Shown: piece by piece, positions 1 through 64,000 of the stretch
How the letters are laid out: the number at the start of each line of letters is the position of its first letter
Numbering within the stretch: position 1 is the stretch's first letter
The notes under the pieces: model-generated
The model's database searches: none
Seen by the model: only the letters and a program-made list of their open reading frames with translations
What the model was told of the DNA's origin: nothing
Source: Actinomycetota bacterium
GTDB taxonomy: Bacteria; Actinomycetota; Thermoleophilia; Solirubrobacterales; 70-9
Length of the DNA: 64,000 bases
Assembly: GCA_018268415.1 (NCBI GenBank)
Contig: JAFDWO010000121.1
Coordinates: forward strand, 1-64,000
Reading direction: 5' to 3'
Position numbers and translations under genes: made by a program

Positions 1-48
1 GCGTTCCGTACTTTGACCCTGCCATGGCAGGGTCAAAGTACGGAACGC
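1..48. repeat. Perfect 48-bp palindrome with CATG apex (type II hairpin)
   Basis: The two halves are exact reverse complements: a 22-bp arm beginning GCGTTCCGTAC, a CATG centre and the matching arm. The same palindrome recurs at 62366-62413 with a single compensated change, a T-A pair here and a C-G pair there at the twelfth position of the arm. The sequence that follows (GTCCGTGA... TTGGACAACACGGGAGGAGG) also matches locus C. Confidence 0.95.
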
Positions 49-116
49 GTCCGTGACGGTTGGACAACACGGGAGGAGGCGTGGAGTTCCCTACGTCTCC
101 GTGACGGGGTCTCTCT

Positions 117-140
117 TTCCGTGACGGTCCCGTCACGGAA
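117..140. repeat. 11-bp inverted repeat
   Basis: TTCCGTGACGG is followed after two bases by its exact complement. Related CCGTCACGG / CCGTGACGG words recur through loci A, B and C. Confidence 0.7.
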
Positions 141-197
141 CGGTCGCACCCTCCGGCCCCCGGGGCCGGGATCGGGGGGTCCGTGGGACGCGCGTCG

Positions 198-224
198 AGT
201 TTTGGTTGCTGAGCAACCGAAACT
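198..224. repeat. Short dyad centred on GGTTGCTGAGCAACC
   Basis: A near-perfect 13-bp-arm dyad with one mismatch. It is much less GC-rich than its surroundings and has no counterpart that I found in loci B or C, so it may be a locus-specific hairpin insertion. Confidence 0.6.
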
Positions 225-476
225 AAACACGGAGGTCCTTGAGCAATCGGAGGGTCGGGAGGAAGGGTGACGTTCGCGACGTCTTCGTGACGGGGTCCCG
301 GTCCGGTGAGGGATCCGCCACACCTCCCGACCCCCGGGCCGGGATCAGGGGGATCCGTGGGACGCGCGTCCCGGATCCGTGGGAGCGCCGTGTCCCTCCC
401 GTGAGGGATCCGCCTCACTCGCCCGCACCCTCCCCCGGGGGCCCTCCGTGCTTCCCCCGCCCGCTCCCCGCACCCG

Positions 477-528
477 CGGCCGTCTCGGCCACGGCCACAG
501 CCTGCCCGGGCCGTGGACGAGACGGCCG
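477..528. repeat. 52-bp type I hairpin, loop CACAGCCTGCCcGG
   Basis: Arms of 19 bp (477-495 and 510-528, one mismatch) flank a 14-nt loop at 496-509. The loop differs at one base from the CACAGCCTGCCAGG loop found at the apex of four other hairpins in loci B and C. The outer arms begin CGGCCGTCTC. Confidence 0.9.
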
Positions 529-712
529 CATCCCTTCCGCCATGAGCGACAGCTCGAGGGGGCCGCATCCCTTTCGCCCTGGGGCGTCAGCTCGAGGGGG
601 CCGGGGGCCCTTCCTGCGGGGCGTCAGCTCGAGGGGGCCGGGGACCCTTTCCCACGGGCGGCAGCTTGAGGGGAGCCCATCCCTTCCCCGCGGGCGCCAG
701 CCTGCGGCGCCG
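529..712. repeat. Five tandem copies of a 37-bp repeat
   Basis: Units start at about 529, 566, 604, 641 and 677, each 36-38 bp. The core is CATCCCTTTC...GGGCGTCAGCTCGAGGGGGCCG, with the last two units more diverged. The same unit occurs inverted at 43493-43566 and in direct orientation at 62779-62852. It always abuts the 52/54-bp hairpin. There are no unique spacers, so it is not a CRISPR array. Confidence 0.85.
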
Positions 713-727
713 CGGATCTTCCGGCCC

Positions 728-1042
728 TCAGCCCAGGCCGAACTCGGCGCGGCGATCGGCCGGGACGAGGTCCCGGAACTCCTCGTGCTTCCCGATGTAG
801 CCGCTGACGAAGGGGCAGAACGGGACCACCCGCAGCCCCTCCTCACGGGCATCGCGCAGGGCCCGGTCGATCATCCGGCCCGCCAGGCCCTCGCCTTTGT
901 GGCCCGGGAAAGTCTCGGTGTGGGTGAAGGAGATGGTCCCCGGCTGCTTGACGTAGTCGGCGATCGCCGCGGCCTCCCCGTCGATCCGGACCTCGTAGCG
1001 CGACTGCTCCTTGTTGTCGATGACCTCGGGTGACGTCGGCAT
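728..1042 (-). CDS. GNAT-family N-acetyltransferase-like protein
   Basis: The 104-residue product matches the short, single-domain GCN5-related family (COG2388, YjdJ-like). It shows an N-terminal beta-hairpin (RYEVRIDGEAAAIADY), an acceptor-region strand ISFTHTETFPGHKGEGLAGRM containing the acetyl-CoA pyrophosphate-binding H-x-G-x-G-x-G/A-like turn (about residues 47-55), and the family ending CPFVSGYIGKHEEFRDLV. Proteins of this type bind acetyl-CoA but their acceptors are mostly unknown. The gene starts 16 bp after the deacetylase stop and is likely last in an operon with hbd, MOSC and deacetylase genes; locus A follows its stop directly. Confidence 0.85.
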   Translation of the reverse strand: MPTSPEVIDNKEQSRYEVRIDGEAAAIADYVKQPGTISFTHTETFPGHKGEGLAGRMIDRALRDAREEGLRVVPFCPFVSGYIGKHEEFRDLVPADRRAEFGLG

Positions 1043-1058
1043 GCGGCAACGGTATCTG

Positions 1059-1871
1059 TCACGGACGGTGGAGCATCCGCCCGCCGAGCAGCTCGGTCAC
1101 GGTGACGAGGCGCAGGCCGCGCCGCTGGAGGCCTTCGACGATGCCGCCGATCGCCTCCACCGTCTGCGGGTGGTGACCGCCGTCGTGCAGGAGGACGATC
1201 GAGCCGGCCTTGGTGCGCCGCACCACGCGTTCCCGGATCGCGGCGGCGCCCGGGTGCTTGTCGTCTTCGGAGTCGAGCGTCCAGAAGACCAGCTGGAGCC
1301 CGTTGGTCCGCGCCGCCGCCTTCTCGTTGCGATCGAGTTCGCCGTAGGGCGGGCGGAACAGGCACGGCGTGAAGCCGGTGGCGGCGCGGATCGCCGCCTG
1401 GGTCGACGCGAGCTCGCCCTCGCCGGGGTCGACCGGGTGGTCGAAGGAGTGGTTGCCGATCTCGTCGCCGAGAGCGAGGATCTGGCGCATCAGCGCCTCG
1501 CGGCCGCGCACGTGCCGCCCCTCCTCGAAGAAGGTGGCGTGGGCGCCGAGGCGATCGAGCGTCGCCAGGATCGCCGGGGTCTGGGTGCGGCTCGGGCCGT
1601 CGTCGAAGGTCAGCGCGACCTCGTCGGCCGCCCGCGCCGGGGGCGGCCCTTCCCTGACGATCGCGCCCGGCCGCGAAGTGCACCCGTACGGTTCCTCTCC
1701 CGCTCCGACCACGGTCCCGCCGTCGGTCCTGCCCCACGCCGTCGCCGCCCCGAAGAGCCCGAGCGCGACGCCCAGCAGCGCCGCCCAGCGCAACGTCACC
1801 CTCCTCGCTGAAGCAGCGTGGTGGCATGACAACCAAAAAGGCTTCAGCCGACGCCGGCGCGCCCGGGTCAC
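1059..1871 (-). CDS. Secreted polysaccharide deacetylase (NodB domain)
   Basis: The 270-residue protein has a basic N terminus, a hydrophobic export or anchor segment (about 29-46) and a carbohydrate esterase family 4 domain. Motif 1 is TFDDGPS (88-94) with the catalytic and metal aspartates, motif 2 is HSFDHP (141-146) with metal histidines, motif 3 is RPPYGE (173-178), and motif 5 is LLHDGG (227-232). It would remove acetyl groups from cell-wall or capsule glycans at the cell surface. The GTG start overlaps the MOSC gene stop as GTGA, which argues for translational coupling and for this start over the internal GTG before the hydrophobic segment. Confidence 0.9.
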   Translation of the reverse strand: MTRARRRRLKPFWLSCHHAASARRVTLRWAALLGVALGLFGAATAWGRTDGGTVVGAGEEPYGCTSRPGAIVREGPPPARAADEVALTFDDGPSRTQTPAILATLDRLGAHATFFEEGRHVRGREALMRQILALGDEIGNHSFDHPVDPGEGELASTQAAIRAATGFTPCLFRPPYGELDRNEKAAARTNGLQLVFWTLDSEDDKHPGAAAIRERVVRRTKAGSIVLLHDGGHHPQTVEAIGGIVEGLQRRGLRLVTVTELLGGRMLHRP

Positions 1872-2536
1872 GAGCTCATCTGCGCCATCTGCTCGCGCAG
1901 TGAGTCGAGCAGCTGCGGCGCCGCCTGCGCCTGTGGGATCAGGCCGTGGTCGACCAGCATCGCGTCGGAGACCAGCCGCACGTCGACGCCGTGGTCGGGC
2001 CGCCCGGCGAGGTCGACCACTACCGCGTCGCCCGCCCCGAGCTCACCCTCCTCGACGATCTTCAGGTAGGCACCGGGGCGCGAGGCGCGGGCGAAGCGAC
2101 GCACGAAGCCCGGGTCCTGCATCTTCAGCGCCAGCTTGAAGCACGGCAGGCGCGGCTGGACGACCTCGAGCAGCGTCGTCCCGATCCGCCAGCGCTCACC
2201 GAGGACGGCGCCGGAGACGTCGACGCCTTCGGTGGTCAGGTTCTCGCCCCAGGCACCGGCCCCGAGCGAACGCCCGAGCTCCCCTTCCCAGAGCCGCGTC
2301 TCCTCGATCGCGTACGCGTAGACCGCCTTGTTGGGGCCGCCGTGCACGGTCAGGTCGGCCTGGCGATCCCCGTCGAGGTTGACCCCGCGCACCCTCACCC
2401 GACCCTCGACCGGGTCCTTCCAGATCGCCGTCTCGACGATCCGCGACCCCGTGTCGATCGGCCTCGGGGTGCCGACGTTGACGCTGACGAGGCGGCCGCG
2501 GGATGGGTCGTCGCGGGGGCCATCCATGGACGACAT
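1868..2536 (-). CDS. MOSC domain protein
   Basis: The 222-residue product carries a MOSC (molybdenum cofactor sulfurase C-terminal) domain of the YiiM type. Visible family features are the LTVHGGPNKAVYAY stretch (about 62-75), WGENLTTEGVDV, and QPRLPCFKL with the conserved cysteine near residue 133 that is thought to carry sulfur or bind a metal-sulfur ligand. YiiM-like proteins act in molybdenum-dependent N-hydroxylate reduction or sulfur transfer; the partner here is unknown. A second in-frame ATG nine bases downstream is an alternative start. The gene follows hbd by 35 bp. Confidence 0.88.
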   Translation of the reverse strand: MSSMDGPRDDPSRGRLVSVNVGTPRPIDTGSRIVETAIWKDPVEGRVRVRGVNLDGDRQADLTVHGGPNKAVYAYAIEETRLWEGELGRSLGAGAWGENLTTEGVDVSGAVLGERWRIGTTLLEVVQPRLPCFKLALKMQDPGFVRRFARASRPGAYLKIVEEGELGAGDAVVVDLAGRPDHGVDVRLVSDAMLVDHGLIPQAQAAPQLLDSLREQMAQMSS

Positions 2537-2571
2537 CTTCGCAACCCGCGGCGACCCCGCGGCGACCCCGG

Positions 2572-3447
2572 TTACGCGCGGGACGGCTCCCGTACCTCGC
2601 TGTACTCGTAGAAGCCACGCCCGGACTTGCGGCCGATGCGGCCCGAGGCGACCATCCGCTTCAGCAGCGGCGGCGGCGCGTACTCGGTCTGCTTGAACTC
2701 CTCGTAGAGGGAGTCGCCGATCGCGTAGAGGACGTCGAGGCCGATGAAGTCCGCAAGCGTGAGCGGCCCCATCGGGTGACCACAGCCCTGCTTCATCCCC
2801 TCGTCGATGTCCGCGGCGGTGGCGAAGCCTTCTTCGTACATCCGCACCGCCGCCATCAGGTAGGGCACGAGCAGCATGTTGACGATGAAGCCCGAGCGGT
2901 CCTTGGTGACGATCGCGCGCTTGCCGATGCGCTCGGCGAGCTCCTTGGCCGCCTCCAGGGTCTCCTCGGAGGTGTCGAGGGCGACGACGACCTCGACCAG
3001 GCGCATCACCGGCACCGGGCTGAAGAAGTGGAGGCCGAGGACGCGCTCGGGGCGCGGCAGGCCGGCGGCCAGCTGGGCGATCGGGATCGAGGAGGTGTTG
3101 GAGGCGATCAGCGTGTCGGAGGAGACGATGCCGGCCACCTGGGCGAGGATGTTCGCCTTCAGCTCGGCGTTCTCGGGCACCGCCTCGATCACCAGGTCGG
3201 CGTCGGCGATGGCTCCGAGCTCGGCCGTGTAGTCGATCCGGCCATGGATCTCCGCCGCCTCGTCCTCGCTGACCTTGCCGCGCTCGACCGCGTGGCCGAG
3301 GGACGTGCTGATCCGCTTGTGGGCCGCGCCGATCGCGGTCCCGTCGATGTCACGGACGACCACCGGCAGGCCGGCGCGCGCCACCGACTCGGCGATCCCC
3401 GACCCCATCAGCCCGCCGCCGAGGACGGCGACCTTCTCGATGCTCAT
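2572..3447 (-). CDS. hbd: 3-hydroxybutyryl-CoA dehydrogenase
   Basis: The 291-residue protein is a single-function 3-hydroxyacyl-CoA dehydrogenase. The NAD-binding Rossmann turn GGGLMGSG is at 10-17, the substrate/NAD segment SNTSSIPI is at about 116-123, and the catalytic histidine lies in HFFSPVPVMRLVE (H140). It converts 3-hydroxybutyryl-CoA and NAD to acetoacetyl-CoA in fatty-acid or butyrate metabolism. GAGGAG lies 7-12 bases upstream of the ATG. The upstream region holds a 14-bp word (3475-3488) that also occurs in front of icmF, suggesting shared control. The length is normal for the family (about 285 aa). Confidence 0.93.
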   Translation of the reverse strand: MSIEKVAVLGGGLMGSGIAESVARAGLPVVVRDIDGTAIGAAHKRISTSLGHAVERGKVSEDEAAEIHGRIDYTAELGAIADADLVIEAVPENAELKANILAQVAGIVSSDTLIASNTSSIPIAQLAAGLPRPERVLGLHFFSPVPVMRLVEVVVALDTSEETLEAAKELAERIGKRAIVTKDRSGFIVNMLLVPYLMAAVRMYEEGFATAADIDEGMKQGCGHPMGPLTLADFIGLDVLYAIGDSLYEEFKQTEYAPPPLLKRMVASGRIGRKSGRGFYEYSEVREPSRA

Positions 3448-3474
3448 CTGTTCTCCTCAGATAGGTGGCTTGCA

Positions 3475-3488
3475 GATAGTAGGAATAC
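3475..3488 (-). promoter_or_regulatory. 14-bp motif shared by hbd and icmF upstream regions
   Basis: Read on the minus strand this is GTATTCCTACTATC. The identical 14 bases occur at 8414-8427 immediately before icmF. TACTAT could serve as a -10 hexamer for hbd, giving a leader of about 20 nt containing the GAGGAG ribosome site. It could also be an operator. Function is inferred only from the recurrence. Confidence 0.5.
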
Positions 3489-3543
3489 AGCCTTGTTTAT
3501 CGCACGGCAAACCCGAACCCCCCGGTTCGGTTATGGCCCGGGA

Positions 3544-4206
3544 TCAGGCGGCCGGGAGCAGGTCGTGGAAGACGAAGCCGTCGCGCTCGACGGTCTCGCC
3601 GTGTGCCACCGCGACCGGCGCGGAGAAGATCGGGCCAGCGGTAACGAAGGTATGGAACTCGCCGTTCTCGCCGCACGGGTCGACACCGGCGGGGAGGTCG
3701 CGGAGGAGGTCGGCGTCGAAGGCGCGGCCGGCGAAGGAGGGGTCGAGCCGGCGCGGGTCGACGCAGACGAGCGTCGCCGCGAAGCCGGCCTCGACGAAAC
3801 GCGCGGCGAGCGCGGCGGTGTCACGTCCCCAGAGCGGGAAGGTCGCCCGGCGGCCGACCGCCGCGAGCCGCTCCTCGCGGTAGGCGCGGATGTCCTCCAG
3901 GAAGAGGTCGGCGAAGGCGAACTCCTCCACCGCGGCCAACGGCGGTGAGTCCAGGGCGGCGGCCATCCGTTCCTCGTAGACCTCGTTGACGCAGGCAGCG
4001 GGGATGAGGGCCTCGACGAGCGGCACCCCGACCGCCGCGGCCTGGGCCTCGAGCAGCGAGCGGCGGACGGCGTGCATGCTGACCCGGTCGTAGTCCTCGG
4101 TGAGGGTGGTCAGCAGGGAGGCCGGCTCGACACCCAGCTCCTCGCGCATCACCCACAGCGCCAGCGCCGAGTCCTTGCCACCGCTCCAGGAGAGCGCGAC
4201 GCTCAT
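3544..4206 (-). CDS. Dph6-like ATP pyrophosphatase (PP-loop amidotransferase family)
   Basis: The 220-residue protein has the PP-loop motif SGGKDS at residues 8-13, followed by ALALWVM and an EDYDRVSMHAV segment typical of the Dph6/MJ0570 family. In eukaryotes Dph6 amidates diphthine on EF2; bacteria lack diphthamide, so the bacterial substrate is unknown. Its ATG overlaps the stop of the upstream BtuF-like gene as ATGA and the operon begins with icmF, so a role connected to cobalamin or acyl-CoA metabolism is possible but only inferred from context. Confidence 0.82.
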   Translation of the reverse strand: MSVALSWSGGKDSALALWVMREELGVEPASLLTTLTEDYDRVSMHAVRRSLLEAQAAAVGVPLVEALIPAACVNEVYEERMAAALDSPPLAAVEEFAFADLFLEDIRAYREERLAAVGRRATFPLWGRDTAALAARFVEAGFAATLVCVDPRRLDPSFAGRAFDADLLRDLPAGVDPCGENGEFHTFVTAGPIFSAPVAVAHGETVERDGFVFHDLLPAA

Positions 4207-4958
4207 CGCGTGTACTCCCGCAGGTAATCGATCCCGGCGATCGCCCGCGAGCCATACCAGGAGGTCATCTCGCCGTCGATCAGGCCGACCTTCGCTCCCG
4301 GGACGAGCGCCGCGACCTCCTCCACATGGTGCTCCTTGAAGTGGAAGGGCTCCGAGGAGAGCAGCACGCGATCCACGTTGAGAAAATCGGCGAGATCGAC
4401 CTCCGGATAGCGAACCCGTAGACCTTGGTCGCCTTGTGGGCTACCAACCTCCACGGGTTGCGCGGCGTCCCAGTTGAAGAGCGCCAAGGTCTGCGCGATG
4501 TAGGTGTCGGAGGCGACCGTCATCCACGGATCTCTCCAGATCAGGTACAGCACCAGCTGGTCGGGGCGGTCGTCGACCCGCGAGACCGCGGCTTCGAACC
4601 TCGCGCACAGCGCCTCCGCCTGCGCCTCGCGATCGAACTCCCTCCCCATCTGCCGGTAGAGATCGAGGTTGTCGCGCGGGGCGAGTGGGTGGGTCACCAC
4701 CACGTTCGGGACGAACTCCGCCAGGGCTTCCGCGTCCTCTTTCCTGTTCTCGTCGACGTTGACGACCACGTGGGTCGGTTCGAGCTCGCGGATCTTGTCG
4801 AACTTCAGATCCTTGGTCCCTCCCACCTTCGGGATCGTCTTCACCGTCTCCCAGGGATGGATGCAGAAGCCGGTCCTCCCCACGACCTGCTCGGACAGGT
4901 CGAGGTCGCAAAGAAGCTCGGTGATGCTCGGGACCAGGGAAACGATCCGCACAGCCAC
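4203..4958 (-). CDS. BtuF-like substrate-binding-fold protein without signal peptide
   Basis: The 251-residue product matches helical-backbone (type III) ABC substrate-binding proteins for cobalamin or iron chelates: an opening VRIVSLVPSITELLCDL strand, GRTGFCIHPWE, a KVGGTKDLKFDKIREL block, THVVVNVDENRKEDAEAL, and a final SWYGSRAIAGIDYL. It starts directly with the first beta strand, so there is no signal peptide or lipobox, and no ABC permease genes are nearby. It begins 10 bp after the stop of the B12-dependent mutase icmF. A cytosolic corrinoid-binding or corrinoid-handling role is a reasonable inference, not shown by the sequence. Confidence 0.8.
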   Translation of the reverse strand: MAVRIVSLVPSITELLCDLDLSEQVVGRTGFCIHPWETVKTIPKVGGTKDLKFDKIRELEPTHVVVNVDENRKEDAEALAEFVPNVVVTHPLAPRDNLDLYRQMGREFDREAQAEALCARFEAAVSRVDDRPDQLVLYLIWRDPWMTVASDTYIAQTLALFNWDAAQPVEVGSPQGDQGLRVRYPEVDLADFLNVDRVLLSSEPFHFKEHHVEEVAALVPGAKVGLIDGEMTSWYGSRAIAGIDYLREYTR

Positions 4959-4968
4959 GCGACGTTAC

Positions 4969-7900
4969 CTACATGTTGCGCCGGTACTCGCCGCCCACCT
5001 CATACAGGGCGCCCGAGACCTGGCCCAACGAGGCGAACTTGACCGCCTCCATCAGCGCCGCGAAGACGTTGCCGCGCTCCCGCGCCACGCCCTGCAGGTG
5101 GGCGAGCGCGGCATCGCGGCCCGCCGTCCCGAGCTCCTGGAAGCCCCGCGTCGCGGCGATCTGGTCGTCCTTCTCGGCGTCCGTGGAGCGCATCAACTCG
5201 ACCGTGTCGATCGCCTCTCCCTTGCCCTCCTCGGGCAGGTAGGTGTTGACGCCGATCAATGGCAGCGTGCCGTCGTGCTTGAGCCGCTCGTAGTACATCG
5301 ACTCTTCCTGGATCTTTCCCCGCTGGTACATCGTGTCCATCGCGCCGAGCACGCCGCCGCGCTCGGAGATCCGCTCGAACTCCTCGTAGACCGCATCCTC
5401 GACCAGGTCGGTGAGCGCCTCGATCGCGAAGGAGCCCTGCCACGGGTTCTCGGTGAAGTTGAGGCCGAGCTCGCGGTTGATGATCAGCTGGATCGCCACC
5501 GCGCGCCGCACCGACTCCTCGGTCGGCGTGGTGATCGCCTCGTCGTAGGCGTTGGTGTGGAGGCTGTTGCAGTTATCGAAGATCGCGTAGAGCGCCTGCA
5601 GCGTGGTGCGGATGTCGTTGAAGCTGATCTCCTGCGCGTGGAGGCTCCGGCCGCTCGTCTGGATGTGGTACTTCAGCATCTGGCTGCGCTCGCTCGCGCC
5701 ATAACGTTCGCGCATCGCCCGCGCCCAGATCCGCCGCGCCACCCGGCCGATCACCGCGTACTCGGGGTCCATCCCGTTGGAGAAGAAGAAGCTCAGGTTG
5801 GGCGCGAAATCGTCGATGTCCATGCCGCGCGCGAGGTAGTACTCGACGATCGTGAAGCCGTTGGCGAGGGTGAAGGCGAGCTGGGAGATCGGGTTCGCCC
5901 CGGCCTCGGCGATGTGGTACCCGCTGATCGACACCGAGTAGAAGTTCCGCACCCCGTTGGCGACGAAGAATTCCTGGACGTCGCCCATCATCTTCAGCGC
6001 GAACTCGGTCGAGAAGATGCAGGTGTTCTGCGCCTGATCCTCCTTGAGGATGTCGGCCTGGACGGTGCCGCGGACCTTGCGCAGGGTCTCGTCCTTGATC
6101 CGCGCGTACTCGTCCGCGTCGAGGACGTCGGCGCCGGTGACGCCGAGCAGGCCGAGCCCGAGGCCATCGTTCCCGGGCGGCAGCTCGCCCTTGTATTCGG
6201 GGCGCGGCCTGCCCGCGAAGATCTCGTCGAGCTTGCGCTCGGTCGCCTCCCACCGCCCGCTCTCCTTCAGGTGCTTTTCCACCTGCTGGTCGACCGCGGC
6301 GTTCATGAAGAAGGCGAGGATGATCGGCGCCGGCCCGTTGATCGTCATCGAGACCGAGGTGGTCGGCTCGCAGAGGTCGAAGCCCGAGTAGAGCTTCTTC
6401 GCGTCGTCGAGGGTGGCGATCGAGACGCCCGAGTTGCCGACCTTGCCGTAGATGTCGGGGCGCTCGTCGGGGTCCTCGCCGTAGAGCGTCACCGAGTCGA
6501 AGGCGGTCGAGAGGCGCGCCGCCGGCTGTCCCTGCGAGAGGTAGTGGAAGCGGCGGTTGGTGCGCTCCGGCGAGCCCTCGCCGGCGAACATCCGGGTCGG
6601 GTCCTCGCCCGCCCGCCGGTAGGGGAAGACGCCACCGGTGAAGGGGTAGGAGCCGGGCAGGTTCTCCTTCATCAGGAACCGCAACCGCTCGCCCCAGTCC
6701 TTATAAGGGGGTGGCGCGATCTTCGGGATCTGCTGGTGGGACAGCGACTCGCGGTAGTTCGGCCCGGTGATCTCCTTGCCGCGGACCTCGTAGCTGAAGC
6801 TCTCGGCGGTGATGCCCTCGATCCGCCGGTCCCAGTTGCGCAACAGGCCGACCGCCTCGGTGCCGAGGGCGGCCAGCGCCTCGTTGTAGGCGCGGCGCAA
6901 CGCCGCGTGCTCGCCGGCGCCGAGCGCGGCCTCCGGATAGCCGTCCAGCGGCGCTGGCAGCTCCGCGTCGTGGAGCGCCTTCAAGGCCTCGTAGAAGTGC
7001 TGCGCGGTCGCCGCGGCGACCGCGAGGCCCTCGACGCCCTCGTTGATACCTCGCCCCTGCTCGGCGATCTCGGCGAGGTAACGGACCCGCTTGCCGGGGA
7101 TCAGGGCGTTGCCGCGCGGTTCGTGGTCGGTGGGGTCGATGCCGGGGTCGAAGCGCTCGGGCTCGTCGCCACCGGCCCGCTCGGCCAGCGCCCGACAGAG
7201 CTTCACGAACATCCAGGTGACACCAGGGTCGGCGAACTGGCTGGCGATCGTCGGATACACCGGCACCTCGTCGTCGGGCTGATCGAACGCGACCCGGTTG
7301 CGGCGCCACTGTTTGCGCACGTCACGCAGCGCGTCGGCGGCTCCCTGCTTGTCGAACTTGTTGATGACAACCATGTCGGCGAGATCGAGCATGTCGATCT
7401 TCTCCAGCTGCGAGGCGGCGCCGAACTCGCTGGTCATCACGTAGACGGGCAGGTCGACGAGGTCGACGATCTCGGAGTCCGACTGGCCGATGCCGGCGGT
7501 CTCGACGATCACCAGGTCGAACCCGGCGGCCTTGAGGAAGGCGACCGCGTCGGCGAGCACCGCGGTCGTCGAGAGGTTCTGGCGCCGGGTCGCCATCGAG
7601 CGCATGTAGAGCTGCTCGTGGCGCAGGCTGTTCAGCCGGATCCGGTCGCCGAGCAGGGCGCCACCGGTGCGCCGCCGGGTCGGGTCGACGGCGAGCACCG
7701 CGATCCGCAGGTCGGGGAGGTGCGCGGCGAAGCGCGAGAGCAGCTCGTCGGTCACCGTCGACTTGCCCGCGCCGCCGGTGCCGGTGACGCCGACCACGGG
7801 GACGCCCGCGCCCTTCACCGTCCACTCGGCGCGGAGGCGCTCGAGCTCTTCGTCGCCGATCACGCCGTCCTCGAGCGCCGACAGCATCCGCGCCACGCCG

Positions 7901-8412
7901 AGATCGTCGGTACGGCCCTCCTCGGGCACGACGGAGGGCAGCTGTTGGGAGCGTGCCCGCTCGACCAGGTCGTCGATCATCCCGACCAGCCCCAGGTTCA
8001 TCCCGTCGTTGGGGTGGTAGATCCGCTCGACGCCGGCGCCCTCGAGATCGGCGATCTCCTCCGGCGTGATCGTCCCGCCCCCGCCGCCGAAGACGCGAAT
8101 GTGATCGGCCCCGAGCCCCGCCAGCATCTCCACCGCGTACCTGAAGTACTCCGTGTGCCCGCCCTGGTAGGAGCTGATCGCGATCCCGTCGGCGTCCTCC
8201 TGGATCGCCGCCCGGACCACGTCACGGACGCTGCGGTTGTGGCCGAGGTGGACGACCTCGGCACCGCTGTCCTGGATCAGCCGGCGCATCACGTTGATCG
8301 CCGCGTCGTGACCGTCGAAGAGCGAGGCGGCGGTGACGAACCGCAGCGGCAGCTCGTCGGCGCCCTGGGCGGCAGCGGCGCTGCGAGGGTCGTCAGCAGT
8401 TAGTCGAGTCAT
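4969..8412 (-). CDS. icmF: Fused isobutyryl-CoA mutase (IcmF)
   Basis: The protein (1147 aa from ATG 8412; a GTG at 8430 would add six residues) combines three modules. An N-terminal B12-binding domain has the lower-ligand motif DGHDAA (about 33-38) and GGGGG near 110. A MeaI/ArgK-type G-protein chaperone has the P-loop GTGGAGKST (about 211-219), followed by a NKFDKQ guanine-specificity motif. The C-terminal mutase TIM barrel carries [18 protein letters not shown] and the [13 protein letters not shown] stretch characteristic of IcmF rather than methylmalonyl-CoA mutase. It interconverts isobutyryl- and n-butyryl-CoA with adenosylcobalamin, with the GTPase domain protecting or reloading the cofactor. 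It heads an operon with the BtuF-like and Dph6-like genes. Its start region overlaps the 14-bp motif shared with hbd. Confidence 0.95.
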
Positions 8413-8413
8413 G

Positions 8414-8427
8414 GATAGTAGGAATAC
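8414..8427 (-). promoter_or_regulatory. Second copy of the hbd/icmF 14-bp motif
   Basis: GTATTCCTACTATC (minus strand) ends one base before the ATG of icmF. At this spacing TACTAT cannot be the -10 box for an ATG-8412 start, so an operator role or a start further downstream must be considered. An upstream AT-rich TTTATG (about 8431-8436) could belong to the real promoter. Confidence 0.45.
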
Positions 8428-8496
8428 CACATAAATCGCGAGGGAGCCACTGATCGACCGCCTGCATCTGCCCCCCCAGCGGGGTAATCGCAGACG

Positions 8497-8535
8497 GTCT
8501 GCACCTCGGACCGTTCTGCGACCCGAGGTGCAGAC
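8497..8535 (-). terminator. Hairpin after the MarR gene
   Basis: A perfect 13-bp stem (8497-8509 with 8523-8535, CCGAGGTGCAGAC on the leading side) and a 13-nt loop begin four bases after the MarR stop codon. There is no clear U-tract. It probably separates MarR transcription from icmF. Confidence 0.6.
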
Positions 8536-8538
8536 GCC

Positions 8539-9048
8539 TCAGCCGGGGAAGTCGCCGGCGCCGGCGCGCAGGGACTGCAGGATCCCGGCGAGGCCGGAGA
8601 GGTCCGCATCGGAGAGCGGCTCGGTGGCGAAGTGCGCGGCGTTCAGCATCTCGGTCGCCTGCTCGGCCACCTTCCGCCCGGCGGGGGTGATCTCGGCGAG
8701 GACGGCGCGGCGGTCGGTCTCATGCGGCACCCGCCGTGCCAGCTTCAGCTTTTCGAGCCCGTCGATCGTGTTGGTGACGCTGGTCCGGTGCACCTGCAGG
8801 CGCTCGCCGATCTTCCCCAGCGGCAACGAGCCCCGCTTGGAGAAGTGCAACAGCATCAGTGCCTCGTACCGCGGGAACGTCAACCCGAACGGCTCCAGCA
8901 GCTCGTTCAGCCGCGCCATCAGGATCTGGTGCACCCGCATGATCGAGGTCACCGCGACCATCTCGTCGGCAGCGTCCCCGGGCCAGCGCTCCGCCCAGTG
9001 GCGACGCGCCTCCTCGATCGGGTCGAAGGGAAGTGAAGGAGCCGTCAT
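8539..9048 (-). CDS. MarR-family transcriptional regulator
   Basis: The 169-residue protein starts at ATG 9048 (MTAPSLPFDP). The frame stays open much further upstream, but that part is only the translated tRNA-Phe gene. The winged helix covers about 55-125: FPRYEALMLLHFSKRG, LPLGKIGERLQVHRTSVTNTIDGLEK (recognition helix) and the wing RVPHETDRRAVLAEIT with the conserved D-R-R. MarR proteins bind palindromes as dimers and release DNA on binding small ligands such as acyl-CoA or phenolics. Position directly upstream of icmF in the same direction suggests control of that operon; the sequence does not prove it. Confidence 0.9.
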   Translation of the reverse strand: MTAPSLPFDPIEEARRHWAERWPGDAADEMVAVTSIMRVHQILMARLNELLEPFGLTFPRYEALMLLHFSKRGSLPLGKIGERLQVHRTSVTNTIDGLEKLKLARRVPHETDRRAVLAEITPAGRKVAEQATEMLNAAHFATEPLSDADLSGLAGILQSLRAGAGDFPG

Positions 9049-9086
9049 CCGCCCAAGTCTCTCAGCCCCCGGGGCGGCGGACGAAG

Positions 9087-9159
9087 TGGCCGGGGCCGGA
9101 CTTGAACCGGCGACACCTCGATTTTCAGTCGAGTGCTCTACCAACTGAGCTACCCAGCC
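9087..9159 (-). tRNA. tRNA-Phe (anticodon GAA)
   Basis: On the minus strand the 73-nt sequence folds as a cloverleaf. The acceptor GGCTGGG pairs with CCCGGCC (one G-U), followed by discriminator A. The D arm is GCTCAGTTGGTAGAGC and the anticodon stem CTCGA/TCGAG encloses loop CTGAAAA with anticodon GAA. The T arm is GCCGG-TTCAAGT-CCGGC. CCA is not encoded. It lies 38 bp upstream of the MarR start. Confidence 0.95.
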
Positions 9160-9226
9160 GCAGCGAGGGATGGTATCGACGCGGCTGCCGTGACCGCCGC
9201 AAGCTCCCGGTGGCGGAAGGCCGGCT

Positions 9227-10084
9227 TCAGCCGAGTTCAATCACCCGGAGGTCGGTTGAGGTGATCGTCGAAGGGGTGACGCAGCCCCCGAACTCGCGGA
9301 CCTGAGCCGTCAGCTCGGTGGTCCCGGCCGCGTCGGCGAGGATCGGGAGCGTCGGGACGGCGCCGGTGAGGACCTGGTTTTCACTGTGGGAGAGGTTCGT
9401 CACGGTGGCCACGCCCAGCGTGCCGCCGGAGAAGCCTTCACCGATGCCGAATTCGATCTGCACGTCGCACTCGTTGAGGCTGACCATGCTCACTTCGGCG
9501 GTGAAGGTCCCGACGAGGAGGGCCACCGATCCCGCGCGCTGGGGCCAGCTCGCCCCCGTCAGGGGGTAGGACGCGACTGGATAATCGACCGTCCGGGCGC
9601 CACCGCGCGGGCTCGCCACCAGGGAGACCGGGAACTGCATCTGCGCCGGCCCGACCGCGCCGTCGCCGATCTGCGCGGAGCCGACGGCGCCCTTGCCGAT
9701 CTGCGCGGAGCCGATCGCCTCCCGGGCAACCTGCCCGGTGCCGACCGCTTCCCGACCGAGCTGCGCGCTGCCGACCGCCTCCCGGCCAAGTTGCGCCGTA
9801 CCGACCGCTTCCCGACCGAGCTGGGCGCTGCCGACCGCGCCCGCGGCAAGCTGCCCGGAGTCGACGGCACGCGGCGCGATCTGGTTCGAGCGCACCGCGC
9901 CGAGCGCGAGTTTGCCGCTGGTGACGCTGCGCTGCCGGAGGTTCTTGGTGTGCACGCCGCCGCCGGCGATCTGGTCGGCGCCGATCTTCCCGGCGGCGAA
10001 CGCGGCCCCGCCGCCCAGCGCCAGGCAGAGCGCGAGGGTGGCGACGACGTTGGCGTAGCTGAGCTTGGGCAGCAGGCGGTGCAT
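9227..10084 (-). CDS. Secreted decapeptide-repeat protein
   Basis: The 285-residue product starts at ATG 10084, preceded by GAGGAG at suitable distance; the longer upstream reading is low complexity and is antisense to the divergent regulator. Residues 8-31 form a signal peptide (YANVVATLALCLALGGGAAFA). From about 70 to 135 there are seven to eight copies of a ten-residue unit of the form G-x-x-A-V/I-G-S-A-Q-L, suggesting a solenoid or fibre-like beta structure. A C-terminal globular domain of about 130 residues has two cysteines that may form a disulphide. I do not recognise a function; proteins of this layout seem common in Thermoleophilia. It is divergent from the LuxR gene. Confidence 0.75.
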   Translation of the reverse strand: MHRLLPKLSYANVVATLALCLALGGGAAFAAGKIGADQIAGGGVHTKNLRQRSVTSGKLALGAVRSNQIAPRAVDSGQLAAGAVGSAQLGREAVGTAQLGREAVGSAQLGREAVGTGQVAREAIGSAQIGKGAVGSAQIGDGAVGPAQMQFPVSLVASPRGGARTVDYPVASYPLTGASWPQRAGSVALLVGTFTAEVSMVSLNECDVQIEFGIGEGFSGGTLGVATVTNLSHSENQVLTGAVPTLPILADAAGTTELTAQVREFGGCVTPSTITSTDLRVIELG

Positions 10085-10259
10085 CTGGTTCTCCTCTTCG
10101 GTTTCGTGCGTCGCCTCGCTACTCGGCCGGATCCCGGCCCACCTTGAACAGTGGTCGCTTTCCGCCCCCGTCGCCATGCCTCCCCGGTTGCCTGGCGCCG
10201 CCTCCCCCATGTGGCCACCTTGCTCCCACGACCTCCGCGCGCCGCTACCGTTGCTGCCG

Positions 10260-12980
10260 GTGGATCTGATCGGACGGGATGCGGAGCTGGCGCGGCTGCG
10301 GGAGCTCGCGGACGGCGCCGGGGCAGTGGTCATCGCCGGGCGCCCCGGCGTCGGCAAGAGCGCGCTGCTGGCGGCGGCCACCGCGGACGCCGGACGACGG
10401 CTGAGCGCGACCGGCGTGCAGAGCGAGATCGCGCTGCCGTTCGCCGGGCTGCGCGAGCTGCTGGAGCCGGTGCTGGAGAAGGTGGACGAGCTCCCGCCGG
10501 CACAGCGGCGCGCGCTGCGCGCGGCGTTGGCGCTGGACGAGCCCGGCACGCCGGATCGCGGCACGGTCCTGCACGCGTTCGTCGCCCTGGTGGCCGGCCT
10601 CGCCCCGGTGGTGGTGGCGGTCGACGACGTGCAGTGGCTGGACGAGTCCTCGCGCGCGGCGATCGCGTTCCTGGCCCGGCGGGCCGAGCGCCTCGGGGTC
10701 GCGGTGCTGATCGTCCGGGCGCTCCGCGGCGAGGAGCTCGAGGGCTGGCCCGAGCTGCCGACCGTGGCGCTGGACGAGCTCGGCCACGCTGATGCCCTGG
10801 AGCTGGCCGGGCGGGCGGGCCTGGCGCCGGCGGTCGCCGAGGCGCTCGTCGCCGCCGTCGGCGGCAACCCGCTGGCGCTGCTCGAGGGGCCGGCCGAGCT
10901 GACGGCCTCCCAGCGGGCAGGTGGCGAGGCGCTTCCCGACCTACTGCCCGCGGGCTCGCGGATCACCCACGCCTACGCCGCCCGCCTGGCGCGCCTTCCC
11001 GACGCCACGCGGACCGCGCTGCTGCTCGCCGCCGCCAGCAGCGACGGGGCGGGCGGGCCGCTTGCCACCGTGCTCGGGAACGGCGGGCTGGGCGCCTTCG
11101 ACCCGGCCGAGGACGACGGCCTCGTCGCGGTCGAGGAGCGCGCGGTGCGTTTCAGCCACCCGGAGGCGCGGAGCGCGGTCTACCACGCCGCCCCGCCGAG
11201 CGGGCGGCGCGCCGCCCACCGCGCGTTGGCCGCGGTGCTCGGCGGACACGAGCGCGCCTGGCACCTGGCGGTGGCCGCGGACCAGCCCGACGAGGAGCTC
11301 GCCGCCGCGCTCGAACGGTCCGCCGCCGAGGCGGTGGCCCGGGCAGCTCCCGGCACCGCCCTGCAGGCACTGCGGCGCGCCGCGGCGCTGTCGCCGGACC
11401 CGGCGCGCGCCCGCGATCGCACCCTCGCCGCGGGCCACCTCGCCCTGCTCGCCGGACATCCACAAACGGCGATCGCGCTCGCCACGACGCTGCCGGCGAC
11501 GGACGATGCATCGGCCCGGGCCGACGCGCGGCTGCTCGTCGGCGCCGCCACCGCGCAGGCCGGCCGCCCGGCCGAGGCCCACGCGCTGCTGGAGGCCGAG
11601 GCCGAGCAGATCGCCGCTGCCGATCCGGGCCGCGCGGCGGCGCTCCTGATGCAGGCCGCGATCGCGTTGATGGGCTCCGGGCCGACCGATCTCCTGATCC
11701 GGATCGCCGCCCGCGCGCGGGAGCTCGCGCCGCCGGGCGCCGACCTCGTCCCGGCGGTCATGGAGGCCTCCGCCCAGGCGGTGTCCGGCAAGCACGAGGT
11801 CGCCCGGCGCGTGCTCCGCGGGCGCATCGAGGAGATCCGCGCCGTCGATCCGGCGGCACCCGGCCACCAGGTCATCGCGCTGGCCGGGATGTGCCTGCAC
11901 TGGCTCGAGGAACAGGACGAGGCGGTCCGCCTGATCGCGCCGGCGGTGCAGACCCTGCGCGACCGCGGCGCTGTCACTCCGCTGGCCTTCCCCCTGGTGG
12001 TGCTCGCCAGCGTCCGCATGCGGCGCGGGGACTTTCGCGGGGCGGCGGAGCCGGCCGGCGAGGCCGCGGCGCTCGGCGAAGAGGCGATCGGCCCGTTCCT
12101 GCAGGCGCTGACCCTGAACACGCGCGCCTTCGTCGCCGCCTACCTGGGGGAAGACGACGTCTGCGCCGGCAACGCGCGCCGCGCCCACGCGATCTGCGAG
12201 CGGCTCGGCATCTACTCCCACCGCGCGGTCGCCGAGCAGGCGCTCGGCATGCTCGCCCTGTCGAAGGGCGAGCTCGACACGGCGATCCACCATCTCGAGC
12301 GCGGGCGCGAGTTTCGGCTGCGTTACGGCGCCCGGGACCCCGGCTACATGTTCAACGAGAGCGACCTCACCGAGGCCTACGCCCGGGCCGGGCGCCTCGA
12401 GGACGCCGAGCGGATGCTGGCGGAGCTGCGGGAGGGCGCGGAGATGACCGGCGGGGCCTGGGCCGCCGCCGCGACCGCGCGGTACGCGGCGCTCCTCGGC
12501 CCCAAAGAGGAGCTCGACGCGCACCTCGAGGCGGCACGGGCGGCGCACGCGCGGGTCGACTTCACGTTCGAGGAGGCGCGCACCCAGTTGATCTTCGGCG
12601 AGCGGCTGCGCCGGGCGCGACGACGAATTGAAGCGCGGCCGCTGCTGGCGGCGGCGGAGTCGACGTTCCGCGCCCAGGGCGCCCGGCGGTGGGCGGACCG
12701 TGCAGCCGCGGAGCTGGCGGCGGCGGGTGGACGCGCCCCGGGCGCGGCAGCCGCCCGCGCCTTGGCGGCCACTCCGGCGACGACGGAGATCCTGACCGCC
12801 CGCGAGCAGGAGGTCTGCGCACTGGTCGCCGGCGGCGCCACCAACGCCGAGGTCGCGGCCTCGCTGTTCCTCTCACCCCGGACGGTCGAGCACCATCTGA
12901 GCCACATCTACCGCAAGGTCGGGGTACGCTCGCGCGCCGAGCTCGCCGCGCGCTTCCCGCCTGGCGGCGCCGGGCCCTGA
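10260..12980 (+). CDS. Large LuxR-family ATPase regulator (LAL type)
   Basis: From GTG 10260 the product is 906 residues. It begins with LIGRDAELARLREL, as is usual for the family. Walker A is GRPGVGKS (about 24-31) and Walker B is VVVAVDDVQWLDE (about 119-131). A long alpha-helical TPR-like middle follows, then a C-terminal LuxR helix-turn-helix, LTAREQEVCALVAGG...NAEVAASLFLSPRTVEHHLSHIYRKVGV. LAL regulators (MalT relatives) are ATP- and ligand-dependent activators. In-frame ATGs at 10176 and 10209 are alternative starts and none has a good ribosome site. Its stop lies 1 bp from the convergent stop of the giant secreted protein. Confidence 0.9.
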   Translation: MDLIGRDAELARLRELADGAGAVVIAGRPGVGKSALLAAATADAGRRLSATGVQSEIALPFAGLRELLEPVLEKVDELPPAQRRALRAALALDEPGTPDRGTVLHAFVALVAGLAPVVVAVDDVQWLDESSRAAIAFLARRAERLGVAVLIVRALRGEELEGWPELPTVALDELGHADALELAGRAGLAPAVAEALVAAVGGNPLALLEGPAELTASQRAGGEALPDLLPAGSRITHAYAARLARLPDATRTALLLAAASSDGAGGPLATVLGNGGLGAFDPAEDDGLVAVEERAVRFSHPEARSAVYHAAPPSGRRAAHRALAAVLGGHERAWHLAVAADQPDEELAAALERSAAEAVARAAPGTALQALRRAAALSPDPARARDRTLAAGHLALLAGHPQTAIALATTLPATDDASARADARLLVGAATAQAGRPAEAHALLEAEAEQIAAADPGRAAALLMQAAIALMGSGPTDLLIRIAARARELAPPGADLVPAVMEASAQAVSGKHEVARRVLRGRIEEIRAVDPAAPGHQVIALAGMCLHWLEEQDEAVRLIAPAVQTLRDRGAVTPLAFPLVVLASVRMRRGDFRGAAEPAGEAAALGEEAIGPFLQALTLNTRAFVAAYLGEDDVCAGNARRAHAICERLGIYSHRAVAEQALGMLALSKGELDTAIHHLERGREFRLRYGARDPGYMFNESDLTEAYARAGRLEDAERMLAELREGAEMTGGAWAAAATARYAALLGPKEELDAHLEAARAAHARVDFTFEEARTQLIFGERLRRARRRIEARPLLAAAESTFRAQGARRWADRAAAELAAAGGRAPGAAAARALAATPATTEILTAREQEVCALVAGGATNAEVAASLFLSPRTVEHHLSHIYRKVGVRSRAELAARFPPGGAGP

Positions 12981-12981
12981 T

Positions 12982-15900
12982 TCAAGTCCCGGCGGCGGTA
13001 CCGGCCCGGCACCGCCTCCCGACGAGCGGCTTGGAGTCCCTGACCTTGCCGTTCTGACCGACGAACCGCACTATCGCCCGCCGCTTGGCGCGCTTGGCGC
13101 AGAGGTCTTCGGAGTTGACCAGGAGGCCCCGCCGACCGCCCGCCATTTCCAGCACGAAGCGTGAGACAGGTGCGTCCGGCACCACTTCGAAGGTGTTGCG
13201 TATCCCCTTGTTCGGACCCGAGTCGACCTTGCCCCAGAGGGCGATGTCGATCTGACCGTCCAGCGCCGCCACGAGGTCCGGAAGCTTCCGTTCGCCCCCG
13301 TTGGAGCGCAGGTACACGTAGCCTTCGATTGGCCGATCCAGCAGCGGCGTCCACGCCTTTGCCCGACCGTAGATCGATCCCTTCGGGCAGGCCGAGCCGT
13401 TGCCGTCCCCAGCCGCCCACTGGACCCGCGTGCAGACCGTCTTGATGTGGTTCTGTTCGAGGAACTCGGAGTGCGGCAGGTTGACCTGGGCGCGCCGGAT
13501 CCCTGCTTCCCCGGGCTTCGTGGTCAGGACCGCCTTGAGGCGCGGCTTGGCGTTGCGGTTCGTCTTGCCGAGCACCTGAAGCCGCAGCCGCGGACCGAAC
13601 GGCAGCGCCTGGCAGTTCCCGACCTGGAAACGGCTCGATGGCGAGGCGGTCGCGCCGTCCAGCCCCCGCAGCGTCGCCCTGACCGTCATCGGGTTGCAGC
13701 TCGTCGGGTTGAGGCTGAACTCCTGGCGGTCGACCTTGATTTCCACCGAGCGCAGCTTCAACGGGACCCCCTTGAGGATGTGGGGGATCTCCTCCGAGCG
13801 GGCGGTGATCCGCGCGGTTTCCGGATCGACGAAGAGCGGCGCCCGGACGACCACGTCGCCGAGATCGAAGGGCCCGGCGACCGCCGGCGTGACCACCACG
13901 GAGCTCAGCGGCGCGCCACCGTACGGGCCGGCGAGGTACACCCTGCCGGCAACGTGGATCGGTTCCGATCCCACCCCGGCAGCAGTGTCGACGGTGCCGA
14001 TCTGCGAGCTCGCCGGACAGCTCGGACTCGCCTGCTCGGCCCTCCCGGCCCTGGCCTTGGCGGCATCGATCGCGGCCTCGGAGCAGTACGACACTCCGGC
14101 AAGCTTCGCGGTGACGCCGGCCGGCAGGCTGAAGTCGAGGTGGGTCAGTTCCCGTTCGCCGTCCCTCCGTCCCAGCCTGATCACCAGCGGGGCGTAGGCA
14201 CCCGCGGTCGCCGGCGCGGTGCCGGCTTCGAAGCTCGGCGAGAACGGCAGTGCACCGACGGTCGTGGGGCACGCTCCCCCACCAGGCCCGGAAGTGATCT
14301 GGAAGCCATCTTCTTCGATCTGCGCCGCTTCGTCGGGCGAGTCTGATTCCGCCGACCACGGAGTCAGCGCACCGGTGCTCCTGTACGACCCACAGAGATC
14401 GGGCGTGGCAAGCTCCGACCGCGGCCCGCCGCCGCGGAAGTGCAGAGTCAGATCTTCGAACGGCAACTGCGGGTTGTCGTCGAAGGTTGCCGTCAGCTGC
14501 CCGGTGCCCGGATCGAGCTTCACCTCGCCCGCGAGCTTGAGCGTGACGCCGAAGCGCTCGCTCTCCACCACGAGGTACAGGGCGACGAGCGAGTCGAATG
14601 GATTTTCCTCCTGGGCGGCCAGGTAGATCGTCCCGTGGAGCTCTTCTTCCAGCAGCGGCGTGGAGATGTCCACGGTCCCGAGCCGCGAGGCTTCCGGACA
14701 GCGCACCGGAGCTTCGTCGAAGCGGATCGGGGTCGGCATCGGGAAGCCCGTGCCCTTGAAGCCGATCTCGTCCTCGCTGCACGACGCGAGCCCGTTCGCG
14801 GCCGAGGGGTTGAGGGTGAGCCCCGCCGGCAACGCCACCACCGTCTTCTTCAGATCGGAGGTACCGGTCCGGTTCGCATCGTCGAGCCCTCGCTGGGGGA
14901 TGTGGAGGCGCGCGGTGGCAGCGGTCCCGGTGGACGCCTCGGAGGCGCTCGGCAGGAACCAGAAGGTCGGCCGTTCATCCGCCGGTTCGGGACCTCGACC
15001 CACCCAGCCTGCGGTCAACGCGGCGCAACCCTCGACGACCGGCTGCACCGCGGTCGCCTGGTCTTCGATCGCGTGCCGGTCGGGGTTGGCCCAGCTGTTC
15101 ATCGCGATGGTCGTGAGCGGTCCACTGCCCGCGGCCGCTTCGGTCCGCTGCAGTGAGCAATCGGTGGGATTGCGCAGGAACGCCTTCCCGGCGGCGGAGT
15201 CCGGGAAGCCTTCGAGCGCGGTGAGGCTGCCGAACACGCTGAAGTTCGCGGCGAGATTCGAGGTCCCGACACTCACCCCGTAGTCGGCACTCGAGCGGAT
15301 CGACCCGAGGAGGCTCACCTGGCCGAGGACGGCCACGTTGGCGGAGAACTCGGCAGCGGTGCCGATGGCCGGGACGTCATTGAAGATCGGTGCGACCGGG
15401 TTGTTGAAGGCTGCCTGGTCGAAGCTGCTCAGCGCGGGGGTGAGAGAGCCGACCCGAGCGGACACCTTTTCTTCGCAGTACGACAGCGCGTCCTGCGGAC
15501 AGCGGGCCCCGGTGACGAGAGGATCGCCGAGAAACCCGGGCGGCAGTCCGACGTCCACCGTGCGGAGGCTTCCCGCCGGCAGGATGCGGACCCCGTCGGG
15601 CGCGAGGACCGTGTTGACCCAGAACGCCGCGGCCGCAGCACGGGGGTGTCCACCCGCCCGCACCTCTGGCTTCCCGTCGGCGTCGAAGGCGCCTGCCCAG
15701 AACGCGGCCAGCCCGGGAGGCGCCGGGGAGGAGGAGATGACCAACGGCACGTCATAGGTGTCGGAAGTGGCCGCGCCGCCGCCCGAGACGGTCACGGGAA
15801 TGGTCGAGCGCGGCGCCGCCGCGAACCCCTTCACCGCGAGCGGAACCCTCAACGTCGCGGCGCTTCCGAGGGCGGCTTTGACGCCAAACTCGGGACCGGG

Positions 15901-16569
15901 AACGAGGCCGGAATACGAGCAGATGAGCAGGGCGCCTTCACCGGCGGGAGGACACGTCCAGCCCCCTTCAGCCACAGGGCCCGTTTCGATGCCGGCGGGC
16001 AGCGGCCCGATCGAGGCGGTGAGCGGGGGCAGGGCGCTGGAGGTCGCACCGCCGACGTTGGTGGCGACGACCGCGAGCCTGCCGCCGGTGAAGGTGCCGG
16101 CACCCGCGACCAGGGTGCCGATCGTGACGGTTCCCGCTCCGCCCTGCAGGCCGGAATCGTCCGCGGTGAGCTCCGGTACGTCATCTCCGGAGAGGCCGCC
16201 GCCGAAGCTCACCGAGTAGGGAGTTTCGGCGCCTGGATTTCCAGGCCCTTCGGCGACCGCGACGTCGCCGCGCGCGGCGACGATCGCCGGAAGGGAATCA
16301 AGCGCGGCCTCGACCACCTTGGCGTCGGCGTCGTACGGCAGGGCGCCCGTCGACTGGCCTTCGAAGGCGAGGGTGAAGGTACCGCCGGAGGCATCGACCG
16401 ACAGCGACTGCACCTCGTCGGTGACCGGAGGCAGGTGGGTCGGTCCGGTGAACGCGAGCGCCCGCCAGGCGGGAGCGGCAGCTCCCGCGATGTCGGCGCC
16501 GCCCGCGAGGGCGACGAACGCGATCAGAACGACCGCGAGGAGACCTTTGCCTGTGCCGATACGCCTCAC
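12982..16569 (-). CDS. Giant secreted protein of unknown function (1195 aa)
   Basis: A signal peptide (about 8-31, LLAVVLIAFVALAGGADIAGA) precedes an Ala/Gly/Pro-rich extracellular chain. Residues about 50-150 (QSLSVDASGGTFTLAFEGQ... LPYDADAKVVEAALDSLP) resemble a beta-sandwich unit seen in multi-domain actinobacterial surface proteins. Later blocks contain repeated patterns such as CPxxSxxGTV with paired cysteines and ADLxF/FRGGG-type strands. There is no catalytic motif or transmembrane anchor that I recognise. Its GTG start overlaps the stop of the upstream 1382-aa gene (GTGA), so the two are co-translated and probably act together at the cell surface. Confidence 0.8.
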   Translation of the reverse strand: MRRIGTGKGLLAVVLIAFVALAGGADIAGAAAPAWRALAFTGPTHLPPVTDEVQSLSVDASGGTFTLAFEGQSTGALPYDADAKVVEAALDSLPAIVAARGDVAVAEGPGNPGAETPYSVSFGGGLSGDDVPELTADDSGLQGGAGTVTIGTLVAGAGTFTGGRLAVVATNVGGATSSALPPLTASIGPLPAGIETGPVAEGGWTCPPAGEGALLICSYSGLVPGPEFGVKAALGSAATLRVPLAVKGFAAAPRSTIPVTVSGGGAATSDTYDVPLVISSSPAPPGLAAFWAGAFDADGKPEVRAGGHPRAAAAAFWVNTVLAPDGVRILPAGSLRTVDVGLPPGFLGDPLVTGARCPQDALSYCEEKVSARVGSLTPALSSFDQAAFNNPVAPIFNDVPAIGTAAEFSANVAVLGQVSLLGSIRSSADYGVSVGTSNLAANFSVFGSLTALEGFPDSAAGKAFLRNPTDCSLQRTEAAAGSGPLTTIAMNSWANPDRHAIEDQATAVQPVVEGCAALTAGWVGRGPEPADERPTFWFLPSASEASTGTAATARLHIPQRGLDDANRTGTSDLKKTVVALPAGLTLNPSAANGLASCSEDEIGFKGTGFPMPTPIRFDEAPVRCPEASRLGTVDISTPLLEEELHGTIYLAAQEENPFDSLVALYLVVESERFGVTLKLAGEVKLDPGTGQLTATFDDNPQLPFEDLTLHFRGGGPRSELATPDLCGSYRSTGALTPWSAESDSPDEAAQIEEDGFQITSGPGGGACPTTVGALPFSPSFEAGTAPATAGAYAPLVIRLGRRDGERELTHLDFSLPAGVTAKLAGVSYCSEAAIDAAKARAGRAEQASPSCPASSQIGTVDTAAGVGSEPIHVAGRVYLAGPYGGAPLSSVVVTPAVAGPFDLGDVVVRAPLFVDPETARITARSEEIPHILKGVPLKLRSVEIKVDRQEFSLNPTSCNPMTVRATLRGLDGATASPSSRFQVGNCQALPFGPRLRLQVLGKTNRNAKPRLKAVLTTKPGEAGIRRAQVNLPHSEFLEQNHIKTVCTRVQWAAGDGNGSACPKGSIYGRAKAWTPLLDRPIEGYVYLRSNGGERKLPDLVAALDGQIDIALWGKVDSGPNKGIRNTFEVVPDAPVSRFVLEMAGGRRGLLVNSEDLCAKRAKRRAIVRFVGQNGKVRDSKPLVGRRCRAGTAAGT

Positions 16570-19500
16570 CTGTTCACCCCCCGATCGCCGTTTGCCCGTC
16601 GGTCCTTGCCGGCCTTCCGGTGCTTCTTTGCCCGCCCTTTCCTGCCGTGCTTCTTCGCCTGCCGCTTCGGGTGCTTCCCTTTCTGCCCGCGCCGAGGTCC
16701 CGGCTTCTTGGTCACGGGATCGCCCGGACCAGTAAAGGTCGCCGTGTCGGCCGGCAGCGGCGCGGTGGCGCTGCCCCCGCCCGGGTTACACGAGCCTTCC
16801 GCCGTCGCGTCACAAGGAGCCCACGGCGGAGCGGGTTCGGCGAAGCCGCCACCGACCCGAGCGTCGTAGACGTCCCAGCGACCGTCCGGATCTCTTGGCA
16901 GCAGGCGGGCGATCGTCGCGAAGTAGACGTTTTGGCCATCCGCGTCGGCGCCCGCGAAGAAGCCGGCGGTGCGGAGCGTGGGGTCGTCGCCGGCGACCCG
17001 CGTCTCGGGCGGTTCGGTCGCGATCAGGGATACCTGACCGTGCTCCCATTGGAAGAGGTTGCGGGTCCCTTCCACCGCGCCGGTGGCAAGCGGGTCGAGC
17101 GAGTAGAAGAAGAGCCGCCCGTTCTCGGTGAGGGCGACGGGTTGCCACACCCCGTCTTCTTCGTTCAGGTCAGATGAGGTCGGCAGGGCCGTAGCGAGGC
17201 CGACCGAGTACGGGGCCAGACCGTCGTGGCGGCAGGACACGCAGACGGTGATGCCGGTGTGCGCCGAGTAGAGGTAGACCATCCGGGCGCCGCCCGGAAC
17301 GCCGAGCGAAGATTCGAAGGCAAACAGCCCACCTCCCGGGCTCGTCCGCGAGCTCCACCGCGAGAATGCCCCGTTCTGCACCAGGGCCTGGCCGACGGCT
17401 TTCGTGCCGAGCACTTCGGCCGCACCGATCGAGTGGACGAAGCTGACGCTCCCGCCGTGGGCGAGGTAGACGTTGTACGAGCCCGCGCCACGGTTGGCGG
17501 CCCCGGTGAGCCCTTCCCCACCGATCTTGCCCCGGGCGGCGAAGTAGACGTAGGCCCCGTCATCGGACACCGCCAGCACGCCGGCCACTTCGGCTCCGCC
17601 CGCGTCGGCGGTGTCCGGCGAGAGGTCCGTGAGCTTGCCTCCGGCCGGGCCTTCCAGGTCGTATTCGTAGAGGTCGCATCCCTGGCCGGTACTCGCCCAC
17701 GGCTTGTCGTCGCAGGCGGTCGCGCCGGAGCTGGAGCCGTTTCCCGCAAGGCCGTAGCGAGCAGTGAAGAACACTCTCCGCCCGTCGACCGACGCGGCCT
17801 GGTAGCGAGAGTAACCATCGTTGGGGGTAGCGGCCTCCGACTGCGAGACGTCGATCGCCGGTCTGGCGCCGCTCCGCACGCCGGGATCGCCGGCATCCGA
17901 GAGAAAGACCGCGAGATTGCCGCTGTCCCCACCGAAGCGGCTGACCGCTGTGAACACCGTGCGCGAGACATCGCCGGAGACCGCGCGCCAGAAGTCGGTG
18001 GTTCGTTCTTCACCCAGTGGAACCTGCGGATTCTCGCCCGCGAATTCCCCGATCGCTCCCGGGATCGATTCGGCCGGAACCGGTTCGCTCTCCCCGCTTG
18101 GACCGGGAATCATGGCGACGTTGCGAAGGGTTCCGCGATCCCATTCGTAGAGCTGGCCCGTCGCCGCGACACTTGGGATTCCGGCGAACCGGTACCGGGT
18201 CCGGAACACGATCCGTTCGCAGTCCGGCGAGACGCCGATGACCTGGTACTCGGACGCGCCCAGCGCCGAGTGCCGGACCTCCTCTCCGGGTCGAGTCAGC
18301 CCGGTGGGCGCTCCGGTGGTCATCAGCCGGTACGCACCGGTGGCCGAGTCGCGCCTGTAGAGGTTGGTGCCGCCCGCATCCCGCATGGCCCGGGATGAGT
18401 CAGGAGTAAGAAGCACCGAGCTGGAGACCACCGAGCAGGTCAGATCGGCGGAGAGAACCTTGACGCCGCCCGACAGTCCGGAGACCACGAGCACCGGAGG
18501 TTCGCTTGCGGGTGGCGAGAGCTCGACGGAGCTCCAACCCGACTCGCCACGCTGAGCAAGATAGACCGATTCGTCACCCGCGACGGCGTCCGGATAGCCG
18601 CCATCGACCGTGTAGGCCAGGCCGGACCCCTGGGCTGCCGCCTGAAACTGCAGGCTGACACCCCCGATCGCCCCCCTGCCGGGATTGGCGAGCGGCCCCT
18701 TGTCGGTACGCGACACCAACTCGAGGCAACGGCCGTCGGTCATGCCGCAGGAGTTGAGCGTTTCGACCCGTTGGTCCGCGCTGACCGTCGTCCCGGCGGA
18801 GCTGGTGGCGCTGACGCGAAAGTGATAGATGGCCGCGGGCGCGAGATCGCTCAACTGCTCCCGTACGTCGACCGGGGCGAATCCCGCGCCGATCGCACGA
18901 TCCTGCGCCGGTAGGTGGTGCGCATAGACACCCGGACTCAAGGCCCACTCGGCCTGGGTCGCCCAGTCGATGCGGTACCTGGTCGCACGGTTGTTGGGAT
19001 TGATCTCGGCACCGAGCGTCGCCCCCGACTGCGTCACTTCGGCGGAGTAGGGCGCCACCGTCGGGCCGACCACCTTGGTCGTGAATTCGAGCACGTTCGA
19101 GCAGACCGTCGGACTGGTGGTCGCGCAGAGGCGGACGAAGTAGTCGGTGCCCGGGCCGAGACCCGCAACCGATTCTTCTACCGACTCCGCCACCCCCGGG
19201 GCGGAGCTGACGGATCCGGGCGGCGCCGGCACGGCCGTCCAGTGGCTCTGGTCAGCCGAGTACTCGAAGTGCCAGGTGGTAGGAATGGCCTGGCCTTCGA
19301 CCGCCGGCGGCGGCGTGACCCGGCCGGCGAAGGTCGCACCGCCACCGTTGACGGCCGCCACTTCGGTCATCTCGGCTTCGGCAGGCGGGGCCTCTCCCAG
19401 GATCGAGGCTTCGGCGGTTGCGTTGCCGGCGTAGACACGACCATCGAGCCCGACCGCCAGACCATGGCGCAGGACGGACGCGATGCCGACGAGCGGAGCT

Positions 19501-20714
19501 CCGCTCGGGGAGACGACACATTCGCCGCCGTCTTCGTCGAGTTCGTAGACGCGATATTCCGTCGGGCCGACTTTGCGGGCGACGAACACGTGGTTGTCAC
19601 CATCGGCAGCCACCGGATCCACGGCCACGTCAAATGCCACCTCTTCGATTGCCGTCCCGGCGGTGTAGGTGAGCTGACATTCTCCCGAACTCGGCCCGAA
19701 GTCTTCCTTGAAGGTGCCGTCGGGGTTGAACTTCTGGATCCGACAGGGTGCGGAGACACTGCAGGAGCCGCCGCCTTTCCCGGTGACTGCGTAGATGGAT
19801 CCGGCCGAGTCCACCGCGATTGTGCCAGGGGTACCGCTGGTGCCTTCCTTGCTGAACTGGCCTTTGCCGCCGCCCGAGGTGCCCGCCTTACAGCCGGTGA
19901 TCAGAGTGCAATCCTGTAGTTCTTCGGCCGGAGCGGCGAGATCGACGTTCCATCCGAGCGCACGGACGAAGCCGGCCCCGACCACTTCGCCACTGCCGTT
20001 GGTCGAAATCGCGTACTCGGCGATTCGCAGGTTGCCGAAGTCGGCGACGTAAAGGTCGCCGTCGCGGGGGTCGACGGCGAGCCCGCTCAGTTTGAGATTC
20101 TCGAGCTGACCCGCGGCAGGACCGGCAACTCCAGCCAAGCAGCCAGTCGCCGCCGTGCAGAACTGCAGTTCTTCCGCCGGCGAAGAGGCGTCAACGCCCC
20201 AACCAATCGCGCCCTCGAAGGACCCGGTGGCAGAGAAGACGTCGATCCTTCGATTGTTCTGCTCGCTCAGGTAGACCGCGCCGGTGCTCTGGTCGATCGC
20301 GATCCCCCACGGCCCGTTCATGGCTCCCGCCGATTCGTCCGCGACCCCGGCCGTACAGACGTCTCCGCTCGTCAACGTGCAGACGTCACCGCCAGTCGTC
20401 AGGTTGACTCCCTTCCCGAATGCGCGAATGAAGCCTCCGCTCGCCGAGAACTGCTCGACGCGGCGGTTGATCGCGTCGAGCAGGTAGACACTGCCAACCG
20501 CCACACCGCCGGCCCCGGTGACGTTGACCGCAGTTCCACCCACTCCGGATCCACACTGTCCACCACCGGAACCAACTGCCGCGCACAGGTGGCCGATCCG
20601 CGCCTTGGGCGTGGCAGCGCCGGCACCACTGGTGACGAGCAGCGTCAACACGACGACCGCAGCTGCCGCCAAGCCGACTCGGCCGAACCCCCGTCTCGAC
20701 GCCTCCTGCTCCAT
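16566..20714 (-). CDS. Giant secreted NHL/beta-propeller protein (1382 aa)
   Basis: ATG 20714 with GGGAGG five bases upstream is the preferred start; an in-frame start 36 bp upstream is weaker. A signal peptide (about 10-34) is followed by NHL-type repeats (VYLLDAINRRVEQFSASGGFIRAFG, VYLSEQNNRRIDVFS, LYVADFGNLRIAEY), each followed by a Cys-rich insert. Then come a fibronectin-III-like segment (about 455-650) and TolB/PD40-like propeller strands (SPDCERIVFRTRYRF, DGAYVYFAARG, DGQNVYFATIARLL). The tail (about the last 50 residues) is highly basic, rich in KKPGPRRG and KKHGRKGR, and could bind cell-wall polymers. Function is unknown; an adhesive or scaffold role is inference. Confidence 0.85.
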   Translation of the reverse strand: MEQEASRRGFGRVGLAAAAVVVLTLLVTSGAGAATPKARIGHLCAAVGSGGGQCGSGVGGTAVNVTGAGGVAVGSVYLLDAINRRVEQFSASGGFIRAFGKGVNLTTGGDVCTLTSGDVCTAGVADESAGAMNGPWGIAIDQSTGAVYLSEQNNRRIDVFSATGSFEGAIGWGVDASSPAEELQFCTAATGCLAGVAGPAAGQLENLKLSGLAVDPRDGDLYVADFGNLRIAEYAISTNGSGEVVGAGFVRALGWNVDLAAPAEELQDCTLITGCKAGTSGGGKGQFSKEGTSGTPGTIAVDSAGSIYAVTGKGGGSCSVSAPCRIQKFNPDGTFKEDFGPSSGECQLTYTAGTAIEEVAFDVAVDPVAADGDNHVFVARKVGPTEYRVYELDEDGGECVVSPSGAPLVGIASVLRHGLAVGLDGRVYAGNATAEASILGEAPPAEAEMTEVAAVNGGGATFAGRVTPPPAVEGQAIPTTWHFEYSADQSHWTAVPAPPGSVSSAPGVAESVEESVAGLGPGTDYFVRLCATTSPTVCSNVLEFTTKVVGPTVAPYSAEVTQSGATLGAEINPNNRATRYRIDWATQAEWALSPGVYAHHLPAQDRAIGAGFAPVDVREQLSDLAPAAIYHFRVSATSSAGTTVSADQRVETLNSCGMTDGRCLELVSRTDKGPLANPGRGAIGGVSLQFQAAAQGSGLAYTVDGGYPDAVAGDESVYLAQRGESGWSSVELSPPASEPPVLVVSGLSGGVKVLSADLTCSVVSSSVLLTPDSSRAMRDAGGTNLYRRDSATGAYRLMTTGAPTGLTRPGEEVRHSALGASEYQVIGVSPDCERIVFRTRYRFAGIPSVAATGQLYEWDRGTLRNVAMIPGPSGESEPVPAESIPGAIGEFAGENPQVPLGEERTTDFWRAVSGDVSRTVFTAVSRFGGDSGNLAVFLSDAGDPGVRSGARPAIDVSQSEAATPNDGYSRYQAASVDGRRVFFTARYGLAGNGSSSGATACDDKPWASTGQGCDLYEYDLEGPAGGKLTDLSPDTADAGGAEVAGVLAVSDDGAYVYFAARGKIGGEGLTGAANRGAGSYNVYLAHGGSVSFVHSIGAAEVLGTKAVGQALVQNGAFSRWSSRTSPGGGLFAFESSLGVPGGARMVYLYSAHTGITVCVSCRHDGLAPYSVGLATALPTSSDLNEEDGVWQPVALTENGRLFFYSLDPLATGAVEGTRNLFQWEHGQVSLIATEPPETRVAGDDPTLRTAGFFAGADADGQNVYFATIARLLPRDPDGRWDVYDARVGGGFAEPAPPWAPCDATAEGSCNPGGGSATAPLPADTATFTGPGDPVTKKPGPRRGQKGKHPKRQAKKHGRKGRAKKHRKAGKDRRANGDRGVNR

Positions 20715-20818
20715 ACCGCCTCCCTTCCTCGCCCGCCGACCGCCTTGCATCGGGCGGCAGTATTGGCGAGGGGCGGCGGCCCATCATTCAGGGTTTTCCG
20801 ACCCCACTTTCGAGCGCA

Positions 20819-20853
20819 CGGGACGGGAGCACGCGGTCCTCGGTCCCGTCCCG
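20819..20853 (-). terminator. Hairpin downstream of the small secreted protein
   Basis: A perfect 10-bp stem (CGGGACGGGA with TCCCGTCCCG) and 15-nt loop lie 17 bp after the stop at 20870 and before the giant secreted gene start. There is no U-tract; a terminator role is inferred from position. Confidence 0.55.
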
Positions 20854-20869
20854 GAGCCCGATAGGTCGA

Positions 20870-21403
20870 CTAGTCGAGAGTCACTGGACCCGCTTCATCG
20901 GAGATGGTGAAGTCCCCGCTGAAGGTGCCAGGAAGTGGTCCTTCGACCGGCCCCGCGACGTGAACGCTGGTCGCAGGGCTTACCCAGGACACCGTGGATT
21001 TCGAGGACTCGAGAGAACCGCCTACGGTGAAGTCGAACACGGCGGTTCCGGTCGACCCTGAGAGGTTGATACTTGTCAGTGTCGGGGCGACGGACACCGG
21101 CCCGCCTTTGAGTTTGCAGCCGGTCGCCGAGTCACTGCCCGCTTCATCCATCGCGATCGTCACTTTGCCGCCTGAGTTGGCGGTTACGACGCCGTTGACG
21201 ACAACATGTTCGCACGTCAGTTCACCTGCGAGGCCGAGATTCGTCACCGCGTTTTTGCTTGTCGCCGTGACTGTTTCGCCGACTTCGACTGATCCATTGG
21301 CGTCTGTCAGCTGAGCCGCACCCGCCATCGCCGGCAAGGCGGCGAAGGCCATGGCGAGGAGCCCGATCACGAGCCCAAAGCCGAGTGACTTTCTGGTGTT
21401 CAT
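20870..21403 (-). CDS. Small secreted protein of unknown function
   Basis: The 177-residue product starts at ATG 21403 with AGGAAGGA upstream. Residues 1-30 are a signal peptide (FGLVIGLLAMAFAALPAMAGA). The mature part is Ser/Thr/Gly/Val-rich with two cysteines (around 62 and 95) and looks like an all-beta fold. No family is recognised. It has its own promoter (21499-21528) and a long leader with a 20-bp palindrome, so it is probably separately regulated from the giant secreted operon downstream. Confidence 0.75.
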   Translation of the reverse strand: MNTRKSLGFGLVIGLLAMAFAALPAMAGAAQLTDANGSVEVGETVTATSKNAVTNLGLAGELTCEHVVVNGVVTANSGGKVTIAMDEAGSDSATGCKLKGGPVSVAPTLTSINLSGSTGTAVFDFTVGGSLESSKSTVSWVSPATSVHVAGPVEGPLPGTFSGDFTISDEAGPVTLD

Positions 21404-21419
21404 GACTATCCTTCCTGTT

Positions 21420-21439
21420 CGGCGGGACGCGTCCCGCCG
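21420..21439. promoter_or_regulatory. 20-bp perfect palindrome in the leader of the small secreted gene
   Basis: CGGCGGGACG followed at once by its exact complement, ending 16 bp before the start codon at 21403 and next to the ribosome site. It could be an operator or an mRNA structure limiting translation. Confidence 0.55.
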
Positions 21440-21498
21440 GATGTCGCACCGGGGCCCCCGCGTTCGCACATACGGGGCCTCGGTGCCTTTCTCCTCCG

Positions 21499-21528
21499 CT
21501 TATAGTCAGGTCGGCCTCCCGAGCACAA
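21499..21528 (-). promoter_or_regulatory. Promoter-like sequence for the small secreted gene
   Basis: On the minus strand TTGTGC (21528-21523) and TATAAG (21504-21499) are 18 bp apart and lie about 95 bp before the start codon. They fit sigma-70/SigA-type boxes and stand out in this GC-rich context. Confidence 0.55.
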
Positions 21529-21535
21529 CACTCAG

Positions 21536-21554
21536 CTTCAGGTTTTTCCTGAAG
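21536..21554. terminator. Hairpin with five-base loop between convergent-free genes 20870 and 21646
   Basis: CTTCAGG-TTTTT-CCTGAAG, extended on both sides by partial AACAC/GTGTT pairing. On the minus strand it follows the wHTH gene stop (21646) and precedes the next promoter. A second stem, AGATCGCCGG with CCGGTGATCT and loop TTT (21596-21618), lies closer to that stop. Either may end wHTH transcription. Confidence 0.55.
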
Positions 21555-21645
21555 TGTGTTAGAGAACCTCGTTGTGTTCGAGACGATTCACCCGGAGATC
21601 GCCGGTTTCCGGTGATCTAGGGGTCACGAATCCGTGCCCCTTCTC

Positions 21646-22629
21646 CTACAGGCGGTGTGCAAACCCGCCGAACAGGTCCTCGTGCAGGCCGCGCACCAGA
21701 TGTTCCGCGAGGACCAGATCGCCGCCGAGGTGAAGTGAGCCGAGGCGACAGCCGATCACCGCCTCGAGCCACGCGTCGACCCCACCACGGACCCAGGCAT
21801 CGGGAGGCGGCGATGGGCCTCCCGAGCAGACGGTGACGCGGCCTTCCGCCGCCTTCACCCAGACAGCCATGGCGCGGGCTGCGGATTCGACGGCATCGGC
21901 CTCGACCGTGAAGGCGCAGATCCCGGACGGCCCCTCGCCTTCCGGCCGCACCAACGGCAGGGCCGCGAGAAGGGCGATCGCGCCGTCGCTCGGCGCGACG
22001 GGCTCAGCCTCCCCCCGCAGGTGGATCCGTTCCCACCGGGCGATCGCCGCCAGCACCGCGATCGCCCGGCGCGTCCATTCGGTCGGGCCCCAGCGCGGCA
22101 TCCGCTCGTTGCGGCCGAGCGGTTTCACCAGCCCGGCGCCATGGAGGCGACGCAGCATCCGCTTGATCTTGTCCTTGCGCAGCTCCGGGACTGTCGTTTG
22201 CAGGTCGGCGCCGGTACTGGGTTGCAGTAGGAGATGCTGGATCAGGGAGCGCTCCCAGCCGTCGGCGAGGGCCGTGAAGGCGCGCCACGCCACGTCGCTT
22301 TCCGGGCTGAGAGCGTCGCCGGGTCGGCACGAGAGCCACGCTCCCGCCAGGCCGACGATCGCCAGGAGGCGCTCCCCACCTCGGGTGAGCCGATACTCAC
22401 CGCCATGGGCACGCACCGGATCCCGACGCTCGACCGCCTGGTAGCGCTCCAGTTCCCCCAGGTGTTCCCGCAGGGTCGTGTCGGATTCGAGCATCAGGCG
22501 CGCGCAGAGGTCGCCGGAGCTCATCGGTCCCGCTGCCAGGGCGCCGAGAATCGTGCGATTCGGCTCCCGGCGGAGCAACTCGGCCCCGATCCGGGCCGAT
22601 CGGATGGGCGGTTCCGATATGCCGATCAT
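21646..22629 (-). CDS. Two-wHTH transcriptional regulator with C-terminal sensing domain
   Basis: The 327-residue protein has a first winged helix (about 20-90: RTILGALAAGPMSSGDLCARL, STLREHLGELERYQAVER, wing HGGEYRLTRGGERLL). A second helix-turn-helix segment follows (about 115-185: LIQHLLLQPSTGADLQTTVPELRKDKIKRMLRRLHGAGLVKPL). The remaining C-terminal 120 residues resemble an SCP2-like or ligand-binding module. The family looks HxlR/ArsR-related but I cannot name it. An AT-rich promoter-like region (22650-22685) and a GGGGGAGAG ribosome site precede the ATG. Target genes are unknown. Confidence 0.7.
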   Translation of the reverse strand: MIGISEPPIRSARIGAELLRREPNRTILGALAAGPMSSGDLCARLMLESDTTLREHLGELERYQAVERRDPVRAHGGEYRLTRGGERLLAIVGLAGAWLSCRPGDALSPESDVAWRAFTALADGWERSLIQHLLLQPSTGADLQTTVPELRKDKIKRMLRRLHGAGLVKPLGRNERMPRWGPTEWTRRAIAVLAAIARWERIHLRGEAEPVAPSDGAIALLAALPLVRPEGEGPSGICAFTVEADAVESAARAMAVWVKAAEGRVTVCSGGPSPPPDAWVRGGVDAWLEAVIGCRLGSLHLGGDLVLAEHLVRGLHEDLFGGFAHRL

Positions 22630-22680
22630 CTCTCCCCCGTGCTCGAGGCACGTTCACTTAGCTAAATCTTATCGTTTCAT

Positions 22681-23934
22681 CTAATTATCAGCAAACCCCA
22701 ACCCCCTTCTCTGCTCGACGACGAGAGCATCGAGCGCCGCCTCGACGCCGACGATCGGGGCCAGGACGACGAAGGCCGCGCGAGACGCCGACGCGGGTAG
22801 GGAGCCCGGCCCACTGCGGAGAAGGCACCCCCGCGCGATCGTCCACGCCGCCCCGACTATCGCGAGCGCCGCCACCGGAGTGGGCCTCCCGACCTCCGGG
22901 GACCGGCGGACCAGGACCTCGGCGAACCCCCGCAGGATCTCCGCTCGCCGCTCGACCTCGAACCCCTCGGCCAGGGCCGCGTGGGAGAAGGCAGGATCCG
23001 CGGCGAGGCGGCCGAACAGCGCGCCCACCGCGCGACAGACGCCACGCGCCCAGGTCGGCGCCCCGACGCTCACCCGCAGCGCCTCCGCCAGCGCGTCGGC
23101 ACACAACCGGTCGAGCAGCGACAGGAAGGACGCACGGCCATCCTCAAAATCGACCGCCGGCCGCTCCCCGACTTCCTGGGACCCACGGTCGAGGCGCGCC
23201 ACCGGCAGCCGGGAGCTGACGGGAGAGCGGTAGGCAAGCAACCACTCCACGAGCGCCGGGGCCCAGGCCTCGTCCACCTCCGAACCAGCCTCGAGGAGGC
23301 GACTGCGGGCCGCGAACGCGATCCCGCCGACCAGGGCTCGAAGGATCCCGGGAGGGATCGCGACCCCGTCCGGTGCCCGGGTGATGCTGCCGGAGAGCAT
23401 CCCGGTGAAGAAGCCTTCCGCGCGCTCGGCCCGGGCGAGGGCATCGGGTCCCGCCACGAGCACCTCGACCAGCACCAGACGCGATGGCGCGGGCCGCTGC
23501 GCCAACTCGTCGGCGAAGGCATCGAAGGCGCGCCGCAGCCCGACGTCCCAGTCCCGGCCCCCCAGGCCAAGGCCCTCGCGATAAGCGCCGGAGATGCGCC
23601 CGATCGCCCGCTCGACCACCAAGTCGTAGGTCGCCAAAAAATAGTCCTCCTTGCTCTCGAACTCGCGATAGAGGGTCTTGGTGGAAACTCCGGCCAGCGT
23701 CGCGAGTTCACGCACCGTCACCGCCCGGTAGCCATGGCGGGCGCAGGCCTCGATCATCGCGGCGTACAGCCGCGTGCGCTGGTGCGCGGCGACGGCGCCG
23801 GGAGCCCTGCTCGGCCCCGGTTTCAGCTGTGGGAACAGCGGCTGGACCTGGTTCCCGTCCTGGTCGGCAGCGGCCCCGGCCCTCTGCCCGCGCGCGACCC
23901 CCTCAGGCCGTGGCACGGCCGTCTCCCCCTGCAA
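22681..23934 (-). CDS. TetR-family regulator, long form
   Basis: The 417-residue reading starts at TTG 23934, with a Pro/Gln-rich N-terminal extension of about 50 residues. The TetR DNA-binding domain spans about 54-100: RTRLYAAMIEACARHGYRAVTVRELATLAGVSTKTLYREFESKEDYFLATYD (cut here into its helix 1, helix 2-3 and anchor parts). The chain is about twice the usual TetR length, with two all-helical C-terminal halves, the second (about 250-390) again resembling a TetR ligand domain (FEDGRASFLSLLDRLCADAL). This two-domain form often regulates lipid or xenobiotic genes. It diverges from the XRE-GH15 operon across 143 bp. Confidence 0.82.
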   Translation of the reverse strand: MQGETAVPRPEGVARGQRAGAAADQDGNQVQPLFPQLKPGPSRAPGAVAAHQRTRLYAAMIEACARHGYRAVTVRELATLAGVSTKTLYREFESKEDYFLATYDLVVERAIGRISGAYREGLGLGGRDWDVGLRRAFDAFADELAQRPAPSRLVLVEVLVAGPDALARAERAEGFFTGMLSGSITRAPDGVAIPPGILRALVGGIAFAARSRLLEAGSEVDEAWAPALVEWLLAYRSPVSSRLPVARLDRGSQEVGERPAVDFEDGRASFLSLLDRLCADALAEALRVSVGAPTWARGVCRAVGALFGRLAADPAFSHAALAEGFEVERRAEILRGFAEVLVRRSPEVGRPTPVAALAIVGAAWTIARGCLLRSGPGSLPASASRAAFVVLAPIVGVEAALDALVVEQRRGLGFADN

Positions 23935-24056
23935 CCTTGTCCCCCTCCCCGACCGGTCCCTGGCCGGCCCGACTACGACCTATCTCGGTACCGCAATGTT
24001 TTGTCCGAGGGCAGTCTAGCCCAAGACTTCGTTCTTTGTATAAGTGGGGCCGAACC

Positions 24057-24078
24057 CGGGCGGGCAGCGTCCCGCCCG
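24057..24078. promoter_or_regulatory. Hairpin/operator at the start codon of the XRE gene
   Basis: CGGGCGGG-CAGCGT-CCCGCCCG, with the last base being the G of the GTG start. A TATAAG box lies at 24039-24044, so the dyad occupies the transcription start and leader. It could be an autoregulatory operator or block initiation as an RNA hairpin. Confidence 0.5.
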
Positions 24079-24353
24079 TGCCCCGCGCCGACTACACGAC
24101 ACCGCCCGCCGAGCTGGAGCGCCTGGGTCGGGCGGTCAAAGCGCTGCGGAAGCGTCGGGACCTCAAGCAGATCGAGGTGGCAACGGGCGCCGGCCTGACC
24201 GAGAGCCAGATCTCCGACATCGAGAACGCGCGGAACAACCCCGGCTGGCTTCTGATCACGCGGTTGGTGGAAGACGGGCTCGGCCTCGAGCTCCGGGACC
24301 TGGTGTCCGCCTACGAAGAGGCGGGCGGCGAGGTGCCCGAAGAGCCTCGGTGA
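24078..24353 (+). CDS. Small XRE-family DNA-binding protein
   Basis: The 91-residue product from GTG 24078 is a single Cro/C1-type helix-turn-helix: LGRAVKALRKRRDLKQIEVA, recognition region GLTESQISDIENARNNPGW, then LITRLVEDGLGLELRDLVSAYEE. The longer open frame upstream is a shadow of the TetR gene. No ribosome site is evident and a TATAAG box is only about 35 bp upstream. It is 12 bp from the GH15-like gene and likely co-transcribed with it. Confidence 0.82.
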   Translation: MPRADYTTPPAELERLGRAVKALRKRRDLKQIEVATGAGLTESQISDIENARNNPGWLLITRLVEDGLGLELRDLVSAYEEAGGEVPEEPR

Positions 24354-24365
24354 TTCGATGCGGGC

Positions 24366-25991
24366 GTGCGAATCGCCCGCGCCGCCCCCTTCTGCCTCCT
24401 CGCCCTGGCGGTCGGCATCGTGCTCGTTTCCGGCGGCTCCGACAGCGGGCCTCGCACGCCCCAGGCCCTGCCCGGTCTCCCGCCGCCATTCCTCGGCACC
24501 GCGGTGAGCGGCGACGGCGGGCTGACCGCGGCGGTAGACGCCTACGGCGACGTGGTCGATCTGCGGCCCGGTCCAGCCGGTCCGCCGCTGATCCACAACC
24601 CCTCCGACCGCCAGGCCGCCGGGACGGTGCCCGCGGGCACGGGGATCGTGCCGCGGCTCGGCGGCAGGGCGATGTGGGAAGCCGACCAGGTGACCCAGCG
24701 CTACCTGCCGGGGACCAACGTGGTGCGAACCGTGGCGTGGTTCGACCAGGCACCGGTGGTCATGGAGGTGGCAGCGACGGGTAACTCGCTCGCGATGACG
24801 ATCCGGACGCCCGTGCGCCACGCCCGGAGCGGGCCCATGCGCGTTGCGGCTCCCTCGCTCGGCGTCGACGTCGAGGGCGGGATCTCCTGCGCGCGGGAAC
24901 GTCGTCCGAGGCTGCTCGCCCTCGTGTGTGGCCGGGGTCAGGGAGCCCCTCCGGCACCCGCCGCGGAGCACCTGATCGCGACCGCGGCCACCGCGGCGCG
25001 GCGGTGGCTGGCGCGCTCCCGCCCGCTCGACCCCACGCCGGCGGCGCCGCGCTGGACGCGGGCGCTATACGAACGCTCGCTGCTGACGATCCACGCGCTG
25101 AGCTCACGGGCCACCGGCGCGGTCGCCGCCGGGGGGCGCGATGGCTGGGCGTACGTCTGGCCTCGCGACGCCGCGACGGCCGCGCTCGCCCTCGAGGCGT
25201 CCGGACACCGTGCCGAAGCTCGCGACGTCGCCCGCTTCCTCACTGGCCTCAACCTTGCCGCCGCCGCCCGCTTCACCGAAGCCGGCGCCCCGGTCCCCGG
25301 CCGCGCCGCCCAAGGCGATGCGCGCGGCTGGGTCGCCGCCGCCGCCCGCGCCACCGGCATCCCCGTCCCGGACGAGCCCTTCGCCTGGCGCGACCGCGCC
25401 GATTATCAAGAGTCCACCCCCGGCACCTACCTCGGCAACGCCCTGGCCGCCACAGCCCTCCATGTTGCGGAGAAAGGCGCACGGATCGCGCACGAATTTG
25501 GGACGCGGAGCGGGCTGGTGCGGATCGCCGGGGACCCCGGCTCCGGCCTCGACTCGGCGGCGGCCTGGGCGGTGCGACCGTTCCGGCTGAAGCCCCTCTA
25601 CCCCGCCGCCGCCCGCACCCTGCTCCGACTCACCGCCCAAGGGACCCCCTACGGCATCACGCCCAGCGAAAACTGGGTCGGCGGCAACGACCCCTGGACC
25701 GCCCCGACCGCCTGGAGCGCCTGGGCCCTGGCAGCCCTCGCCAACGACCGCAGGTCCGGCGGGAGGGACCCCCTCTCTCACGAACAGCGTGGAGGTTCGT
25801 TCGGGAGTCCCTCCCGCCGGACCCTCCGCCAAGCCGCCCTCAGGCTCCTCACTGATCTCCACCGCGCCTCAACCCCCGCCGGGGACCTACCCGAGCGGGT
25901 CGGCATCCACACCGGCATCCCGACGTCGACCACGCCACTGCTCTGGTCGAGCGCCTTCACCGTCCTCGCGCTGCGCGAACTCTGGCCCTGA
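24366..25991 (+). CDS. Secreted GH15-like glycoside hydrolase
   Basis: The 541-residue product starts at GTG 24366 and has a signal peptide (about 5-23). The catalytic-domain hallmark DGWAYVWPRDAATAALAL (259-276) corresponds to the GH15 glucoamylase substrate-binding Y-x-W-x-R-D motif. PYGITPSENWVG (about 434-445) carries a candidate catalytic glutamate, and TAWSAWALAAL follows. The alpha/alpha-barrel is shorter than in typical glucoamylases. A 51-bp palindromic element is read in frame at residues 465-486 (RDPLSHEQRGGSFGSPSRR), in what should be a surface loop. Substrate is probably an alpha-glucan or trehalose-like sugar, not certain. Confidence 0.8.
   Translation: MRIARAAPFCLLALAVGIVLVSGGSDSGPRTPQALPGLPPPFLGTAVSGDGGLTAAVDAYGDVVDLRPGPAGPPLIHNPSDRQAAGTVPAGTGIVPRLGGRAMWEADQVTQRYLPGTNVVRTVAWFDQAPVVMEVAATGNSLAMTIRTPVRHARSGPMRVAAPSLGVDVEGGISCARERRPRLLALVCGRGQGAPPAPAAEHLIATAATAARRWLARSRPLDPTPAAPRWTRALYERSLLTIHALSSRATGAVAAGGRDGWAYVWPRDAATAALALEASGHRAEARDVARFLTGLNLAAAARFTEAGAPVPGRAAQGDARGWVAAAARATGIPVPDEPFAWRDRADYQESTPGTYLGNALAATALHVAEKGARIAHEFGTRSGLVRIAGDPGSGLDSAAAWAVRPFRLKPLYPAAARTLLRLTAQGTPYGITPSENWVGGNDPWTAPTAWSAWALAALANDRRSGGRDPLSHEQRGGSFGSPSRRTLRQAALRLLTDLHRASTPAGDLPERVGIHTGIPTSTTPLLWSSAFTVLALRELWP
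25754..25822. repeat. In-frame palindromic element, copy 1
   Basis: Outer arms of 16 bp (25754-25769 and 25807-25822, GTCCGGCGGGAGGGAC) enclose an inner 6-bp stem ACGAAC/GTTCGT with a 9-nt loop. The central 51 bp (25763-25813) match the reverse complement of 27291-27341 at 49 positions. The flanking arm bases differ between copies yet remain complementary. It lies inside the GH15-like coding region without breaking the frame. Confidence 0.9.
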
Positions 25992-26003
25992 CCACCAACC
26001 CGG

Positions 26004-26783
26004 CTACGGCACGCGCCAGCGGTACAACGAGTTGCGCAGCGCCAACCGGCGGCCATCGCCCTCACCGCGGACGACGAAGCTCTCGACCGTCGCCGGCGCT
26101 TCGCCGAGCAGACGCTCGATCAGCTCGGCGTTCGCCGGGCCGCCGGAGCCACGGCCGAGCCACTCGTCGTAATCGATCTCGAAGGGGACGACCCACTCGC
26201 CGTCCGCTTCGAGGCCCACGCGCGCGCCCAGCGCCGCCAACCGCAACGGGGTCAGGCAGGTCCAGTGCGACGGATCACGCAACCGCTCGATCTGCTCGTG
26301 CCAGGCTGCCGCGTCGCCGTCCTCGTCGGTCACGTGGTCGGCGACAACGACGAAGCCACCGGGCTTGACCACCCGCCGCATCTCCTCCAGCACCCGCACC
26401 GGCGCCGGGATGTGATGGAGGCTGAAGCGGGTGATCGCGCCGTCGACGGTGTCGTCGGGGATGTCGAGCGCGGTCGCGTTGCCAAGCGCGAAGTCGACGT
26501 TCTCCACGCCCGCCGCCGCGGCCTCCGAGCGCGCCTTCGTGATCATCGCCGGAGTCAGGTCGACACCGAGCACCGAGCCGACCCGCGGCGCCAACGCCCG
26601 CGCGATCAGCCCCGGCCCACAGGCGACCTCGACCCAGCGGGCGTCCGCGGCGGCAGGGGCCAGGTCGACCACCGCGTCAAGCGTCTCTGCCAGGCTCATC
26701 CCCGCGCTCCGTGCGAAGGAGTCCGCCTGGTGGGCGAACTCGTCGCGAACCTGCATGCCGTGGGCGTCGGTCGCCTCGCTCAT
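26004..26783 (-). CDS. SAM-dependent methyltransferase (UbiE-like class I)
   Basis: The 259-residue protein shows the class I Rossmann motifs: I, WVEVACGPGLIARALAP (about 50-66, with the GxG loop as CGPG); II, VLGVDLTPAMI; the DFALGNATALDIPDDTVDGA strand; and post-motif EEMRRVVKPGGFVVVADHV. It resembles ubiquinone/menaquinone or small-molecule methyltransferases; the substrate cannot be told. Its ATG overlaps the stop of the LOG-like gene (ATGA), so it ends the folP-helicase-LOG operon. Confidence 0.88.
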   Translation of the reverse strand: MSEATDAHGMQVRDEFAHQADSFARSAGMSLAETLDAVVDLAPAAADARWVEVACGPGLIARALAPRVGSVLGVDLTPAMITKARSEAAAAGVENVDFALGNATALDIPDDTVDGAITRFSLHHIPAPVRVLEEMRRVVKPGGFVVVADHVTDEDGDAAAWHEQIERLRDPSHWTCLTPLRLAALGARVGLEADGEWVVPFEIDYDEWLGRGSGGPANAELIERLLGEAPATVESFVVRGEGDGRRLALRNSLYRWRVP

Positions 26784-27343
26784 CGATCAATCGTAGGCAG
26801 CTCGGCGAGCGCGGCGGCGACGGCCTCCTCAGGCGTCTCGGTCGAGATGACGCCGGGGGCGCCCTCCATGCGATCGCGGCCGTTCAAGGTCCAGCTCCGC
26901 AGGGCGACAACGGTGCGCCCGATCGAGCGCGCGTGGCCGATCTCCGAAAGCGTCCCCCACTCGCCGCCGATCGCGACGACGATCTCCCCCGACCCCACCA
27001 CTGCAAGGTTCCGCGCGTGCCCGGTCCCGGTCGCGACCACGTGCGAGCAGTGAGGATTCGCTTCGCCGAGGTCGGTCCCCGGCAGCACCCCGATGACCTC
27101 GCCCCCCACCGAAGCGGCCCCGCGCGAAACAGCCGCCATCACCCCATTGCGTCCCCCACAAACCACCGTAGCCCCGGCTTCCGCCAGCAGCTTCCCGACC
27201 TCCTCGGCCAGCCGCCAAGTCTCCGAACCCTCCTCAGCCCCACCAGCCCCGATGACGGCGACCTGCCGCCGGGCCCCGTTGGAGCGGCGTGAGGGACCCC
27301 CGAACGAACCTCCACGCTGTCCGTGAGAGAGGGGGTCCCTCAC
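26780..27343 (-). CDS. LOG-like Rossmann protein (TIGR00725 family) with element-encoded N terminus
   Basis: The 187-residue protein starts at GTG 27343, which overlaps the helicase stop as GTGA. The family domain begins at residue 27 (QVAVIGAGG) and includes GATVVCGGRNGVMAAVSRGA, GEVIGVLPGTD and GEIVVAIGGEWGTLSEIG, the lysine decarboxylase-like/LOG nucleotide-binding pattern. LOG relatives hydrolyse nucleoside monophosphates or bind ligands. The first 21 residues (RDPLSHGQRGGSFGGPSRR and neighbours) are encoded by a palindromic element and are absent from the domain itself. No other start codon lies between the element and the domain. Confidence 0.82.
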   Translation of the reverse strand: MRDPLSHGQRGGSFGGPSRRSNGARRQVAVIGAGGAEEGSETWRLAEEVGKLLAEAGATVVCGGRNGVMAAVSRGAASVGGEVIGVLPGTDLGEANPHCSHVVATGTGHARNLAVVGSGEIVVAIGGEWGTLSEIGHARSIGRTVVALRSWTLNGRDRMEGAPGVISTETPEEAVAAALAELPTIDR

Positions 27344-27351
27344 GCCGCTCC
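27281..27351. repeat. Palindromic element, copy 2, spanning a gene junction
   Basis: Perfect 20-bp arms (27281-27300 and 27332-27351, GGAGCGGCGTGAGGGACCCC) enclose a 31-nt loop. The core 27291-27341 is the reverse complement of the GH15 copy with two differences. On the minus strand the leading arm contains both the TGA stop of the helicase and the GTG start of the LOG-like gene. Confidence 0.9.
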
Positions 27352-29685
27352 CCGCAACGCCCCGAGCCGCCCCTGCATCTGCCCCATCAGCTCCAGCGCC
27401 CCGGCCTTGTGCAGCGGTTCGTTCAGATTCCCGCACTTAGGACTCTGCACACAACTGGGACACCCGCTCTCGCAAGGACACTCCGCGATCAACCGCTCGG
27501 CGTCCGCGAGCAACCGCTCGAACTCGTCGTACCCCCGCTTGGTGATCCCGACCCCGCCGGGGTGCCCGTCGTAGATGAAGATCGTCGAGCGCCCGGTCTG
27601 GAAGTGGACGTTGGTCGAGAGCCCGCCGATGTCCCACCGATCGCACATCGCGATCAGCGGCAGCACGGCGATCTGGCCGTGCTCGGTCGCGTGCAGCGCG
27701 CCCAGCAGCACGTCCGGCGGCAGCGCCCCGAAGTTCCCCTCGGGCAGCACGTACCAGAGCGCCTGGGTGACGAAGCTCTGCTCGGGCAGCTCCAGGGCGA
27801 CGATGTCGATCGGCTCGTTGTCGGTGATCGACACCCGCTGGAAGGCGATCACCTGCTCGGTCACCGACACCTCGCCGAAGTTCAGCTGCACCCCCGCGAC
27901 CTCGCGCTGCTCGCGCACCCGCTCGATGTAGATGTCGGTCTCCTTTTTCGGCCGCGTGTACCAGTCGCCGTCGAAGCTCGACACCAGTGCCCGCCGCTCG
28001 CGGACGTCGAGCTGCTCCACCTCGTAGGAGCGCCCGAGGTGTAGGTAGACCGCCCCCGGATGGATCGTGGTGAACGCCCGCTCCGCCTCCACCAGCCCGA
28101 GCATCTCCCCGGAGTCGCGCTCGATCACCGCCACCGAGTCGACCGACGCCGAGCGCAGTGGGATCCGCGAGGCGACGAACTCGTTCCGCCGTGGTGCGAG
28201 CCGGCCGCCGACCCGCCGCAGCTCCCCCGCCTCCAGCAGCCGCTCCGCCCGCTCCCGCCAGCCCTCGCCGAAGAACTCGTCGTCGTCCTCGTCCAGCGGG
28301 AACTCGTAGGCGGCCGCGATCAGGTGGCGCATCGCGATCTGCTCGTTGGCGTGGTCGAGGATCGCTCCCTCCACCGGCCGCCCGAGGAACTCCTCCGGAT
28401 GGCGGCAGAAGAACTGGTCGAGCGCATCCTGTCCGGCGACGTAGACCGCCAGCCCGCGCCGGCGCCGCCCCGCCCGCCCCCACATCTGCCGCAGGCTCGC
28501 CACGGTGCCGGGGAAGGTGACGCAGATCGCCGCGTCTAGCTCCCCCACATCGATCCCCAGCTCCAGCGCGTCGGTGGCCACCACCGCCAGCAGCTCCCCG
28601 CGCGCGAGCCGGTCCTCGATCTCCCGCCGCTGCTGCGGCGTGTAGCCACCGCGGTAGGGAGCGATCCGCGCCGCCAGCTCCGGCTTCCCCCGCCGTTCCA
28701 GGTTTTCCCGCGCAAAGCGCTGGATCAGCTCGATCCCCCGCCGCGATTTGAGGAAGCAGATCGTCCGCACCCCGTGGGTGACGAGCTCGGCGAGGAGGTC
28801 GGCCGCCTCGGCCAGGGCCGAGCGCCGCGTCCCGGTCGCCTTGTCGATCAGCGGGGGGTTCCACATCGCCACCTCGCGCCCCGCCTGCGGCGCGCCGTCG
28901 TCGTCGATCAGCTCGAACTCGGTGCCGACCAGCCGCTCCGCCAGTTCCTCCGGGTTGGCGATCGTCGCCGACGCCAGCAGAAAGCGCGGCTCGGCCCCAT
29001 AGGCGCGCGCGGTCCGCCGCAGCCGCCGCAGCACGTTGGCGACGTGGGACCCGAAGACCCCGCGGTAGGTGTGCGCCTCGTCGACCACCACCCATTCGAG
29101 GTTCGCCAGGAAGTCGCCCCATTTCTTGTGACTGGGGAGGATCCCGACGTGCAGCATGTCGGGGTTGGTGAGGATCAGGTTCGATTTGCGGCGGATCGCG
29201 GGGCGCTCCTCGCGCGGCGTGTCGCCGTCGTAGATCGCCTCGCGCAGCCCCGGCGGCCGCAGCTGGGCGAGCTTGCGCGCCTGGTCCTGGGCGAGCGCCT
29301 TGGTCGGGTAGAGGTAGAGCGCCCGTGCCTTCGGCTGCCGCGCGATCCCGTCGAGCACCGGCAGGTTGAAGGCGAGGCTCTTGCCCGAGGCGGTGCCGCT
29401 GGTGACGATCAGGTCGGCGCGCGACGCCGCCTCCCAGGCGCGCAGCTGGTGCGAGTAGAGCGACTCGATCCCGGCCGCGCGCAGCCGCGCCACCAGGTCC
29501 GGAGCGAGCTCGGCGGGCAACGCCACCAGCTTCGCGGGGCGCTCCGCCTCCGTCCCCTCGGCGACGATCCGCCCGTCGCGCCGCGCGGGGGCGATCGCCA
29601 CCCCCCACTGGGTATCGATGATCGAACTGGCGGCTCGTGAGGCCGCGAGGCCATGTCCTCGGCCGGCCGCCTCCGGGTCACGCAC
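27340..29685 (-). CDS. MrfA-like DEAH-box helicase with C-terminal DUF1998 cysteine cluster
   Basis: The 781-residue protein has the superfamily 2 motifs: SHQLRAWEA (Q-like), TSGTASGKSLAF (I), YPTKALAQDQ (Ia), VVVDEAHTYRGVFGSH (II), ASATI (III), SRRGIELI (IV), VVATDALELGIDVGELDA (V) and QMWGRAGRRRRG (VI). The C-terminal DUF1998 region ends with CPCESGCPSCVQSPKCGN, the four-cysteine metal site of MrfA. MrfA is a 3'-5' helicase in mitomycin DNA repair in Bacillus; a repair role is inferred. The GTG start at 29685 overlaps the folP stop by 8 bp; GTG 29601 (VAIAPARRDG) is an alternative that would omit the 28 residues encoded by the junction palindrome. Confidence 0.9.
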   Translation of the reverse strand: MRDPEAAGRGHGLAASRAASSIIDTQWGVAIAPARRDGRIVAEGTEAERPAKLVALPAELAPDLVARLRAAGIESLYSHQLRAWEAASRADLIVTSGTASGKSLAFNLPVLDGIARQPKARALYLYPTKALAQDQARKLAQLRPPGLREAIYDGDTPREERPAIRRKSNLILTNPDMLHVGILPSHKKWGDFLANLEWVVVDEAHTYRGVFGSHVANVLRRLRRTARAYGAEPRFLLASATIANPEELAERLVGTEFELIDDDGAPQAGREVAMWNPPLIDKATGTRRSALAEAADLLAELVTHGVRTICFLKSRRGIELIQRFARENLERRGKPELAARIAPYRGGYTPQQRREIEDRLARGELLAVVATDALELGIDVGELDAAICVTFPGTVASLRQMWGRAGRRRRGLAVYVAGQDALDQFFCRHPEEFLGRPVEGAILDHANEQIAMRHLIAAAYEFPLDEDDDEFFGEGWRERAERLLEAGELRRVGGRLAPRRNEFVASRIPLRSASVDSVAVIERDSGEMLGLVEAERAFTTIHPGAVYLHLGRSYEVEQLDVRERRALVSSFDGDWYTRPKKETDIYIERVREQREVAGVQLNFGEVSVTEQVIAFQRVSITDNEPIDIVALELPEQSFVTQALWYVLPEGNFGALPPDVLLGALHATEHGQIAVLPLIAMCDRWDIGGLSTNVHFQTGRSTIFIYDGHPGGVGITKRGYDEFERLLADAERLIAECPCESGCPSCVQSPKCGNLNEPLHKAGALELMGQMQGRLGALRGAA

Positions 29686-29741
29686 TGGAGTGCGCTCCCC
29701 TCGGCCGCCTCCCTGCGTCCTCGCCTCGCGGCCTCACGAGC
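29633..29741. repeat. Long-loop inverted repeat across the folP/helicase junction
   Basis: Perfect 19-bp arms (29633-29651 and 29723-29741, GCTCGTGAGGCCGCGAGGC) are separated by 71 bp. The loop holds the folP stop, the helicase start, a small hairpin CGCACT-GG-AGTGCG (29681-29694) and two copies of GGAGGCGGCCG. Both arms are coding: one in the last residues of folP, the other in the first residues of the helicase reading. Confidence 0.85.
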
Positions 29742-30604
29742 TCGCCGGTCAACCGCATTGCCTGCAGCGAGGACCGATCGTGAATGCGCAGGATGTCGGC
29801 GCCCTCGCGGACCGCCAGCGTCACCGCCGCGACCGTCCCCCACTCGCGCTCGCCCGCCGGCCATCGCTCCTCCCACGACCCGGCCAGCACCGCGCCGATG
29901 AAGTCCTTGCGCGAGAGCGACACGTAGAGCGGCAGCCCCAGCGCGCGTAGCTCGCCGAGGCGCCGCATCACCTCCAGGTCCTGCTCCGGCGAGAGGTCGA
30001 AGTCGAGACCCGGGTCGATCGCGATCTGCTCGTCGGCGACCCCCAGCTCCCGCATCCGCTCGACCCGCGCCTCGAACCACGCCACCATGTGGTCGACCAC
30101 GTCGTCGTACTCGCGCCACGGCCGGTCGACCCGCGGCGGGCCCTCGATGTGCATGAGGACGTAGCCCGCCCCCGTCGCCGCGACCAGCTCGAACATCTCA
30201 TCGCACCCGCCGGAGATGTCGTTGACGCAGACCGCGCCCGCCTCGAGCGCCCGCCGCGCCACCTCGACCTGGAAGGTGTCGGCGGAGACCGGGACCCGCG
30301 CCCCCGCCTCGCCGTCCTCCCCGTCGTCGACTCCGACCTCGATCGCCGCCATCCCGGCGATCGCCGGCAGCAGAGCGGCGCACTCGTCCGCCGCCGACAC
30401 CGGCGGCCCGCTGCGCGCCGCCACCGCGCCCACGTCGAGCATGTCGAAGCCTGCCTCCACCAGCCCGATCCCATCGGCGATCGCCTGCTCCGGAGTCCCG
30501 CTCCGCGCCCCCTCGAACATCGAGTCGACCGTCACGTTGACGATCCCGGCACCCACCGGTCGGGCCAGATCCAGAGTCAAATCAGCGAGCCGCCACTTCA
30601 CCAT
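29678..30604 (-). CDS. folP: Dihydropteroate synthase-like protein
   Basis: The 308-residue product starts at ATG 30604; the longer open frame is antisense to the HAD gene. The TIM-barrel family motifs are GIVNVTVDSMFEGARS (usual form NVTPDSFSDGG, so diverged), FDMLDVGAVAARSGPPVS (normally DIGGESTRPG, also diverged), VCVNDISGG, YVLMHIEGPP, IDPGLDFDL and YVSLSRKDFIG. It would join p-aminobenzoate to the pterin pyrophosphate in folate synthesis. The changes in the pterin loops make a related non-folate role possible. The last residues are encoded by the junction palindrome. It diverges from the HAD gene across 21 bp. Confidence 0.8.
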   Translation of the reverse strand: MVKWRLADLTLDLARPVGAGIVNVTVDSMFEGARSGTPEQAIADGIGLVEAGFDMLDVGAVAARSGPPVSAADECAALLPAIAGMAAIEVGVDDGEDGEAGARVPVSADTFQVEVARRALEAGAVCVNDISGGCDEMFELVAATGAGYVLMHIEGPPRVDRPWREYDDVVDHMVAWFEARVERMRELGVADEQIAIDPGLDFDLSPEQDLEVMRRLGELRALGLPLYVSLSRKDFIGAVLAGSWEERWPAGEREWGTVAAVTLAVREGADILRIHDRSSLQAMRLTGELVRPRGEDAGRRPRGAHSSA

Positions 30605-30617
30605 CGCTACGGTAGCG
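30605..30617. promoter_or_regulatory. 13-bp palindrome in the folP/HAD divergent gap
   Basis: CGCTAC-G-GTAGCG fills most of the 21-bp space between two divergent start codons, so any leader is very short for both genes. It is a candidate operator. Confidence 0.4.
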
Positions 30618-30625
30618 GGCGGCCG

Positions 30626-31441
30626 ATGTCGCTCGCCTGCGTGTACACGGACCTCGATGGGACCCTGCTGGGGCGGGGAGGCGCGCTCTTCCTCGACCGC
30701 GACGGCAACTTCTCGATGGCTCAGGCGCGCGCGCTCGAGGCCTGCGCGCGGGCCGGGGTCGAGGTCGTGATCATGTCCGGCCGCCGCGAGCCCCAGGTCC
30801 ACGAGGCCGCCCGCCTGATGGGCCAGCGCTCCTACATCTTCGAGGCGGGCTGCGCCTTCTCCATGGACGGCGAGGTGACGCTCCTGACCGGTGAGCTCCA
30901 GCCCGACGAATACGAGGGCACCGTCTACGAGCAGATCGAGCGACGCGGCATCCCGCAGATGCTGTTCGAGCACTTCGACGGGCGCCTCGAATACCACTCG
31001 CCCTGGCACCACGGCCGCGTTCACTCGCACCTCTTCCGCGGCAAGGTCGACGTCGACGAGGCGAACGCCCTGCTCGGCGAGCACGGCGACGACGATCTCC
31101 GCTTCCTCGACAACGGCGCGATCGGCACGCCGATGAAGACGGTCGAGGGCCAGACCCACGCCTACCACCTCGTCCCCCACACGGTCTCCAAGGCGAGCGC
31201 CGTCGCCACCCACGCACGCGCCCGCGGCTTCGCCAAGGAGGACTGCATCGCGATCGGCGACTCGGTCGAGGACCTCGAGGTGGCCGCCGCGGTCGGCCGC
31301 TTCTTCGTCGTCGCCAACGGCCCGGAGCGTGATCCTGGGCTGCGCGCCTACCTGCCCCAGTTCGGCAACGTCACCGTCACCGAGGGGACCAACGGGGACG
31401 GGTTCTACGAGGCGGTCGTCTCGGCGCTGATGGAAGGCTGA
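30626..31441 (+). CDS. HAD-superfamily hydrolase (Cof/phosphatase type)
   Basis: The 271-residue protein begins VYTDLDGTLLGRGG, with nucleophile D9 and acid D11. The second motif is VIMSGRREPQV, a C2-type cap covers about 85-190, and the C-terminal metal motif is AIGDSVEDLEVAAAVG. This is the Cof-type phosphatase layout acting on sugar phosphates or phosphorylated metabolites; the exact substrate is unknown. Start ATG 30626 is chosen because the domain starts there. Its end overlaps the convergent FTR1 gene by 37 bp. Confidence 0.88.
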   Translation: MSLACVYTDLDGTLLGRGGALFLDRDGNFSMAQARALEACARAGVEVVIMSGRREPQVHEAARLMGQRSYIFEAGCAFSMDGEVTLLTGELQPDEYEGTVYEQIERRGIPQMLFEHFDGRLEYHSPWHHGRVHSHLFRGKVDVDEANALLGEHGDDDLRFLDNGAIGTPMKTVEGQTHAYHLVPHTVSKASAVATHARARGFAKEDCIAIGDSVEDLEVAAAVGRFFVVANGPERDPGLRAYLPQFGNVTVTEGTNGDGFYEAVVSALMEG

Positions 31442-32520
31442 GGGCGCGCCCCGAGCGGCTCGCCTGCGATCCGCGGCGCGTCCGGATCCAGGACCGGCGC
31501 CGGCGCAGGAGCTTCCTCCTCATGCGGCGCCCCGGTACCCGCCGTCGCCACCGCCGCCCGCTTGCGCGGCCGTTTGATGCGCCAGTACTCCGCCCCGAAG
31601 TAGGACCCCAGCACCAACGCCGCCGCCAGTACCTGCGCGACCAGGCCCTCGACCGTCGGGAAGACCGCGAACCAGAGGCCGATCCACCCCGGGATCGAGA
31701 GCGGCACCGTCGTTTCGGGTAGCCAGCCCGCCAGCTGCATCTCCTGGACCGACTCGCCGACCATCACGATCAGGACGACGCCGAGCATCACCCCGGTCAG
31801 GATCAGCATCCGCTTGTAGGGCATGTGCTTGTGGGCGAGGAAGGTGATGACGCCGACCACGGCGGTCAGCGAGAGGCCGAGCGCGACGCCCTCCAGCACC
31901 GTCCCGGCACCGTAGGTGAGCCGCAGGTTCTGCAGGAAGAGGACGACCTCGAAGCCCTCGCGGTAGACCGAGGTGATGCCGAGCAGGATCAGCCCCCACA
32001 TCGTCGCCCGCCGCCCGTCGACGCCCGAGCGCGAGAGGATCTTCTTCTTGTGCTTGTTGCGGTTCTGGATCCAGCCCGTCCAGTAGACCTTGTGGAAGAA
32101 CCAGTTCATGACCACGAGCAGGACGATCACCGCGAGCAGGCCGGTGGCAGCCTGCACCGCGAGGCCACCGGCACCGAGCTGCCCGAGCACCCAGGCGGCG
32201 AGGAACCAGGTGGCGACGCTGGCGAGGAAGCCCGCCACCGCGCCGAGCGCGATCGGTCGCCGGTAGACCTGCGCGGCGCCGACCATGCTGGCGGTCACCG
32301 CGGCGAGGACGAGGATCGTCTCCAACCCCTCGCGGAAGACGAGCAGGGCGCTGTCGAACACGACGGCACCGTGGCTCAGGTGCTCGCCGGCGGTCGGTTC
32401 AGGGGTGCCGCCACGGGCATCGAAAGCGCTCCATGCAAGCAGCGCGACGAGCAGGCCGCCCAGGTAGAGTGGCCAGTGGCGGCGCACGGAGTTGGAGATC
32501 GCCGTCAAGAGAGACCACAT
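31405..32520 (-). CDS. FTR1-family iron permease
   Basis: The 371-residue membrane protein has about seven to eight hydrophobic helices and two REGxE iron-binding motifs, REGLE (63-67) and REGFE (187-191), diagnostic of FTR1/EfeU high-affinity iron transporters. The C-terminal 60 residues are Pro/Ala-rich and cytosolic. No EfeO or EfeB gene is adjacent. The start codon directly follows a DtxR-type dyad, and the divergent neighbour is a DtxR regulator, so iron-dependent repression is likely. Confidence 0.92.
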   Translation of the reverse strand: MWSLLTAISNSVRRHWPLYLGGLLVALLAWSAFDARGGTPEPTAGEHLSHGAVVFDSALLVFREGLETILVLAAVTASMVGAAQVYRRPIALGAVAGFLASVATWFLAAWVLGQLGAGGLAVQAATGLLAVIVLLVVMNWFFHKVYWTGWIQNRNKHKKKILSRSGVDGRRATMWGLILLGITSVYREGFEVVLFLQNLRLTYGAGTVLEGVALGLSLTAVVGVITFLAHKHMPYKRMLILTGVMLGVVLIVMVGESVQEMQLAGWLPETTVPLSIPGWIGLWFAVFPTVEGLVAQVLAAALVLGSYFGAEYWRIKRPRKRAAVATAGTGAPHEEEAPAPAPVLDPDAPRIAGEPLGARPQPSISAETTAS

Positions 32521-32521
32521 A

Positions 32522-32549
32522 TTAGGGAACCCTGATGAGGGACGCCTAA
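32522..32549. promoter_or_regulatory. Nested dyad, candidate DtxR/IdeR operator
   Basis: The 41-bp divergent gap contains TTAGGGAACCCTGA (a 14-bp dyad with one mismatch) inside a wider TTAGG...CCTAA pair (32522-32526 with 32545-32549) and CCCT...AGGG between. This resembles the TTAGGTTAGGCTAACCTAA box of DtxR/IdeR. It touches the FTR1 start codon and lies just before the dtxR ribosome site (AGGAGGG). Confidence 0.65.
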
Positions 32550-32561
32550 AAGGAGGGCGAG

Positions 32562-33275
32562 TTGGCAGCCGATCAGGCTACGGTGGCGGAGCAGGAGTAC
32601 CTCGAGTCGATGTTCTGGATCGACGAGGCGGGACTGCCCATGACCGGTGCCAACATCGCCCGCGCGATGCAGCTCTCCGCTCCGACCGTGCACGAAATGG
32701 TCGGCCGCCTGATCAAGGACGGCTACGTCGAACGGAACCCCGACAAATCGCTGGCCTTCACCGAGGACGGCCGCGAGCGCGCCTCCTACATCGTCCGTCG
32801 CCATCGGATGATCGAGCGCTTCCTCACCGACGTGCTCGGCATCCCCTGGGACGAGGTCCACGAGGAGGCGGAGCGGATCGAGCACGCCATGTCGCCGGTG
32901 CTGGAGGAGCGCATGCGCGCCGCGATCGGCGACGCCACCACCTGCCCGCACGGCCACCCGATCCTCGAGGGGATCCGCGAGCGCGGCTCGCTGCTGGCCG
33001 ACGTCGAGGTCGGTGCCGACGTCGTCGTGCTGCGCTTCGAGAACGAGGCCGAGGAGCTCCTCCACTACCTCAAGGACGCCGGGTTCGAGCCGGGCCTCGA
33101 GGGCAAGGTCTCCCAGTCCGACGACGAGCACGTGACGATCAAGTCCGCCGACGGTGACCACGTCGTCAGCCACAGCGTCGCCGAGACGGTCTCGGTGCGC
33201 GCCGACCCGGCGCCGCCGCCGCGCGCCGCGATCCCCGAGCAGCTCGTCCTCTCCAGCGACCGCTACGGCCGCTAG
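32562..33275 (+). CDS. DtxR/IdeR-family metal-dependent regulator
   Basis: The 237-residue product starts at TTG 32562 after AGGAGGG. It has the winged helix (VAEQEYLESMFWIDEAG, MQLSAPTVHEMVGRLIKDGYVER), a dimerisation domain with metal ligands (MIERFLTDVLGIPWDEVHEEAERIEH, then CPHGHPI with the C-x-H-G-H-P signature) and a C-terminal FeoA/SH3-like domain (about 140-215). It would repress iron-uptake genes when Fe(II) is high; the divergent FTR1 gene is the obvious target. MntR-like manganese sensing is the alternative. Confidence 0.92.
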   Translation: MAADQATVAEQEYLESMFWIDEAGLPMTGANIARAMQLSAPTVHEMVGRLIKDGYVERNPDKSLAFTEDGRERASYIVRRHRMIERFLTDVLGIPWDEVHEEAERIEHAMSPVLEERMRAAIGDATTCPHGHPILEGIRERGSLLADVEVGADVVVLRFENEAEELLHYLKDAGFEPGLEGKVSQSDDEHVTIKSADGDHVVSHSVAETVSVRADPAPPPRAAIPEQLVLSSDRYGR

Positions 33276-33283
33276 GCACCCGA

Positions 33284-33313
33284 CGCCCCGCTTCGCCGCG
33301 CCCTGACGGGGCG
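33284..33313 (+). terminator. GC-rich hairpin after dtxR
   Basis: CGCCCCG pairs with CGGGGCG across 16 bases, starting nine bases after the dtxR stop. There is no U-tract. Confidence 0.5.
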
Positions 33314-33366
33314 CGGGCGCCGGGAACTCCACGGTTCCTCCCGACCTCTTCATGACCCGCGAAGGC

Positions 33367-33409
33367 GCGGTCGACCTGACCGGCGCTATAGGTGGGTTAG
33401 GTCGACCGC
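33367..33409. repeat. Locus D slot hairpin
   Basis: Perfect 11-bp arms GCGGTCGACCT / AGGTCGACCGC with a 21-nt loop containing CTATAGGTGGG. Locus B has a related loop word (CCACCGTATAGGGGGG) under different arms at the equivalent place. Confidence 0.8.
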
Positions 33410-33618
33410 ACCCTCCGGGGACCCTTTGCCCCGTGCCGGAATGCGCCAGGAGGTGCGCCAAGGTGTGACGTTTCCCGGCATCTCGGTCACGACCCTTGCG
33501 TCCTGGATCCGACTCCCGACCATACGTGTCACGTGAGTCCGACCTCCTCCCGTCCCGGTGACCGCGGTCCCTCGCAACCCTCCCGTCCCGGGCCCTCGCC
33601 CCCAACATCCAGCACTCG

Positions 33619-34299
33619 CTACCCCACGCCCGGTTCGACGCCCAGCCGATAGGGGCCCTCGGGCAGGGTGAGCTCGCGGGGCTCCTCGCCGTAGGCGACG
33701 ATCTCGGTCGGCAACGGATGGGCCGGCAGGTCGACCGGAATCCAACCGCGACCCGAGGGGGCGACGATCACGACCGCGTGGCGATCGCCGACGGCGGTCA
33801 GCAGGGAGCCCGGGCCGCCGCCCCAGTAGACGCCCTCCCGGAAGAACTCCCGTAACGCCGCGCAGGTGGCGTCGGTGTCATCGGCGGCGATCCCGATCTC
33901 GGCGACTTCGATCAGGAACTCCGGCCCGAAGGTCCCGGCACCGCCCCCGATGTGCGGGCTCGCGATCAGCTCGACCACGTTCCCGGCCGCGTCGAGGAAG
34001 TAGACGCAGCCGGCCCCGACGTCGGTCCGCACCGCGTCCCCGCCGAAGCTCAGCAGCTCATGGCGCTCCCGCACCCACGCGACCGCCGCCTGGATCGAGT
34101 CCGCCGGGACGTTGATCGCGAAGTGATAGCGGGCGTCGACGCCGCGCTCGGCGCGCCGGAAGCGGATCGTCGAGTCCCGTAGCCGCACCTCGATCGCGTC
34201 CCCACCATCCTCTCGCACCAGCACCCCGAGCTGCCCGCCCCAGAACGCGGCCTGCCCTTCCAGATCCTCCGTTGCGAGCGTCAGCCGACGGATGCGCAT
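33619..34299 (-). CDS. Two-domain VOC (glyoxalase/bleomycin-resistance fold) protein
   Basis: The 226-residue product starts at ATG 34299 (MRIRRLTLATEDLEGQAAFW), since the family's first strand begins there. It contains two paired beta-alpha-beta-beta-beta modules: first about 1-115, with YHFAINVPADSI and VYFLDAAGNVVELIA supplying likely metal residues H and E; second about 125-210. Enzymatic function cannot be assigned. It is convergent with dtxR across locus D. Confidence 0.8.
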   Translation of the reverse strand: MRIRRLTLATEDLEGQAAFWGGQLGVLVREDGGDAIEVRLRDSTIRFRRAERGVDARYHFAINVPADSIQAAVAWVRERHELLSFGGDAVRTDVGAGCVYFLDAAGNVVELIASPHIGGGAGTFGPEFLIEVAEIGIAADDTDATCAALREFFREGVYWGGGPGSLLTAVGDRHAVVIVAPSGRGWIPVDLPAHPLPTEIVAYGEEPRELTLPEGPYRLGVEPGVG

Positions 34300-34366
34300 C
34301 CGGGCTCCATCCTCCCTCATGGGCCTCGCCCGTCCAAAGCCGGCCCTGAGGCGCCCCCACGCCGCC

Positions 34367-35467
34367 TCAGGCGGGAGTGCCGGCGCGGAGCCCGTCCAAC
34401 GCCGCCGCGATGCGGGCGACGCCCTCGGCGGCGTCGGCGGCGGGCACCGGGGCGAACGAGAGCCGCAGGCTGTTCTCGCCGCCGGACATCATGAAGTCGG
34501 GGCCGGCGACGAAGGAGACGCCCGCGCCTTTGGCCTCGGCGAGAAGCGCCTTGGTGTCGGTTCCCTGCGCGAGGTCGAGCCAGAGGAAGTAACCGCCCTG
34601 GGGGACGACGAAGACCGCCTCGGGGATCTTCTCGCGCAGCGCCGCGACCAGCGCCTCGCAGCGGGCCTTCAGCTCGCCCTTGACGAAGGTGATGTTCTCG
34701 TCCAGGGCGCCGGAGCGGCAGAGCTCGAGGACGATCGACTCGGCCAGCATGTTGGGCGAGATGTACTGCTCGTTGGCGTGCTTGGAGAGCTTCGCGATCT
34801 CCGCGGCCGGCCCGATCAGATAGCCGACCCGGACGCCGGGACTGACCGTCTTCGAGAACGACGACGCGTGGATCACCCTGTCGCCGGTGTCCAGCGACAG
34901 CATCGTCTCCAGCGGCTCGCCCTCGAAGGGGAGCTCTCGGTAGGGGTCGTCCTCGAAGATGAAGAAGTCGTGCGCGGCGGCCAGCTCGACCAGCCGCCGC
35001 CGCTTCTCCACCGAGAGCGTGCAGCCGGCCGGGTTGTGAGCATTGGGGATGACGTGGAGGAACTCGATCGGCCCGTCGGCGAGCGCCGCCTCGAGCGCCC
35101 CGACGTCGAGCCCGTCGGCCTCGAGCGGGATCGGCACCAGCTCGGCGCCCAACTGCTGGAGGAGGAGCAGCGTCCGGTCGTAGGTCGGCTGCTCGACCGC
35201 CACCCGCACCCCCGGCTTCACCAACTGCGCGAACAGCATCGCGCCCGCCTCGAGCGACCCGTTGGTGACCATCACCCGCGCCGGGTCGACCCCGCCGTGC
35301 CGCTCCGCGATCCACTTGCAGAGCCCCGGGTGCCCGATCCCGACCCCGTAGGAGAGCGCCGTCTCCCAGTCGTCGGTGAGCGCCCGCTGCGCGGCTTCCC
35401 GCACCTGCTCGTGAGGAAGGATGTCGGCACTGGGCGCCCCGCGGGCGAAGGAGATCGTGTCTGGCAT
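34367..35467 (-). CDS. PLP-dependent aminotransferase (class I/II, LysN/MocR-like)
   Basis: The 366-residue enzyme shows fold-type I features: VTNGSLEAGAML, EQPTYDRTLLLLQQLG, PNAHNPAGCTLS (the N-P substrate/cofactor segment, about 141-152), EDDPYRELPF and the Schiff-base lysine K206 in SSFSKTVSPG, followed by RVGYLIG. It lacks the GntR DNA-binding domain of MocR regulators, so it resembles 2-aminoadipate or aromatic aminotransferases. It lies 54 bp downstream of sucD and may be read with it. Confidence 0.88.
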   Translation of the reverse strand: MPDTISFARGAPSADILPHEQVREAAQRALTDDWETALSYGVGIGHPGLCKWIAERHGGVDPARVMVTNGSLEAGAMLFAQLVKPGVRVAVEQPTYDRTLLLLQQLGAELVPIPLEADGLDVGALEAALADGPIEFLHVIPNAHNPAGCTLSVEKRRRLVELAAAHDFFIFEDDPYRELPFEGEPLETMLSLDTGDRVIHASSFSKTVSPGVRVGYLIGPAAEIAKLSKHANEQYISPNMLAESIVLELCRSGALDENITFVKGELKARCEALVAALREKIPEAVFVVPQGGYFLWLDLAQGTDTKALLAEAKGAGVSFVAGPDFMMSGGENSLRLSFAPVPAADAAEGVARIAAALDGLRAGTPA

Positions 35468-35521
35468 AGGACGTCCGAATCTAGCAACGCGTGCGCGCCG
35501 GGGCGCCGCGCCCGGACGTGG

Positions 35522-36394
35522 CTAGCCGCGCAGGGTTTCGACCGCGATCGCCGCGGTCTCGGTCGGGCTTTCGCCGACCCGCACGCCCTTCGCTTCGAGC
35601 GCGTCCTTCTTCGCCTGGGCGGTGCCCGAGGAGCCGGAGATGATCGCGCCGGCGTGACCCATCTGCTTGCCGGGCGGGGCGGTGAAGCCGGCGATGTAGG
35701 CGACCACCGGCTTGGAGACCTCGGCGGCGATGAACTCGGCGGCCCGCTCCTCGGCGTCGCCGCCGATCTCGCCGACCATCACGATCAGCTCGGTGTCCGG
35801 GTCCGCCTCGTAGAGCTTGAGGATGTCGATGAAGTCGGAGCCGACGATCGGGTCGCCGCCGATCCCGACGATCGAGGAGTTGCCGGTGCCGGCCTGTTTC
35901 AGCTCGTTGCCGATCTGGTAGGTGAGCGTGCCCGACTTGGAGACGACGCCGATCGGGCCCGGGTCGAAGAAGGCGTCGGGGATGATCCCCACGTTCGCCT
36001 TGCCGGGCGACAGCACGCCGGGGCAGTTCGGCCCGATCAGCCGCACGCCCTTCTCCCGCGCCTTCCAGTAGGTGCCGAGCATGTCGAGCACCGGGATCCC
36101 CTCGGTGATCGCGATCACGGTCTCGACCCCGGAGTCGATCGCCTCGTCGATCGCCGCCGCGGCAAAGCGGGCGGGGACGAAGATCATCGAGGTGTTGGCG
36201 CCCGCCTCGGTGACCGCATCGGCGATCGTGTCGAAGACCGGGGTCCCCTCGACGTCCTGGCCGCCCTTGCCGGGCGTGACGCCGGCGACGAGATCGGTCC
36301 CGTAGGCCTTGTTGCGCAGCCCGTGGAAGGAGCCCTCCCGCCCGGTCAGCCCGGAGACGGCGAGCTTCGTGTTCCCGTCGATGATGATGCTCAT
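35522..36394 (-). CDS. sucD: Succinyl-CoA synthetase alpha subunit
   Basis: The 290-residue subunit has the CoA-binding Rossmann domain (LTGREGSFHGLRNKAYG, then GVTPGKGGQ) and the ligase domain with the phosphorylated histidine in GHAGAIISGSSGTAQAK (about residue 247) and a GESPTE end. With SucC it forms the TCA enzyme that makes ATP or GTP from succinyl-CoA. Its ATG overlaps the sucC stop (ATGA). Confidence 0.97.
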   Translation of the reverse strand: MSIIIDGNTKLAVSGLTGREGSFHGLRNKAYGTDLVAGVTPGKGGQDVEGTPVFDTIADAVTEAGANTSMIFVPARFAAAAIDEAIDSGVETVIAITEGIPVLDMLGTYWKAREKGVRLIGPNCPGVLSPGKANVGIIPDAFFDPGPIGVVSKSGTLTYQIGNELKQAGTGNSSIVGIGGDPIVGSDFIDILKLYEADPDTELIVMVGEIGGDAEERAAEFIAAEVSKPVVAYIAGFTAPPGKQMGHAGAIISGSSGTAQAKKDALEAKGVRVGESPTETAAIAVETLRG

Positions 36395-37560
36395 GCCCGG
36401 ACCGCCCCTCCGGCGAGCTCGACCACGCGGCGCGCCGCGTCGAGCATCGTCTTCTCCTGGTGGAGGTTCGGCAGGTTCGCCTCGGCGAGGATCGCGAGCC
36501 CCTCTTCGAAGTTGGTGCCGTCGAGGCGGACGACCAGCGGCAGGTCGAGGTCGATCTGGCTGGACGCGGTGACGATCCCCTTGGCGATCTCGTCGCAGCG
36601 GGTGATGCCACCGAAGATGTTGAAGAGGATCGCCGTCACCTTGGAGTCGGACTTGATGACTTCCAGCGCGTTGACGATCGCGTCGGCTTTCGAGCCGCCG
36701 CCCGCGTCGAGGAAGTTGGCCGGGGCGCCACCCGCCTGGGCGACGACGTCGAGGGTCGACATGCAGAGCCCGGCACCGTTGGCCAGGATCCCCACGTTGC
36801 CGTCGAGTTTCACGTAGGTGAGACCCTTTTCCTTCGCCATCTGCTCCTGCGGGTCGTCGACGGTGTCGGCGATCTCGGCCAGGTCCTCGTGGCGGAAGAG
36901 CGAGTTGCCGTCGATCGTCACCTTGGCGTCGAGGGCGACGACCTTGCGGTCGGCGGTGACGATCAGCGGGTTGACCTCGATCAGCGTCGCGTCCTCCTCG
37001 CGCGCCACCTCGTTCAGCTTCGCCAGCACGTCGGCGGCCTCGTCGAGCGCGTCGGCGGCCAGCCCGGCGGCCTCGACGATCGAGCGCGCCGCGGCGGCGT
37101 CGAAGGGCTTGGTCGGGTCGATGTGGACTTTGGTCAGGTCCGCGGGGTTCCCGGCGGCGACCGCCTCGATGTCCATGCCGCCCTTGGCGGAGACCATCGC
37201 CAGCAGCTTCTTCTCGCCGCGGTCGAGGATGATCGACGCGTAGTACTCCTCGGCGATGTCGGAGCCGCCCTCGACCCAGACCGAGTCGACGCGGAAGGGA
37301 CCCTCACCGTGCGGGCCGGTGATGTCCATGCCGATGATGTCGGAGGCGTACTGACGAGCCTCGTCGACGTCCTTGGCGATCTTCACGCCGCCCGCCTTGC
37401 CGCGTCCGCCGATCAGCACCTGGGCCTTGATCGCACACGGATAACCGATGCGCTCGGCAGCAGCGACGGCGTCGTCGACGTTGTCGGCGACCTCGCCGCT
37501 CGGCACGGCGATCCCGTGCTTGGCGAAGAGCTGCTTGCCCTGGTATTCGAGGAGGTCCAT
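36391..37560 (-). CDS. sucC: Succinyl-CoA synthetase beta subunit
   Basis: The 389-residue subunit has the N-terminal ATP-grasp domain (MDLLEYQGKQLFAKHGI, CAIKAQVLIGGRGKAGG) and the C-terminal ligase domain (GNVGILANGAGLCMSTLD, FLDAGGGS, FNIFGGITRCDEIAKGI). It is normal in length and pairs with SucD in an overlapping operon. It diverges from the HAD gene at 37634. Confidence 0.97.
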   Translation of the reverse strand: MDLLEYQGKQLFAKHGIAVPSGEVADNVDDAVAAAERIGYPCAIKAQVLIGGRGKAGGVKIAKDVDEARQYASDIIGMDITGPHGEGPFRVDSVWVEGGSDIAEEYYASIILDRGEKKLLAMVSAKGGMDIEAVAAGNPADLTKVHIDPTKPFDAAAARSIVEAAGLAADALDEAADVLAKLNEVAREEDATLIEVNPLIVTADRKVVALDAKVTIDGNSLFRHEDLAEIADTVDDPQEQMAKEKGLTYVKLDGNVGILANGAGLCMSTLDVVAQAGGAPANFLDAGGGSKADAIVNALEVIKSDSKVTAILFNIFGGITRCDEIAKGIVTASSQIDLDLPLVVRLDGTNFEEGLAILAEANLPNLHQEKTMLDAARRVVELAGGAVRA

Positions 37561-37610
37561 GTGGGGGAAATGCGACCCGTCGGAGGGGCGCGGCGCGAAA
37601 CCCTACCCGA

Positions 37611-37617
37611 ATGCCAT
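37611..37617 (+). promoter_or_regulatory. -10-like box before the HAD gene
   Basis: CCATAAT lies 17-23 bp before ATG 37634 in otherwise GC-rich sequence, leaving a leader of about 10 nt. No convincing -35 is seen. Confidence 0.4.
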
Positions 37618-37633
37618 AATCCCGCGCTCTCCG

Positions 37634-38317
37634 ATGGCCCTGCCGAGCTTGAAAAACATCACCTGGGTGACGACCGACTGTTACGGCACCCTCATCGACT
37701 GGGAGAAAGGCATCCTCGAGGCCGTCCAGAAAGAGGCCGCGAAAGATGGCTTTTCCTTCGAGGAGCAGCCGTTTCTCGACCGCTTCTTCGAGGTCCAGGC
37801 CGAAGTCATGGCGGGCTCGTACGAGCTCTACGCCGAGGTGCTGCGTCGCACGATCGTCAAAGTGGCGGGCGAGCTCGGCTGGGAGATCGAGCCCTCGCGG
37901 GCCCAGTTCCTGCCGAACAGCGTCGCCTACTGGCTGCCCTTCCGCGAGGCCAACGCGGCGATGGACCGGCTCGGCAAAAAGTACGAGATCGGGATCATCT
38001 CCAACATCGACGACAAACTTCTGGGCATCTCGCGCCGTCACCTGCGCACCGAACTCGACCTCGTCGTCACGGCCCAGCAGGTCCGCAGCTACAAGCCGGA
38101 CCCGGTCCACTTCAAAGAGTGCGCGCGCCGCATCGGCGGCAAAAAAGGCTGGCTCCACATCGGCTGCAACTACGCCACCGACATCGCGCCGGTCCTCAAA
38201 ATGAACGTCCCGGTCATCTGGGTGAATCGCCACGGCGAGAAACTCGAAGGCCGCAAAGCGCCGTCGGCGACGGTCAAAAACTTCCGCGAGGCCGTCGCCA
38301 AGCTCGGCGCGTCCTGA
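37634..38317 (+). CDS. Haloacid dehalogenase-like hydrolase (type II HAD)
   Basis: The 227-residue protein starts at ATG 37634, just before WVTTDCYGTLIDWEKG, whose first Asp is the nucleophile. Motif II is IGIISNIDD, the motif III lysine lies in VRSYKPDPVHF, and motif IV is HIGCNYATDIAPVLKMN. The helical cap (about 30-105) is of the 2-haloacid dehalogenase kind. A bona fide dehalogenase or a phosphatase are both possible. The attenuator-like terminator follows. Confidence 0.88.
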   Translation: MALPSLKNITWVTTDCYGTLIDWEKGILEAVQKEAAKDGFSFEEQPFLDRFFEVQAEVMAGSYELYAEVLRRTIVKVAGELGWEIEPSRAQFLPNSVAYWLPFREANAAMDRLGKKYEIGIISNIDDKLLGISRRHLRTELDLVVTAQQVRSYKPDPVHFKECARRIGGKKGWLHIGCNYATDIAPVLKMNVPVIWVNRHGEKLEGRKAPSATVKNFREAVAKLGAS

Positions 38318-38331
38318 GCGCCTTTTAGTTT

Positions 38332-38367
38332 GCGGAGCGCAACTCCGCCCTCACGCGGAGGTTTTTT
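38332..38367 (+). terminator. Rho-independent terminator with a competing upstream hairpin
   Basis: CTCCGC (38343-38348) pairs with GCGGAG (38355-38360), followed by GTTTTTT, a true U-tract terminator after the HAD gene. The same CTCCGC can instead pair with an upstream GCGGAG (38332-38337). The two structures exclude each other, so termination before the sulfatase gene could be conditional. Confidence 0.7.
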
Positions 38368-38398
38368 CTCGCGTGGGGAGTAATGCCTCGGTAGCTCG

Positions 38399-40282
38399 AT
38401 GAATACGCCTGATCTCAGAACCCAGTCCTGGCACGGCCGCGCCCTGGCGCGCCTGGCCGCGGCGATCGCGGTGGTGGCACTCCTCCTCGGCCTGGTCGTC
38501 GCGACCAGCGAGGAAGCCCGCGCGGCGCGGGCCAAAGGCTCGGAACTGCAGAAACCGAGCTTCGTCGTGATCCAGACCGACGACGAGACGATGGAAGAGC
38601 TCTACGACGGCGTCCGCATGCTGAACGGGGCGGAAGAATTCGCGATGCCGAACACGCTGCAGATGCTCGGCGAACAGGGCGTCACCTTCACCCGCTACTA
38701 CACCCCGTACAGCCTCTGCGCCCCGTCGCGCATCAGCCTCCTCACCGGTCGTTACGCCCACAACAACCACGTCCAGGGCAACGTCCCGCCGAACGGCGGC
38801 TGGACCGGCTTCCAGTCGCGCCTCGCCTACTCCCACAACCTGGCGACCTGGCTGCAGGGCGCGGGCTATCGCACGATCCACATCGGCAAGATCCTCAACG
38901 GGTACGGAGACGCGCCGTACAGCCCCGGCACCGAAGTGCCGCCCGGCTGGACCTCGTGGCACACGATCCTCAACTCCGACACCAACCACTACGCCTACGG
39001 CTACCTGCTGAACAACAACGGCGTGGTCGAAGGCCCCTACGGCAACTCGGGCTCCTGGGAAACCCGCGAATACGGCGCGATCGACGACGCCGGCTGCCCG
39101 TACGCGCCGCTCAACGGCCAGCCCTGCTACTTCGAGACCGACAAGTTCAACCAGCTGGCGACCGAAGAACTGGCCGCGACCTCGCCGGAACAGCCCTTCT
39201 ACATGCAGGTCGACTACACCGCGCCGCACGGTGACTTCCGCCGGCCCGCCGGCCCGCAGCCGGCCACCCGGGACATCGGCCGGTTCGCCGGGGCGCCGCT
39301 GCCCGACAACCGCGCCGAAGGCTTCAACGAGGGCAACGTCAACGACAAGCCCCGCTTCATCCGCGAAGCGCCCTACCTCAGCGCGAGCGAAATCCACACC
39401 TACCGCGTCTACTACCAGAACTGCCTGGCGGCTCTGATCTCGGTCGACGAAGGGGTCAAGCAGATTCTCGACCAGCTGACCGCCCTGGGCCGGATCAACA
39501 ACACCTACGTCATCTTCACCTCCGACAACGGCTTCTTCTTCGGCCAGCACCGCCTGGTCGGCGGCAAGTTCCTCGCCTACGAGCCCTCGACCCACCTGCC
39601 GCTGATCATCCGCGGCCCGGGGATCGAACCGAACACCCACACCGGGCAGCTCGCCTCGACGATCGACATCGCGCCGACGATCCTCGAACTGGCGGGCGTG
39701 AAAGCTGACAAAAGCATCGACGGCGCCTCGCTGGTCCCGTTCATGAAGGAACCGAGCCTGCGCACGCGGCGGCCGCTGCTCTTCGAGTCGTTCGTCCAGA
39801 CCAACGACGTCGAACAGTCCGGTAACGCCGCGACCGGCGAATCGACCACCGCGGCCGGCCGCTCACGCGGCAAGCTCGGGGTCAAGGGGGCGCGCGCCAG
39901 GGGCGCGGCCGCCCACGCGTCGGTGGTGGCGCCGCCGAAGAACTACTACGGCATTCGCCTCGGCCCCTACAAGTACATCGAGTGGCCGGACGGCGAGAAG
40001 GAGCTCTACGACATCAACAAAGACCCGTACGAGCTCAACAACATCGTGCGGGACAAGAACTACGCGCCGATCCGCAACTTCCTCCACAACGAACTGGTCC
40101 GCCTCGAGCAATGTTCCGGGCGCACCTGCCAGGAAGTCGCCGAAAAAATCCCGCTCACCAAGCAGGACCAACTGAAGGTCAAGCGGGAAAAAGAAAAGGA
40201 ACAGCGCGAACGGGAACGCGAACGCGAAAAGCGCGAACAGGAAAAGCGCGAACGCGAACGCGAAAAAGCCCACAAACACTGA
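38399..40282 (+). CDS. Secreted Cys-type sulfatase
   Basis: The 627-residue enzyme has a signal or anchor helix (about 16-36), metal aspartates in VIQTDDET (D61, D62) and the formylglycine site C-x-P-S-R in YSLCAPSRISLLTGRYAH (C107). Further motifs are NNHVQGN, a TFTSDNGFFFGQH-like segment (VIFTSDNGFFFGQHRLVGGK) and ELYDINKDPYELNNIV near the end. It would cleave sulfate esters outside the cell after activation by a formylglycine-generating enzyme, not encoded here. The last 38 residues are an unusual run of K/R/E (KREKEKEQRERER...). Glutamate is mostly GAA, unlike most neighbours. Confidence 0.92.
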   Translation: MNTPDLRTQSWHGRALARLAAAIAVVALLLGLVVATSEEARAARAKGSELQKPSFVVIQTDDETMEELYDGVRMLNGAEEFAMPNTLQMLGEQGVTFTRYYTPYSLCAPSRISLLTGRYAHNNHVQGNVPPNGGWTGFQSRLAYSHNLATWLQGAGYRTIHIGKILNGYGDAPYSPGTEVPPGWTSWHTILNSDTNHYAYGYLLNNNGVVEGPYGNSGSWETREYGAIDDAGCPYAPLNGQPCYFETDKFNQLATEELAATSPEQPFYMQVDYTAPHGDFRRPAGPQPATRDIGRFAGAPLPDNRAEGFNEGNVNDKPRFIREAPYLSASEIHTYRVYYQNCLAALISVDEGVKQILDQLTALGRINNTYVIFTSDNGFFFGQHRLVGGKFLAYEPSTHLPLIIRGPGIEPNTHTGQLASTIDIAPTILELAGVKADKSIDGASLVPFMKEPSLRTRRPLLFESFVQTNDVEQSGNAATGESTTAAGRSRGKLGVKGARARGAAAHASVVAPPKNYYGIRLGPYKYIEWPDGEKELYDINKDPYELNNIVRDKNYAPIRNFLHNELVRLEQCSGRTCQEVAEKIPLTKQDQLKVKREKEKEQREREREREKREQEKREREREKAHKH

Positions 40283-40311
40283 GCGGCGTTCTTCTTTGGC
40301 TTGGATGCGGG

Positions 40312-40425
40312 GGAGGGAGACCCGACCCCCTCCTCTCTCAAACTCGGGCTGGATCGCTCCCACCCGTCCGAGATCGCCTGCGGGCCCTCGTTACAAGCCG
40401 TTCGGAGGGGGTCGGGTCTCCCTCC
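40312..40425. repeat. 22-bp inverted repeat with 70-bp loop
   Basis: Arms 40312-40333 and 40404-40425 are exact complements. The inner words GACCCCCTC...TCTCTC and GTTCGGAGGGGGTC resemble the core of the in-frame palindromic element at 25763-25813, so this may be a longer-looped relative. Confidence 0.85.
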
Positions 40426-40532
40426 TCGAAGCGCTCCGTCGCTCCCGCCGGCCGCCGACGCCTGGAGGAGCTTGCTCTAACGCTTAGAGCCTGCTCTTAA
40501 AGGCTGAGCCGAAGGGACGGGGGCGCTTCGGA

Positions 40533-40666
40533 GCGGGGACGCCGGGTAACCCTCGACTGAGCCTCCACAACTCGTTGCGTATTCCTCGCGCCCGCAGGAC
40601 GCGATCTCGGCTCCTCCGACCGCAGGGAGGAGGCGCGCGAAGGCGCGGGTTACCCGGCGTCCCCGC
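40533..40666. repeat. 20-bp inverted repeat with 94-bp loop
   Basis: Arms 40533-40552 (GCGGGGACGCCGGGTAACCC) and 40647-40666 are exact complements. The second arm ends 18 bp from the carboxylase stop codon. Confidence 0.85.
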
Positions 40667-40684
40667 CCTTGCCGGCGCGCAGAA

Positions 40685-42448
40685 CTACTCGATGACGGCG
40701 ATGACATCGCCGGACCCGATCGCGGCGCCCTCGGCCACGTTCAGCGCGGTCACCTTGCCCGAGCGGTGGGCGGTGATCTCGTTCTCCATCTTCATCGCCT
40801 CGATCACGCAGACCAGGTCGCCCTCGCTCACCTCGGCGCCCTCGGCGACCGCGACTTTGAGGATCGTGCCCTGGAGCGGCGAGGGAAGTGCCTCGCTCGA
40901 GGCCGCGGAACCGCCGCCGCTGCTGCGCTCGCGCTTCGGCGGCTTGCGCCCGTTAGCGGCCGGAGCCGCGGCGCCGGCGACGGCCTCGCCGATGACCTTG
41001 ACGTCGAAGAGCTTGCCCGCGACCTCGACCTTGTAGTCACGGGTGACGATCTCGGCGCCCTCCTCGGAGGGCTCCGGCGCGGCAGCCGCCTCGGGCGCCG
41101 TGGACGCGAGCCACTCCGCGTCTTCCATCAGGTCACGGCAGGTCTCGCCCCTGGCCCACTGCCCGGTCTGCAGGATCGCCTGGTGGAAGGGGATCAGCGT
41201 GGTCAGGCCGCCGGTGTCGTATTCGTCCAGCGCCCGCAGCATCCGCCGCGTCGCCTTCTCCCGGTCGACGTCCCAGACGATGAGCTTGGCCACCATCGGG
41301 TCGTACATCGGGCTGACTTCGTAGCCGCCCTCGACCCCGGAGTCGACCCGCACGCCCGGGCCCGAGGGCTCGCGGTAGGTGGACCCGATCGGTCCCGGGG
41401 CGGGAGCGAATTTCTTCGCCGCGTTCTCGGCGTTGATCCGGCACTCGATCGACCAGCCGCGCAGGTCCACCTCCTCCTGGGAGACCGAGAGCGGCTCGCC
41501 GGCGGCGACGAGGATCTGCTCGCGGACGATGTCGATGCCGCTGACCATCTCGGTCACGCAGTGCTCGACCTGGACGCGGGTGTTCATCTCGAGGAAGAAG
41601 TACTCGTCGCCGACCTGCATGCCCTCGATCGTGCCCGCGCCGCGGTAACCGACCGCGGCCGCGGCGTCGGTGGCGATCTTGCCGATCCGGGCGCGCATCT
41701 CCTCGTCGACGTGGGGGCCCGGGGCCTCCTCGATCACCTTCTGGTGGCGACGCTGGATCGAGCAGTCACGCTCGCCGATGTGGATCACGTTGCCGTGCGA
41801 GTCGGCCAGCACCTGGACCTCGACGTGGCGCGGGTCCTCCAGATAGCGCTCGATGTAGACCCGTGGGTCGCCGAAGAACTTCTCGCCTTCGCGGGAGGAG
41901 CCTTCGTAGGCGTCCTGCAGGTCGCCAGGGGTCATCGCGACCCGGAAGCCCTTGCCGCCACCGCCGCCCGCGGCCTTGCAGGCGACCGGGTACCCGGCGT
42001 CGTCGGCCTGCCGACGAGCGGCCTCGAGGTCATCGGCGGTCTCGGTCGCGCCGGGGACGATCGGCACGCCGGCCTCGGCCATGATCTCGCGGGCCCGCGT
42101 CTTCGACCCCATCGCTTCGATCGCCTCCGGCGGCGGACCGATCCAGGTGATCCCGGCCTCGGCGCAGGCGCGTGCCATGTCGGCGTTCTCGGCGAGGAAG
42201 CCGTAACCGGGATGGATCCCCTCGGCGCCGGCCTCCTGGGCGACCTCGATGATCTTCGGGATGTTCAGGTAGCTCTCGGCCGGGACCGCCGGGCCGAGCA
42301 GGAAAGCCTCGTCGGCCTCGCGCACGTGCGGCGCGTCACGATCGATCTCCGAGTACACCGCGACCGAGCCGATCCCCATCTCGCGGAGGGTCCGGGCGAC
42401 GCGGATCGCGATCTCCCCGCGGTTGGCGATGAGCACCTTCTTGAACAT
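40685..42448 (-). CDS. accA3: Acyl-CoA carboxylase alpha chain (biotin carboxylase + BCCP)
   Basis: The 587-residue protein has a biotin carboxylase part (about 1-450): MFKKVLIANRGEIAIRVART, IHPGYGFLAEN, the ATP-grasp glycine loop AAGGGGGKGFR, ERDCSIQRRHQKVIEEAP, MNTRVQVEHCVTEM. A linker and a C-terminal biotinyl domain follow, with the biotinylated lysine (about K553) in EAMKMEN. It would supply carboxybiotin for acetyl-, propionyl- or longer acyl-CoA carboxylation with a beta subunit encoded elsewhere. The symbol follows actinobacterial usage. Confidence 0.94.
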   Translation of the reverse strand: MFKKVLIANRGEIAIRVARTLREMGIGSVAVYSEIDRDAPHVREADEAFLLGPAVPAESYLNIPKIIEVAQEAGAEGIHPGYGFLAENADMARACAEAGITWIGPPPEAIEAMGSKTRAREIMAEAGVPIVPGATETADDLEAARRQADDAGYPVACKAAGGGGGKGFRVAMTPGDLQDAYEGSSREGEKFFGDPRVYIERYLEDPRHVEVQVLADSHGNVIHIGERDCSIQRRHQKVIEEAPGPHVDEEMRARIGKIATDAAAAVGYRGAGTIEGMQVGDEYFFLEMNTRVQVEHCVTEMVSGIDIVREQILVAAGEPLSVSQEEVDLRGWSIECRINAENAAKKFAPAPGPIGSTYREPSGPGVRVDSGVEGGYEVSPMYDPMVAKLIVWDVDREKATRRMLRALDEYDTGGLTTLIPFHQAILQTGQWARGETCRDLMEDAEWLASTAPEAAAAPEPSEEGAEIVTRDYKVEVAGKLFDVKVIGEAVAGAAAPAANGRKPPKRERSSGGGSAASSEALPSPLQGTILKVAVAEGAEVSEGDLVCVIEAMKMENEITAHRSGKVTALNVAEGAAIGSGDVIAVIE

Positions 42449-42477
42449 CGGCGGCGCAGTCTATTTGTCTGTGCCAA

Positions 42478-42552
42478 GAGCGGTCGGGTGGACCCTCCCG
42501 GGACGCTCGCCTCGCTCGCTTGAGTGTCCCGGGAAGGTCCACCCCACCGCTC
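42478..42552. repeat. 27-bp inverted repeat between divergent genes
   Basis: Arms 42478-42504 and 42526-42552 pair with two mismatches around a 21-nt loop rich in GCTCGC. It occupies the promoter region shared by the carboxylase (-) and PHP gene (+), so it may be a regulatory site rather than a terminator. Confidence 0.75.
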
Positions 42553-42623
42553 CCCACCGGGCGGTTGCGGCTGTCTCTGCTCACTCGAAAGCTGGAAGGG
42601 AGGAGCCTGGCTAGGCTGCTCCG

Positions 42624-43436
42624 ATGCCACTTATCGAGCTGCAGAGTCACTCCACCCACTCCGACGGACAGCTGGCCGCGCGGGACGTTGTCGCCGAAGC
42701 GGCGAAGGCAGGGGTGACGACCCTGGCGCTATCCGACCACGACTCCGTGGCGGGCGTGCCGGAGGCGGAAGTGGCGGGGCGGGAGCACGGGGTCGAGATC
42801 GTGCCCGCGGTGGAGATGTCCTGTGTCCATGAGTACGCCGAAGACCTGCACATCTGCGGCTACTGGGTCGACCTGGCCAAGATCGAGCCGGCCTGTGAGC
42901 GCGCCCAGCAGGAACGGCGCAACCGCGCCGGCGAGATCGTCGAGAACCTGCGCGGCTTCGGCTTCGAGCTGACCCTCGACGACGCGATCCGCGAAGCGGG
43001 CGGCGCCGACTCGATCGGCCGCCCCCACATCGCCAAGGCCGCCGGCGCGACCGGGGACCTCGGCCCCTTCTTCGAGGAGTACCTGGTGCCCGGCGCCAAA
43101 GCCTTCGTCCCCCGCCGCTGGCCGAGTGCCGATGAGGCGATCGCCCTCATCCACGACGCCGGCGGCCTCGCCGTCATCGCCCACCCCTACTGGGACATCT
43201 CCGAGCCCACCGAGGTCGACGACCTGATCCGCTCACTGAAGGCCGACGGCGTGGAGACCTTCTATCCCACCCACACCGAAGAGCAAACGAAGCACCTCCT
43301 CGACCTCTGCGCCAAGCTCGGCCTCGTCCCCACCGCCTCCTCCGACTACCACGGCCCGACGCACAAGACCTTCGCCAGGTTCGGCGCCTACGAGACCTAC
43401 GGCCTCGGCGAGCCGGCGGTCCCGGCAAGGCCCTAG
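42624..43436 (+). CDS. PHP-domain phosphoesterase
   Basis: The 270-residue protein begins LIELQSHSTHSDGQL (H-x-H metal motif at 9-11), then ALSDHDSVAGVPEA, EIVPAVEMSC, RPHIAKA, VIAHPYW and SSDYHGPTHK, the complete trinuclear metal set of the PHP family. Single-domain PHP enzymes of this kind act on nucleotides (3',5'-bisphosphate, RNase AM-like) or phospho-sugars. The gene ends at locus B. Confidence 0.9.
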   Translation: MPLIELQSHSTHSDGQLAARDVVAEAAKAGVTTLALSDHDSVAGVPEAEVAGREHGVEIVPAVEMSCVHEYAEDLHICGYWVDLAKIEPACERAQQERRNRAGEIVENLRGFGFELTLDDAIREAGGADSIGRPHIAKAAGATGDLGPFFEEYLVPGAKAFVPRRWPSADEAIALIHDAGGLAVIAHPYWDISEPTEVDDLIRSLKADGVETFYPTHTEEQTKHLLDLCAKLGLVPTASSDYHGPTHKTFARFGAYETYGLGEPAVPARP

Positions 43437-43492
43437 GACGGGGCTTAGGAAGGGCCCGGCCCCCTCAAGCTGCCGCCCGCGGGGAAAGGCAC

Positions 43493-43566
43493 GCGGCCGC
43501 ATGAAGCTGTCGCCCGAGAGGAAAGGGATGCGGCCGCATGAAGCTGTCGCCCGAGAGGAAAGGGTT
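43493..43566. repeat. Two exact-length 37-bp tandem repeats (plus a diverged third)
   Basis: Units at 43493 and 43530 (GCGGCCGCATGAAGCTGTCG then CCCGAGAGGAAAGGG and two variable bases) differ only in the second-last base. A diverged copy precedes them (about 43463-43492). They are the reverse complement of the locus A and C repeats. Confidence 0.9.
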
Positions 43567-43567
43567 G

Positions 43568-43619
43568 CGGCCGTCTCGTCCACGGCCCTGGCAGGCTGTG
43601 GCCGTGGCCGAGACGGCCG
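43568..43619. repeat. 52-bp type I hairpin (inverted)
   Basis: Arms 43568-43586 and 43601-43619 (19 bp, one mismatch) with loop 43587-43600, which is CACAGCCTGCCAGG on the minus strand. Same arm family as locus A. Confidence 0.93.
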
Positions 43620-43901
43620 AGGGTGCGGGGAGCGTGCGGGGGAAGCACGGAAGGCCCCCGCGGGAGGATGCGGGCGAGTGACGCGGATCCCTCGCGTGAT
43701 GGACACGGCGCTCCCACGGATCCGGGACGCGCGTCCCACGGACCCCCCGATCCCGGCGTCCGGGCGCCGGGGGTCCCACGGATCCCCCCGATCCCGGCCC
43801 CCCGGGGCCGGGAGGTGTGACGGGACCGTCACGGAGGAGGGACCTCGTCACGGAGACGTAGGGAACTCCACGCCTCCTCCCGTGTTGTCCAACGCTCACG
43901 G

Positions 43902-43953
43902 ACGCGCTGCGTGGGTTTTCCACCGTATAGGGGGGCCAAAACACGCAGCGTGT
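43902..43953. repeat. Locus B slot hairpin
   Basis: CGCTGCGTG and TTTT pair with AAAA and CACGCAGCG around a loop containing CCACCGTATAGGGGGG, with a 2-nt bulge. The flanking bases match those around the palindrome at 62364-62415, so a different hairpin sits in the same slot. Confidence 0.8.
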
Positions 43954-44223
43954 TCCCGGGCCCCCTTCTCCGGCCCGGAAAGGGACCGAAGTTTCCCGGG
44001 AATGTGACGTTCCCGGCGTCTTCGTCACCGATCGGGGCGAGGTGTGGCCTCTCCCGCACGGACCCGTCACGGAAGTCCGACCTCCCTCGGTTCCTGCGTC
44101 TCCCCCTGTCCCTGTCCCGCCTTTTTCACGACCCCCTCCCGTCCCTGCCTCTCCCCTCATCCCTGTGTCGTCTTTTTCACGACCCCCTCCCGTCCCTGTG
44201 TCGTCTTCCCCACGACCCCCTCC

Positions 44224-44283
44224 CGTCCCGGGCGCCTCATGGCGCTCACAGCCTGCCAGGAGCGCCATGAGGCGCCCGGGACG
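44224..44283. repeat. 60-bp type I hairpin
   Basis: Perfect 23-bp arms (44224-44246 and 44261-44283, ...GGGCGCCTCATGGCGCT) with loop CACAGCCTGCCAGG at 44247-44260. The identical element stands inverted at 62047-62106. Confidence 0.95.
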
Positions 44284-44284
44284 C

Positions 44285-44680
44285 AGCTCGGACGGGTGCG
44301 GGGGTCGGGGTCGGGGGCATCTCGGACGGGTGTGGGGGCCGAGGTCGGGGGCCACGCGCCCCGCGCGGCAGCTCGGGACGGGCGCGGGGGTCGGGGTCGC
44401 GCGGCACCTCGGACGGCCGGGGCGGCCGGGGTAGCTCCGCCACGCACGCCGCGCCGCAAACTCGGACGGGTGCACGGGCCGCGGCCCCGCCCGTCCCTTC
44501 TCGACGGCCCGCCCCTTCCGCTGTTCCTTATGGGGCTCATAGCCCCATAAGGAACAGCGGAGCGATCCCGGGGATGCGCGGCGGCCGGGGCCGCATCTCG
44601 GACGGGCGGGGTGGCGCGGTCGCGCCGCAACTCGGAAGGCCACCAGGGCCTGGCCCGCACAGCACCTCGGACAGACGCCC
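44285..44680. repeat. Degenerate CTCGGACGG interspersed repeats
   Basis: About eight copies of (C/A)NCTCGGACGG, several followed by GTGCGGGGGTCGGGGTC, at irregular 30-125 bp spacing. Locus C has five inverted copies between 61873 and 62046. Confidence 0.7.
44518..44560. repeat. Type II hairpin, 20-bp stem, CAT loop
   Basis: CCGCTGTTCCTTATGGGGCT, loop CAT, then the exact complement. The stem is unrelated to the other type II hairpins. Confidence 0.93.
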
Positions 44681-44735
44681 CGGCCGCGGAGCGCGCCCGT
44701 CCCCTCGCGGCGCGCCCGCAGCGCGGCTTCACCGC

Positions 44736-46607
44736 TTACCCCAGCAGAGACAGAACCTGCCGGACAGCCTCCTCGAGGTCCGGCGAGGTCACCAGGTCCG
44801 GCCGCTCGGGCGCCTCGTAGGGCGAGCCGACACCGGTCAGGTCCTTGATCTCGCCCGCGCGAGCCTTGGCGTAGAGGCCCTTCGGGTCACGGCGTTCGCA
44901 CTCCTCCAGCGGGGTGTCGACGAAGACCTCGTAGAAGGGGATCCCGGCCTCCTCGTGGAGGGCGCGAACGCGGTCGCGCTCGTCGCGATAGGGGCTGACC
45001 AGGGAGGCGATCGCCACGGTGCCTGATTCGGCGAGGATCTTCGCCACCTCGCCGACGCGGCGCACGTTCTCGTTGCGGTCCTCCGCGGAGAAGCCGAGGT
45101 TGGCGTTCAGGCCGTGGCGCAGGTTGTCGCCGTCGAGCATGAAGGCGGCGCGGCCCGAGGACACGAGGGTGTGCTCGATCGCCGTCGCGATCGTCGACTT
45201 GCCGGAGCCCGAGAGCCCCGTCATCCAGATCGTCGCGCCGCCCGTCTCGAGGGCCGCCCAGCGCTCCTCGCGCGAGAGCTTGGAGGGGTGGAAGGTGATG
45301 TTCTCGGCCACGATCGAGGCCGCGTCGGTGGCGACGCCCGGGTCTCCCCCGGCGCTGATGATCATCCCCGCCGCGACCGTCAGGTCGGTCGCCGGGTCGA
45401 CCAGGATGAAGCTGCCGGTGGTGCGGTTGATCCGGTACTCGTCGAAGAAGAGCGGCGAGGTGGTGTGGATCGCGACGCGGCCGATGTCGTTGACCTCGAG
45501 CGTCTCCGCGGCGAGATCGCGGTGCAGGGTGTCGACGTTCAGCTGATATCGGAGCTCCTCGACCTCGGCGGCGACCCACCGGGTCGTGTGCTTCAGCTGG
45601 TACGGCGCCCCGGTGCGCAGCTGCGAGGTCTCGTCGAACCAACAGATCATCGCCTCGAAGCGGCGGCTCGCGGTCGGCTGGTTGGTCGGGCGGCAGATCA
45701 TGTCGCCGCGGGACACGTCGACCTCGTCCTCCAGGCGCAGCGTCACCGCCATCGGCGGGAAGGCCTGCGCGACCTCGCCTTCAGGCGTGTCGATCGCGGC
45801 GATCTTCGAGGCTTTCCGCGACGGCATCACCATCACCTCGTCGCCCTGCTTGAAGATCCCGCCGACCACCGACCCGGCGAAGCCGCGGTAATCGCGGTAC
45901 TCCGCCGACTGCGGGCGGATCACGTACTGGACCGGGAAGCGGTTGTCGACCAGGTTGCGATCGGAGGCGATGTGGACGTCCTCGAGGTGGCCGAGCAGCG
46001 GCTGCCCGTGGAACCAGGGCATGTTCGGCGAGGGCTCGACCACGTTGTCACCGACCAGCGCCGAGATCGGCACGAAACCGAGGTCGGTGATGTCGAGCTT
46101 CGCGGCGAAGGCGGTGAACTCCTCGCGGATCTCGTCGTAGATCCGCTGGTCGTAATCGACCAGGTCCATTTTGTTGACGCAGAGAACCAGGTGCGGCACC
46201 CCGAGCAGGGACGACAGCAGCGCGTGGCGGCGGGTCTGTTCGAGCACGCCTTTGCGCGCGTCGATCAGGAGCAGGGCCAGGTTGGCGGTCGAGGCGCCGG
46301 TGACCATGTTGCGCGTGTACTGGATGTGGCCGGGCGTGTCGGCGATCACGAACTTGCGCTTCGGCGTCGCGAAGTACCGGTAGGCGACGTCGATCGTGAT
46401 CCCCTGCTCGCGCTCGGCGCGCAGGCCGTCGGTCAGCAGCGCCAGGTCGGTCTGTTCGTCGCCACGTTTCTCCGAGGTCCGCTCGATCGACTCGAGCTGG
46501 TCTTCGAAGATCGATTTGGTGTCGTGCAGGAGCCGCCCGATCAGGGTCGACTTGCCATCGTCCACCGACCCCGCGGTCGCGATCCGGAGGATCTCCGTGG
46601 CCGGCAT
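44736..46607 (-). CDS. cysNC: Bifunctional sulfate adenylyltransferase subunit 1 / APS kinase
   Basis: The 623-residue protein has an EF-Tu-like GTPase part (about 1-430): P-loop GSVDDGKST (13-21), DTPGH, NKMDLVDY, then beta-barrel domains. A C-terminal APS kinase part has P-loop GLSGSGKST (about 462-470), DGDNLRHGLNANLGFS and GLYAKARAGEIKDLTG. With CysD it makes APS from sulfate and ATP and then PAPS. The ribosome site GGAGG lies in a 34-bp inverted repeat whose partner holds the cysD stop, so translation may depend on that structure. Confidence 0.96.
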   Translation of the reverse strand: MPATEILRIATAGSVDDGKSTLIGRLLHDTKSIFEDQLESIERTSEKRGDEQTDLALLTDGLRAEREQGITIDVAYRYFATPKRKFVIADTPGHIQYTRNMVTGASTANLALLLIDARKGVLEQTRRHALLSSLLGVPHLVLCVNKMDLVDYDQRIYDEIREEFTAFAAKLDITDLGFVPISALVGDNVVEPSPNMPWFHGQPLLGHLEDVHIASDRNLVDNRFPVQYVIRPQSAEYRDYRGFAGSVVGGIFKQGDEVMVMPSRKASKIAAIDTPEGEVAQAFPPMAVTLRLEDEVDVSRGDMICRPTNQPTASRRFEAMICWFDETSQLRTGAPYQLKHTTRWVAAEVEELRYQLNVDTLHRDLAAETLEVNDIGRVAIHTTSPLFFDEYRINRTTGSFILVDPATDLTVAAGMIISAGGDPGVATDAASIVAENITFHPSKLSREERWAALETGGATIWMTGLSGSGKSTIATAIEHTLVSSGRAAFMLDGDNLRHGLNANLGFSAEDRNENVRRVGEVAKILAESGTVAIASLVSPYRDERDRVRALHEEAGIPFYEVFVDTPLEECERRDPKGLYAKARAGEIKDLTGVGSPYEAPERPDLVTSPDLEEAVRQVLSLLG

Positions 46608-46608
46608 C

Positions 46609-46772
46609 AGTGGTTCCTCCGGTGGGTCCGGTGCCCATATGGCGAGCGAAAACCAAGCACGCCGCGGACGCAGGGAGGCCTGATAGCGGTTGCTATCTGG
46701 CCGACCGAGGACAAAGGAGGGCGCCGGTTTGCAGCCGCCAGATGGGTGCCGGAATCCGCCGGAGGAACCACT
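46609..46772. repeat. Terminal inverted repeats enclosing the cysD-cysNC spacer
   Basis: The first 17 bases (46609-46625, AGTGGTTCCTCCGG...) pair with 46756-46772 with one mismatch. Pairing continues imperfectly for about 34 bp in all (CCGGTGCCCAT with ATGGGTGCCGG). The outer end contains the cysD TAG stop on one side and the cysNC ribosome site on the other. The interior carries a GATAGC-GGTT-GCTATC hairpin (46682-46697). No transposase is present. Confidence 0.8.
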
Positions 46773-47712
46773 AGAAGTAGCCCTCCCGCTTGCGGTCCTC
46801 CATCGCGGCTTCCGAGAAGCGGTCGTCGCCGCGGGTCGCGCCGCGCTCGGTGATCCGCGAGACCGACGTCTCCTCGATCACCAGCTCATACGTGGTCGCC
46901 TGCGAGGGCACCGCGCCGGTCAGGGTCGCGTCGCCGACGGTCCGGTAGCGCACCATCTCCATCTTCGACTCGGCCCCCTCGGGCAGCGGAAAGTACTCGT
47001 TGACGGCCATCAGCAGGCCTTCGTTGTCGACCACCTCGCGCTCGTGGGCGAAGTAGATCGGCGGCAGCTCGATCTGCTCGCGCGCCAGATAGCGCCAGAC
47101 GTCGAGCTCGGTCCAGTCGGAGATCGGGAAGACGCGGATGTGCTCGCCCTTGCGGTGACGGCCGTTGTAGAGGTGCCACAGCTCGGGCCGCTGGTTCTTC
47201 GGATCCCACTGGCCGAATTTGTCGCGGAAGGAGAGGATCCGCTCCTTCGCGCGGGCCTTGTCCTCGTCGCGCCGACCGCCGCCGAAGACGGCGTCGAAGC
47301 CACCGTCCTTGATCGCGTCGAGCAGCGCCCGGGTCTGATGGCGGTTGCGGGATTCCAGTTCGTGGTCGACCTTGATGATCCCCTGGTCGATCAGCTCCTG
47401 GACCGACGCGACCTCCAGCCGCAGCCCGTACTCGGCAACGACCTTGTCACGAAATTCGATCACCTCGCGGAAGTTGTGCCCGGTGTCGACGTGCATGATC
47501 GGGAACGGCACCGGCGCCGGCGCGAACGCCTTGCGCGCCAGCTGCAGCATCAGCACCGAGTCCTTGCCGCCGGAGAAGAGCATCACCGGGTGTTCGAACT
47601 CGGCAACGACCTCGCGGATGATGAACATCGACTCCGCCTCCAGCGTGTCGAGGTCATCCAGCTCTACCGCGGCAGGCCGCACTTTCGTCGTCTCGTCGAT
47701 CAATGTCCCCAC
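46771..47712 (-). CDS. cysD: Sulfate adenylyltransferase subunit 2
   Basis: The 313-residue protein has the ATP pyrophosphatase loop FSGGKDSVLMLQLARKAF (about 44-61), HVDTGHNFREVIEFRD, FGGGRRDEDKARAKERI and FPISDWTELDVWRYLAREQ. It ends in the characteristic KREGYF. It forms the sulfate-activating complex with the CysN part of the next gene. The start is a GTG. Confidence 0.97.
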   Translation of the reverse strand: MGTLIDETTKVRPAAVELDDLDTLEAESMFIIREVVAEFEHPVMLFSGGKDSVLMLQLARKAFAPAPVPFPIMHVDTGHNFREVIEFRDKVVAEYGLRLEVASVQELIDQGIIKVDHELESRNRHQTRALLDAIKDGGFDAVFGGGRRDEDKARAKERILSFRDKFGQWDPKNQRPELWHLYNGRHRKGEHIRVFPISDWTELDVWRYLAREQIELPPIYFAHEREVVDNEGLLMAVNEYFPLPEGAESKMEMVRYRTVGDATLTGAVPSQATTYELVIEETSVSRITERGATRGDDRFSEAAMEDRKREGYF

Positions 47713-47754
47713 GCCATCCTCAGGGTCGGGCCCGCCAGGCTCCCCGCGGGAGCG

Positions 47755-48474
47755 CTAATTGATGCCGCACTCGGTCTTCTCGACGCCGGCCCAGCGGCCG
47801 TCGCGGAGGTCGCCGCCAGGCCCCACCGGCTGCGTGCAATGCGTGCAGCCGATCGAGGGGTAGCCGCGATCGTGAAGCGGGTTGTACGGAAGACGGTGCT
47901 CATGGATGTAGTTCCAGACGTCTCGCTCGGACCAGTCGGCGAGCGGGTTCAGCTTCCAGAGGCCGAATTTCTTGTCCCAGGTGAACTTCGGGGCCCCGGC
48001 CCTGGAGCTGGAATCCGCCCGGCGGACGCCGGCGACCCAGCAGTCTACGGATGAGAGGGCACGGCGCATCGGCTCCACCTTGCGCAGCCCACAACAGGCG
48101 TCCGGCTCGCGCTTCCAGAGCTCGTCGCCGTACTCGGCCGCCTGCTCGGCGATCGTCAGGTTGTGGAAGCGGTCGAACTCGATCCCGAGCGCCTCGGCGA
48201 GGCGATCACGGGTCTCATAGGTCTCGGGGAAGAGGACGTCGGTGTCGAGGTAGAAGAAGCGCGCGTCGGGGTTGATGGTGCTCGCCAGGTGAGCCGTCAC
48301 CGAGCTCGTTTTCTGGAACGAGCAGGCGATGTAGTGGTCCTGGCCGAACTGATCGAACATCCACTCGATCGTTTCCCGCGCGGTCAGGCTCTCGAGCTCG
48401 TCCGCGATCGCCTCGTGATCGAGGTCGGTGACTGTCGGCACGTTGCCGGACAAGGTGATTGGCGGCGGCTTCAT
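47755..48474 (-). CDS. cysH: APS reductase (assimilatory, iron-sulfur type)
   Basis: The 239-residue enzyme has the substrate loop ACSFQKTSSV, FYLDTDVLFPETYETRD, WVAGVRR and NPLADWSERDVWNYI. Cysteines CC (127-128), C210 and C213 form the 4Fe-4S ligand set of APS reductases, and the C-terminal ECGIN carries the catalytic cysteine. It reduces APS to sulfite. The adjacent APS kinase therefore probably feeds PAPS use rather than reduction. A GAGGG ribosome site precedes the ATG. Confidence 0.95.
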   Translation of the reverse strand: MKPPPITLSGNVPTVTDLDHEAIADELESLTARETIEWMFDQFGQDHYIACSFQKTSSVTAHLASTINPDARFFYLDTDVLFPETYETRDRLAEALGIEFDRFHNLTIAEQAAEYGDELWKREPDACCGLRKVEPMRRALSSVDCWVAGVRRADSSSRAGAPKFTWDKKFGLWKLNPLADWSERDVWNYIHEHRLPYNPLHDRGYPSIGCTHCTQPVGPGGDLRDGRWAGVEKTECGIN

Positions 48475-48506
48475 CGGTTGCCCTCAGGTTCCTCGCTGGG
48501 CGCGAG

Positions 48507-50354
48507 CTAGATCGCGCACTCCCCTTCTCCGCGGATGACTTCGTAGGGCGTCGCCCGCTGCCAGTCGATGAACTCCTGCATGGTCTCAAGCGAGAAATCG
48601 ACCGGCATGGTCAGATCCTTGACCTCGATTTCGAAGCGCTCCTGGCCGACCCGGTCGGCGAAGGCGTTGAAGGCCTCCCCGTCGTCGGCACGCTCGGCCT
48701 CGTACATCCGCACCCAGCGCTCGACCGCCTCGGGGACCCGTTTGGCCGGCAGGCGCGATTTGAGCCGTTTGCCGTAGAGCACCGTGCCGCCCTCGTAGTT
48801 GCCGCCGATGTGGGGGATGTAGGCGGGCATCTGGCGATCGCCGATCTTCAGCGAGGCGCCGTAGAAGCCGATGTTGGCGATGTGATGCTGGCTGCAGCCG
48901 TTCGGGCAGCCGCTCATTTTGATGTGGATCTGCCGGGTCAGCTGGTCGTCGAGCTTCATCTCGTCGATCCGCTCCTTGACCGCCCGGTTGAGGCCCATCG
49001 AGGAGGTGATCCCGAGTTTGCAGCTGTCGGTGCCAGGGCAGGAGACGACGTCGGAGATCTCGCGCGCGCCGGGGTCACCGAGGCCGAGCTCCGAGAGCTT
49101 CGTCCAGACGTCATAGATCGACTCGTCACGGATCCAGCGCAGGACCAGGTTCTGCTGCACGGTGGAGCGCGCGTTGCCGCCGCCGTAGTCGCGCATGACC
49201 TGACCCAGGCCGCGGAACTGCTCCGGGGTCAGGTCGCCGCGGTTGACCTTCACCTCGACGGTGGAGAAGCCCGCCTGGCGCTGCGCCTGCACGTTGGACT
49301 CGACGAAGCGGTCGAACGCCTGGCGATCGCCGTTCGGCGAGGACGCGCCGGCGACCGGCGCCTGCGGGGCGCGCGCCTCCTCGTCGTCCTCGTAGGAGAG
49401 GCGCTGGACCAGCTCCGGCCCGAATTCGCGCTCGCCGACCCAGTCGCCGCGCAGCTCCTCGTCGAGCAGATCGCGGAAGGCGTCGGCGCCGATCTTGTCG
49501 ATCAGCACCTTGATCCGGGCGCGGGCGCGGTTGACGCGCAGCCACTCCTGGCGGTCGAAGATGCGGAAGACGGCCTCGGCCACCTTCAGATAATCGCCGT
49601 TGTCGGCCTCGACAAAGTCGAGGATCGGCGGCGCGACGCGCGGCATGATCGCGGTGCCGCCGCCGACCCGCAGCTCGAAGCCACGGACCCCATCACGTTC
49701 GCGCGAGATGAAGGCGATGTCGTGGATGCCGGTGATCGCCCGGTCCTCGTCGGAGCCGGAGAACGCGGTCTTGATCTTCCGCGGCATCAGCTGCGTCGTC
49801 GGGTGGCGGACGAAGTAACGGACGAAGGCGCCGGCGTACGGCGTCGGGTCGAAGATCTCGTCGGGGGCGACGCCGGCCCAGGGATCGCCGGTGACGTTGC
49901 GCACCGTGTTGCCGCAACCCTCGCGGGAGGAGAGGCCGGCCTCGGCGATCACCTTGAGCAGCTGCTCGGTGTCGCGCAGCGGCACGTGGTGGATCTGGAT
50001 GTTCTGCCGGGTGGTGATGTGGCCTTTGGCGAGCGGCGCCCAGCGCTCGACCACGTCGGCGAAGGTGTCCATCTGCTCGGGCGTCACACCCCCGAACGGA
50101 AGCTTGATCCGGATCATCTGGACGTCGGACTGGCGCTGTCCGTACACGCCCTGTTTCAGGCGGAACCCGATGAACTCGTTCTCGGGTAGATCGCCGGCGA
50201 GGAACTGCTCGGCTTCGTTGTCGAAGTCGACGAACTCGCGCTCGATGATCGGGATGATGTGGCCGGGGACGTTCGAGTAGGCCTCTGGGTTCTCCAGGGT
50301 GCCTACGCGGCCCTTGCCCTCCTGCGTCTTGCTCTCAGCGACTATGACCTCCAT
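48507..50354 (-). CDS. Ferredoxin-dependent sulfite reductase (NirA/SirA family)
   Basis: The 615-residue protein has the two ferredoxin-like half domains and siroheme/4Fe-4S cysteines in CPGTDSCKLGITSSMG and MSGCPNGCSQHHIANIGFYG, with TRQNIQIHHV (about 103-112) and GREGCGNTVRNVTG in the first half. Position next to cysH, cysD and cysNC favours sulfite over nitrite as substrate. The upstream region has a possible promoter and a CCCT...AGGG dyad, and the rhodanese hairpin lies just before. Confidence 0.93.
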   Translation of the reverse strand: MEVIVAESKTQEGKGRVGTLENPEAYSNVPGHIIPIIEREFVDFDNEAEQFLAGDLPENEFIGFRLKQGVYGQRQSDVQMIRIKLPFGGVTPEQMDTFADVVERWAPLAKGHITTRQNIQIHHVPLRDTEQLLKVIAEAGLSSREGCGNTVRNVTGDPWAGVAPDEIFDPTPYAGAFVRYFVRHPTTQLMPRKIKTAFSGSDEDRAITGIHDIAFISRERDGVRGFELRVGGGTAIMPRVAPPILDFVEADNGDYLKVAEAVFRIFDRQEWLRVNRARARIKVLIDKIGADAFRDLLDEELRGDWVGEREFGPELVQRLSYEDDEEARAPQAPVAGASSPNGDRQAFDRFVESNVQAQRQAGFSTVEVKVNRGDLTPEQFRGLGQVMRDYGGGNARSTVQQNLVLRWIRDESIYDVWTKLSELGLGDPGAREISDVVSCPGTDSCKLGITSSMGLNRAVKERIDEMKLDDQLTRQIHIKMSGCPNGCSQHHIANIGFYGASLKIGDRQMPAYIPHIGGNYEGGTVLYGKRLKSRLPAKRVPEAVERWVRMYEAERADDGEAFNAFADRVGQERFEIEVKDLTMPVDFSLETMQEFIDWQRATPYEVIRGEGECAI

Positions 50355-50407
50355 GCGGAGGAAATTAGCAAAACCCTGACCGGGATTAGGGTATTTATCT
50401 GTGAAGT

Positions 50408-50427
50408 TTCCTGATTTGGCTCAGGAA
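50408..50427 (-). terminator. Hairpin overlapping the rhodanese stop codon
   Basis: TTCCTGA-GCCAAA-TCAGGAA on the minus strand, with the rhodanese TGA in the first arm, followed by AACTTCAC. It may end or attenuate transcription before the sulfite reductase gene. Confidence 0.5.
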
Positions 50428-50810
50428 CTACGTTTGCGGGCCTGAATAATGGCCGCCGCCTCGCCCGACTCGGCCACGTAACCGCCCTCGGGCTCGAACG
50501 GCAGACCCTCGTCCTCCCAGCCCACGGCGCCCTCGGTCAGCTTCGCCGCGTCGTAGCCGGCCTCGGCCAGCGCGGTGGTCGCCATCGAGGAGCGGTTGCC
50601 GCCGCGGCAGTAAAGGATCACCGGGCGGTCCTTATCGATCTCCTCCACCCGCGCCGGCAGCTCGGCCAGCGGGATGTGGACGGCACCGGGCAGGTGCCCC
50701 GTCTCCCACTCGTGGTCGACGCGGACATCGACCAGCTGGGCACCCTGGTCGAGCAGCTCCCGCGCCTCGGCGCGGGAGATCTCCTTGGGCGCGGCGTCGA
50801 CCTCGCTCAT
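50421..50810 (-). CDS. Rhodanese-domain protein
   Basis: The 129-residue single rhodanese domain has LVDVRVDHEWETGHLPGAVH (about 26-45), the catalytic loop CRGGNRS (about 70-76) with the persulfide cysteine, and LTEGAVGWEDEGLP. The ATG overlaps the dodecin stop (TGATG). In this cys operon it probably carries or delivers sulfane sulfur. Confidence 0.92.
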   Translation of the reverse strand: MSEVDAAPKEISRAEARELLDQGAQLVDVRVDHEWETGHLPGAVHIPLAELPARVEEIDKDRPVILYCRGGNRSSMATTALAEAGYDAAKLTEGAVGWEDEGLPFEPEGGYVAESGEAAAIIQARKRSS

Positions 50811-51019
50811 CAACTGACCTCCGATCCCTCGATCAGGAAGGCGACGCGGACGTGAGCCCGGTACTCGTCCAGGTTCTCGCCGCGGATCCCGGTCGAGACG
50901 ATGTCGACGGCGCGGATGTTGCGCAGCGAACCCTGCGCCTGTGCCAGCGCCTGTTTGGCGGCATCGTCGGTCGACGTCTTGGAGCTGCCGACGAGCTCGA
51001 TGATTTTCACAACTGCCAT
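50810..51019 (-). CDS. Dodecin-family flavin-binding protein
   Basis: The 69-residue protein shows the complete dodecin pattern: VKIIELVGSSKTSTDDAAKQAL, then VDIVSTGIRGENLDEYRAHVRVAFLIE. Dodecins form hollow 12-mers storing FMN/FAD or CoA. The start follows GAGGAG and lies inside the 3' end of the preceding small gene (13-bp overlap). It is too short to stand out among the longer overlapping frames but is unambiguous. Confidence 0.93.
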   Translation of the reverse strand: MAVVKIIELVGSSKTSTDDAAKQALAQAQGSLRNIRAVDIVSTGIRGENLDEYRAHVRVAFLIEGSEVS

Positions 51020-51219
51020 CTCGCTCCTCCTCGTGCTTGCGGGTCTTGGATGTCTTGCTGTGTGTTGGCGCCCACTCCCTCGAGCAGCGCGGCGCGCTGC
51101 CACGGCCCGATCGCGTCCCTGGGCTCCTCCGCCGGCGCGGCGGAGAACTCCTGCTCGAAGCGCGCGATCGCCGCGGCGATCGCCGCTGCCTCGTCTCCGG
51201 TCGCGGTCTTCTCGGCCAC
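51007..51219 (-). CDS. Small acidic-helix protein, possibly acyl-CoA carboxylase epsilon-like
   Basis: The 70-residue reading from GTG 51219 has an Ala/Glu helix (GDEAAAIAAAIARFEQEF) then DAIGPWQRAALLEGVG. The helix plus PW-x-R-A-A motif resembles small actinobacterial carboxylase epsilon/OadG-like subunits; this likeness is weak. It precedes and overlaps dodecin. It could also be a partner or just an unannotated short protein. Confidence 0.5.
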   Translation of the reverse strand: MAEKTATGDEAAAIAAAIARFEQEFSAAPAEEPRDAIGPWQRAALLEGVGANTQQDIQDPQARGGARWQL

Positions 51220-51228
51220 GAGCCCACT

Positions 51229-51578
51229 TTATCCCGGTGCCTTGGAAGCGCGGCGCGCGAGGTGCCGCCGTACCGACTCGACGACCGCCGCCGGTTCGCG
51301 ATCGAGGCGCGGCCCGGTGACCCGCGTGGTCTCGATCCCGGCGAGCAGCAGCTCGTCGTCGCGCACCCGGTCCTCCTCGAAGGAGAGGCGGGAGCCATGC
51401 GTCTCGTAGACGTCCAGTTCCACCCCGAAGCGCTCCCCCTCCCACCAGGCGTCGATCTCGTACCCGGCGACGGAGACGTTCATCGAGGGCTCGGGCAGCC
51501 CCGCCTCCCTCGTCAGCTCGAGGAAGCGGGGCTCCAGGCCCGAGCGGGTGAAGACGTGGTCGGGTCGAAGGACAGGGA
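51229..51578 (-). pseudogene. 5'-truncated DUF559/AbiEi-C-like nuclease-fold remnant
   Basis: The last about 115 codons encode FTRSGLEPRFLELTREAGLPEPSMNV, AGYEIDAWWEGERFGVELDVYETHG and RVRDDELLLAGIETTRVTGPR, the Vsr/PD-(D/E)XK-type DUF559 domain usually found at the C terminus of AbiEi-like or HTH-fused proteins. No start codon or N-terminal domain lies upstream before the RTX-like gene; the frame simply runs into that gene in another phase. It looks like the relic of a deleted defence or toxin-antitoxin component. Confidence 0.65.
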
Positions 51579-51606
51579 CCCCCTCTTCCCTCCCCCTCTC
51601 GGAGCG

Positions 51607-51625
51607 GGACTTAGCCGTTAAGTCC
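51607..51625 (-). terminator. Hairpin at the RTX-like gene stop
   Basis: GGACTTA-GCCGT-TAAGTCC, with the TAA stop (51613-51611) in the arm. Followed on the minus strand by C-rich sequence, no U-tract. Confidence 0.5.
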
Positions 51626-53380
51626 GGGGACGGGGGTGCCGTGCCGGGTGATCGCGCAGTTGAAGGGGCCGGGATCGATCGCGTCCAGGAGGGCGCGGCC
51701 TTCGGGGCGGCCCGTGGCCGGGATCGGGGGGACGGCCTTGTGGGCCTTCGTCTTCGGCCTGCCGGGGACGCGGGGGTGGCCGCGGCCACACTGGATGGAC
51801 TCGTCGGCGGCGCCGTCGCGGGCGTCGATCACGTCGTCGCCGCCGTTGCCGATGAAGATGTCCTTGCCGGGCTGGCCGAGCATCGCGTTGGGGCGGTGGT
51901 TGCCGATCAGGACATCGTTGCCGAAGGAGCCCTCCATGTCCTCGTCGGTCGGCGAGAGGCGGACTCGGTCACAGCCCGGGATCGCGTCGATCCAGGCGGC
52001 GTGCCGGGGGAAGGAGACGATCAGCAGACCTGGGTGCGCCTGGGTCTCGGCGAAGGAGGCGTCGTCACGGCCGCCGCCGCCGACCAGGGCGCCGCCCGCG
52101 CAGCCGCCTCCCGCCGCCAGCAGATCACCGTCGGGACCGCCATAGAGAAAGGTCGGGCCGGGGATGCCGCCCACCAGGCCGTCCGCGCCGGGGCCACCGT
52201 AGAGCTTGTCGGCGCCGGGACCCGCCTGGAGGAGGTCGTCCTCGGGGCCGCCGCGGATCGTGTCGTCGCCCTGACCCCCGTTGACCCGGATGCTGCCGAC
52301 CGCAACGAGCGAGCCGTTGACCCTGAAGCTGTCGTCGCCCGGGCCGAGGTCGGCGGTCAGCCGGCGGGCCGGGCCGTGGAACGGGCAGCGGACTTCTCGC
52401 GGCGCGTTCGGCGCGCCCGCGCGGTGTTCGCAGCCCGGGCCGGCGGCGAGGTCCCTCGCCGCGTCGACGGCGAGCGTGTTGGTCGCCCTTTCGTAGGCGA
52501 CGCTGATGTCGTCGCGCCCACGGCCGCCGACGATCTGCACCCCGCCGCCTCCGTTCGAGGCGTCGTCGACCTGCACGTAGGCGCTCCCGGGCAGGCGCTT
52601 TTCGGGGCCGCAGGAGATGGTCCGCCCCGGCGCGCCGCGACAGCCATCGGTCCCCGTCCCGCCGTCGAGCGTGTCGTGCCCGCCGCCTCCGATCAGCGTG
52701 TCGTTCCCCGGCCCGCCTTTGATTTCGTTCGGCCCCGGATCGCCGATCAGCGTGTCGCGGAACGCGCTGCCTTCGAGGGCCTCGAATTCGAAGAGCTCGT
52801 CGTGGCCGTCGCCGCGGGCGTCATGCCCGCGCAGCGAGGCCCAAACGCCCGCCGTGCCATTACCGCCGGAGACGGCGGTCGCGAACGAGGCGATGTCGTG
52901 CCTTCCCGGCCCGCCCGACATCCGGTCGTAGCCGTAATCGCCGTGGACGAGGTCGTAATCGCCCGGGCCGCCGTTGACGGTGTCGATGCCGAGCCCGCCG
53001 GCGACGTCGTCGTGGGCACCCGGCCCGCCGACCACCTTGTCGTCGCCGAGATCGCCGAAGACACGATCGGCGCCCTGCCCGGCGAAGACTTCGTCGTTCC
53101 CGCGCCCGCCGTGGATCACGTCGTCACCGCCGCCACCACAGATCAGGTCGTTGCCCAGCTCGCCATAGATCGTGTCGTCCCCCGGCCCACCCCAGATCAC
53201 GTCACGACCGGGCGTGCCCCGCAGGACGTCGTCCCCAACGGTGCCGACGACGGTCGCGCGGCGCCCGTGGCAACGCTCTTCCCCTTCTCCGGGCGCCGCT
53301 CCCGTCGCGACCGCGGTCATGGACACCGCAGCGACGGCAAGCAGGAGCGCGCCCGTCAGTTTGCCCCGACCTCGACCCAC
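51611..53380 (-). CDS. Secreted RTX-like calcium-binding repeat protein
   Basis: The 589-residue protein from GTG 53380 has a signal peptide (about 8-28). Two arrays of nonapeptide repeats GGxGxDxUx follow: about 45-240 (WGGPGDDTIYGELGNDLICG, HGGRGNDEVFAGQGADRVFG) and about 340-530 (NGGQGDDTIRGGPEDDLLQA). These form a calcium-loaded parallel beta-roll outside the cell. No protease, lipase or toxin domain is visible, so a structural or adhesive role is likely. It follows ald by 42 bp. Confidence 0.9.
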   Translation of the reverse strand: MGRGRGKLTGALLLAVAAVSMTAVATGAAPGEGEERCHGRRATVVGTVGDDVLRGTPGRDVIWGGPGDDTIYGELGNDLICGGGGDDVIHGGRGNDEVFAGQGADRVFGDLGDDKVVGGPGAHDDVAGGLGIDTVNGGPGDYDLVHGDYGYDRMSGGPGRHDIASFATAVSGGNGTAGVWASLRGHDARGDGHDELFEFEALEGSAFRDTLIGDPGPNEIKGGPGNDTLIGGGGHDTLDGGTGTDGCRGAPGRTISCGPEKRLPGSAYVQVDDASNGGGGVQIVGGRGRDDISVAYERATNTLAVDAARDLAAGPGCEHRAGAPNAPREVRCPFHGPARRLTADLGPGDDSFRVNGSLVAVGSIRVNGGQGDDTIRGGPEDDLLQAGPGADKLYGGPGADGLVGGIPGPTFLYGGPDGDLLAAGGGCAGGALVGGGGRDDASFAETQAHPGLLIVSFPRHAAWIDAIPGCDRVRLSPTDEDMEGSFGNDVLIGNHRPNAMLGQPGKDIFIGNGGDDVIDARDGAADESIQCGRGHPRVPGRPKTKAHKAVPPIPATGRPEGRALLDAIDPGPFNCAITRHGTPVPGLNG

Positions 53381-53422
53381 GACCCCGCCAGCATATGAGC
53401 GGGGCGACGGACCGCCAACCGC

Positions 53423-54544
<1,122 letters not shown>

Positions 54545-54551
54545 CTGGTGC

Positions 54552-56108
54552 CTAGCTCACCAACTCCCTCGCCCGCAGTGCCAACCAGAACTCGATCCGG
54601 TCGTGGGCGCGCGAGAGGTCGCGCCCGGTCAGCTCTTCCACCTTGCGCATCCGATAGCGCAGGGTGTGGCGGTGGCAGTAGACCTGGCGCGCGGCGCGCT
54701 CCCACTGCCCGTTCTGCTCGATGAATGCCTCCAGCGAGCGCAGCAGCTCACCGCCGTACTCCTCGTCGCCTTCCTCGATCGGCCCGAGCACCGAATCACA
54801 GTAGAGCCCGAGGGCGTCGTCGTCCTGGATCGAGAGCAGGAGGGTGAAGGCGCCGAGGTCCCGCCAGGACGCGACGTCGGGCGCCGAGCCGTTGGCGAAG
54901 GCGGTCGCCTCGAGCGCGCAGCGAGCCTCGTGGAAGGAGTGGCGCAGGGCCTCCGGGGCGGCGCCGCGGCTGGCGGCGGCGCGCACCGGCCCGCGCTCCG
55001 CGATCAACGCCTTGCGCGCGGCCGCGGCGATCGTGACCGGATCGTGCTCGGCGGCGTCGACCACCGCGCAGAGGAGCTCCCGGCCACCGGTCTCGTGCGG
55101 GGCGACGAGCGCCGGGCAACCGGACGTGGCGAGCGCGGCTTCCAGCGGCGCCACCGCGGTTGCCGGGTGCTCGAGGTCGAAGACGAGCACCGCGGCCTCG
55201 CCGCCGATGCCGAAGGGCTCGAGGCGGCGGCGCAGCTCGACCGGGTCCATCAGCCCGCCGAGCGCCCCGGCGAGGACGTCGCCCGCCAGCCGCCGCTCGG
55301 TCTCCCGCGCGATCCGCCGGCGCATCAGCTCGAGCGCGACGATCGCCACCGCCTGCTGCAGGATCAGCCGCTCGAAATCGCCGAGCCCACCGGAGTCGCG
55401 GACGATCACCACCCAGGCCTGCGGCGGGCCGCCGCCGGGGGAGACGACCGGGTGCGCCAGCGCCCGCCCGGCGAGCGAGGGGTGCGAGGGCACGAACGGG
55501 TGGCCATCGCCGGCGTGGCCGACGACCTCGCGACGAATGCCGCCGACCGCCTCGGCGGAGAGCTGGCGACGGAAGCCGCGCCCGGCGAGCCGTTCGCCGC
55601 GGCCGTCGAGGATCGCCACCGTCCCGCCCACCGCCGAGGCGACGGTGGCGGCGATTTCCTCCAGCCCGCGCTCCTCCAGCACCAGCCGCTCGAGCCGCCG
55701 CTGGATCGCGAGCCCCCGCTGCAGCACCTCGTACTGCTCGTTCACCAGCCGGGTGAACGCCTTCTCGGTGATCGCGATGAACGGGGTCGAGTACGGGACC
55801 TCGAAAAGCGGGAAGCCCCGCTTCCGGGCCTCCGCGACCAACGCTTTCGGCAGCCGTTTGTGGCTGAACCCGGTGCCGAAGCCGAGCCCCGCCAGGTTGC
55901 GCTCGGCGAGGTCGGCGACGAAGGCGCGTTGCTTGCGCTCGGTGTCGAGCGGGATGCCGGTGGTCAACATCAGCTCCCCGCCCGACAGCCAGGGCGTCGG
56001 GTCCTGCAACTCCGATATGTGTACCCAGCGGACCGGCGCGTCGGCGCTTTCGGCGCCGGCCGCCAGCTCCAGATCGAGCTCGTCTAGGAGGCTCTGGACC
56101 GTGAGCAA
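54552..56108 (-). CDS. PucR-family transcriptional regulator
   Basis: The 518-residue protein starts at TTG 56108 after GGGAG. It has the N-terminal PucR ligand domain (about 1-130: SLLDELDLELAAG, WVHISELQDPTPWLSGGELMLTTG), a GGDEF-like middle and the C-terminal PucR helix-turn-helix QWERAARQVYCHRHTLRYRMRKVEELTGRDL. Family members activate purine, amino-acid or polyamine catabolism. Its place between the aminotransferase and ald genes suggests it controls this operon and the divergent pot operon, probably through the dyads at 57598-57637. Confidence 0.92.
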   Translation of the reverse strand: MLTVQSLLDELDLELAAGAESADAPVRWVHISELQDPTPWLSGGELMLTTGIPLDTERKQRAFVADLAERNLAGLGFGTGFSHKRLPKALVAEARKRGFPLFEVPYSTPFIAITEKAFTRLVNEQYEVLQRGLAIQRRLERLVLEERGLEEIAATVASAVGGTVAILDGRGERLAGRGFRRQLSAEAVGGIRREVVGHAGDGHPFVPSHPSLAGRALAHPVVSPGGGPPQAWVVIVRDSGGLGDFERLILQQAVAIVALELMRRRIARETERRLAGDVLAGALGGLMDPVELRRRLEPFGIGGEAAVLVFDLEHPATAVAPLEAALATSGCPALVAPHETGGRELLCAVVDAAEHDPVTIAAAARKALIAERGPVRAAASRGAAPEALRHSFHEARCALEATAFANGSAPDVASWRDLGAFTLLLSIQDDDALGLYCDSVLGPIEEGDEEYGGELLRSLEAFIEQNGQWERAARQVYCHRHTLRYRMRKVEELTGRDLSRAHDRIEFWLALRARELVS

Positions 56109-56117
56109 TCCGGCTCC

Positions 56118-57500
56118 CTACCCGTGTGCGACCACCTGGTCCCACGCCTCGGTGAGAACGCCGGACAAGACGTCGTGGATTTCCTGGAATTGCTCGGTGT
56201 CGGAGATCAGTGGCGGAGCCAGCTGGATCACCGGGTCGCCGCGATCGTCGGCACGGCAGATCAACCCGCGCCGGTAGAGCTCACCGGAGAGGAAGCCACG
56301 CAGGAGCCGCTCCGACTCCTCGTCGTTGAAGCTTTCCTTGGTCTCCTTGTTTTTGACCAACTCGATCGCCTGGAAGTAACCGGCGCCACGCACGTCGCCG
56401 ACGATCGGCAGCTCGCGCAGGCTCTCCAGCGTGCCGCGGAACTCGCCCTCCTTGGCGCGCACGTGGCCACAGAGGTCCTCACGCTCGAAGGCGTCGAGAT
56501 TCGCCATCGCGATCGCCGCCGCCACCGGGTGGCCGGCGAAGGTGAAGCCGTGGGCGAACGAGGCATCGCCCTCGCTGAACGGCTCGAAGACGCGGTCGGA
56601 GGCGATCACCGCCCCCATCGGCGCGTAGGCCGAGGTGATCCCCTTCGCGGTGGTGATCAGGTCGGGCTGGTAGCCGAACCGTTCGCAGCCGAAGTAATGG
56701 CCGAGCCGGCCCCACGAGCAGATCACCTCGTCGGAGATCATCAGCACGTCGTACTGATCGCAGATCTCCCGCACGCGCTGGAAGTAACCGTCCGGCGGGA
56801 CGAAGCAGCCCCCCGCGTTCTGGACCGGCTCGAGGATCACCGCGGCGACCGTCTCCGGCCCCTCGAAGACGATCCGCTCCTCGATCGCCTCGGCGGCCCA
56901 CATCGGATCGCGGTCCTCGGGCCAGCGGTAGAGGTTGGTGTTCGGCACGTGACAGGCACCGGAGACCAGCGGTTCGAACTGGTTGCGGAGGTTGGTGATG
57001 CCGGTCGCCGACAGGGCGCCGAGCGAGGTGCCGTGGTAGGCGACCTCACGGGCGATGAATTTGTGCTTCTGGCCTTTGCCGTGGGCGCGGTGGAAGTTGC
57101 GCGCGAGCTTCAGCGCCGACTCGACCGCCTCGGAGCCGCCGTCGGTGAAGAAGACGCGGTTGAGGTCTCCGGGGGCGAGGCCGGCGATCCGCGCCGCCAG
57201 TTCGATCGCCCGCGGGTGCGCGTAGCTCCAGAGCGTGTAGAAGTCGAGCTCTTCGACCTGGCGGGCCGCCGCCTCGCCGTACTCGGCGCGGCCGTGGCCG
57301 GCGTTGACGCAGAAGAGCGCCGACAGGCCGTCCAGATAACGGTTGCCGTGCTCGTCGTAGACGTAACAACCCTCCGCCCTGGTGATCAGCGGGATCTCAT
57401 GCTCGGGGCCGTAGGCCCCCATCCGCGAGAAGTGCATCCAGAGATGCTCGCGGGCCATCTTCTGCAGTTTTGAGTCCACTACCTGCGGTGCGGTCGCCAT
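56118..57500 (-). CDS. Class III pyruvate aminotransferase, probably putrescine/omega-amine type
   Basis: The 460-residue enzyme starts at ATG 57500 after AAGGAGAG. It has FTDGGSEAVESALKLAR (119-135), a YHGTSLGALSATG stretch, DEVICSWGRLG with the cofactor aspartate D257, and the PLP lysine K286 in TTAKGITSAYAPMG. The closest families are SpuC/omega-amino acid-pyruvate aminotransferases. Given the neighbouring PotABCD, putrescine or a related diamine is the likely amino donor, with pyruvate as acceptor giving alanine for Ald. GABA or beta-alanine are alternatives. Confidence 0.9.
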   Translation of the reverse strand: MATAPQVVDSKLQKMAREHLWMHFSRMGAYGPEHEIPLITRAEGCYVYDEHGNRYLDGLSALFCVNAGHGRAEYGEAAARQVEELDFYTLWSYAHPRAIELAARIAGLAPGDLNRVFFTDGGSEAVESALKLARNFHRAHGKGQKHKFIAREVAYHGTSLGALSATGITNLRNQFEPLVSGACHVPNTNLYRWPEDRDPMWAAEAIEERIVFEGPETVAAVILEPVQNAGGCFVPPDGYFQRVREICDQYDVLMISDEVICSWGRLGHYFGCERFGYQPDLITTAKGITSAYAPMGAVIASDRVFEPFSEGDASFAHGFTFAGHPVAAAIAMANLDAFEREDLCGHVRAKEGEFRGTLESLRELPIVGDVRGAGYFQAIELVKNKETKESFNDEESERLLRGFLSGELYRRGLICRADDRGDPVIQLAPPLISDTEQFQEIHDVLSGVLTEAWDQVVAHG

Positions 57501-57597
57501 GCCGCTCTCCTTCCAAACGCTTGCGACGTTCTGGACAACGCTAGAGGCCCATAGGCACGTACGCAAGGGGCTTGCCGGTGAAGCGGGGTCTCTAGGA

Positions 57598-57614
57598 TTG
57601 TACAGCTGGTACAA
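57598..57614. promoter_or_regulatory. Palindrome TTGTACAGCTGGTACAA in the pot/aminotransferase divergent region
   Basis: TTGTAC-AGCTG-GTACAA, perfect 6-bp arms, about 90 bp from either start codon. Candidate regulator site. Confidence 0.6.
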
Positions 57615-57622
57615 GTCACCGC

Positions 57623-57637
57623 TGTCCTTTTAGGACA
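57623..57637. promoter_or_regulatory. Palindrome TGTCCTTTTAGGACA in the same divergent region
   Basis: TGTCCT-TTT-AGGACA, perfect 6-bp arms, beginning eight bases after the previous dyad. The two AT-containing dyads stand out in the GC-rich 203-bp gap. They are plausible PucR operators because the regulator is encoded in the divergent operon. Confidence 0.65.
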
Positions 57638-57703
57638 TTCGCCACTTGCGACCCGCGCCGGGGGGGCATACCTTCGGTTCACGCAGAGGGAGACGGAGGA
57701 GAG

Positions 57704-58888
57704 ATGAGCGGACCCGATCAGACGACGATCACGGAACCGGAGATGGCTGCAGCGGAGGCGCCGAGCGTCGCCCTGCGGGGCGTCACCAAACGGTTCGACG
57801 ACTTCACGGCCGTGGACAACCTTTCGCTGGAGCTGGGACGCGGCGAATTCTTTACGCTGCTCGGGCCGAGCGGCTGCGGCAAGACGACCACGCTGCGGAT
57901 GATCGCGGGCTTCGAGCGGCCGACCAGCGGCGAGATCGCGATCGAGGGCGACGACGTCGCCGCGCTCCCGCCCCACAAGCGGCCTACCAACACGGTCTTC
58001 CAGAGCTATGCGCTCTTCCCCCACCTGAGCGTCGAGAAGAACGTCGGCTTCGGGCTGAAGCGCAAAGGGGTCAACAAGGACGAGATCGCCGAGCGCGTTG
58101 CCGCGGAGCTGCAGCGGGTCGGCCTGGCGCGCGAGGCGAACCGGCGCCCGTCGCAGCTGTCCGGCGGTATGCAGCAGCGGGTGGCGCTGGCGCGGGCGCT
58201 GGTCAACCTGCCGAAGGTGCTGCTGCTGGACGAGCCGCTCGGGGCACTCGACCTGAAGCTGCGCAAGGGCCTCCAGGTGGAGCTGAAACGGATCCAGCGC
58301 GAGGTCGGGATCACCTTCGTCTACGTCACCCACGACCAGGAGGAGGCGCTGACGATGAGCGACCGAATCGCGGTGATGAACCGCGGTCACGTCGAGCAGG
58401 TGAGCGTCCCGGAGGAGGTCTACGACCGTCCCACCACCACCTTCGTCGCCGGCTTCATCGGCGTCTCGAACCTGATGCCGGCGACGGTGTCGGGGCCGGG
58501 ACGGGTGAAGCTCGAAAGCGGCCCTGAAATCACCGCCGACACCACCGGGCTCGGCCCCGGCGAAGGCTGTGCGGCGGTGGTGCGGCCGGAGAAGCTGACG
58601 GTGACCATGCCCGGTGACAGCGGCACGCTGGACGGGCGGCCGCGGGTCGAAGGCGTGGTCGAGAGCTCGCTGTACCTGGGGACGGCGACGCAGATCGTCG
58701 TCAACCTCGGCGGCGACGTGAGGATGACGGTGCTGGTGCCGAACGCCGACGAGGCCGAACGGCAGCGCCTGCCCGGCGGCGGCGCCCGGGTGACCCTGAG
58801 CTGGGCCCCCGAGCACATGCACGTGGTGACCGAGTCTCCCCACGGCGAGGCGCCGGCGCCGGCGACCAACGGAGGGAGCCAAGGATGA
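57704..58888 (+). CDS. potA: Polyamine ABC transporter ATP-binding protein
   Basis: The 394-residue ATPase has Walker A GPSGCGKTT (about 54-62), Q-loop VFQSYALFPHLSV, signature LSGGMQQRVALARAL, Walker B LLLDEPLGALD, and an H-loop in YVTHDQEEAL. A C-terminal TOBE domain (from about 255) is typical of PotA and related importers. A GGAGGAGAG ribosome site precedes the ATG. It heads the potABCD-order operon potA-D-B-C. Confidence 0.95.
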   Translation: MSGPDQTTITEPEMAAAEAPSVALRGVTKRFDDFTAVDNLSLELGRGEFFTLLGPSGCGKTTTLRMIAGFERPTSGEIAIEGDDVAALPPHKRPTNTVFQSYALFPHLSVEKNVGFGLKRKGVNKDEIAERVAAELQRVGLAREANRRPSQLSGGMQQRVALARALVNLPKVLLLDEPLGALDLKLRKGLQVELKRIQREVGITFVYVTHDQEEALTMSDRIAVMNRGHVEQVSVPEEVYDRPTTTFVAGFIGVSNLMPATVSGPGRVKLESGPEITADTTGLGPGEGCAAVVRPEKLTVTMPGDSGTLDGRPRVEGVVESSLYLGTATQIVVNLGGDVRMTVLVPNADEAERQRLPGGGARVTLSWAPEHMHVVTESPHGEAPAPATNGGSQG

Positions 58889-60033
58889 GTGGGAGTCGAC
58901 CCCGGAGGGCGGTGCGGAAGGTCGCCCTCGCGACGGCCGCGCTGGCGGCGGCGGTCGGCATCGCGGCATGCGGCAGCGGCATCGAAGGCCCGGTGGAAGC
59001 GACCGGCGCGAAAGTCGAACTGGAAAACAAGGCGAGCGGCACCCTCGTGATCTCCAACTGGCCGCTCTACATCGACAAAAAGACGGTGCCGAACTTCGAA
59101 AAGGCGACCGGCATAAACGTCGAATACCACGAAGACATCAACTCCAACGAAGAATTCTTCAACAAGATGCAGCCGCTGTTGTCGGCAGGTGAATCGGGCG
59201 GCCGCAGCATCTTCGTCCTGGCCGACTACATGGTCGCGAAGATGATCAAGCTCGGGTACCTGCAGGAACTCGACAAGAGCGCGATGCCGGAAGTCGAAGC
59301 GAACATGTCGGAAAGCCTGCGCCACCCGCCTTTCGATCCCGAACGCAACTACTCGGTGCCTTGGCAGAGCGGCATGACCGGGCTGATCGTCAACAAGGAA
59401 CTGGCGCCGGAAGTGAAGTCGATCTGTGATCTGTTCAACCCCAAGTACAAGGGCAAGGTCGACTTCCTGAACGAAGTCCGGGAAACCGTGCCGCTGGTGA
59501 TGAAGTGCGAAGGGGTCGACACCGAAAAGGCCACCGAAGCCGACTGGCTGAAAGCGATCGAAAAAATCAAGACCGCCGCCACCGACGGTCAGATCAGCCG
59601 CTTCACCGGCAACGATTACGCGGCCGACCTGACCAACGGCAACGCGGTGGCGGTGATGGGCTGGTCAGGTGACGCGGTCCAGCTACAGGCCGACAACCCG
59701 AACCTCGAATGGCGGATGCCCACCGAAGGCTGCATGCTCTGGTCCGAAGACATGATCATCCCGGTCGGGGCGCCGAACCCGACCGCGGCCGAGGCCTTCA
59801 TGAACTACGTCTACAAGCCCGAGGTCCAGGCCAACATCACCGAATACGTGAACTACGTGACGCCGGTCGAAGGCGTCCAGGAAGTCCTGGTGAAGCGGGA
59901 ACCCGAACTCGCCAAGAACCACCTGATCTTCCCGAGCGCATCGTTCACCAAGAACTGCTCCCCCACCCCGACCCTCGAAGGCAAGGAGGAAAAAAACGTG
60001 ATCCGGGCCTTCGACGAAGTGCTGAACGGTTAG
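58885..60033 (+). CDS. potD: Polyamine-binding lipoprotein
   Basis: The 382-residue binding protein has a lipoprotein signal with lipobox Cys29 (VGIAAC). A periplasmic-type fold follows: TLVISNWPLYIDKKTVPNFE, VEYHEDINSNEEFFNKM, NYSVPWQSGMTGLIVNKEL, AVAVMGWSGDAVQ and GCMLWSEDMIIPVGAPNP, matching PotD/PotF. Aromatic and acidic residues in these segments bind the amine groups. The ATG overlaps the potA stop (ATGA). Glutamate codons are almost all GAA, with only three GAG seen, unlike potA. Confidence 0.95.
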   Translation: MSGSRPRRAVRKVALATAALAAAVGIAACGSGIEGPVEATGAKVELENKASGTLVISNWPLYIDKKTVPNFEKATGINVEYHEDINSNEEFFNKMQPLLSAGESGGRSIFVLADYMVAKMIKLGYLQELDKSAMPEVEANMSESLRHPPFDPERNYSVPWQSGMTGLIVNKELAPEVKSICDLFNPKYKGKVDFLNEVRETVPLVMKCEGVDTEKATEADWLKAIEKIKTAATDGQISRFTGNDYAADLTNGNAVAVMGWSGDAVQLQADNPNLEWRMPTEGCMLWSEDMIIPVGAPNPTAAEAFMNYVYKPEVQANITEYVNYVTPVEGVQEVLVKREPELAKNHLIFPSASFTKNCSPTPTLEGKEEKNVIRAFDEVLNG

Positions 60034-60045
60034 GGCGGAACGGTC

Positions 60046-60912
60046 ATGGTCGCCGCCCTCCGTCGTCGCACTCCCGCCTATCTGCTGCTCGCGCCGGGGG
60101 CGCTGTGGCTGATCATCTTCTTCGTCATCCCGCTGTACTTCATGGCGAAGCTCTCGCTGGACACGGAAATCCCCGGCACTCTCCATTACCGCTTCACCTG
60201 GGAATGGTCGAACTACAAGGAAGCGCTCGAACTGTATGACACGCAGTTCGGCCGTTCCTTCATCTACGCCGGGATCGCGACGCTTCTCTGCCTGATCATC
60301 GCCTACCCCCTCGCCTATGTGATCGCCTTCAAGGCGGGCAGGTGGCGCAACCTGATGCTGTTCGCCGTGGTCGCACCGTTCTTCACCACCTACCTGGTAC
60401 GGACCCTGGCCTGGAAGACGATCCTTTCCAACGAAAGCCCGATCACCGAAATCCTCCACGCGATCGGCCTCGCTCCCAGCGGCCACATCCTCTATACCGG
60501 CTTCGCGGTGATCGCCGGGATCACCTACAACTTCCTCCCCTTCATGGTGCTACCACTGTACGCCAGCCTCGAGCGGATCGACGTCAGGGTGCTCGAGGCC
60601 TCCAAAGACCTCTACGCGAGCGCCACCAGCACCTTCTGGAAAGTGACCTTGCCGCTGTCGCTGCCCGGGGTCGTCGCGGGCACGCTCCTCACCTTCATCC
60701 CCGCCGTCGGCGATTACGTCAACGCCGAATTCCTCGGCGGCGCCAACAACCGGATGATCGGCAACGTGATCCAGTCGCTCTACCTGACCCAGTCCGATTA
60801 CTCGGCGGCGGCGGCGCTGTCGTTCGTACTGATGGCGGTGATCATGATCGTGGTGTTCATCTACATCAGGTTCGCCGGGTCGGAGGCGCTGATGGGACAG
60901 GAGGCCGTATGA
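60046..60912 (+). CDS. potB: Polyamine ABC transporter permease (PotB type)
   Basis: The 288-residue membrane protein has about six helices, beginning AYLLLAPGALWLIIFFVIPL. The permease EAA loop is VLEASKDLYASATSTFWKVTLPLSLPG. It pairs with PotC as the translocation pore and is 12 bp downstream of potD. Confidence 0.95.
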   Translation: MVAALRRRTPAYLLLAPGALWLIIFFVIPLYFMAKLSLDTEIPGTLHYRFTWEWSNYKEALELYDTQFGRSFIYAGIATLLCLIIAYPLAYVIAFKAGRWRNLMLFAVVAPFFTTYLVRTLAWKTILSNESPITEILHAIGLAPSGHILYTGFAVIAGITYNFLPFMVLPLYASLERIDVRVLEASKDLYASATSTFWKVTLPLSLPGVVAGTLLTFIPAVGDYVNAEFLGGANNRMIGNVIQSLYLTQSDYSAAAALSFVLMAVIMIVVFIYIRFAGSEALMGQEAV

Positions 60913-61820
60913 GCGCGACCCCAGCCACCACTCCGGGCGAGGGCTCGCTGAGCGCCGAAACCGGCGCCGCCCGCGCCTGGCGCTGGGTCCGCGAACACGC
61001 GGTCAACGTCGTCGCGGTGCTCGTGGTGATCTACCTGTTGGTCCCGATCGTGGTGATCTTCGTCTTCTCCTTCAACAACCCGGCCGGGCGCTACAACTTC
61101 ACCTGGGTCGGCTTCACCCTCAAGCACTGGTCGCATCCGTTCAGCGACACCGAACTCACCAAGGCGATGCTGACCAGCATCAAACTGGCGCTGCTGGCGA
61201 CGGTCATCTCGACCATCGTCGGCACGATGATGGCGATCGCCCTCGTCCGTCATAAGTTCGTCGGGCGACGGATCACGAACTTCCTGATCGTTATCCCGAT
61301 GGCGACCCCAGAGGTGGTGATGGGGGCCTCGCTGCTTTCCTTCTTCCTCGTCCTCGGCACTCCGGCGCTCGGCTTCGAGACGCTGCTGATCGCCCACGTC
61401 ATGTTCTGCATCAGCTTCGTCGTGGTGGTGGTGCGCTCACGGTTGATCGGCTTCGATCGCAGCCTCGAGGAGGCGGCGAAGGACCTCGGCGCGGGGCCGT
61501 TCACCACCTTCCGCCTGGTCACCCTCCCACTCATCCTGCCCGGCATCTTCGGCGCGGCGATGCTCGCCTTCGCACTCTCGATCGACGACTTCGTCATCTC
61601 CAACTTCAACTCGGGGACGACGGTCACCTTCCCGCTGTACATCTTCGGCGCCGCCCAGCGCGGGATCCCGGTCGAAGTGTACGTAGTGGCGATGATCCTC
61701 TTCTTCGCCACCGTGGCCGCGATGGGCTTCGCCACCTGGCAGCAACGCCGGGCCGAAAAGATGACCGCGATCCGGCCCGAGCAGGAGGCGGCGGACATCG
61801 CGCTGCCGGGGGTCGCTTAG
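60909..61820 (+). CDS. potC: Polyamine ABC transporter permease (PotC type)
   Basis: The 303-residue permease starts at ATG 60909, overlapping the potB stop (ATGA). It has an N-terminal cytosolic tail, about six helices (VVAVLVVIYLLVPIVVIFVF first), and the EAA loop LEEAAKDLGAGPFTTFRLVTLPLILPG. Upstream in-frame sequence is out-of-phase potB and is not part of it. Locus C follows its stop. Confidence 0.95.
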   Translation: MSATPATTPGEGSLSAETGAARAWRWVREHAVNVVAVLVVIYLLVPIVVIFVFSFNNPAGRYNFTWVGFTLKHWSHPFSDTELTKAMLTSIKLALLATVISTIVGTMMAIALVRHKFVGRRITNFLIVIPMATPEVVMGASLLSFFLVLGTPALGFETLLIAHVMFCISFVVVVVRSRLIGFDRSLEEAAKDLGAGPFTTFRLVTLPLILPGIFGAAMLAFALSIDDFVISNFNSGTTVTFPLYIFGAAQRGIPVEVYVVAMILFFATVAAMGFATWQQRRAEKMTAIRPEQEAADIALPGVA

Positions 61821-61872
61821 GACTGGGGTTTGTTAAGGGCCGGCCGAGGTGTGGTGCGGCCGGGGCCGGGGT

Positions 61873-62046
61873 GGCCGTCCGAGGTGCCGCGGGCGCGGCC
61901 CCGGCCCCCACACCCGTCCGAGTTGCCGCGCGGTCTCGGCCGCCCCACCCGTCCGAGATGCGTTGTCGCGGCGCGTAGCGCCGCGGCCCCGACCCCCACA
62001 CCCGTCCGAGTTGCCGCGGCCCCGGCCGCCCCGCCCGTCCGAGCTG
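61873..62046. repeat. Five degenerate CCGTCCGAG repeats
   Basis: Copies of CCGTCCGAGNTGC near 61875, 61915, 61949, 62005 and 62036, most preceded by CCCCACAC or CCGCCC and followed by CGCGG. They are the reverse complement of the locus B repeats. Confidence 0.75.
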
Positions 62047-62106
62047 CGTCCCGGGCGCCTCATGGCGCTCCTGGCAGGCTGTGAGCGCCATGAGGCGCCC
62101 GGGACG
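62047..62106. repeat. 60-bp type I hairpin (inverted copy)
   Basis: Perfect 23-bp arms (62047-62069, 62084-62106), loop 62070-62083 reading CACAGCCTGCCAGG on the minus strand. Arms identical to 44224-44283; only the loop shows it is inverted. Confidence 0.95.
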
Positions 62107-62363
62107 GGAGGGGGTCGTGGGGAAGAGAGGTCACAGGGACGGTAAGGGGTTCGTGAAAGAGGCGGCACGGGGACGGGAGGAAGGTCGGACTCCCGTGATC
62201 CTCCGGTCCGGGAGAAGGCCCGGGGACCGGAGGAGGTCGGACTCCCGTCACGGTCACGTATGGAAGAGGGATCCAAAGCGCCCGATCGGTGACGAGGATG
62301 CCGGGAACGTCACCCTTTCCTGAACCTTCGGTCCGTTCCCGGGCCCGAAAGGAGGGCCCGGGA

Positions 62364-62415
62364 ACGCGTTCCGTACCTTGACCCTGCCATGGCAGGGTCA
62401 AGGTACGGAACGCGT
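62364..62415. repeat. 52-bp perfect palindrome with CATG apex (type II)
   Basis: Same palindrome as 1-48 with one compensated base pair, extended by AC/GT at the ends. It overlaps a 12-bp palindrome GGAACGCGTTCC (62361-62372). It occupies the slot that holds a different hairpin in locus B. Confidence 0.95.
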
Positions 62416-62537
62416 CCGTGAGCGTTGGACAACACGGGAGGAGGCGTGGGGTCCCACGCTCCTCCGTGACGGGGTCGGACTTCCGTGATCGTCCGGTCCG
62501 GGAGAAGGCCCCCGGGGACCGGGGTCCATGGGGAGGC

Positions 62538-62576
62538 GTGGTGGGTTACCGTCGCCATGCGACGGTAACCCACCAC
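62538..62576. repeat. Type II hairpin, 18-bp stem, CAT loop
   Basis: GTGGTGGGTTACCGTCGC, loop CAT, exact complement. The stem sequence is unrelated to the other type II hairpins. Confidence 0.93.
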
Positions 62577-62724
62577 AGGGACTCCTCGGGCGGTGGGAGG
62601 ACGGGAGGAGGTGCGGAGTTCCCACCGTCTCCGTCCCGTCTCCGTCACGAGGTCCGACCTCGGTGACGGACCCATGGCGCTTCCGTGATCCTCCCGCCAG
62701 GGTCCCTCCACACTTCCCACGGAC

Positions 62725-62778
62725 CCGGCCGTCCCGGCCACGGCCACAGCCTGCCAGGGCCGTGGACGGGACGGCCGG
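62725..62778. repeat. 54-bp type I hairpin
   Basis: Arms of 20 bp (62725-62744, 62759-62778, one mismatch) with loop CACAGCCTGCCAGG (62745-62758). Compared with loci A and B, CTC/GAG in the arms is replaced by CCC/GGG, a compensated change. Confidence 0.93.
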
Positions 62779-62852
62779 GGCCCTTTCCGCCAAGGGCGAC
62801 AGCTTCAGGGGCCGGGTCCCTTCCCCTCCGGGGCGACAGCTTCAGGGGGGCC
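62779..62852. repeat. Two 37-bp-type tandem repeats
   Basis: Two units (about 62779 and 62815) with the core GGGCGACAGCTTCAGGGG, in the orientation of locus A; more diverged sequence continues to about 62930. Confidence 0.8.
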
Positions 62853-62940
62853 CGTCCTTTCCGGGCGCCGGCCCCCGGACGCCGGGGGCGAGTCCCTCGC
62901 TGCCGTTTCCGGGCGCCGGCTTCGGGCGCCCAAAGGTCCC

Positions 62941-64000
62941 CTACCGCCCGATATGGAACCCGAGCAGCTTCGGGACCCCTGCCAGGGCTGAGGAGATGAC
63001 GCCGGGGCGATGACCTGCCATCTCCGCCTCCTCCTTACTTGCGATGCCCGCGCGGATCGCTTCGCCGCCGATCCAGTGGAAGGGCTCGGGGGGGACGCGG
63101 GGAACCTTCGCGTCGACGAAGGCGAGGCGGGTGGGGTCGTCGGTGCGGTCGAGGGCGAGGGAGGCGAGCGTGAGGCCGACCATGTTGGTCGGGCCGACGC
63201 CGTTGCCGGTATAGCCGGCCGCGACCCAGGCGCGCGAGCGGGGGAGCGAGGTGACCGCGGGCAGGTGGGTCGGCGAGGCGTCGATCGGGCCACCCCAGGC
63301 GTGAGTGATGCGGCGGCCGGCGAGGTCGGGGAAGTAGTCGAGGAGATGGCGGCGATCGGCCTCGACCACGTCGGGGTCGACCTCGGTGCGGCCGTGGAGA
63401 CGGGCGCCCATCGCGATCCGGCCGCCGCCCCAGCCGAAGGCGATCCGCCCGTCCGGCGTGGTGCGGAAGTAATGGACGAGGGCGCGGCCGTCGGTGATCG
63501 CCTCGCCGCCGGTCCAGCCGAGCTTCTCGAGCAGGTCGGGGACCGGCTCGGTGATGACGATGTGCGAGGAGGCGACGGTGAGCCGGTCGCGGAGCGGGCC
63601 GCCGGCGGCCTTCGCGGCGCTGCCGATCGCGAGGACGCCGCGCGGGGCGCGGACGCGGGCGCCGGTCGCGGTGATCGCCTCGACCCCGTCGCCGGCCTCG
63701 CGGAAGCGGCGGACCGGTGAGGACTCATATATGTCGACGCCCTGCTCGAGAAGGCGGCGGCGAATGGCCAGCGCCAGCCGGGCGGGCTGGACGGTGGCCG
63801 CACCAGGTTCCATCACCCCGGCGCGGAACTCGGGCGAGGCACAACGGGTCTGGACCTCGGCGGCGGTGACGTCCCGCAACTTGTCGGGAACGCGGAGGTC
63901 CTCGCAGGCCGCGAGCGCGGCGCGGCCGGTGCCGTCGTGGGCGGGCGTGGTCGCCACCTCGAGGTAGCCGCCGCGGCGGAACCAGACGTCGACCCCATCC
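62941..64000 (-). CDS. FAD-dependent amine oxidoreductase (DAO/PuuB-like), N terminus outside window
   Basis: At least 353 C-terminal residues are present; the frame is still open at the window edge (DVWFRRGGYLEVATTP), so the FAD-binding N terminus is missing. Visible D-amino-acid-oxidase-fold features are VQPARLALAIRRRLLEQGVDIYE, RAPRGVLAIGSAAKA, VHYFRTTPDGRIAFGWGGGRIA and the second FAD segment WVAAGYTGNGVGPTNMVG. It resembles gamma-glutamylputrescine oxidase and related amine oxidases. Location beyond the pot operon suggests a role in polyamine breakdown. Confidence 0.85.
   Translation of the reverse strand, partial: DGVDVWFRRGGYLEVATTPAHDGTGRAALAACEDLRVPDKLRDVTAAEVQTRCASPEFRAGVMEPGAATVQPARLALAIRRRLLEQGVDIYESSPVRRFREAGDGVEAITATGARVRAPRGVLAIGSAAKAAGGPLRDRLTVASSHIVITEPVPDLLEKLGWTGGEAITDGRALVHYFRTTPDGRIAFGWGGGRIAMGARLHGRTEVDPDVVEADRRHLLDYFPDLAGRRITHAWGGPIDASPTHLPAVTSLPRSRAWVAAGYTGNGVGPTNMVGLTLASLALDRTDDPTRLAFVDAKVPRVPPEPFHWIGGEAIRAGIASKEEAEMAGHRPGVISSALAGVPKLLGFHIGR

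What the first reader, a model, noticed from the sequence alone, without database searches (positions are those of the whole stretch)
477..62778. A 14-nt sequence CACAGCCTGCCAGG occurs five times, always as the loop of a long hairpin, on two unrelated stems
Positions are 496-509 (one base different), 43587-43600 (minus), 44247-44260, 62070-62083 (minus) and 62745-62758. Three lie on 19-20-bp arms of the CGGCCGTCTC family and two on perfect 23-bp arms GGGCGCCTCATGGCGCT. A conserved loop with exchangeable but fully paired stems is the opposite of ordinary terminators, where the stem is conserved and the loop drifts. It suggests a loop-recognised RNA or cruciform element, possibly mobile, that I cannot match to any known family (REP, BIME, ERIC, RPE).
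Basis: seen in the sequence. Interest (0 to 1): 0.9.

Follow-up and report, generated by a model that had tools for sequence, protein, structure and literature searches.

The report
Twin-hairpin repeats with one fixed loop
A small group of actinobacteria known from environmental genomes carries many copies of a non-coding DNA element that ends in two long hairpins; the hairpins share nearly the same 14-letter loop while their stems differ and stay paired, which points to an unidentified factor that reads the loop.

Summary
In detail: the five sites are exact and the 14-mer is no local curiosity. The own genome has 361 copies with at most 1 mismatch against 3 for a reversed control. In 0.43 Mb of own contigs, 29 of 29 exact copies sit in long stems, against 0 of 236 in viral contigs. 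The hairpins are not independent: 91 of 92 close neighbours face inward, and 90 of those 91 pairs have one A-type and one B-type stem. Each pair bounds a non-coding mosaic element. Stems are largely species-specific and covary; across species A and B align. Elements occur in 6 of 232 genomes of the order, all in one genus, favour gene 3' ends, and are absent from orthologous sites of sister species. I read them as non-autonomous, REPIN/MITE-like mobile DNA whose end hairpins are recognised through the loop by an unknown enzyme; the RAYT/IS200 family was found in 0 of 12 genus genomes. Enzyme, target duplication and RNA-versus-DNA action are unproven; a host role as transcription barrier is the main rival.

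The parts
472..533 (-). B-type hairpin, loop 496-509 (CCGGGCAGGCTGTG on the - strand); right end of an element cut off by the contig start
   Evidence: 70.2 bits
1..471 (.). interior (mosaic spacer) of the first element, with perfect palindrome 1-48
   Evidence: spacer homology, 45 HSPs; palindrome
524..701 (.). outer 37-bp tandem array next to the B hairpin (4.8 copies, 74% matches)
43563..43624 (+). B-type hairpin, loop 43587-43600 (CCTGGCAGGCTGTG on +); left end of element 2
   Evidence: 70.8 bits
43625..44223 (.). mosaic spacer of element 2; my script called no gene there
44224..44283 (-). A-type hairpin, loop 44247-44260; right end of element 2
   Evidence: 81.1 bits
43467..43573 (.). outer 37-bp tandem array on the B side (2.9 copies, 91% matches)
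44283..44352 (.). outer 34-bp tandem array on the A side (2.1 copies, 88% matches)
62047..62106 (+). A-type hairpin, loop 62070-62083; left end of element 3
   Evidence: 81.1 bits
62107..62720 (.). mosaic spacer of element 3, with palindromes 62364-62415 and 62538-62576
62721..62782 (-). B-type hairpin, loop 62745-62758; right end of element 3
   Evidence: 73.2 bits
61893..62047 (.). outer 33-35-bp tandem arrays on the A side (CCCGTCCGAG... units)
   Evidence: two rows, 61893-61961 and 61980-62047
62773..62848 (.). outer 37-bp tandem array on the B side (2.1 copies, 84% matches)
42624..43436 (+). flanking gene: PHP-domain protein, 3' end towards element 2
44736..46607 (-). flanking gene: EF-Tu-type GTPase fused to APS kinase (CysNC-like; name recalled), 3' end towards element 2
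60046..60912 (+). ABC transporter permease upstream of element 3; a second permease-like frame ending at 61820 follows (judged from its translation, not searched)
62941..63957 (-). flanking gene: FAD-dependent oxidoreductase, 3' end towards element 3

Best explanation
The loop marks both ends of one kind of non-coding composite element. Shown: in 90 of 91 complete pairs the element has an A-type hairpin at one end and a B-type hairpin at the other, loops facing inward, 0.23-0.85 kb apart, with a mosaic spacer and end-specific outer motifs; it is dispersed in half the species of one genus, mostly at gene 3' ends, and is missing from some orthologous sites of sister species. Inferred: it is non-autonomous mobile DNA of REPIN/MITE type. 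A trans-acting enzyme not yet identified binds the hairpins, when single-stranded or extruded as cruciforms, through the shared 12-nt loop; the stem only has to pair, so it can drift by compensatory change. Two inverted copies of the loop bring the ends into one complex. Insertion or survival is favoured between converging genes, where no promoter is broken. A side effect on transcription through the hairpins is likely but untested.
For: Pairing: 91 of 92 hairpin neighbours within 1.3 kb face inward, 90 of 91 such pairs are A+B. Dispersal: 361 loop copies, five sister genomes with 69-321; covariance model in 6 of 232 genomes of the order. Presence/absence: of 5 two-sided syntenic comparisons, 3 show a unit against a short gap, 1 a different hairpin, 1 both occupied with unlike end types. 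PHP/CysNC-like site, 11 loci: intact unit in G000, unit without its B hairpin in G008, remnant without intact hairpins in G007, no unit in the other eight, of which G011, G001 and G004 are nearly gapless. At 12 gene ends occupied in two species the end type agrees in 7 (one misfiled hairpin corrected). Whole units are alignable within a genome. Loop nearly fixed, stems covarying; the G008 stems never, and the G000 and G006 A stems once each, occur without the loop (74, 56 and 16 hairpins with it). Hairpin identity 0.97 against 0.77 for spacer in G000.
Against: No enzyme: Y1 transposase in 0 of 12 genomes; RT in 2 of 12 (one carrier, one not), tyrosine recombinases in 12 of 12 and rve in 10 of 12 do not track the carriers. 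No autonomous copy: in the fetched stretches no inward pair exceeds 0.9 kb. No target duplication could be read. No near-identical recent copies among 91 units: best linker identity 94%. In the closest quarter of pairs linkers have diverged about 1.5 (G007) to 6.6 (G000) times as much as hairpins, which dead insertions would not do. Seven of 12 shared gene ends agree in end type, which is also what inherited copies would show. Loop binding by a protein is inference only.
Confidence: 0.55

Rival explanations
1. Host function: a two-way transcription barrier or mRNA 3'-end protector between converging genes. Each gene's transcript meets a hairpin with the loop CCUGGCAGGCUGUG followed by G-rich RNA; a host factor reads the loop.
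For: 3'-end preference: 206 of 272 hairpin ends face a gene 3' end; occupied regions 41 convergent, 31 co-directional, 4 divergent against 104, 531, 146 unoccupied (five genomes summed). Read inwards, the 60 nt inside the hairpin have more G than C in 158 of 160 cases while coding strands average -0.014 skew. RNA folds of four window hairpins at -43 to -58 kcal/mol. Hairpins better conserved than linkers; 31 of 36 hairpin slots kept in 18 interior spacer regions found without using the loop.
Against: No T-tract: TTTT in the 15 nt after the hairpin in 1 of 280, mean T 13%. 104 of 145 convergent regions do without it, and two non-carriers have abutting stop codons at the PHP site. Independent terminators would not come as A+B pairs. 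Some sites differ between sister species.
Confidence: 0.25
2. Mutational upkeep: palindromes are perfected and homogenised by template switching and by hairpin cleavage followed by gene conversion among copies; neither loop nor stem is read by anything.
For: Two other long-palindrome families (CTGTTCCTTAT, GGGCCGAAAA) abound in the same six carriers and are absent or few in the others, so the clade may simply breed perfect palindromes. One hairpin is lost between its feet (G008, by eye). Stem sets are mostly homogeneous within species. Two hairpins have a B stem on an A-like flank (G008 L112, G006 L124), as conversion would give.
Against: Such processes conserve pairing, not a loop: the loop is the part that stays alike between species and between A and B. 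Identity falls within 20-40 nt of the stem foot, leaving little room for long conversion tracts. In the other families the stem base is kept and the apex varies.
Confidence: 0.11
3. Kissing ends: the left and right loops are reverse complements on one strand and pair with each other, closing the element into a ring in RNA or ssDNA.
For: Inward orientation makes the loops complementary over up to 14 nt. Two diverged elements carry the same rare letters in both loops: G000 C46:48528/49289 (two letters) and G007 C23:454/694 (one letter).
Against: Position 3 is often T in one loop and G in the other, breaking a pair. Rare loop letters are shared within a unit no more than chance allows: 1 observed, 1.18 expected, P 0.74 in a first set that included some inner palindromes; 2 observed of 101 units, 0.83 expected, P 0.19 in a cleaned set. 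The second test is weak, not a disproof; I raised this rival slightly for it.
Confidence: 0.06
4. A REP/REPIN family driven by a RAYT transposase.
For: Two inverted palindromic ends with a less conserved spacer, over 100 copies, gene 3' ends, species-specific sets: as described for REPs, REPINs and BIMEs (abstracts and passages of PMC3116915, PMC3733652, PMC2817692).
Against: PF01797 in 0 of 12 genus genomes while the control rang in 5 of 14; GTAG at the foot in 1 of 280 hairpins; stems about 19-25 bp instead of 5-13 (PMC3733652).
Confidence: 0.03

Closest known systems
REPIN (REP doublet forming hairpin) and BIME, with RAYT/TnpA-REP
   Same: Two inverted palindromic ends, more conserved than the spacer; compensatory changes; over 100 copies; intergenic; species-specific (abstracts and passages of PMC3116915 and PMC2817692).
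   Different: Each end is itself a hairpin of about 19-25 bp with a nearly fixed 12-nt loop and free stem; ends 0.23-0.85 kb apart (71 bp between the 16-mers of the GI REPIN, PMC3116915); A and B ends differ; no GTAG tag (1 of 280); no Y1 transposase found. For TnpA-REP of E. coli loop letters did not matter, in two other systems one or three loop positions did (PMC8266576, passages).
MITEs (miniature inverted-repeat transposable elements)
   Same: Short, non-coding, inverted ends, dispersed, presence/absence between species.
   Different: No target duplication shown; no parent transposon found; the terminal repeats are self-palindromic and within this genome share mainly the loop.
IS200/IS605 subterminal hairpins
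   Same: Hairpins near both ends that a single-strand transposase could read.
   Different: There both hairpins are read on one strand (recalled knowledge); here they are mutually inverted, and no TnpA was found.
Rolling-circle origins of circoviruses, geminiviruses and pT181-type plasmids (recalled, not tested)
   Same: Conserved loop on a stem whose sequence may vary: the loop is the nick site of an HUH enzyme.
   Different: No replication gene between the hairpins; two inverted copies per element; chromosomal repeats.
CGTC-tagged REPs
   Same: The A stem begins CGTC.
   Different: There CGTC is unpaired, stems are 8-9 bp and loops 4-5 nt (PMC3733652, passages).

Membership tests
REP/REPIN-RAYT | RAYT (Y1_Tnp) gene in the genome | tested here: not met
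   PF01797 in 0 of 12 genus genomes, control genomes 5 of 14; assemblies 78-100% complete
REP/REPIN-RAYT | GTAG (or CGTC) unpaired tag at the palindrome foot | tested here: not met
   GTAG/CTAC at the foot in 1 of 280 hairpins; CGTC at the A foot is paired
REP/REPIN-RAYT | inverted doublet as unit | tested here: met
   91 of 92 neighbouring hairpins inward
REP/REPIN-RAYT | short stem (5-13 bp) | tested here: not met
   stems mostly about 19-25 bp
MITE | terminal inverted repeats | tested here: inconclusive
   inverted loops and related stems qualify loosely; no clear A/B homology beyond the hairpins (best case G011 inner, 18 of 500 shuffles as high); outer GCTGGCGCC motif on both sides only in G008
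MITE | target-site duplication | tested here: inconclusive
   empty sites found but flanks too diverged to read a duplication
MITE | related autonomous transposon | tested here: inconclusive
   no inward pair over 0.9 kb in the fetched stretches, but only part of each genome was read
Intrinsic terminator | hairpin followed by a U-tract | tested here: not met
   TTTT within 15 nt in 1 of 280 hairpins, mean T 13%
Intrinsic terminator | RNA 3' ends map to the hairpin | not testable with these tools
   no transcript data
Known structured RNA (Rfam) | match above gathering score | tested here: not met
   only a tRNA at 9087-9159 in the window; matches to element 2 are all below gathering scores, mostly microRNA hairpins
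Phage or plasmid element | similar DNA in phage, plasmid or viral collections | tested here: not met
   no match for 43430-44740; A-type and B-type patterns 0 in viral contigs

The most novel reading that the evidence does not exclude
A mobile-DNA system in which the recognition code is the single-stranded loop at the tip of a long cruciform and the stem is a free spacer, run by an enzyme outside the Y1/RAYT family; the same clade-specific machinery may also drive the other perfect-palindrome families of these genomes.
Probability: 0.3. Interest if true: 0.85.

Novelty: new variant of a known kind. Interest (0 to 1): 0.62.

Why it matters
The best-studied bacterial palindromic repeats are tied to RAYT enzymes or to terminator-like roles in which the stem or its foot carries most of the code. 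A large family whose loop is the most constant part, with strong stem covariation and no RAYT found, would need a different reader, and offers a natural set of covarying hairpins with which to find it. It also bears on assembly: 34 of the 100 exact copies listed lie in the first 1,000 bases of a contig.

Tried and rejected
REP/RAYT, IS200: not supported in the held assemblies. Reverse transcriptase, tyrosine recombinase and rve as carrier-specific drivers: no tracking. Kissing loops: no significant covariation, though the cleaned test is weak. Regular spacing as chromosome-domain marks: CV 0.62 over 18 spacings, not unusual (P 0.06 against all intergenic sites, 0.31 against convergent sites). 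A and B ends as longer inverted repeats: no clear homology inside or outside the hairpins. Rfam, phage, plasmid and viral searches: nothing. Literature: seven word searches listed nothing that I recognised as this element; papers seen: PMC3733652 (abstract, passages), PMC3116915 and PMC8266576 (passages), PMC2817692 (abstract and section list); all others only as search listings.

Limits of my own counts: gene calls and A/B labels come from scripts of mine; one hairpin (L218) was misfiled and corrected by hand, and one of the five differing pairs there (G006 L124) has a B stem on an A-like flank. The covariation alignment holds 23 hairpins picked for variety out of 129 distinct ones (49 A, 80 B), which favours seeing variation; the unpicked test is 17.2 of 18 inner pairs over 202 hairpins. 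Most stretches were fetched around loop hits. In one search the stem-without-loop test is informative only for the longer arms: with 8-base arms it gave many chance hits without the loop (114, 40 and 42 strand-wise for G000 B, G006 B and G011 A), and G011 B gave 23 hairpins with and 2 sites without the loop.
Full report
What was checked. The five sites are real and exact at the given places. Each loop is the tip of a hairpin with arms of 20-25 bp; two are A-type (CGTCCCGGGCGCCTCATGGCGCT), three B-type (CGGCCGTCTCGTCCACGGC and close forms). The window is part of contig C24 of a 4.74 Mb, 160-contig assembly, which holds 361 copies of the 14-mer with at most one mismatch against 3 for the reversed pattern. 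In 0.43 Mb of own contigs, 29 of 29 exact copies have a stem, 5 of 7 with one mismatch, 3 of 7 with two, 0 of 66 with three and 1 of 545 with four; as a control, 0 of 236 exact copies of the two loop forms in viral contigs have one. The reverse also holds where the arms searched were long enough: the G008 stems occur 74 times with the loop and never without, the G000 A stem 56 times with and once without, the G006 A stem 16 and 1, the G011 B stem 23 and 2 (shorter arms gave chance hits and are not informative).

The unit. Hairpins come in pairs. Over all fetched stretches of six genomes, 91 of 92 hairpin neighbours closer than 1.3 kb face inward, so that the left loop reads CCTGGCAGGCTGTG (or a close form) and the right one its reverse complement; 90 of these 91 pairs hold one A and one B stem (30 in G000, 19 G011, 18 G008, 13 G006, 7 G007, 3 G003), and the odd one, in G008, has a B stem on an A-like flank. 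Independent hairpins would give about half mixed pairs. The ends are 231-851 bp apart in the units. Whole units are alignable within a genome (75-89% over 0.67-1.2 kb in the 30 best pairs); interiors carry further palindromes that differ between units and species. Outside the hairpins lie end-specific short motifs (CCGTCCGAG on the A side and GCTG(G/T)CGCC on the B side in several species, others in G007, G008 and G011) and, beside the window's hairpins, 33-37-bp tandem arrays of those ends.

Loop fixed, stem free. In 23 hairpins picked for variety, 92.5% of cells are paired, 19 of 26 pairs show changes on both sides, 104 cells in all; 0 of 500 shuffles reach these values (the count of pair types is not above shuffles), and sliding the partner by 1-3 columns drops pairing to 37-47%. 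Without picking, 202 hairpins have 17.2 of the 18 inner pairs on average; arms combined across species or types mostly fall to 3-15, except G000 with G007 B stems, which are nearly alike. The alignment also shows that A and B stems are related: in G008 they share the inner arm, and those of G011 are similar. The loop changes little: T or G at position 3, rare changes elsewhere. Hairpins are far better kept than spacers within a genome (0.97 against 0.77 in G000, 0.97/0.75 in G008, 0.91/0.59 in G011, 0.93/0.73 in G006), and identity falls within 20-40 nt of the stem foot. This is not mainly an effect of searching by the loop: of 18 interior spacer regions found by spacer homology (single-hit regions and contig edges left out), 14 have both hairpins, 3 one, 1 none, that is 31 of 36 slots.

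Where it occurs. A covariance model of the hairpin matches 6 of 232 genomes of the order, all in one genus, where 6 of 12 species carry it. In a tree of the PHP protein, which lacks G003, the five carriers are one side of a branch with support 100/99. Carriers have genomes of 3.8-4.7 Mb, non-carriers of the genus 2.4-3.4 Mb. Nothing similar turned up in phage, plasmid, viral or Rfam collections.

Presence and absence. Of five two-sided syntenic comparisons, three show a unit in one species and a short gap in the other (G008 against G011, G011 against G008, G006 against G007); in one the other species has an unrelated hairpin; in one both are occupied but the same gene end has an A end in one species and a B end in the other. 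The window's element 2 lies between PHP and a CysNC-like gene. At the same place G001 and G004 have abutting stop codons and G011 a gap of a few bases; G006 has other palindromes but no unit, G005 and G010 longer gaps without a unit, G002 and G009 other neighbours; G008 has an element whose B hairpin is cut out between the feet, and G007 an element without intact hairpins (G003 had no PHP match). At 12 gene ends occupied in two species the end type is the same in 7 and different in 5 (after correcting one label), so several shared sites look like separate arrivals while others may be inherited. Elements favour gene 3' ends: 206 of 272 hairpin ends face one, and occupied intergenic regions are 41 convergent, 31 co-directional, 4 divergent against 104, 531 and 146 unoccupied.

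Mechanism. The most economical reading is a non-autonomous mobile element of REPIN/MITE type whose end hairpins are read through the loop by a trans-acting enzyme. The known driver of such repeats, the Y1 transposase RAYT, was found in 0 of 12 genus genomes while the same search rang in 5 of 14 control genomes. Reverse transcriptase, tyrosine recombinase and rve families do not follow the carriers. Loop-to-loop pairing gained no significant support: rare loop letters shared within units were 1 against 1.18 expected (P 0.74) and, in a cleaned set of 101 units, 2 against 0.83 (P 0.19). Against a purely mobile reading, the closest copies have only 94% linker identity and their hairpins have changed less; this fits either repeated rounds of movement that demand good ends, or a present function. 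A hint of transcription-linked function is that the strand just inside each hairpin, read inwards, has more G than C in 158 of 160 cases while coding strands average -0.014; but a T-tract is lacking (TTTT after 1 of 280 hairpins). I therefore keep a host barrier role as the main rival at 0.25.

Novelty. The architecture is that of a REPIN or BIME, but the constant part has moved from the foot of a short stem to the loop of a long one, and the expected enzyme was not found. I file it as a new variant of a known kind. It fails the membership tests for REP/RAYT; the target-duplication and autonomous-parent tests for MITEs are inconclusive.

Noticed in passing
window 44516-44562; also C24 70880-70922, 77176-77230, 87562-87606 (outside the window): A second palindrome family, CTGTTCCTTAT...ATAAGGAACAG, nearly always 37 nt in the listed sites, with a conserved stem base and a varying, mostly paired apex: 83 sites in the own genome, 5-73 in the five other carriers, 10 in non-carrier G005 and 0 in the five other non-carriers.
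   Followed up: partly
G000 C24 71216-71264, 75629-75681, 85341-85389 (outside the window): A third family, GGGCCGAAAA...TTTTCGGCCC, 29-91 sites per carrier genome and 0-1 in non-carriers, a median of 13 nt after the nearest stop codon in 8 measured cases; it may be a clade-specific 3'-end hairpin.
   Followed up: partly
window 1-48 and 62364-62415: Perfect palindrome with centre CCCTGCCATGGCAGGG; its letters recur in about 20 of 30 own-genome units, and its centre holds the loop core TGGCAGG on both strands.
   Followed up: no
window 42478-42552: A hairpin with 27-bp stem and 21-nt loop between a biotin-carboxylase-like gene (by its translation) and the PHP gene, of no family I recognised.
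   Followed up: no
window 43467-43573, 524-701, 61893-62047, 62773-62848: 33-37-bp tandem arrays of the element's own outer ends, including the first bases of the stem; they look like footprints of repeated arrivals or hairpin losses at one place.
   Followed up: partly
L112 (G008) 2518-3203; L124 (G006) 4126: Two hairpins with a B-type stem on an A-like outer flank, as if a stem had been exchanged while the loop stayed; L112 is the only unit of 91 with two B stems.
   Followed up: partly
L220 (G006), PHP/CysNC-like gap: At the orthologous gap G006 has three other palindromes bounded by GGCTGACGCC and its inverse, like an outer end motif without the A/B hairpins (by eye).
   Followed up: no
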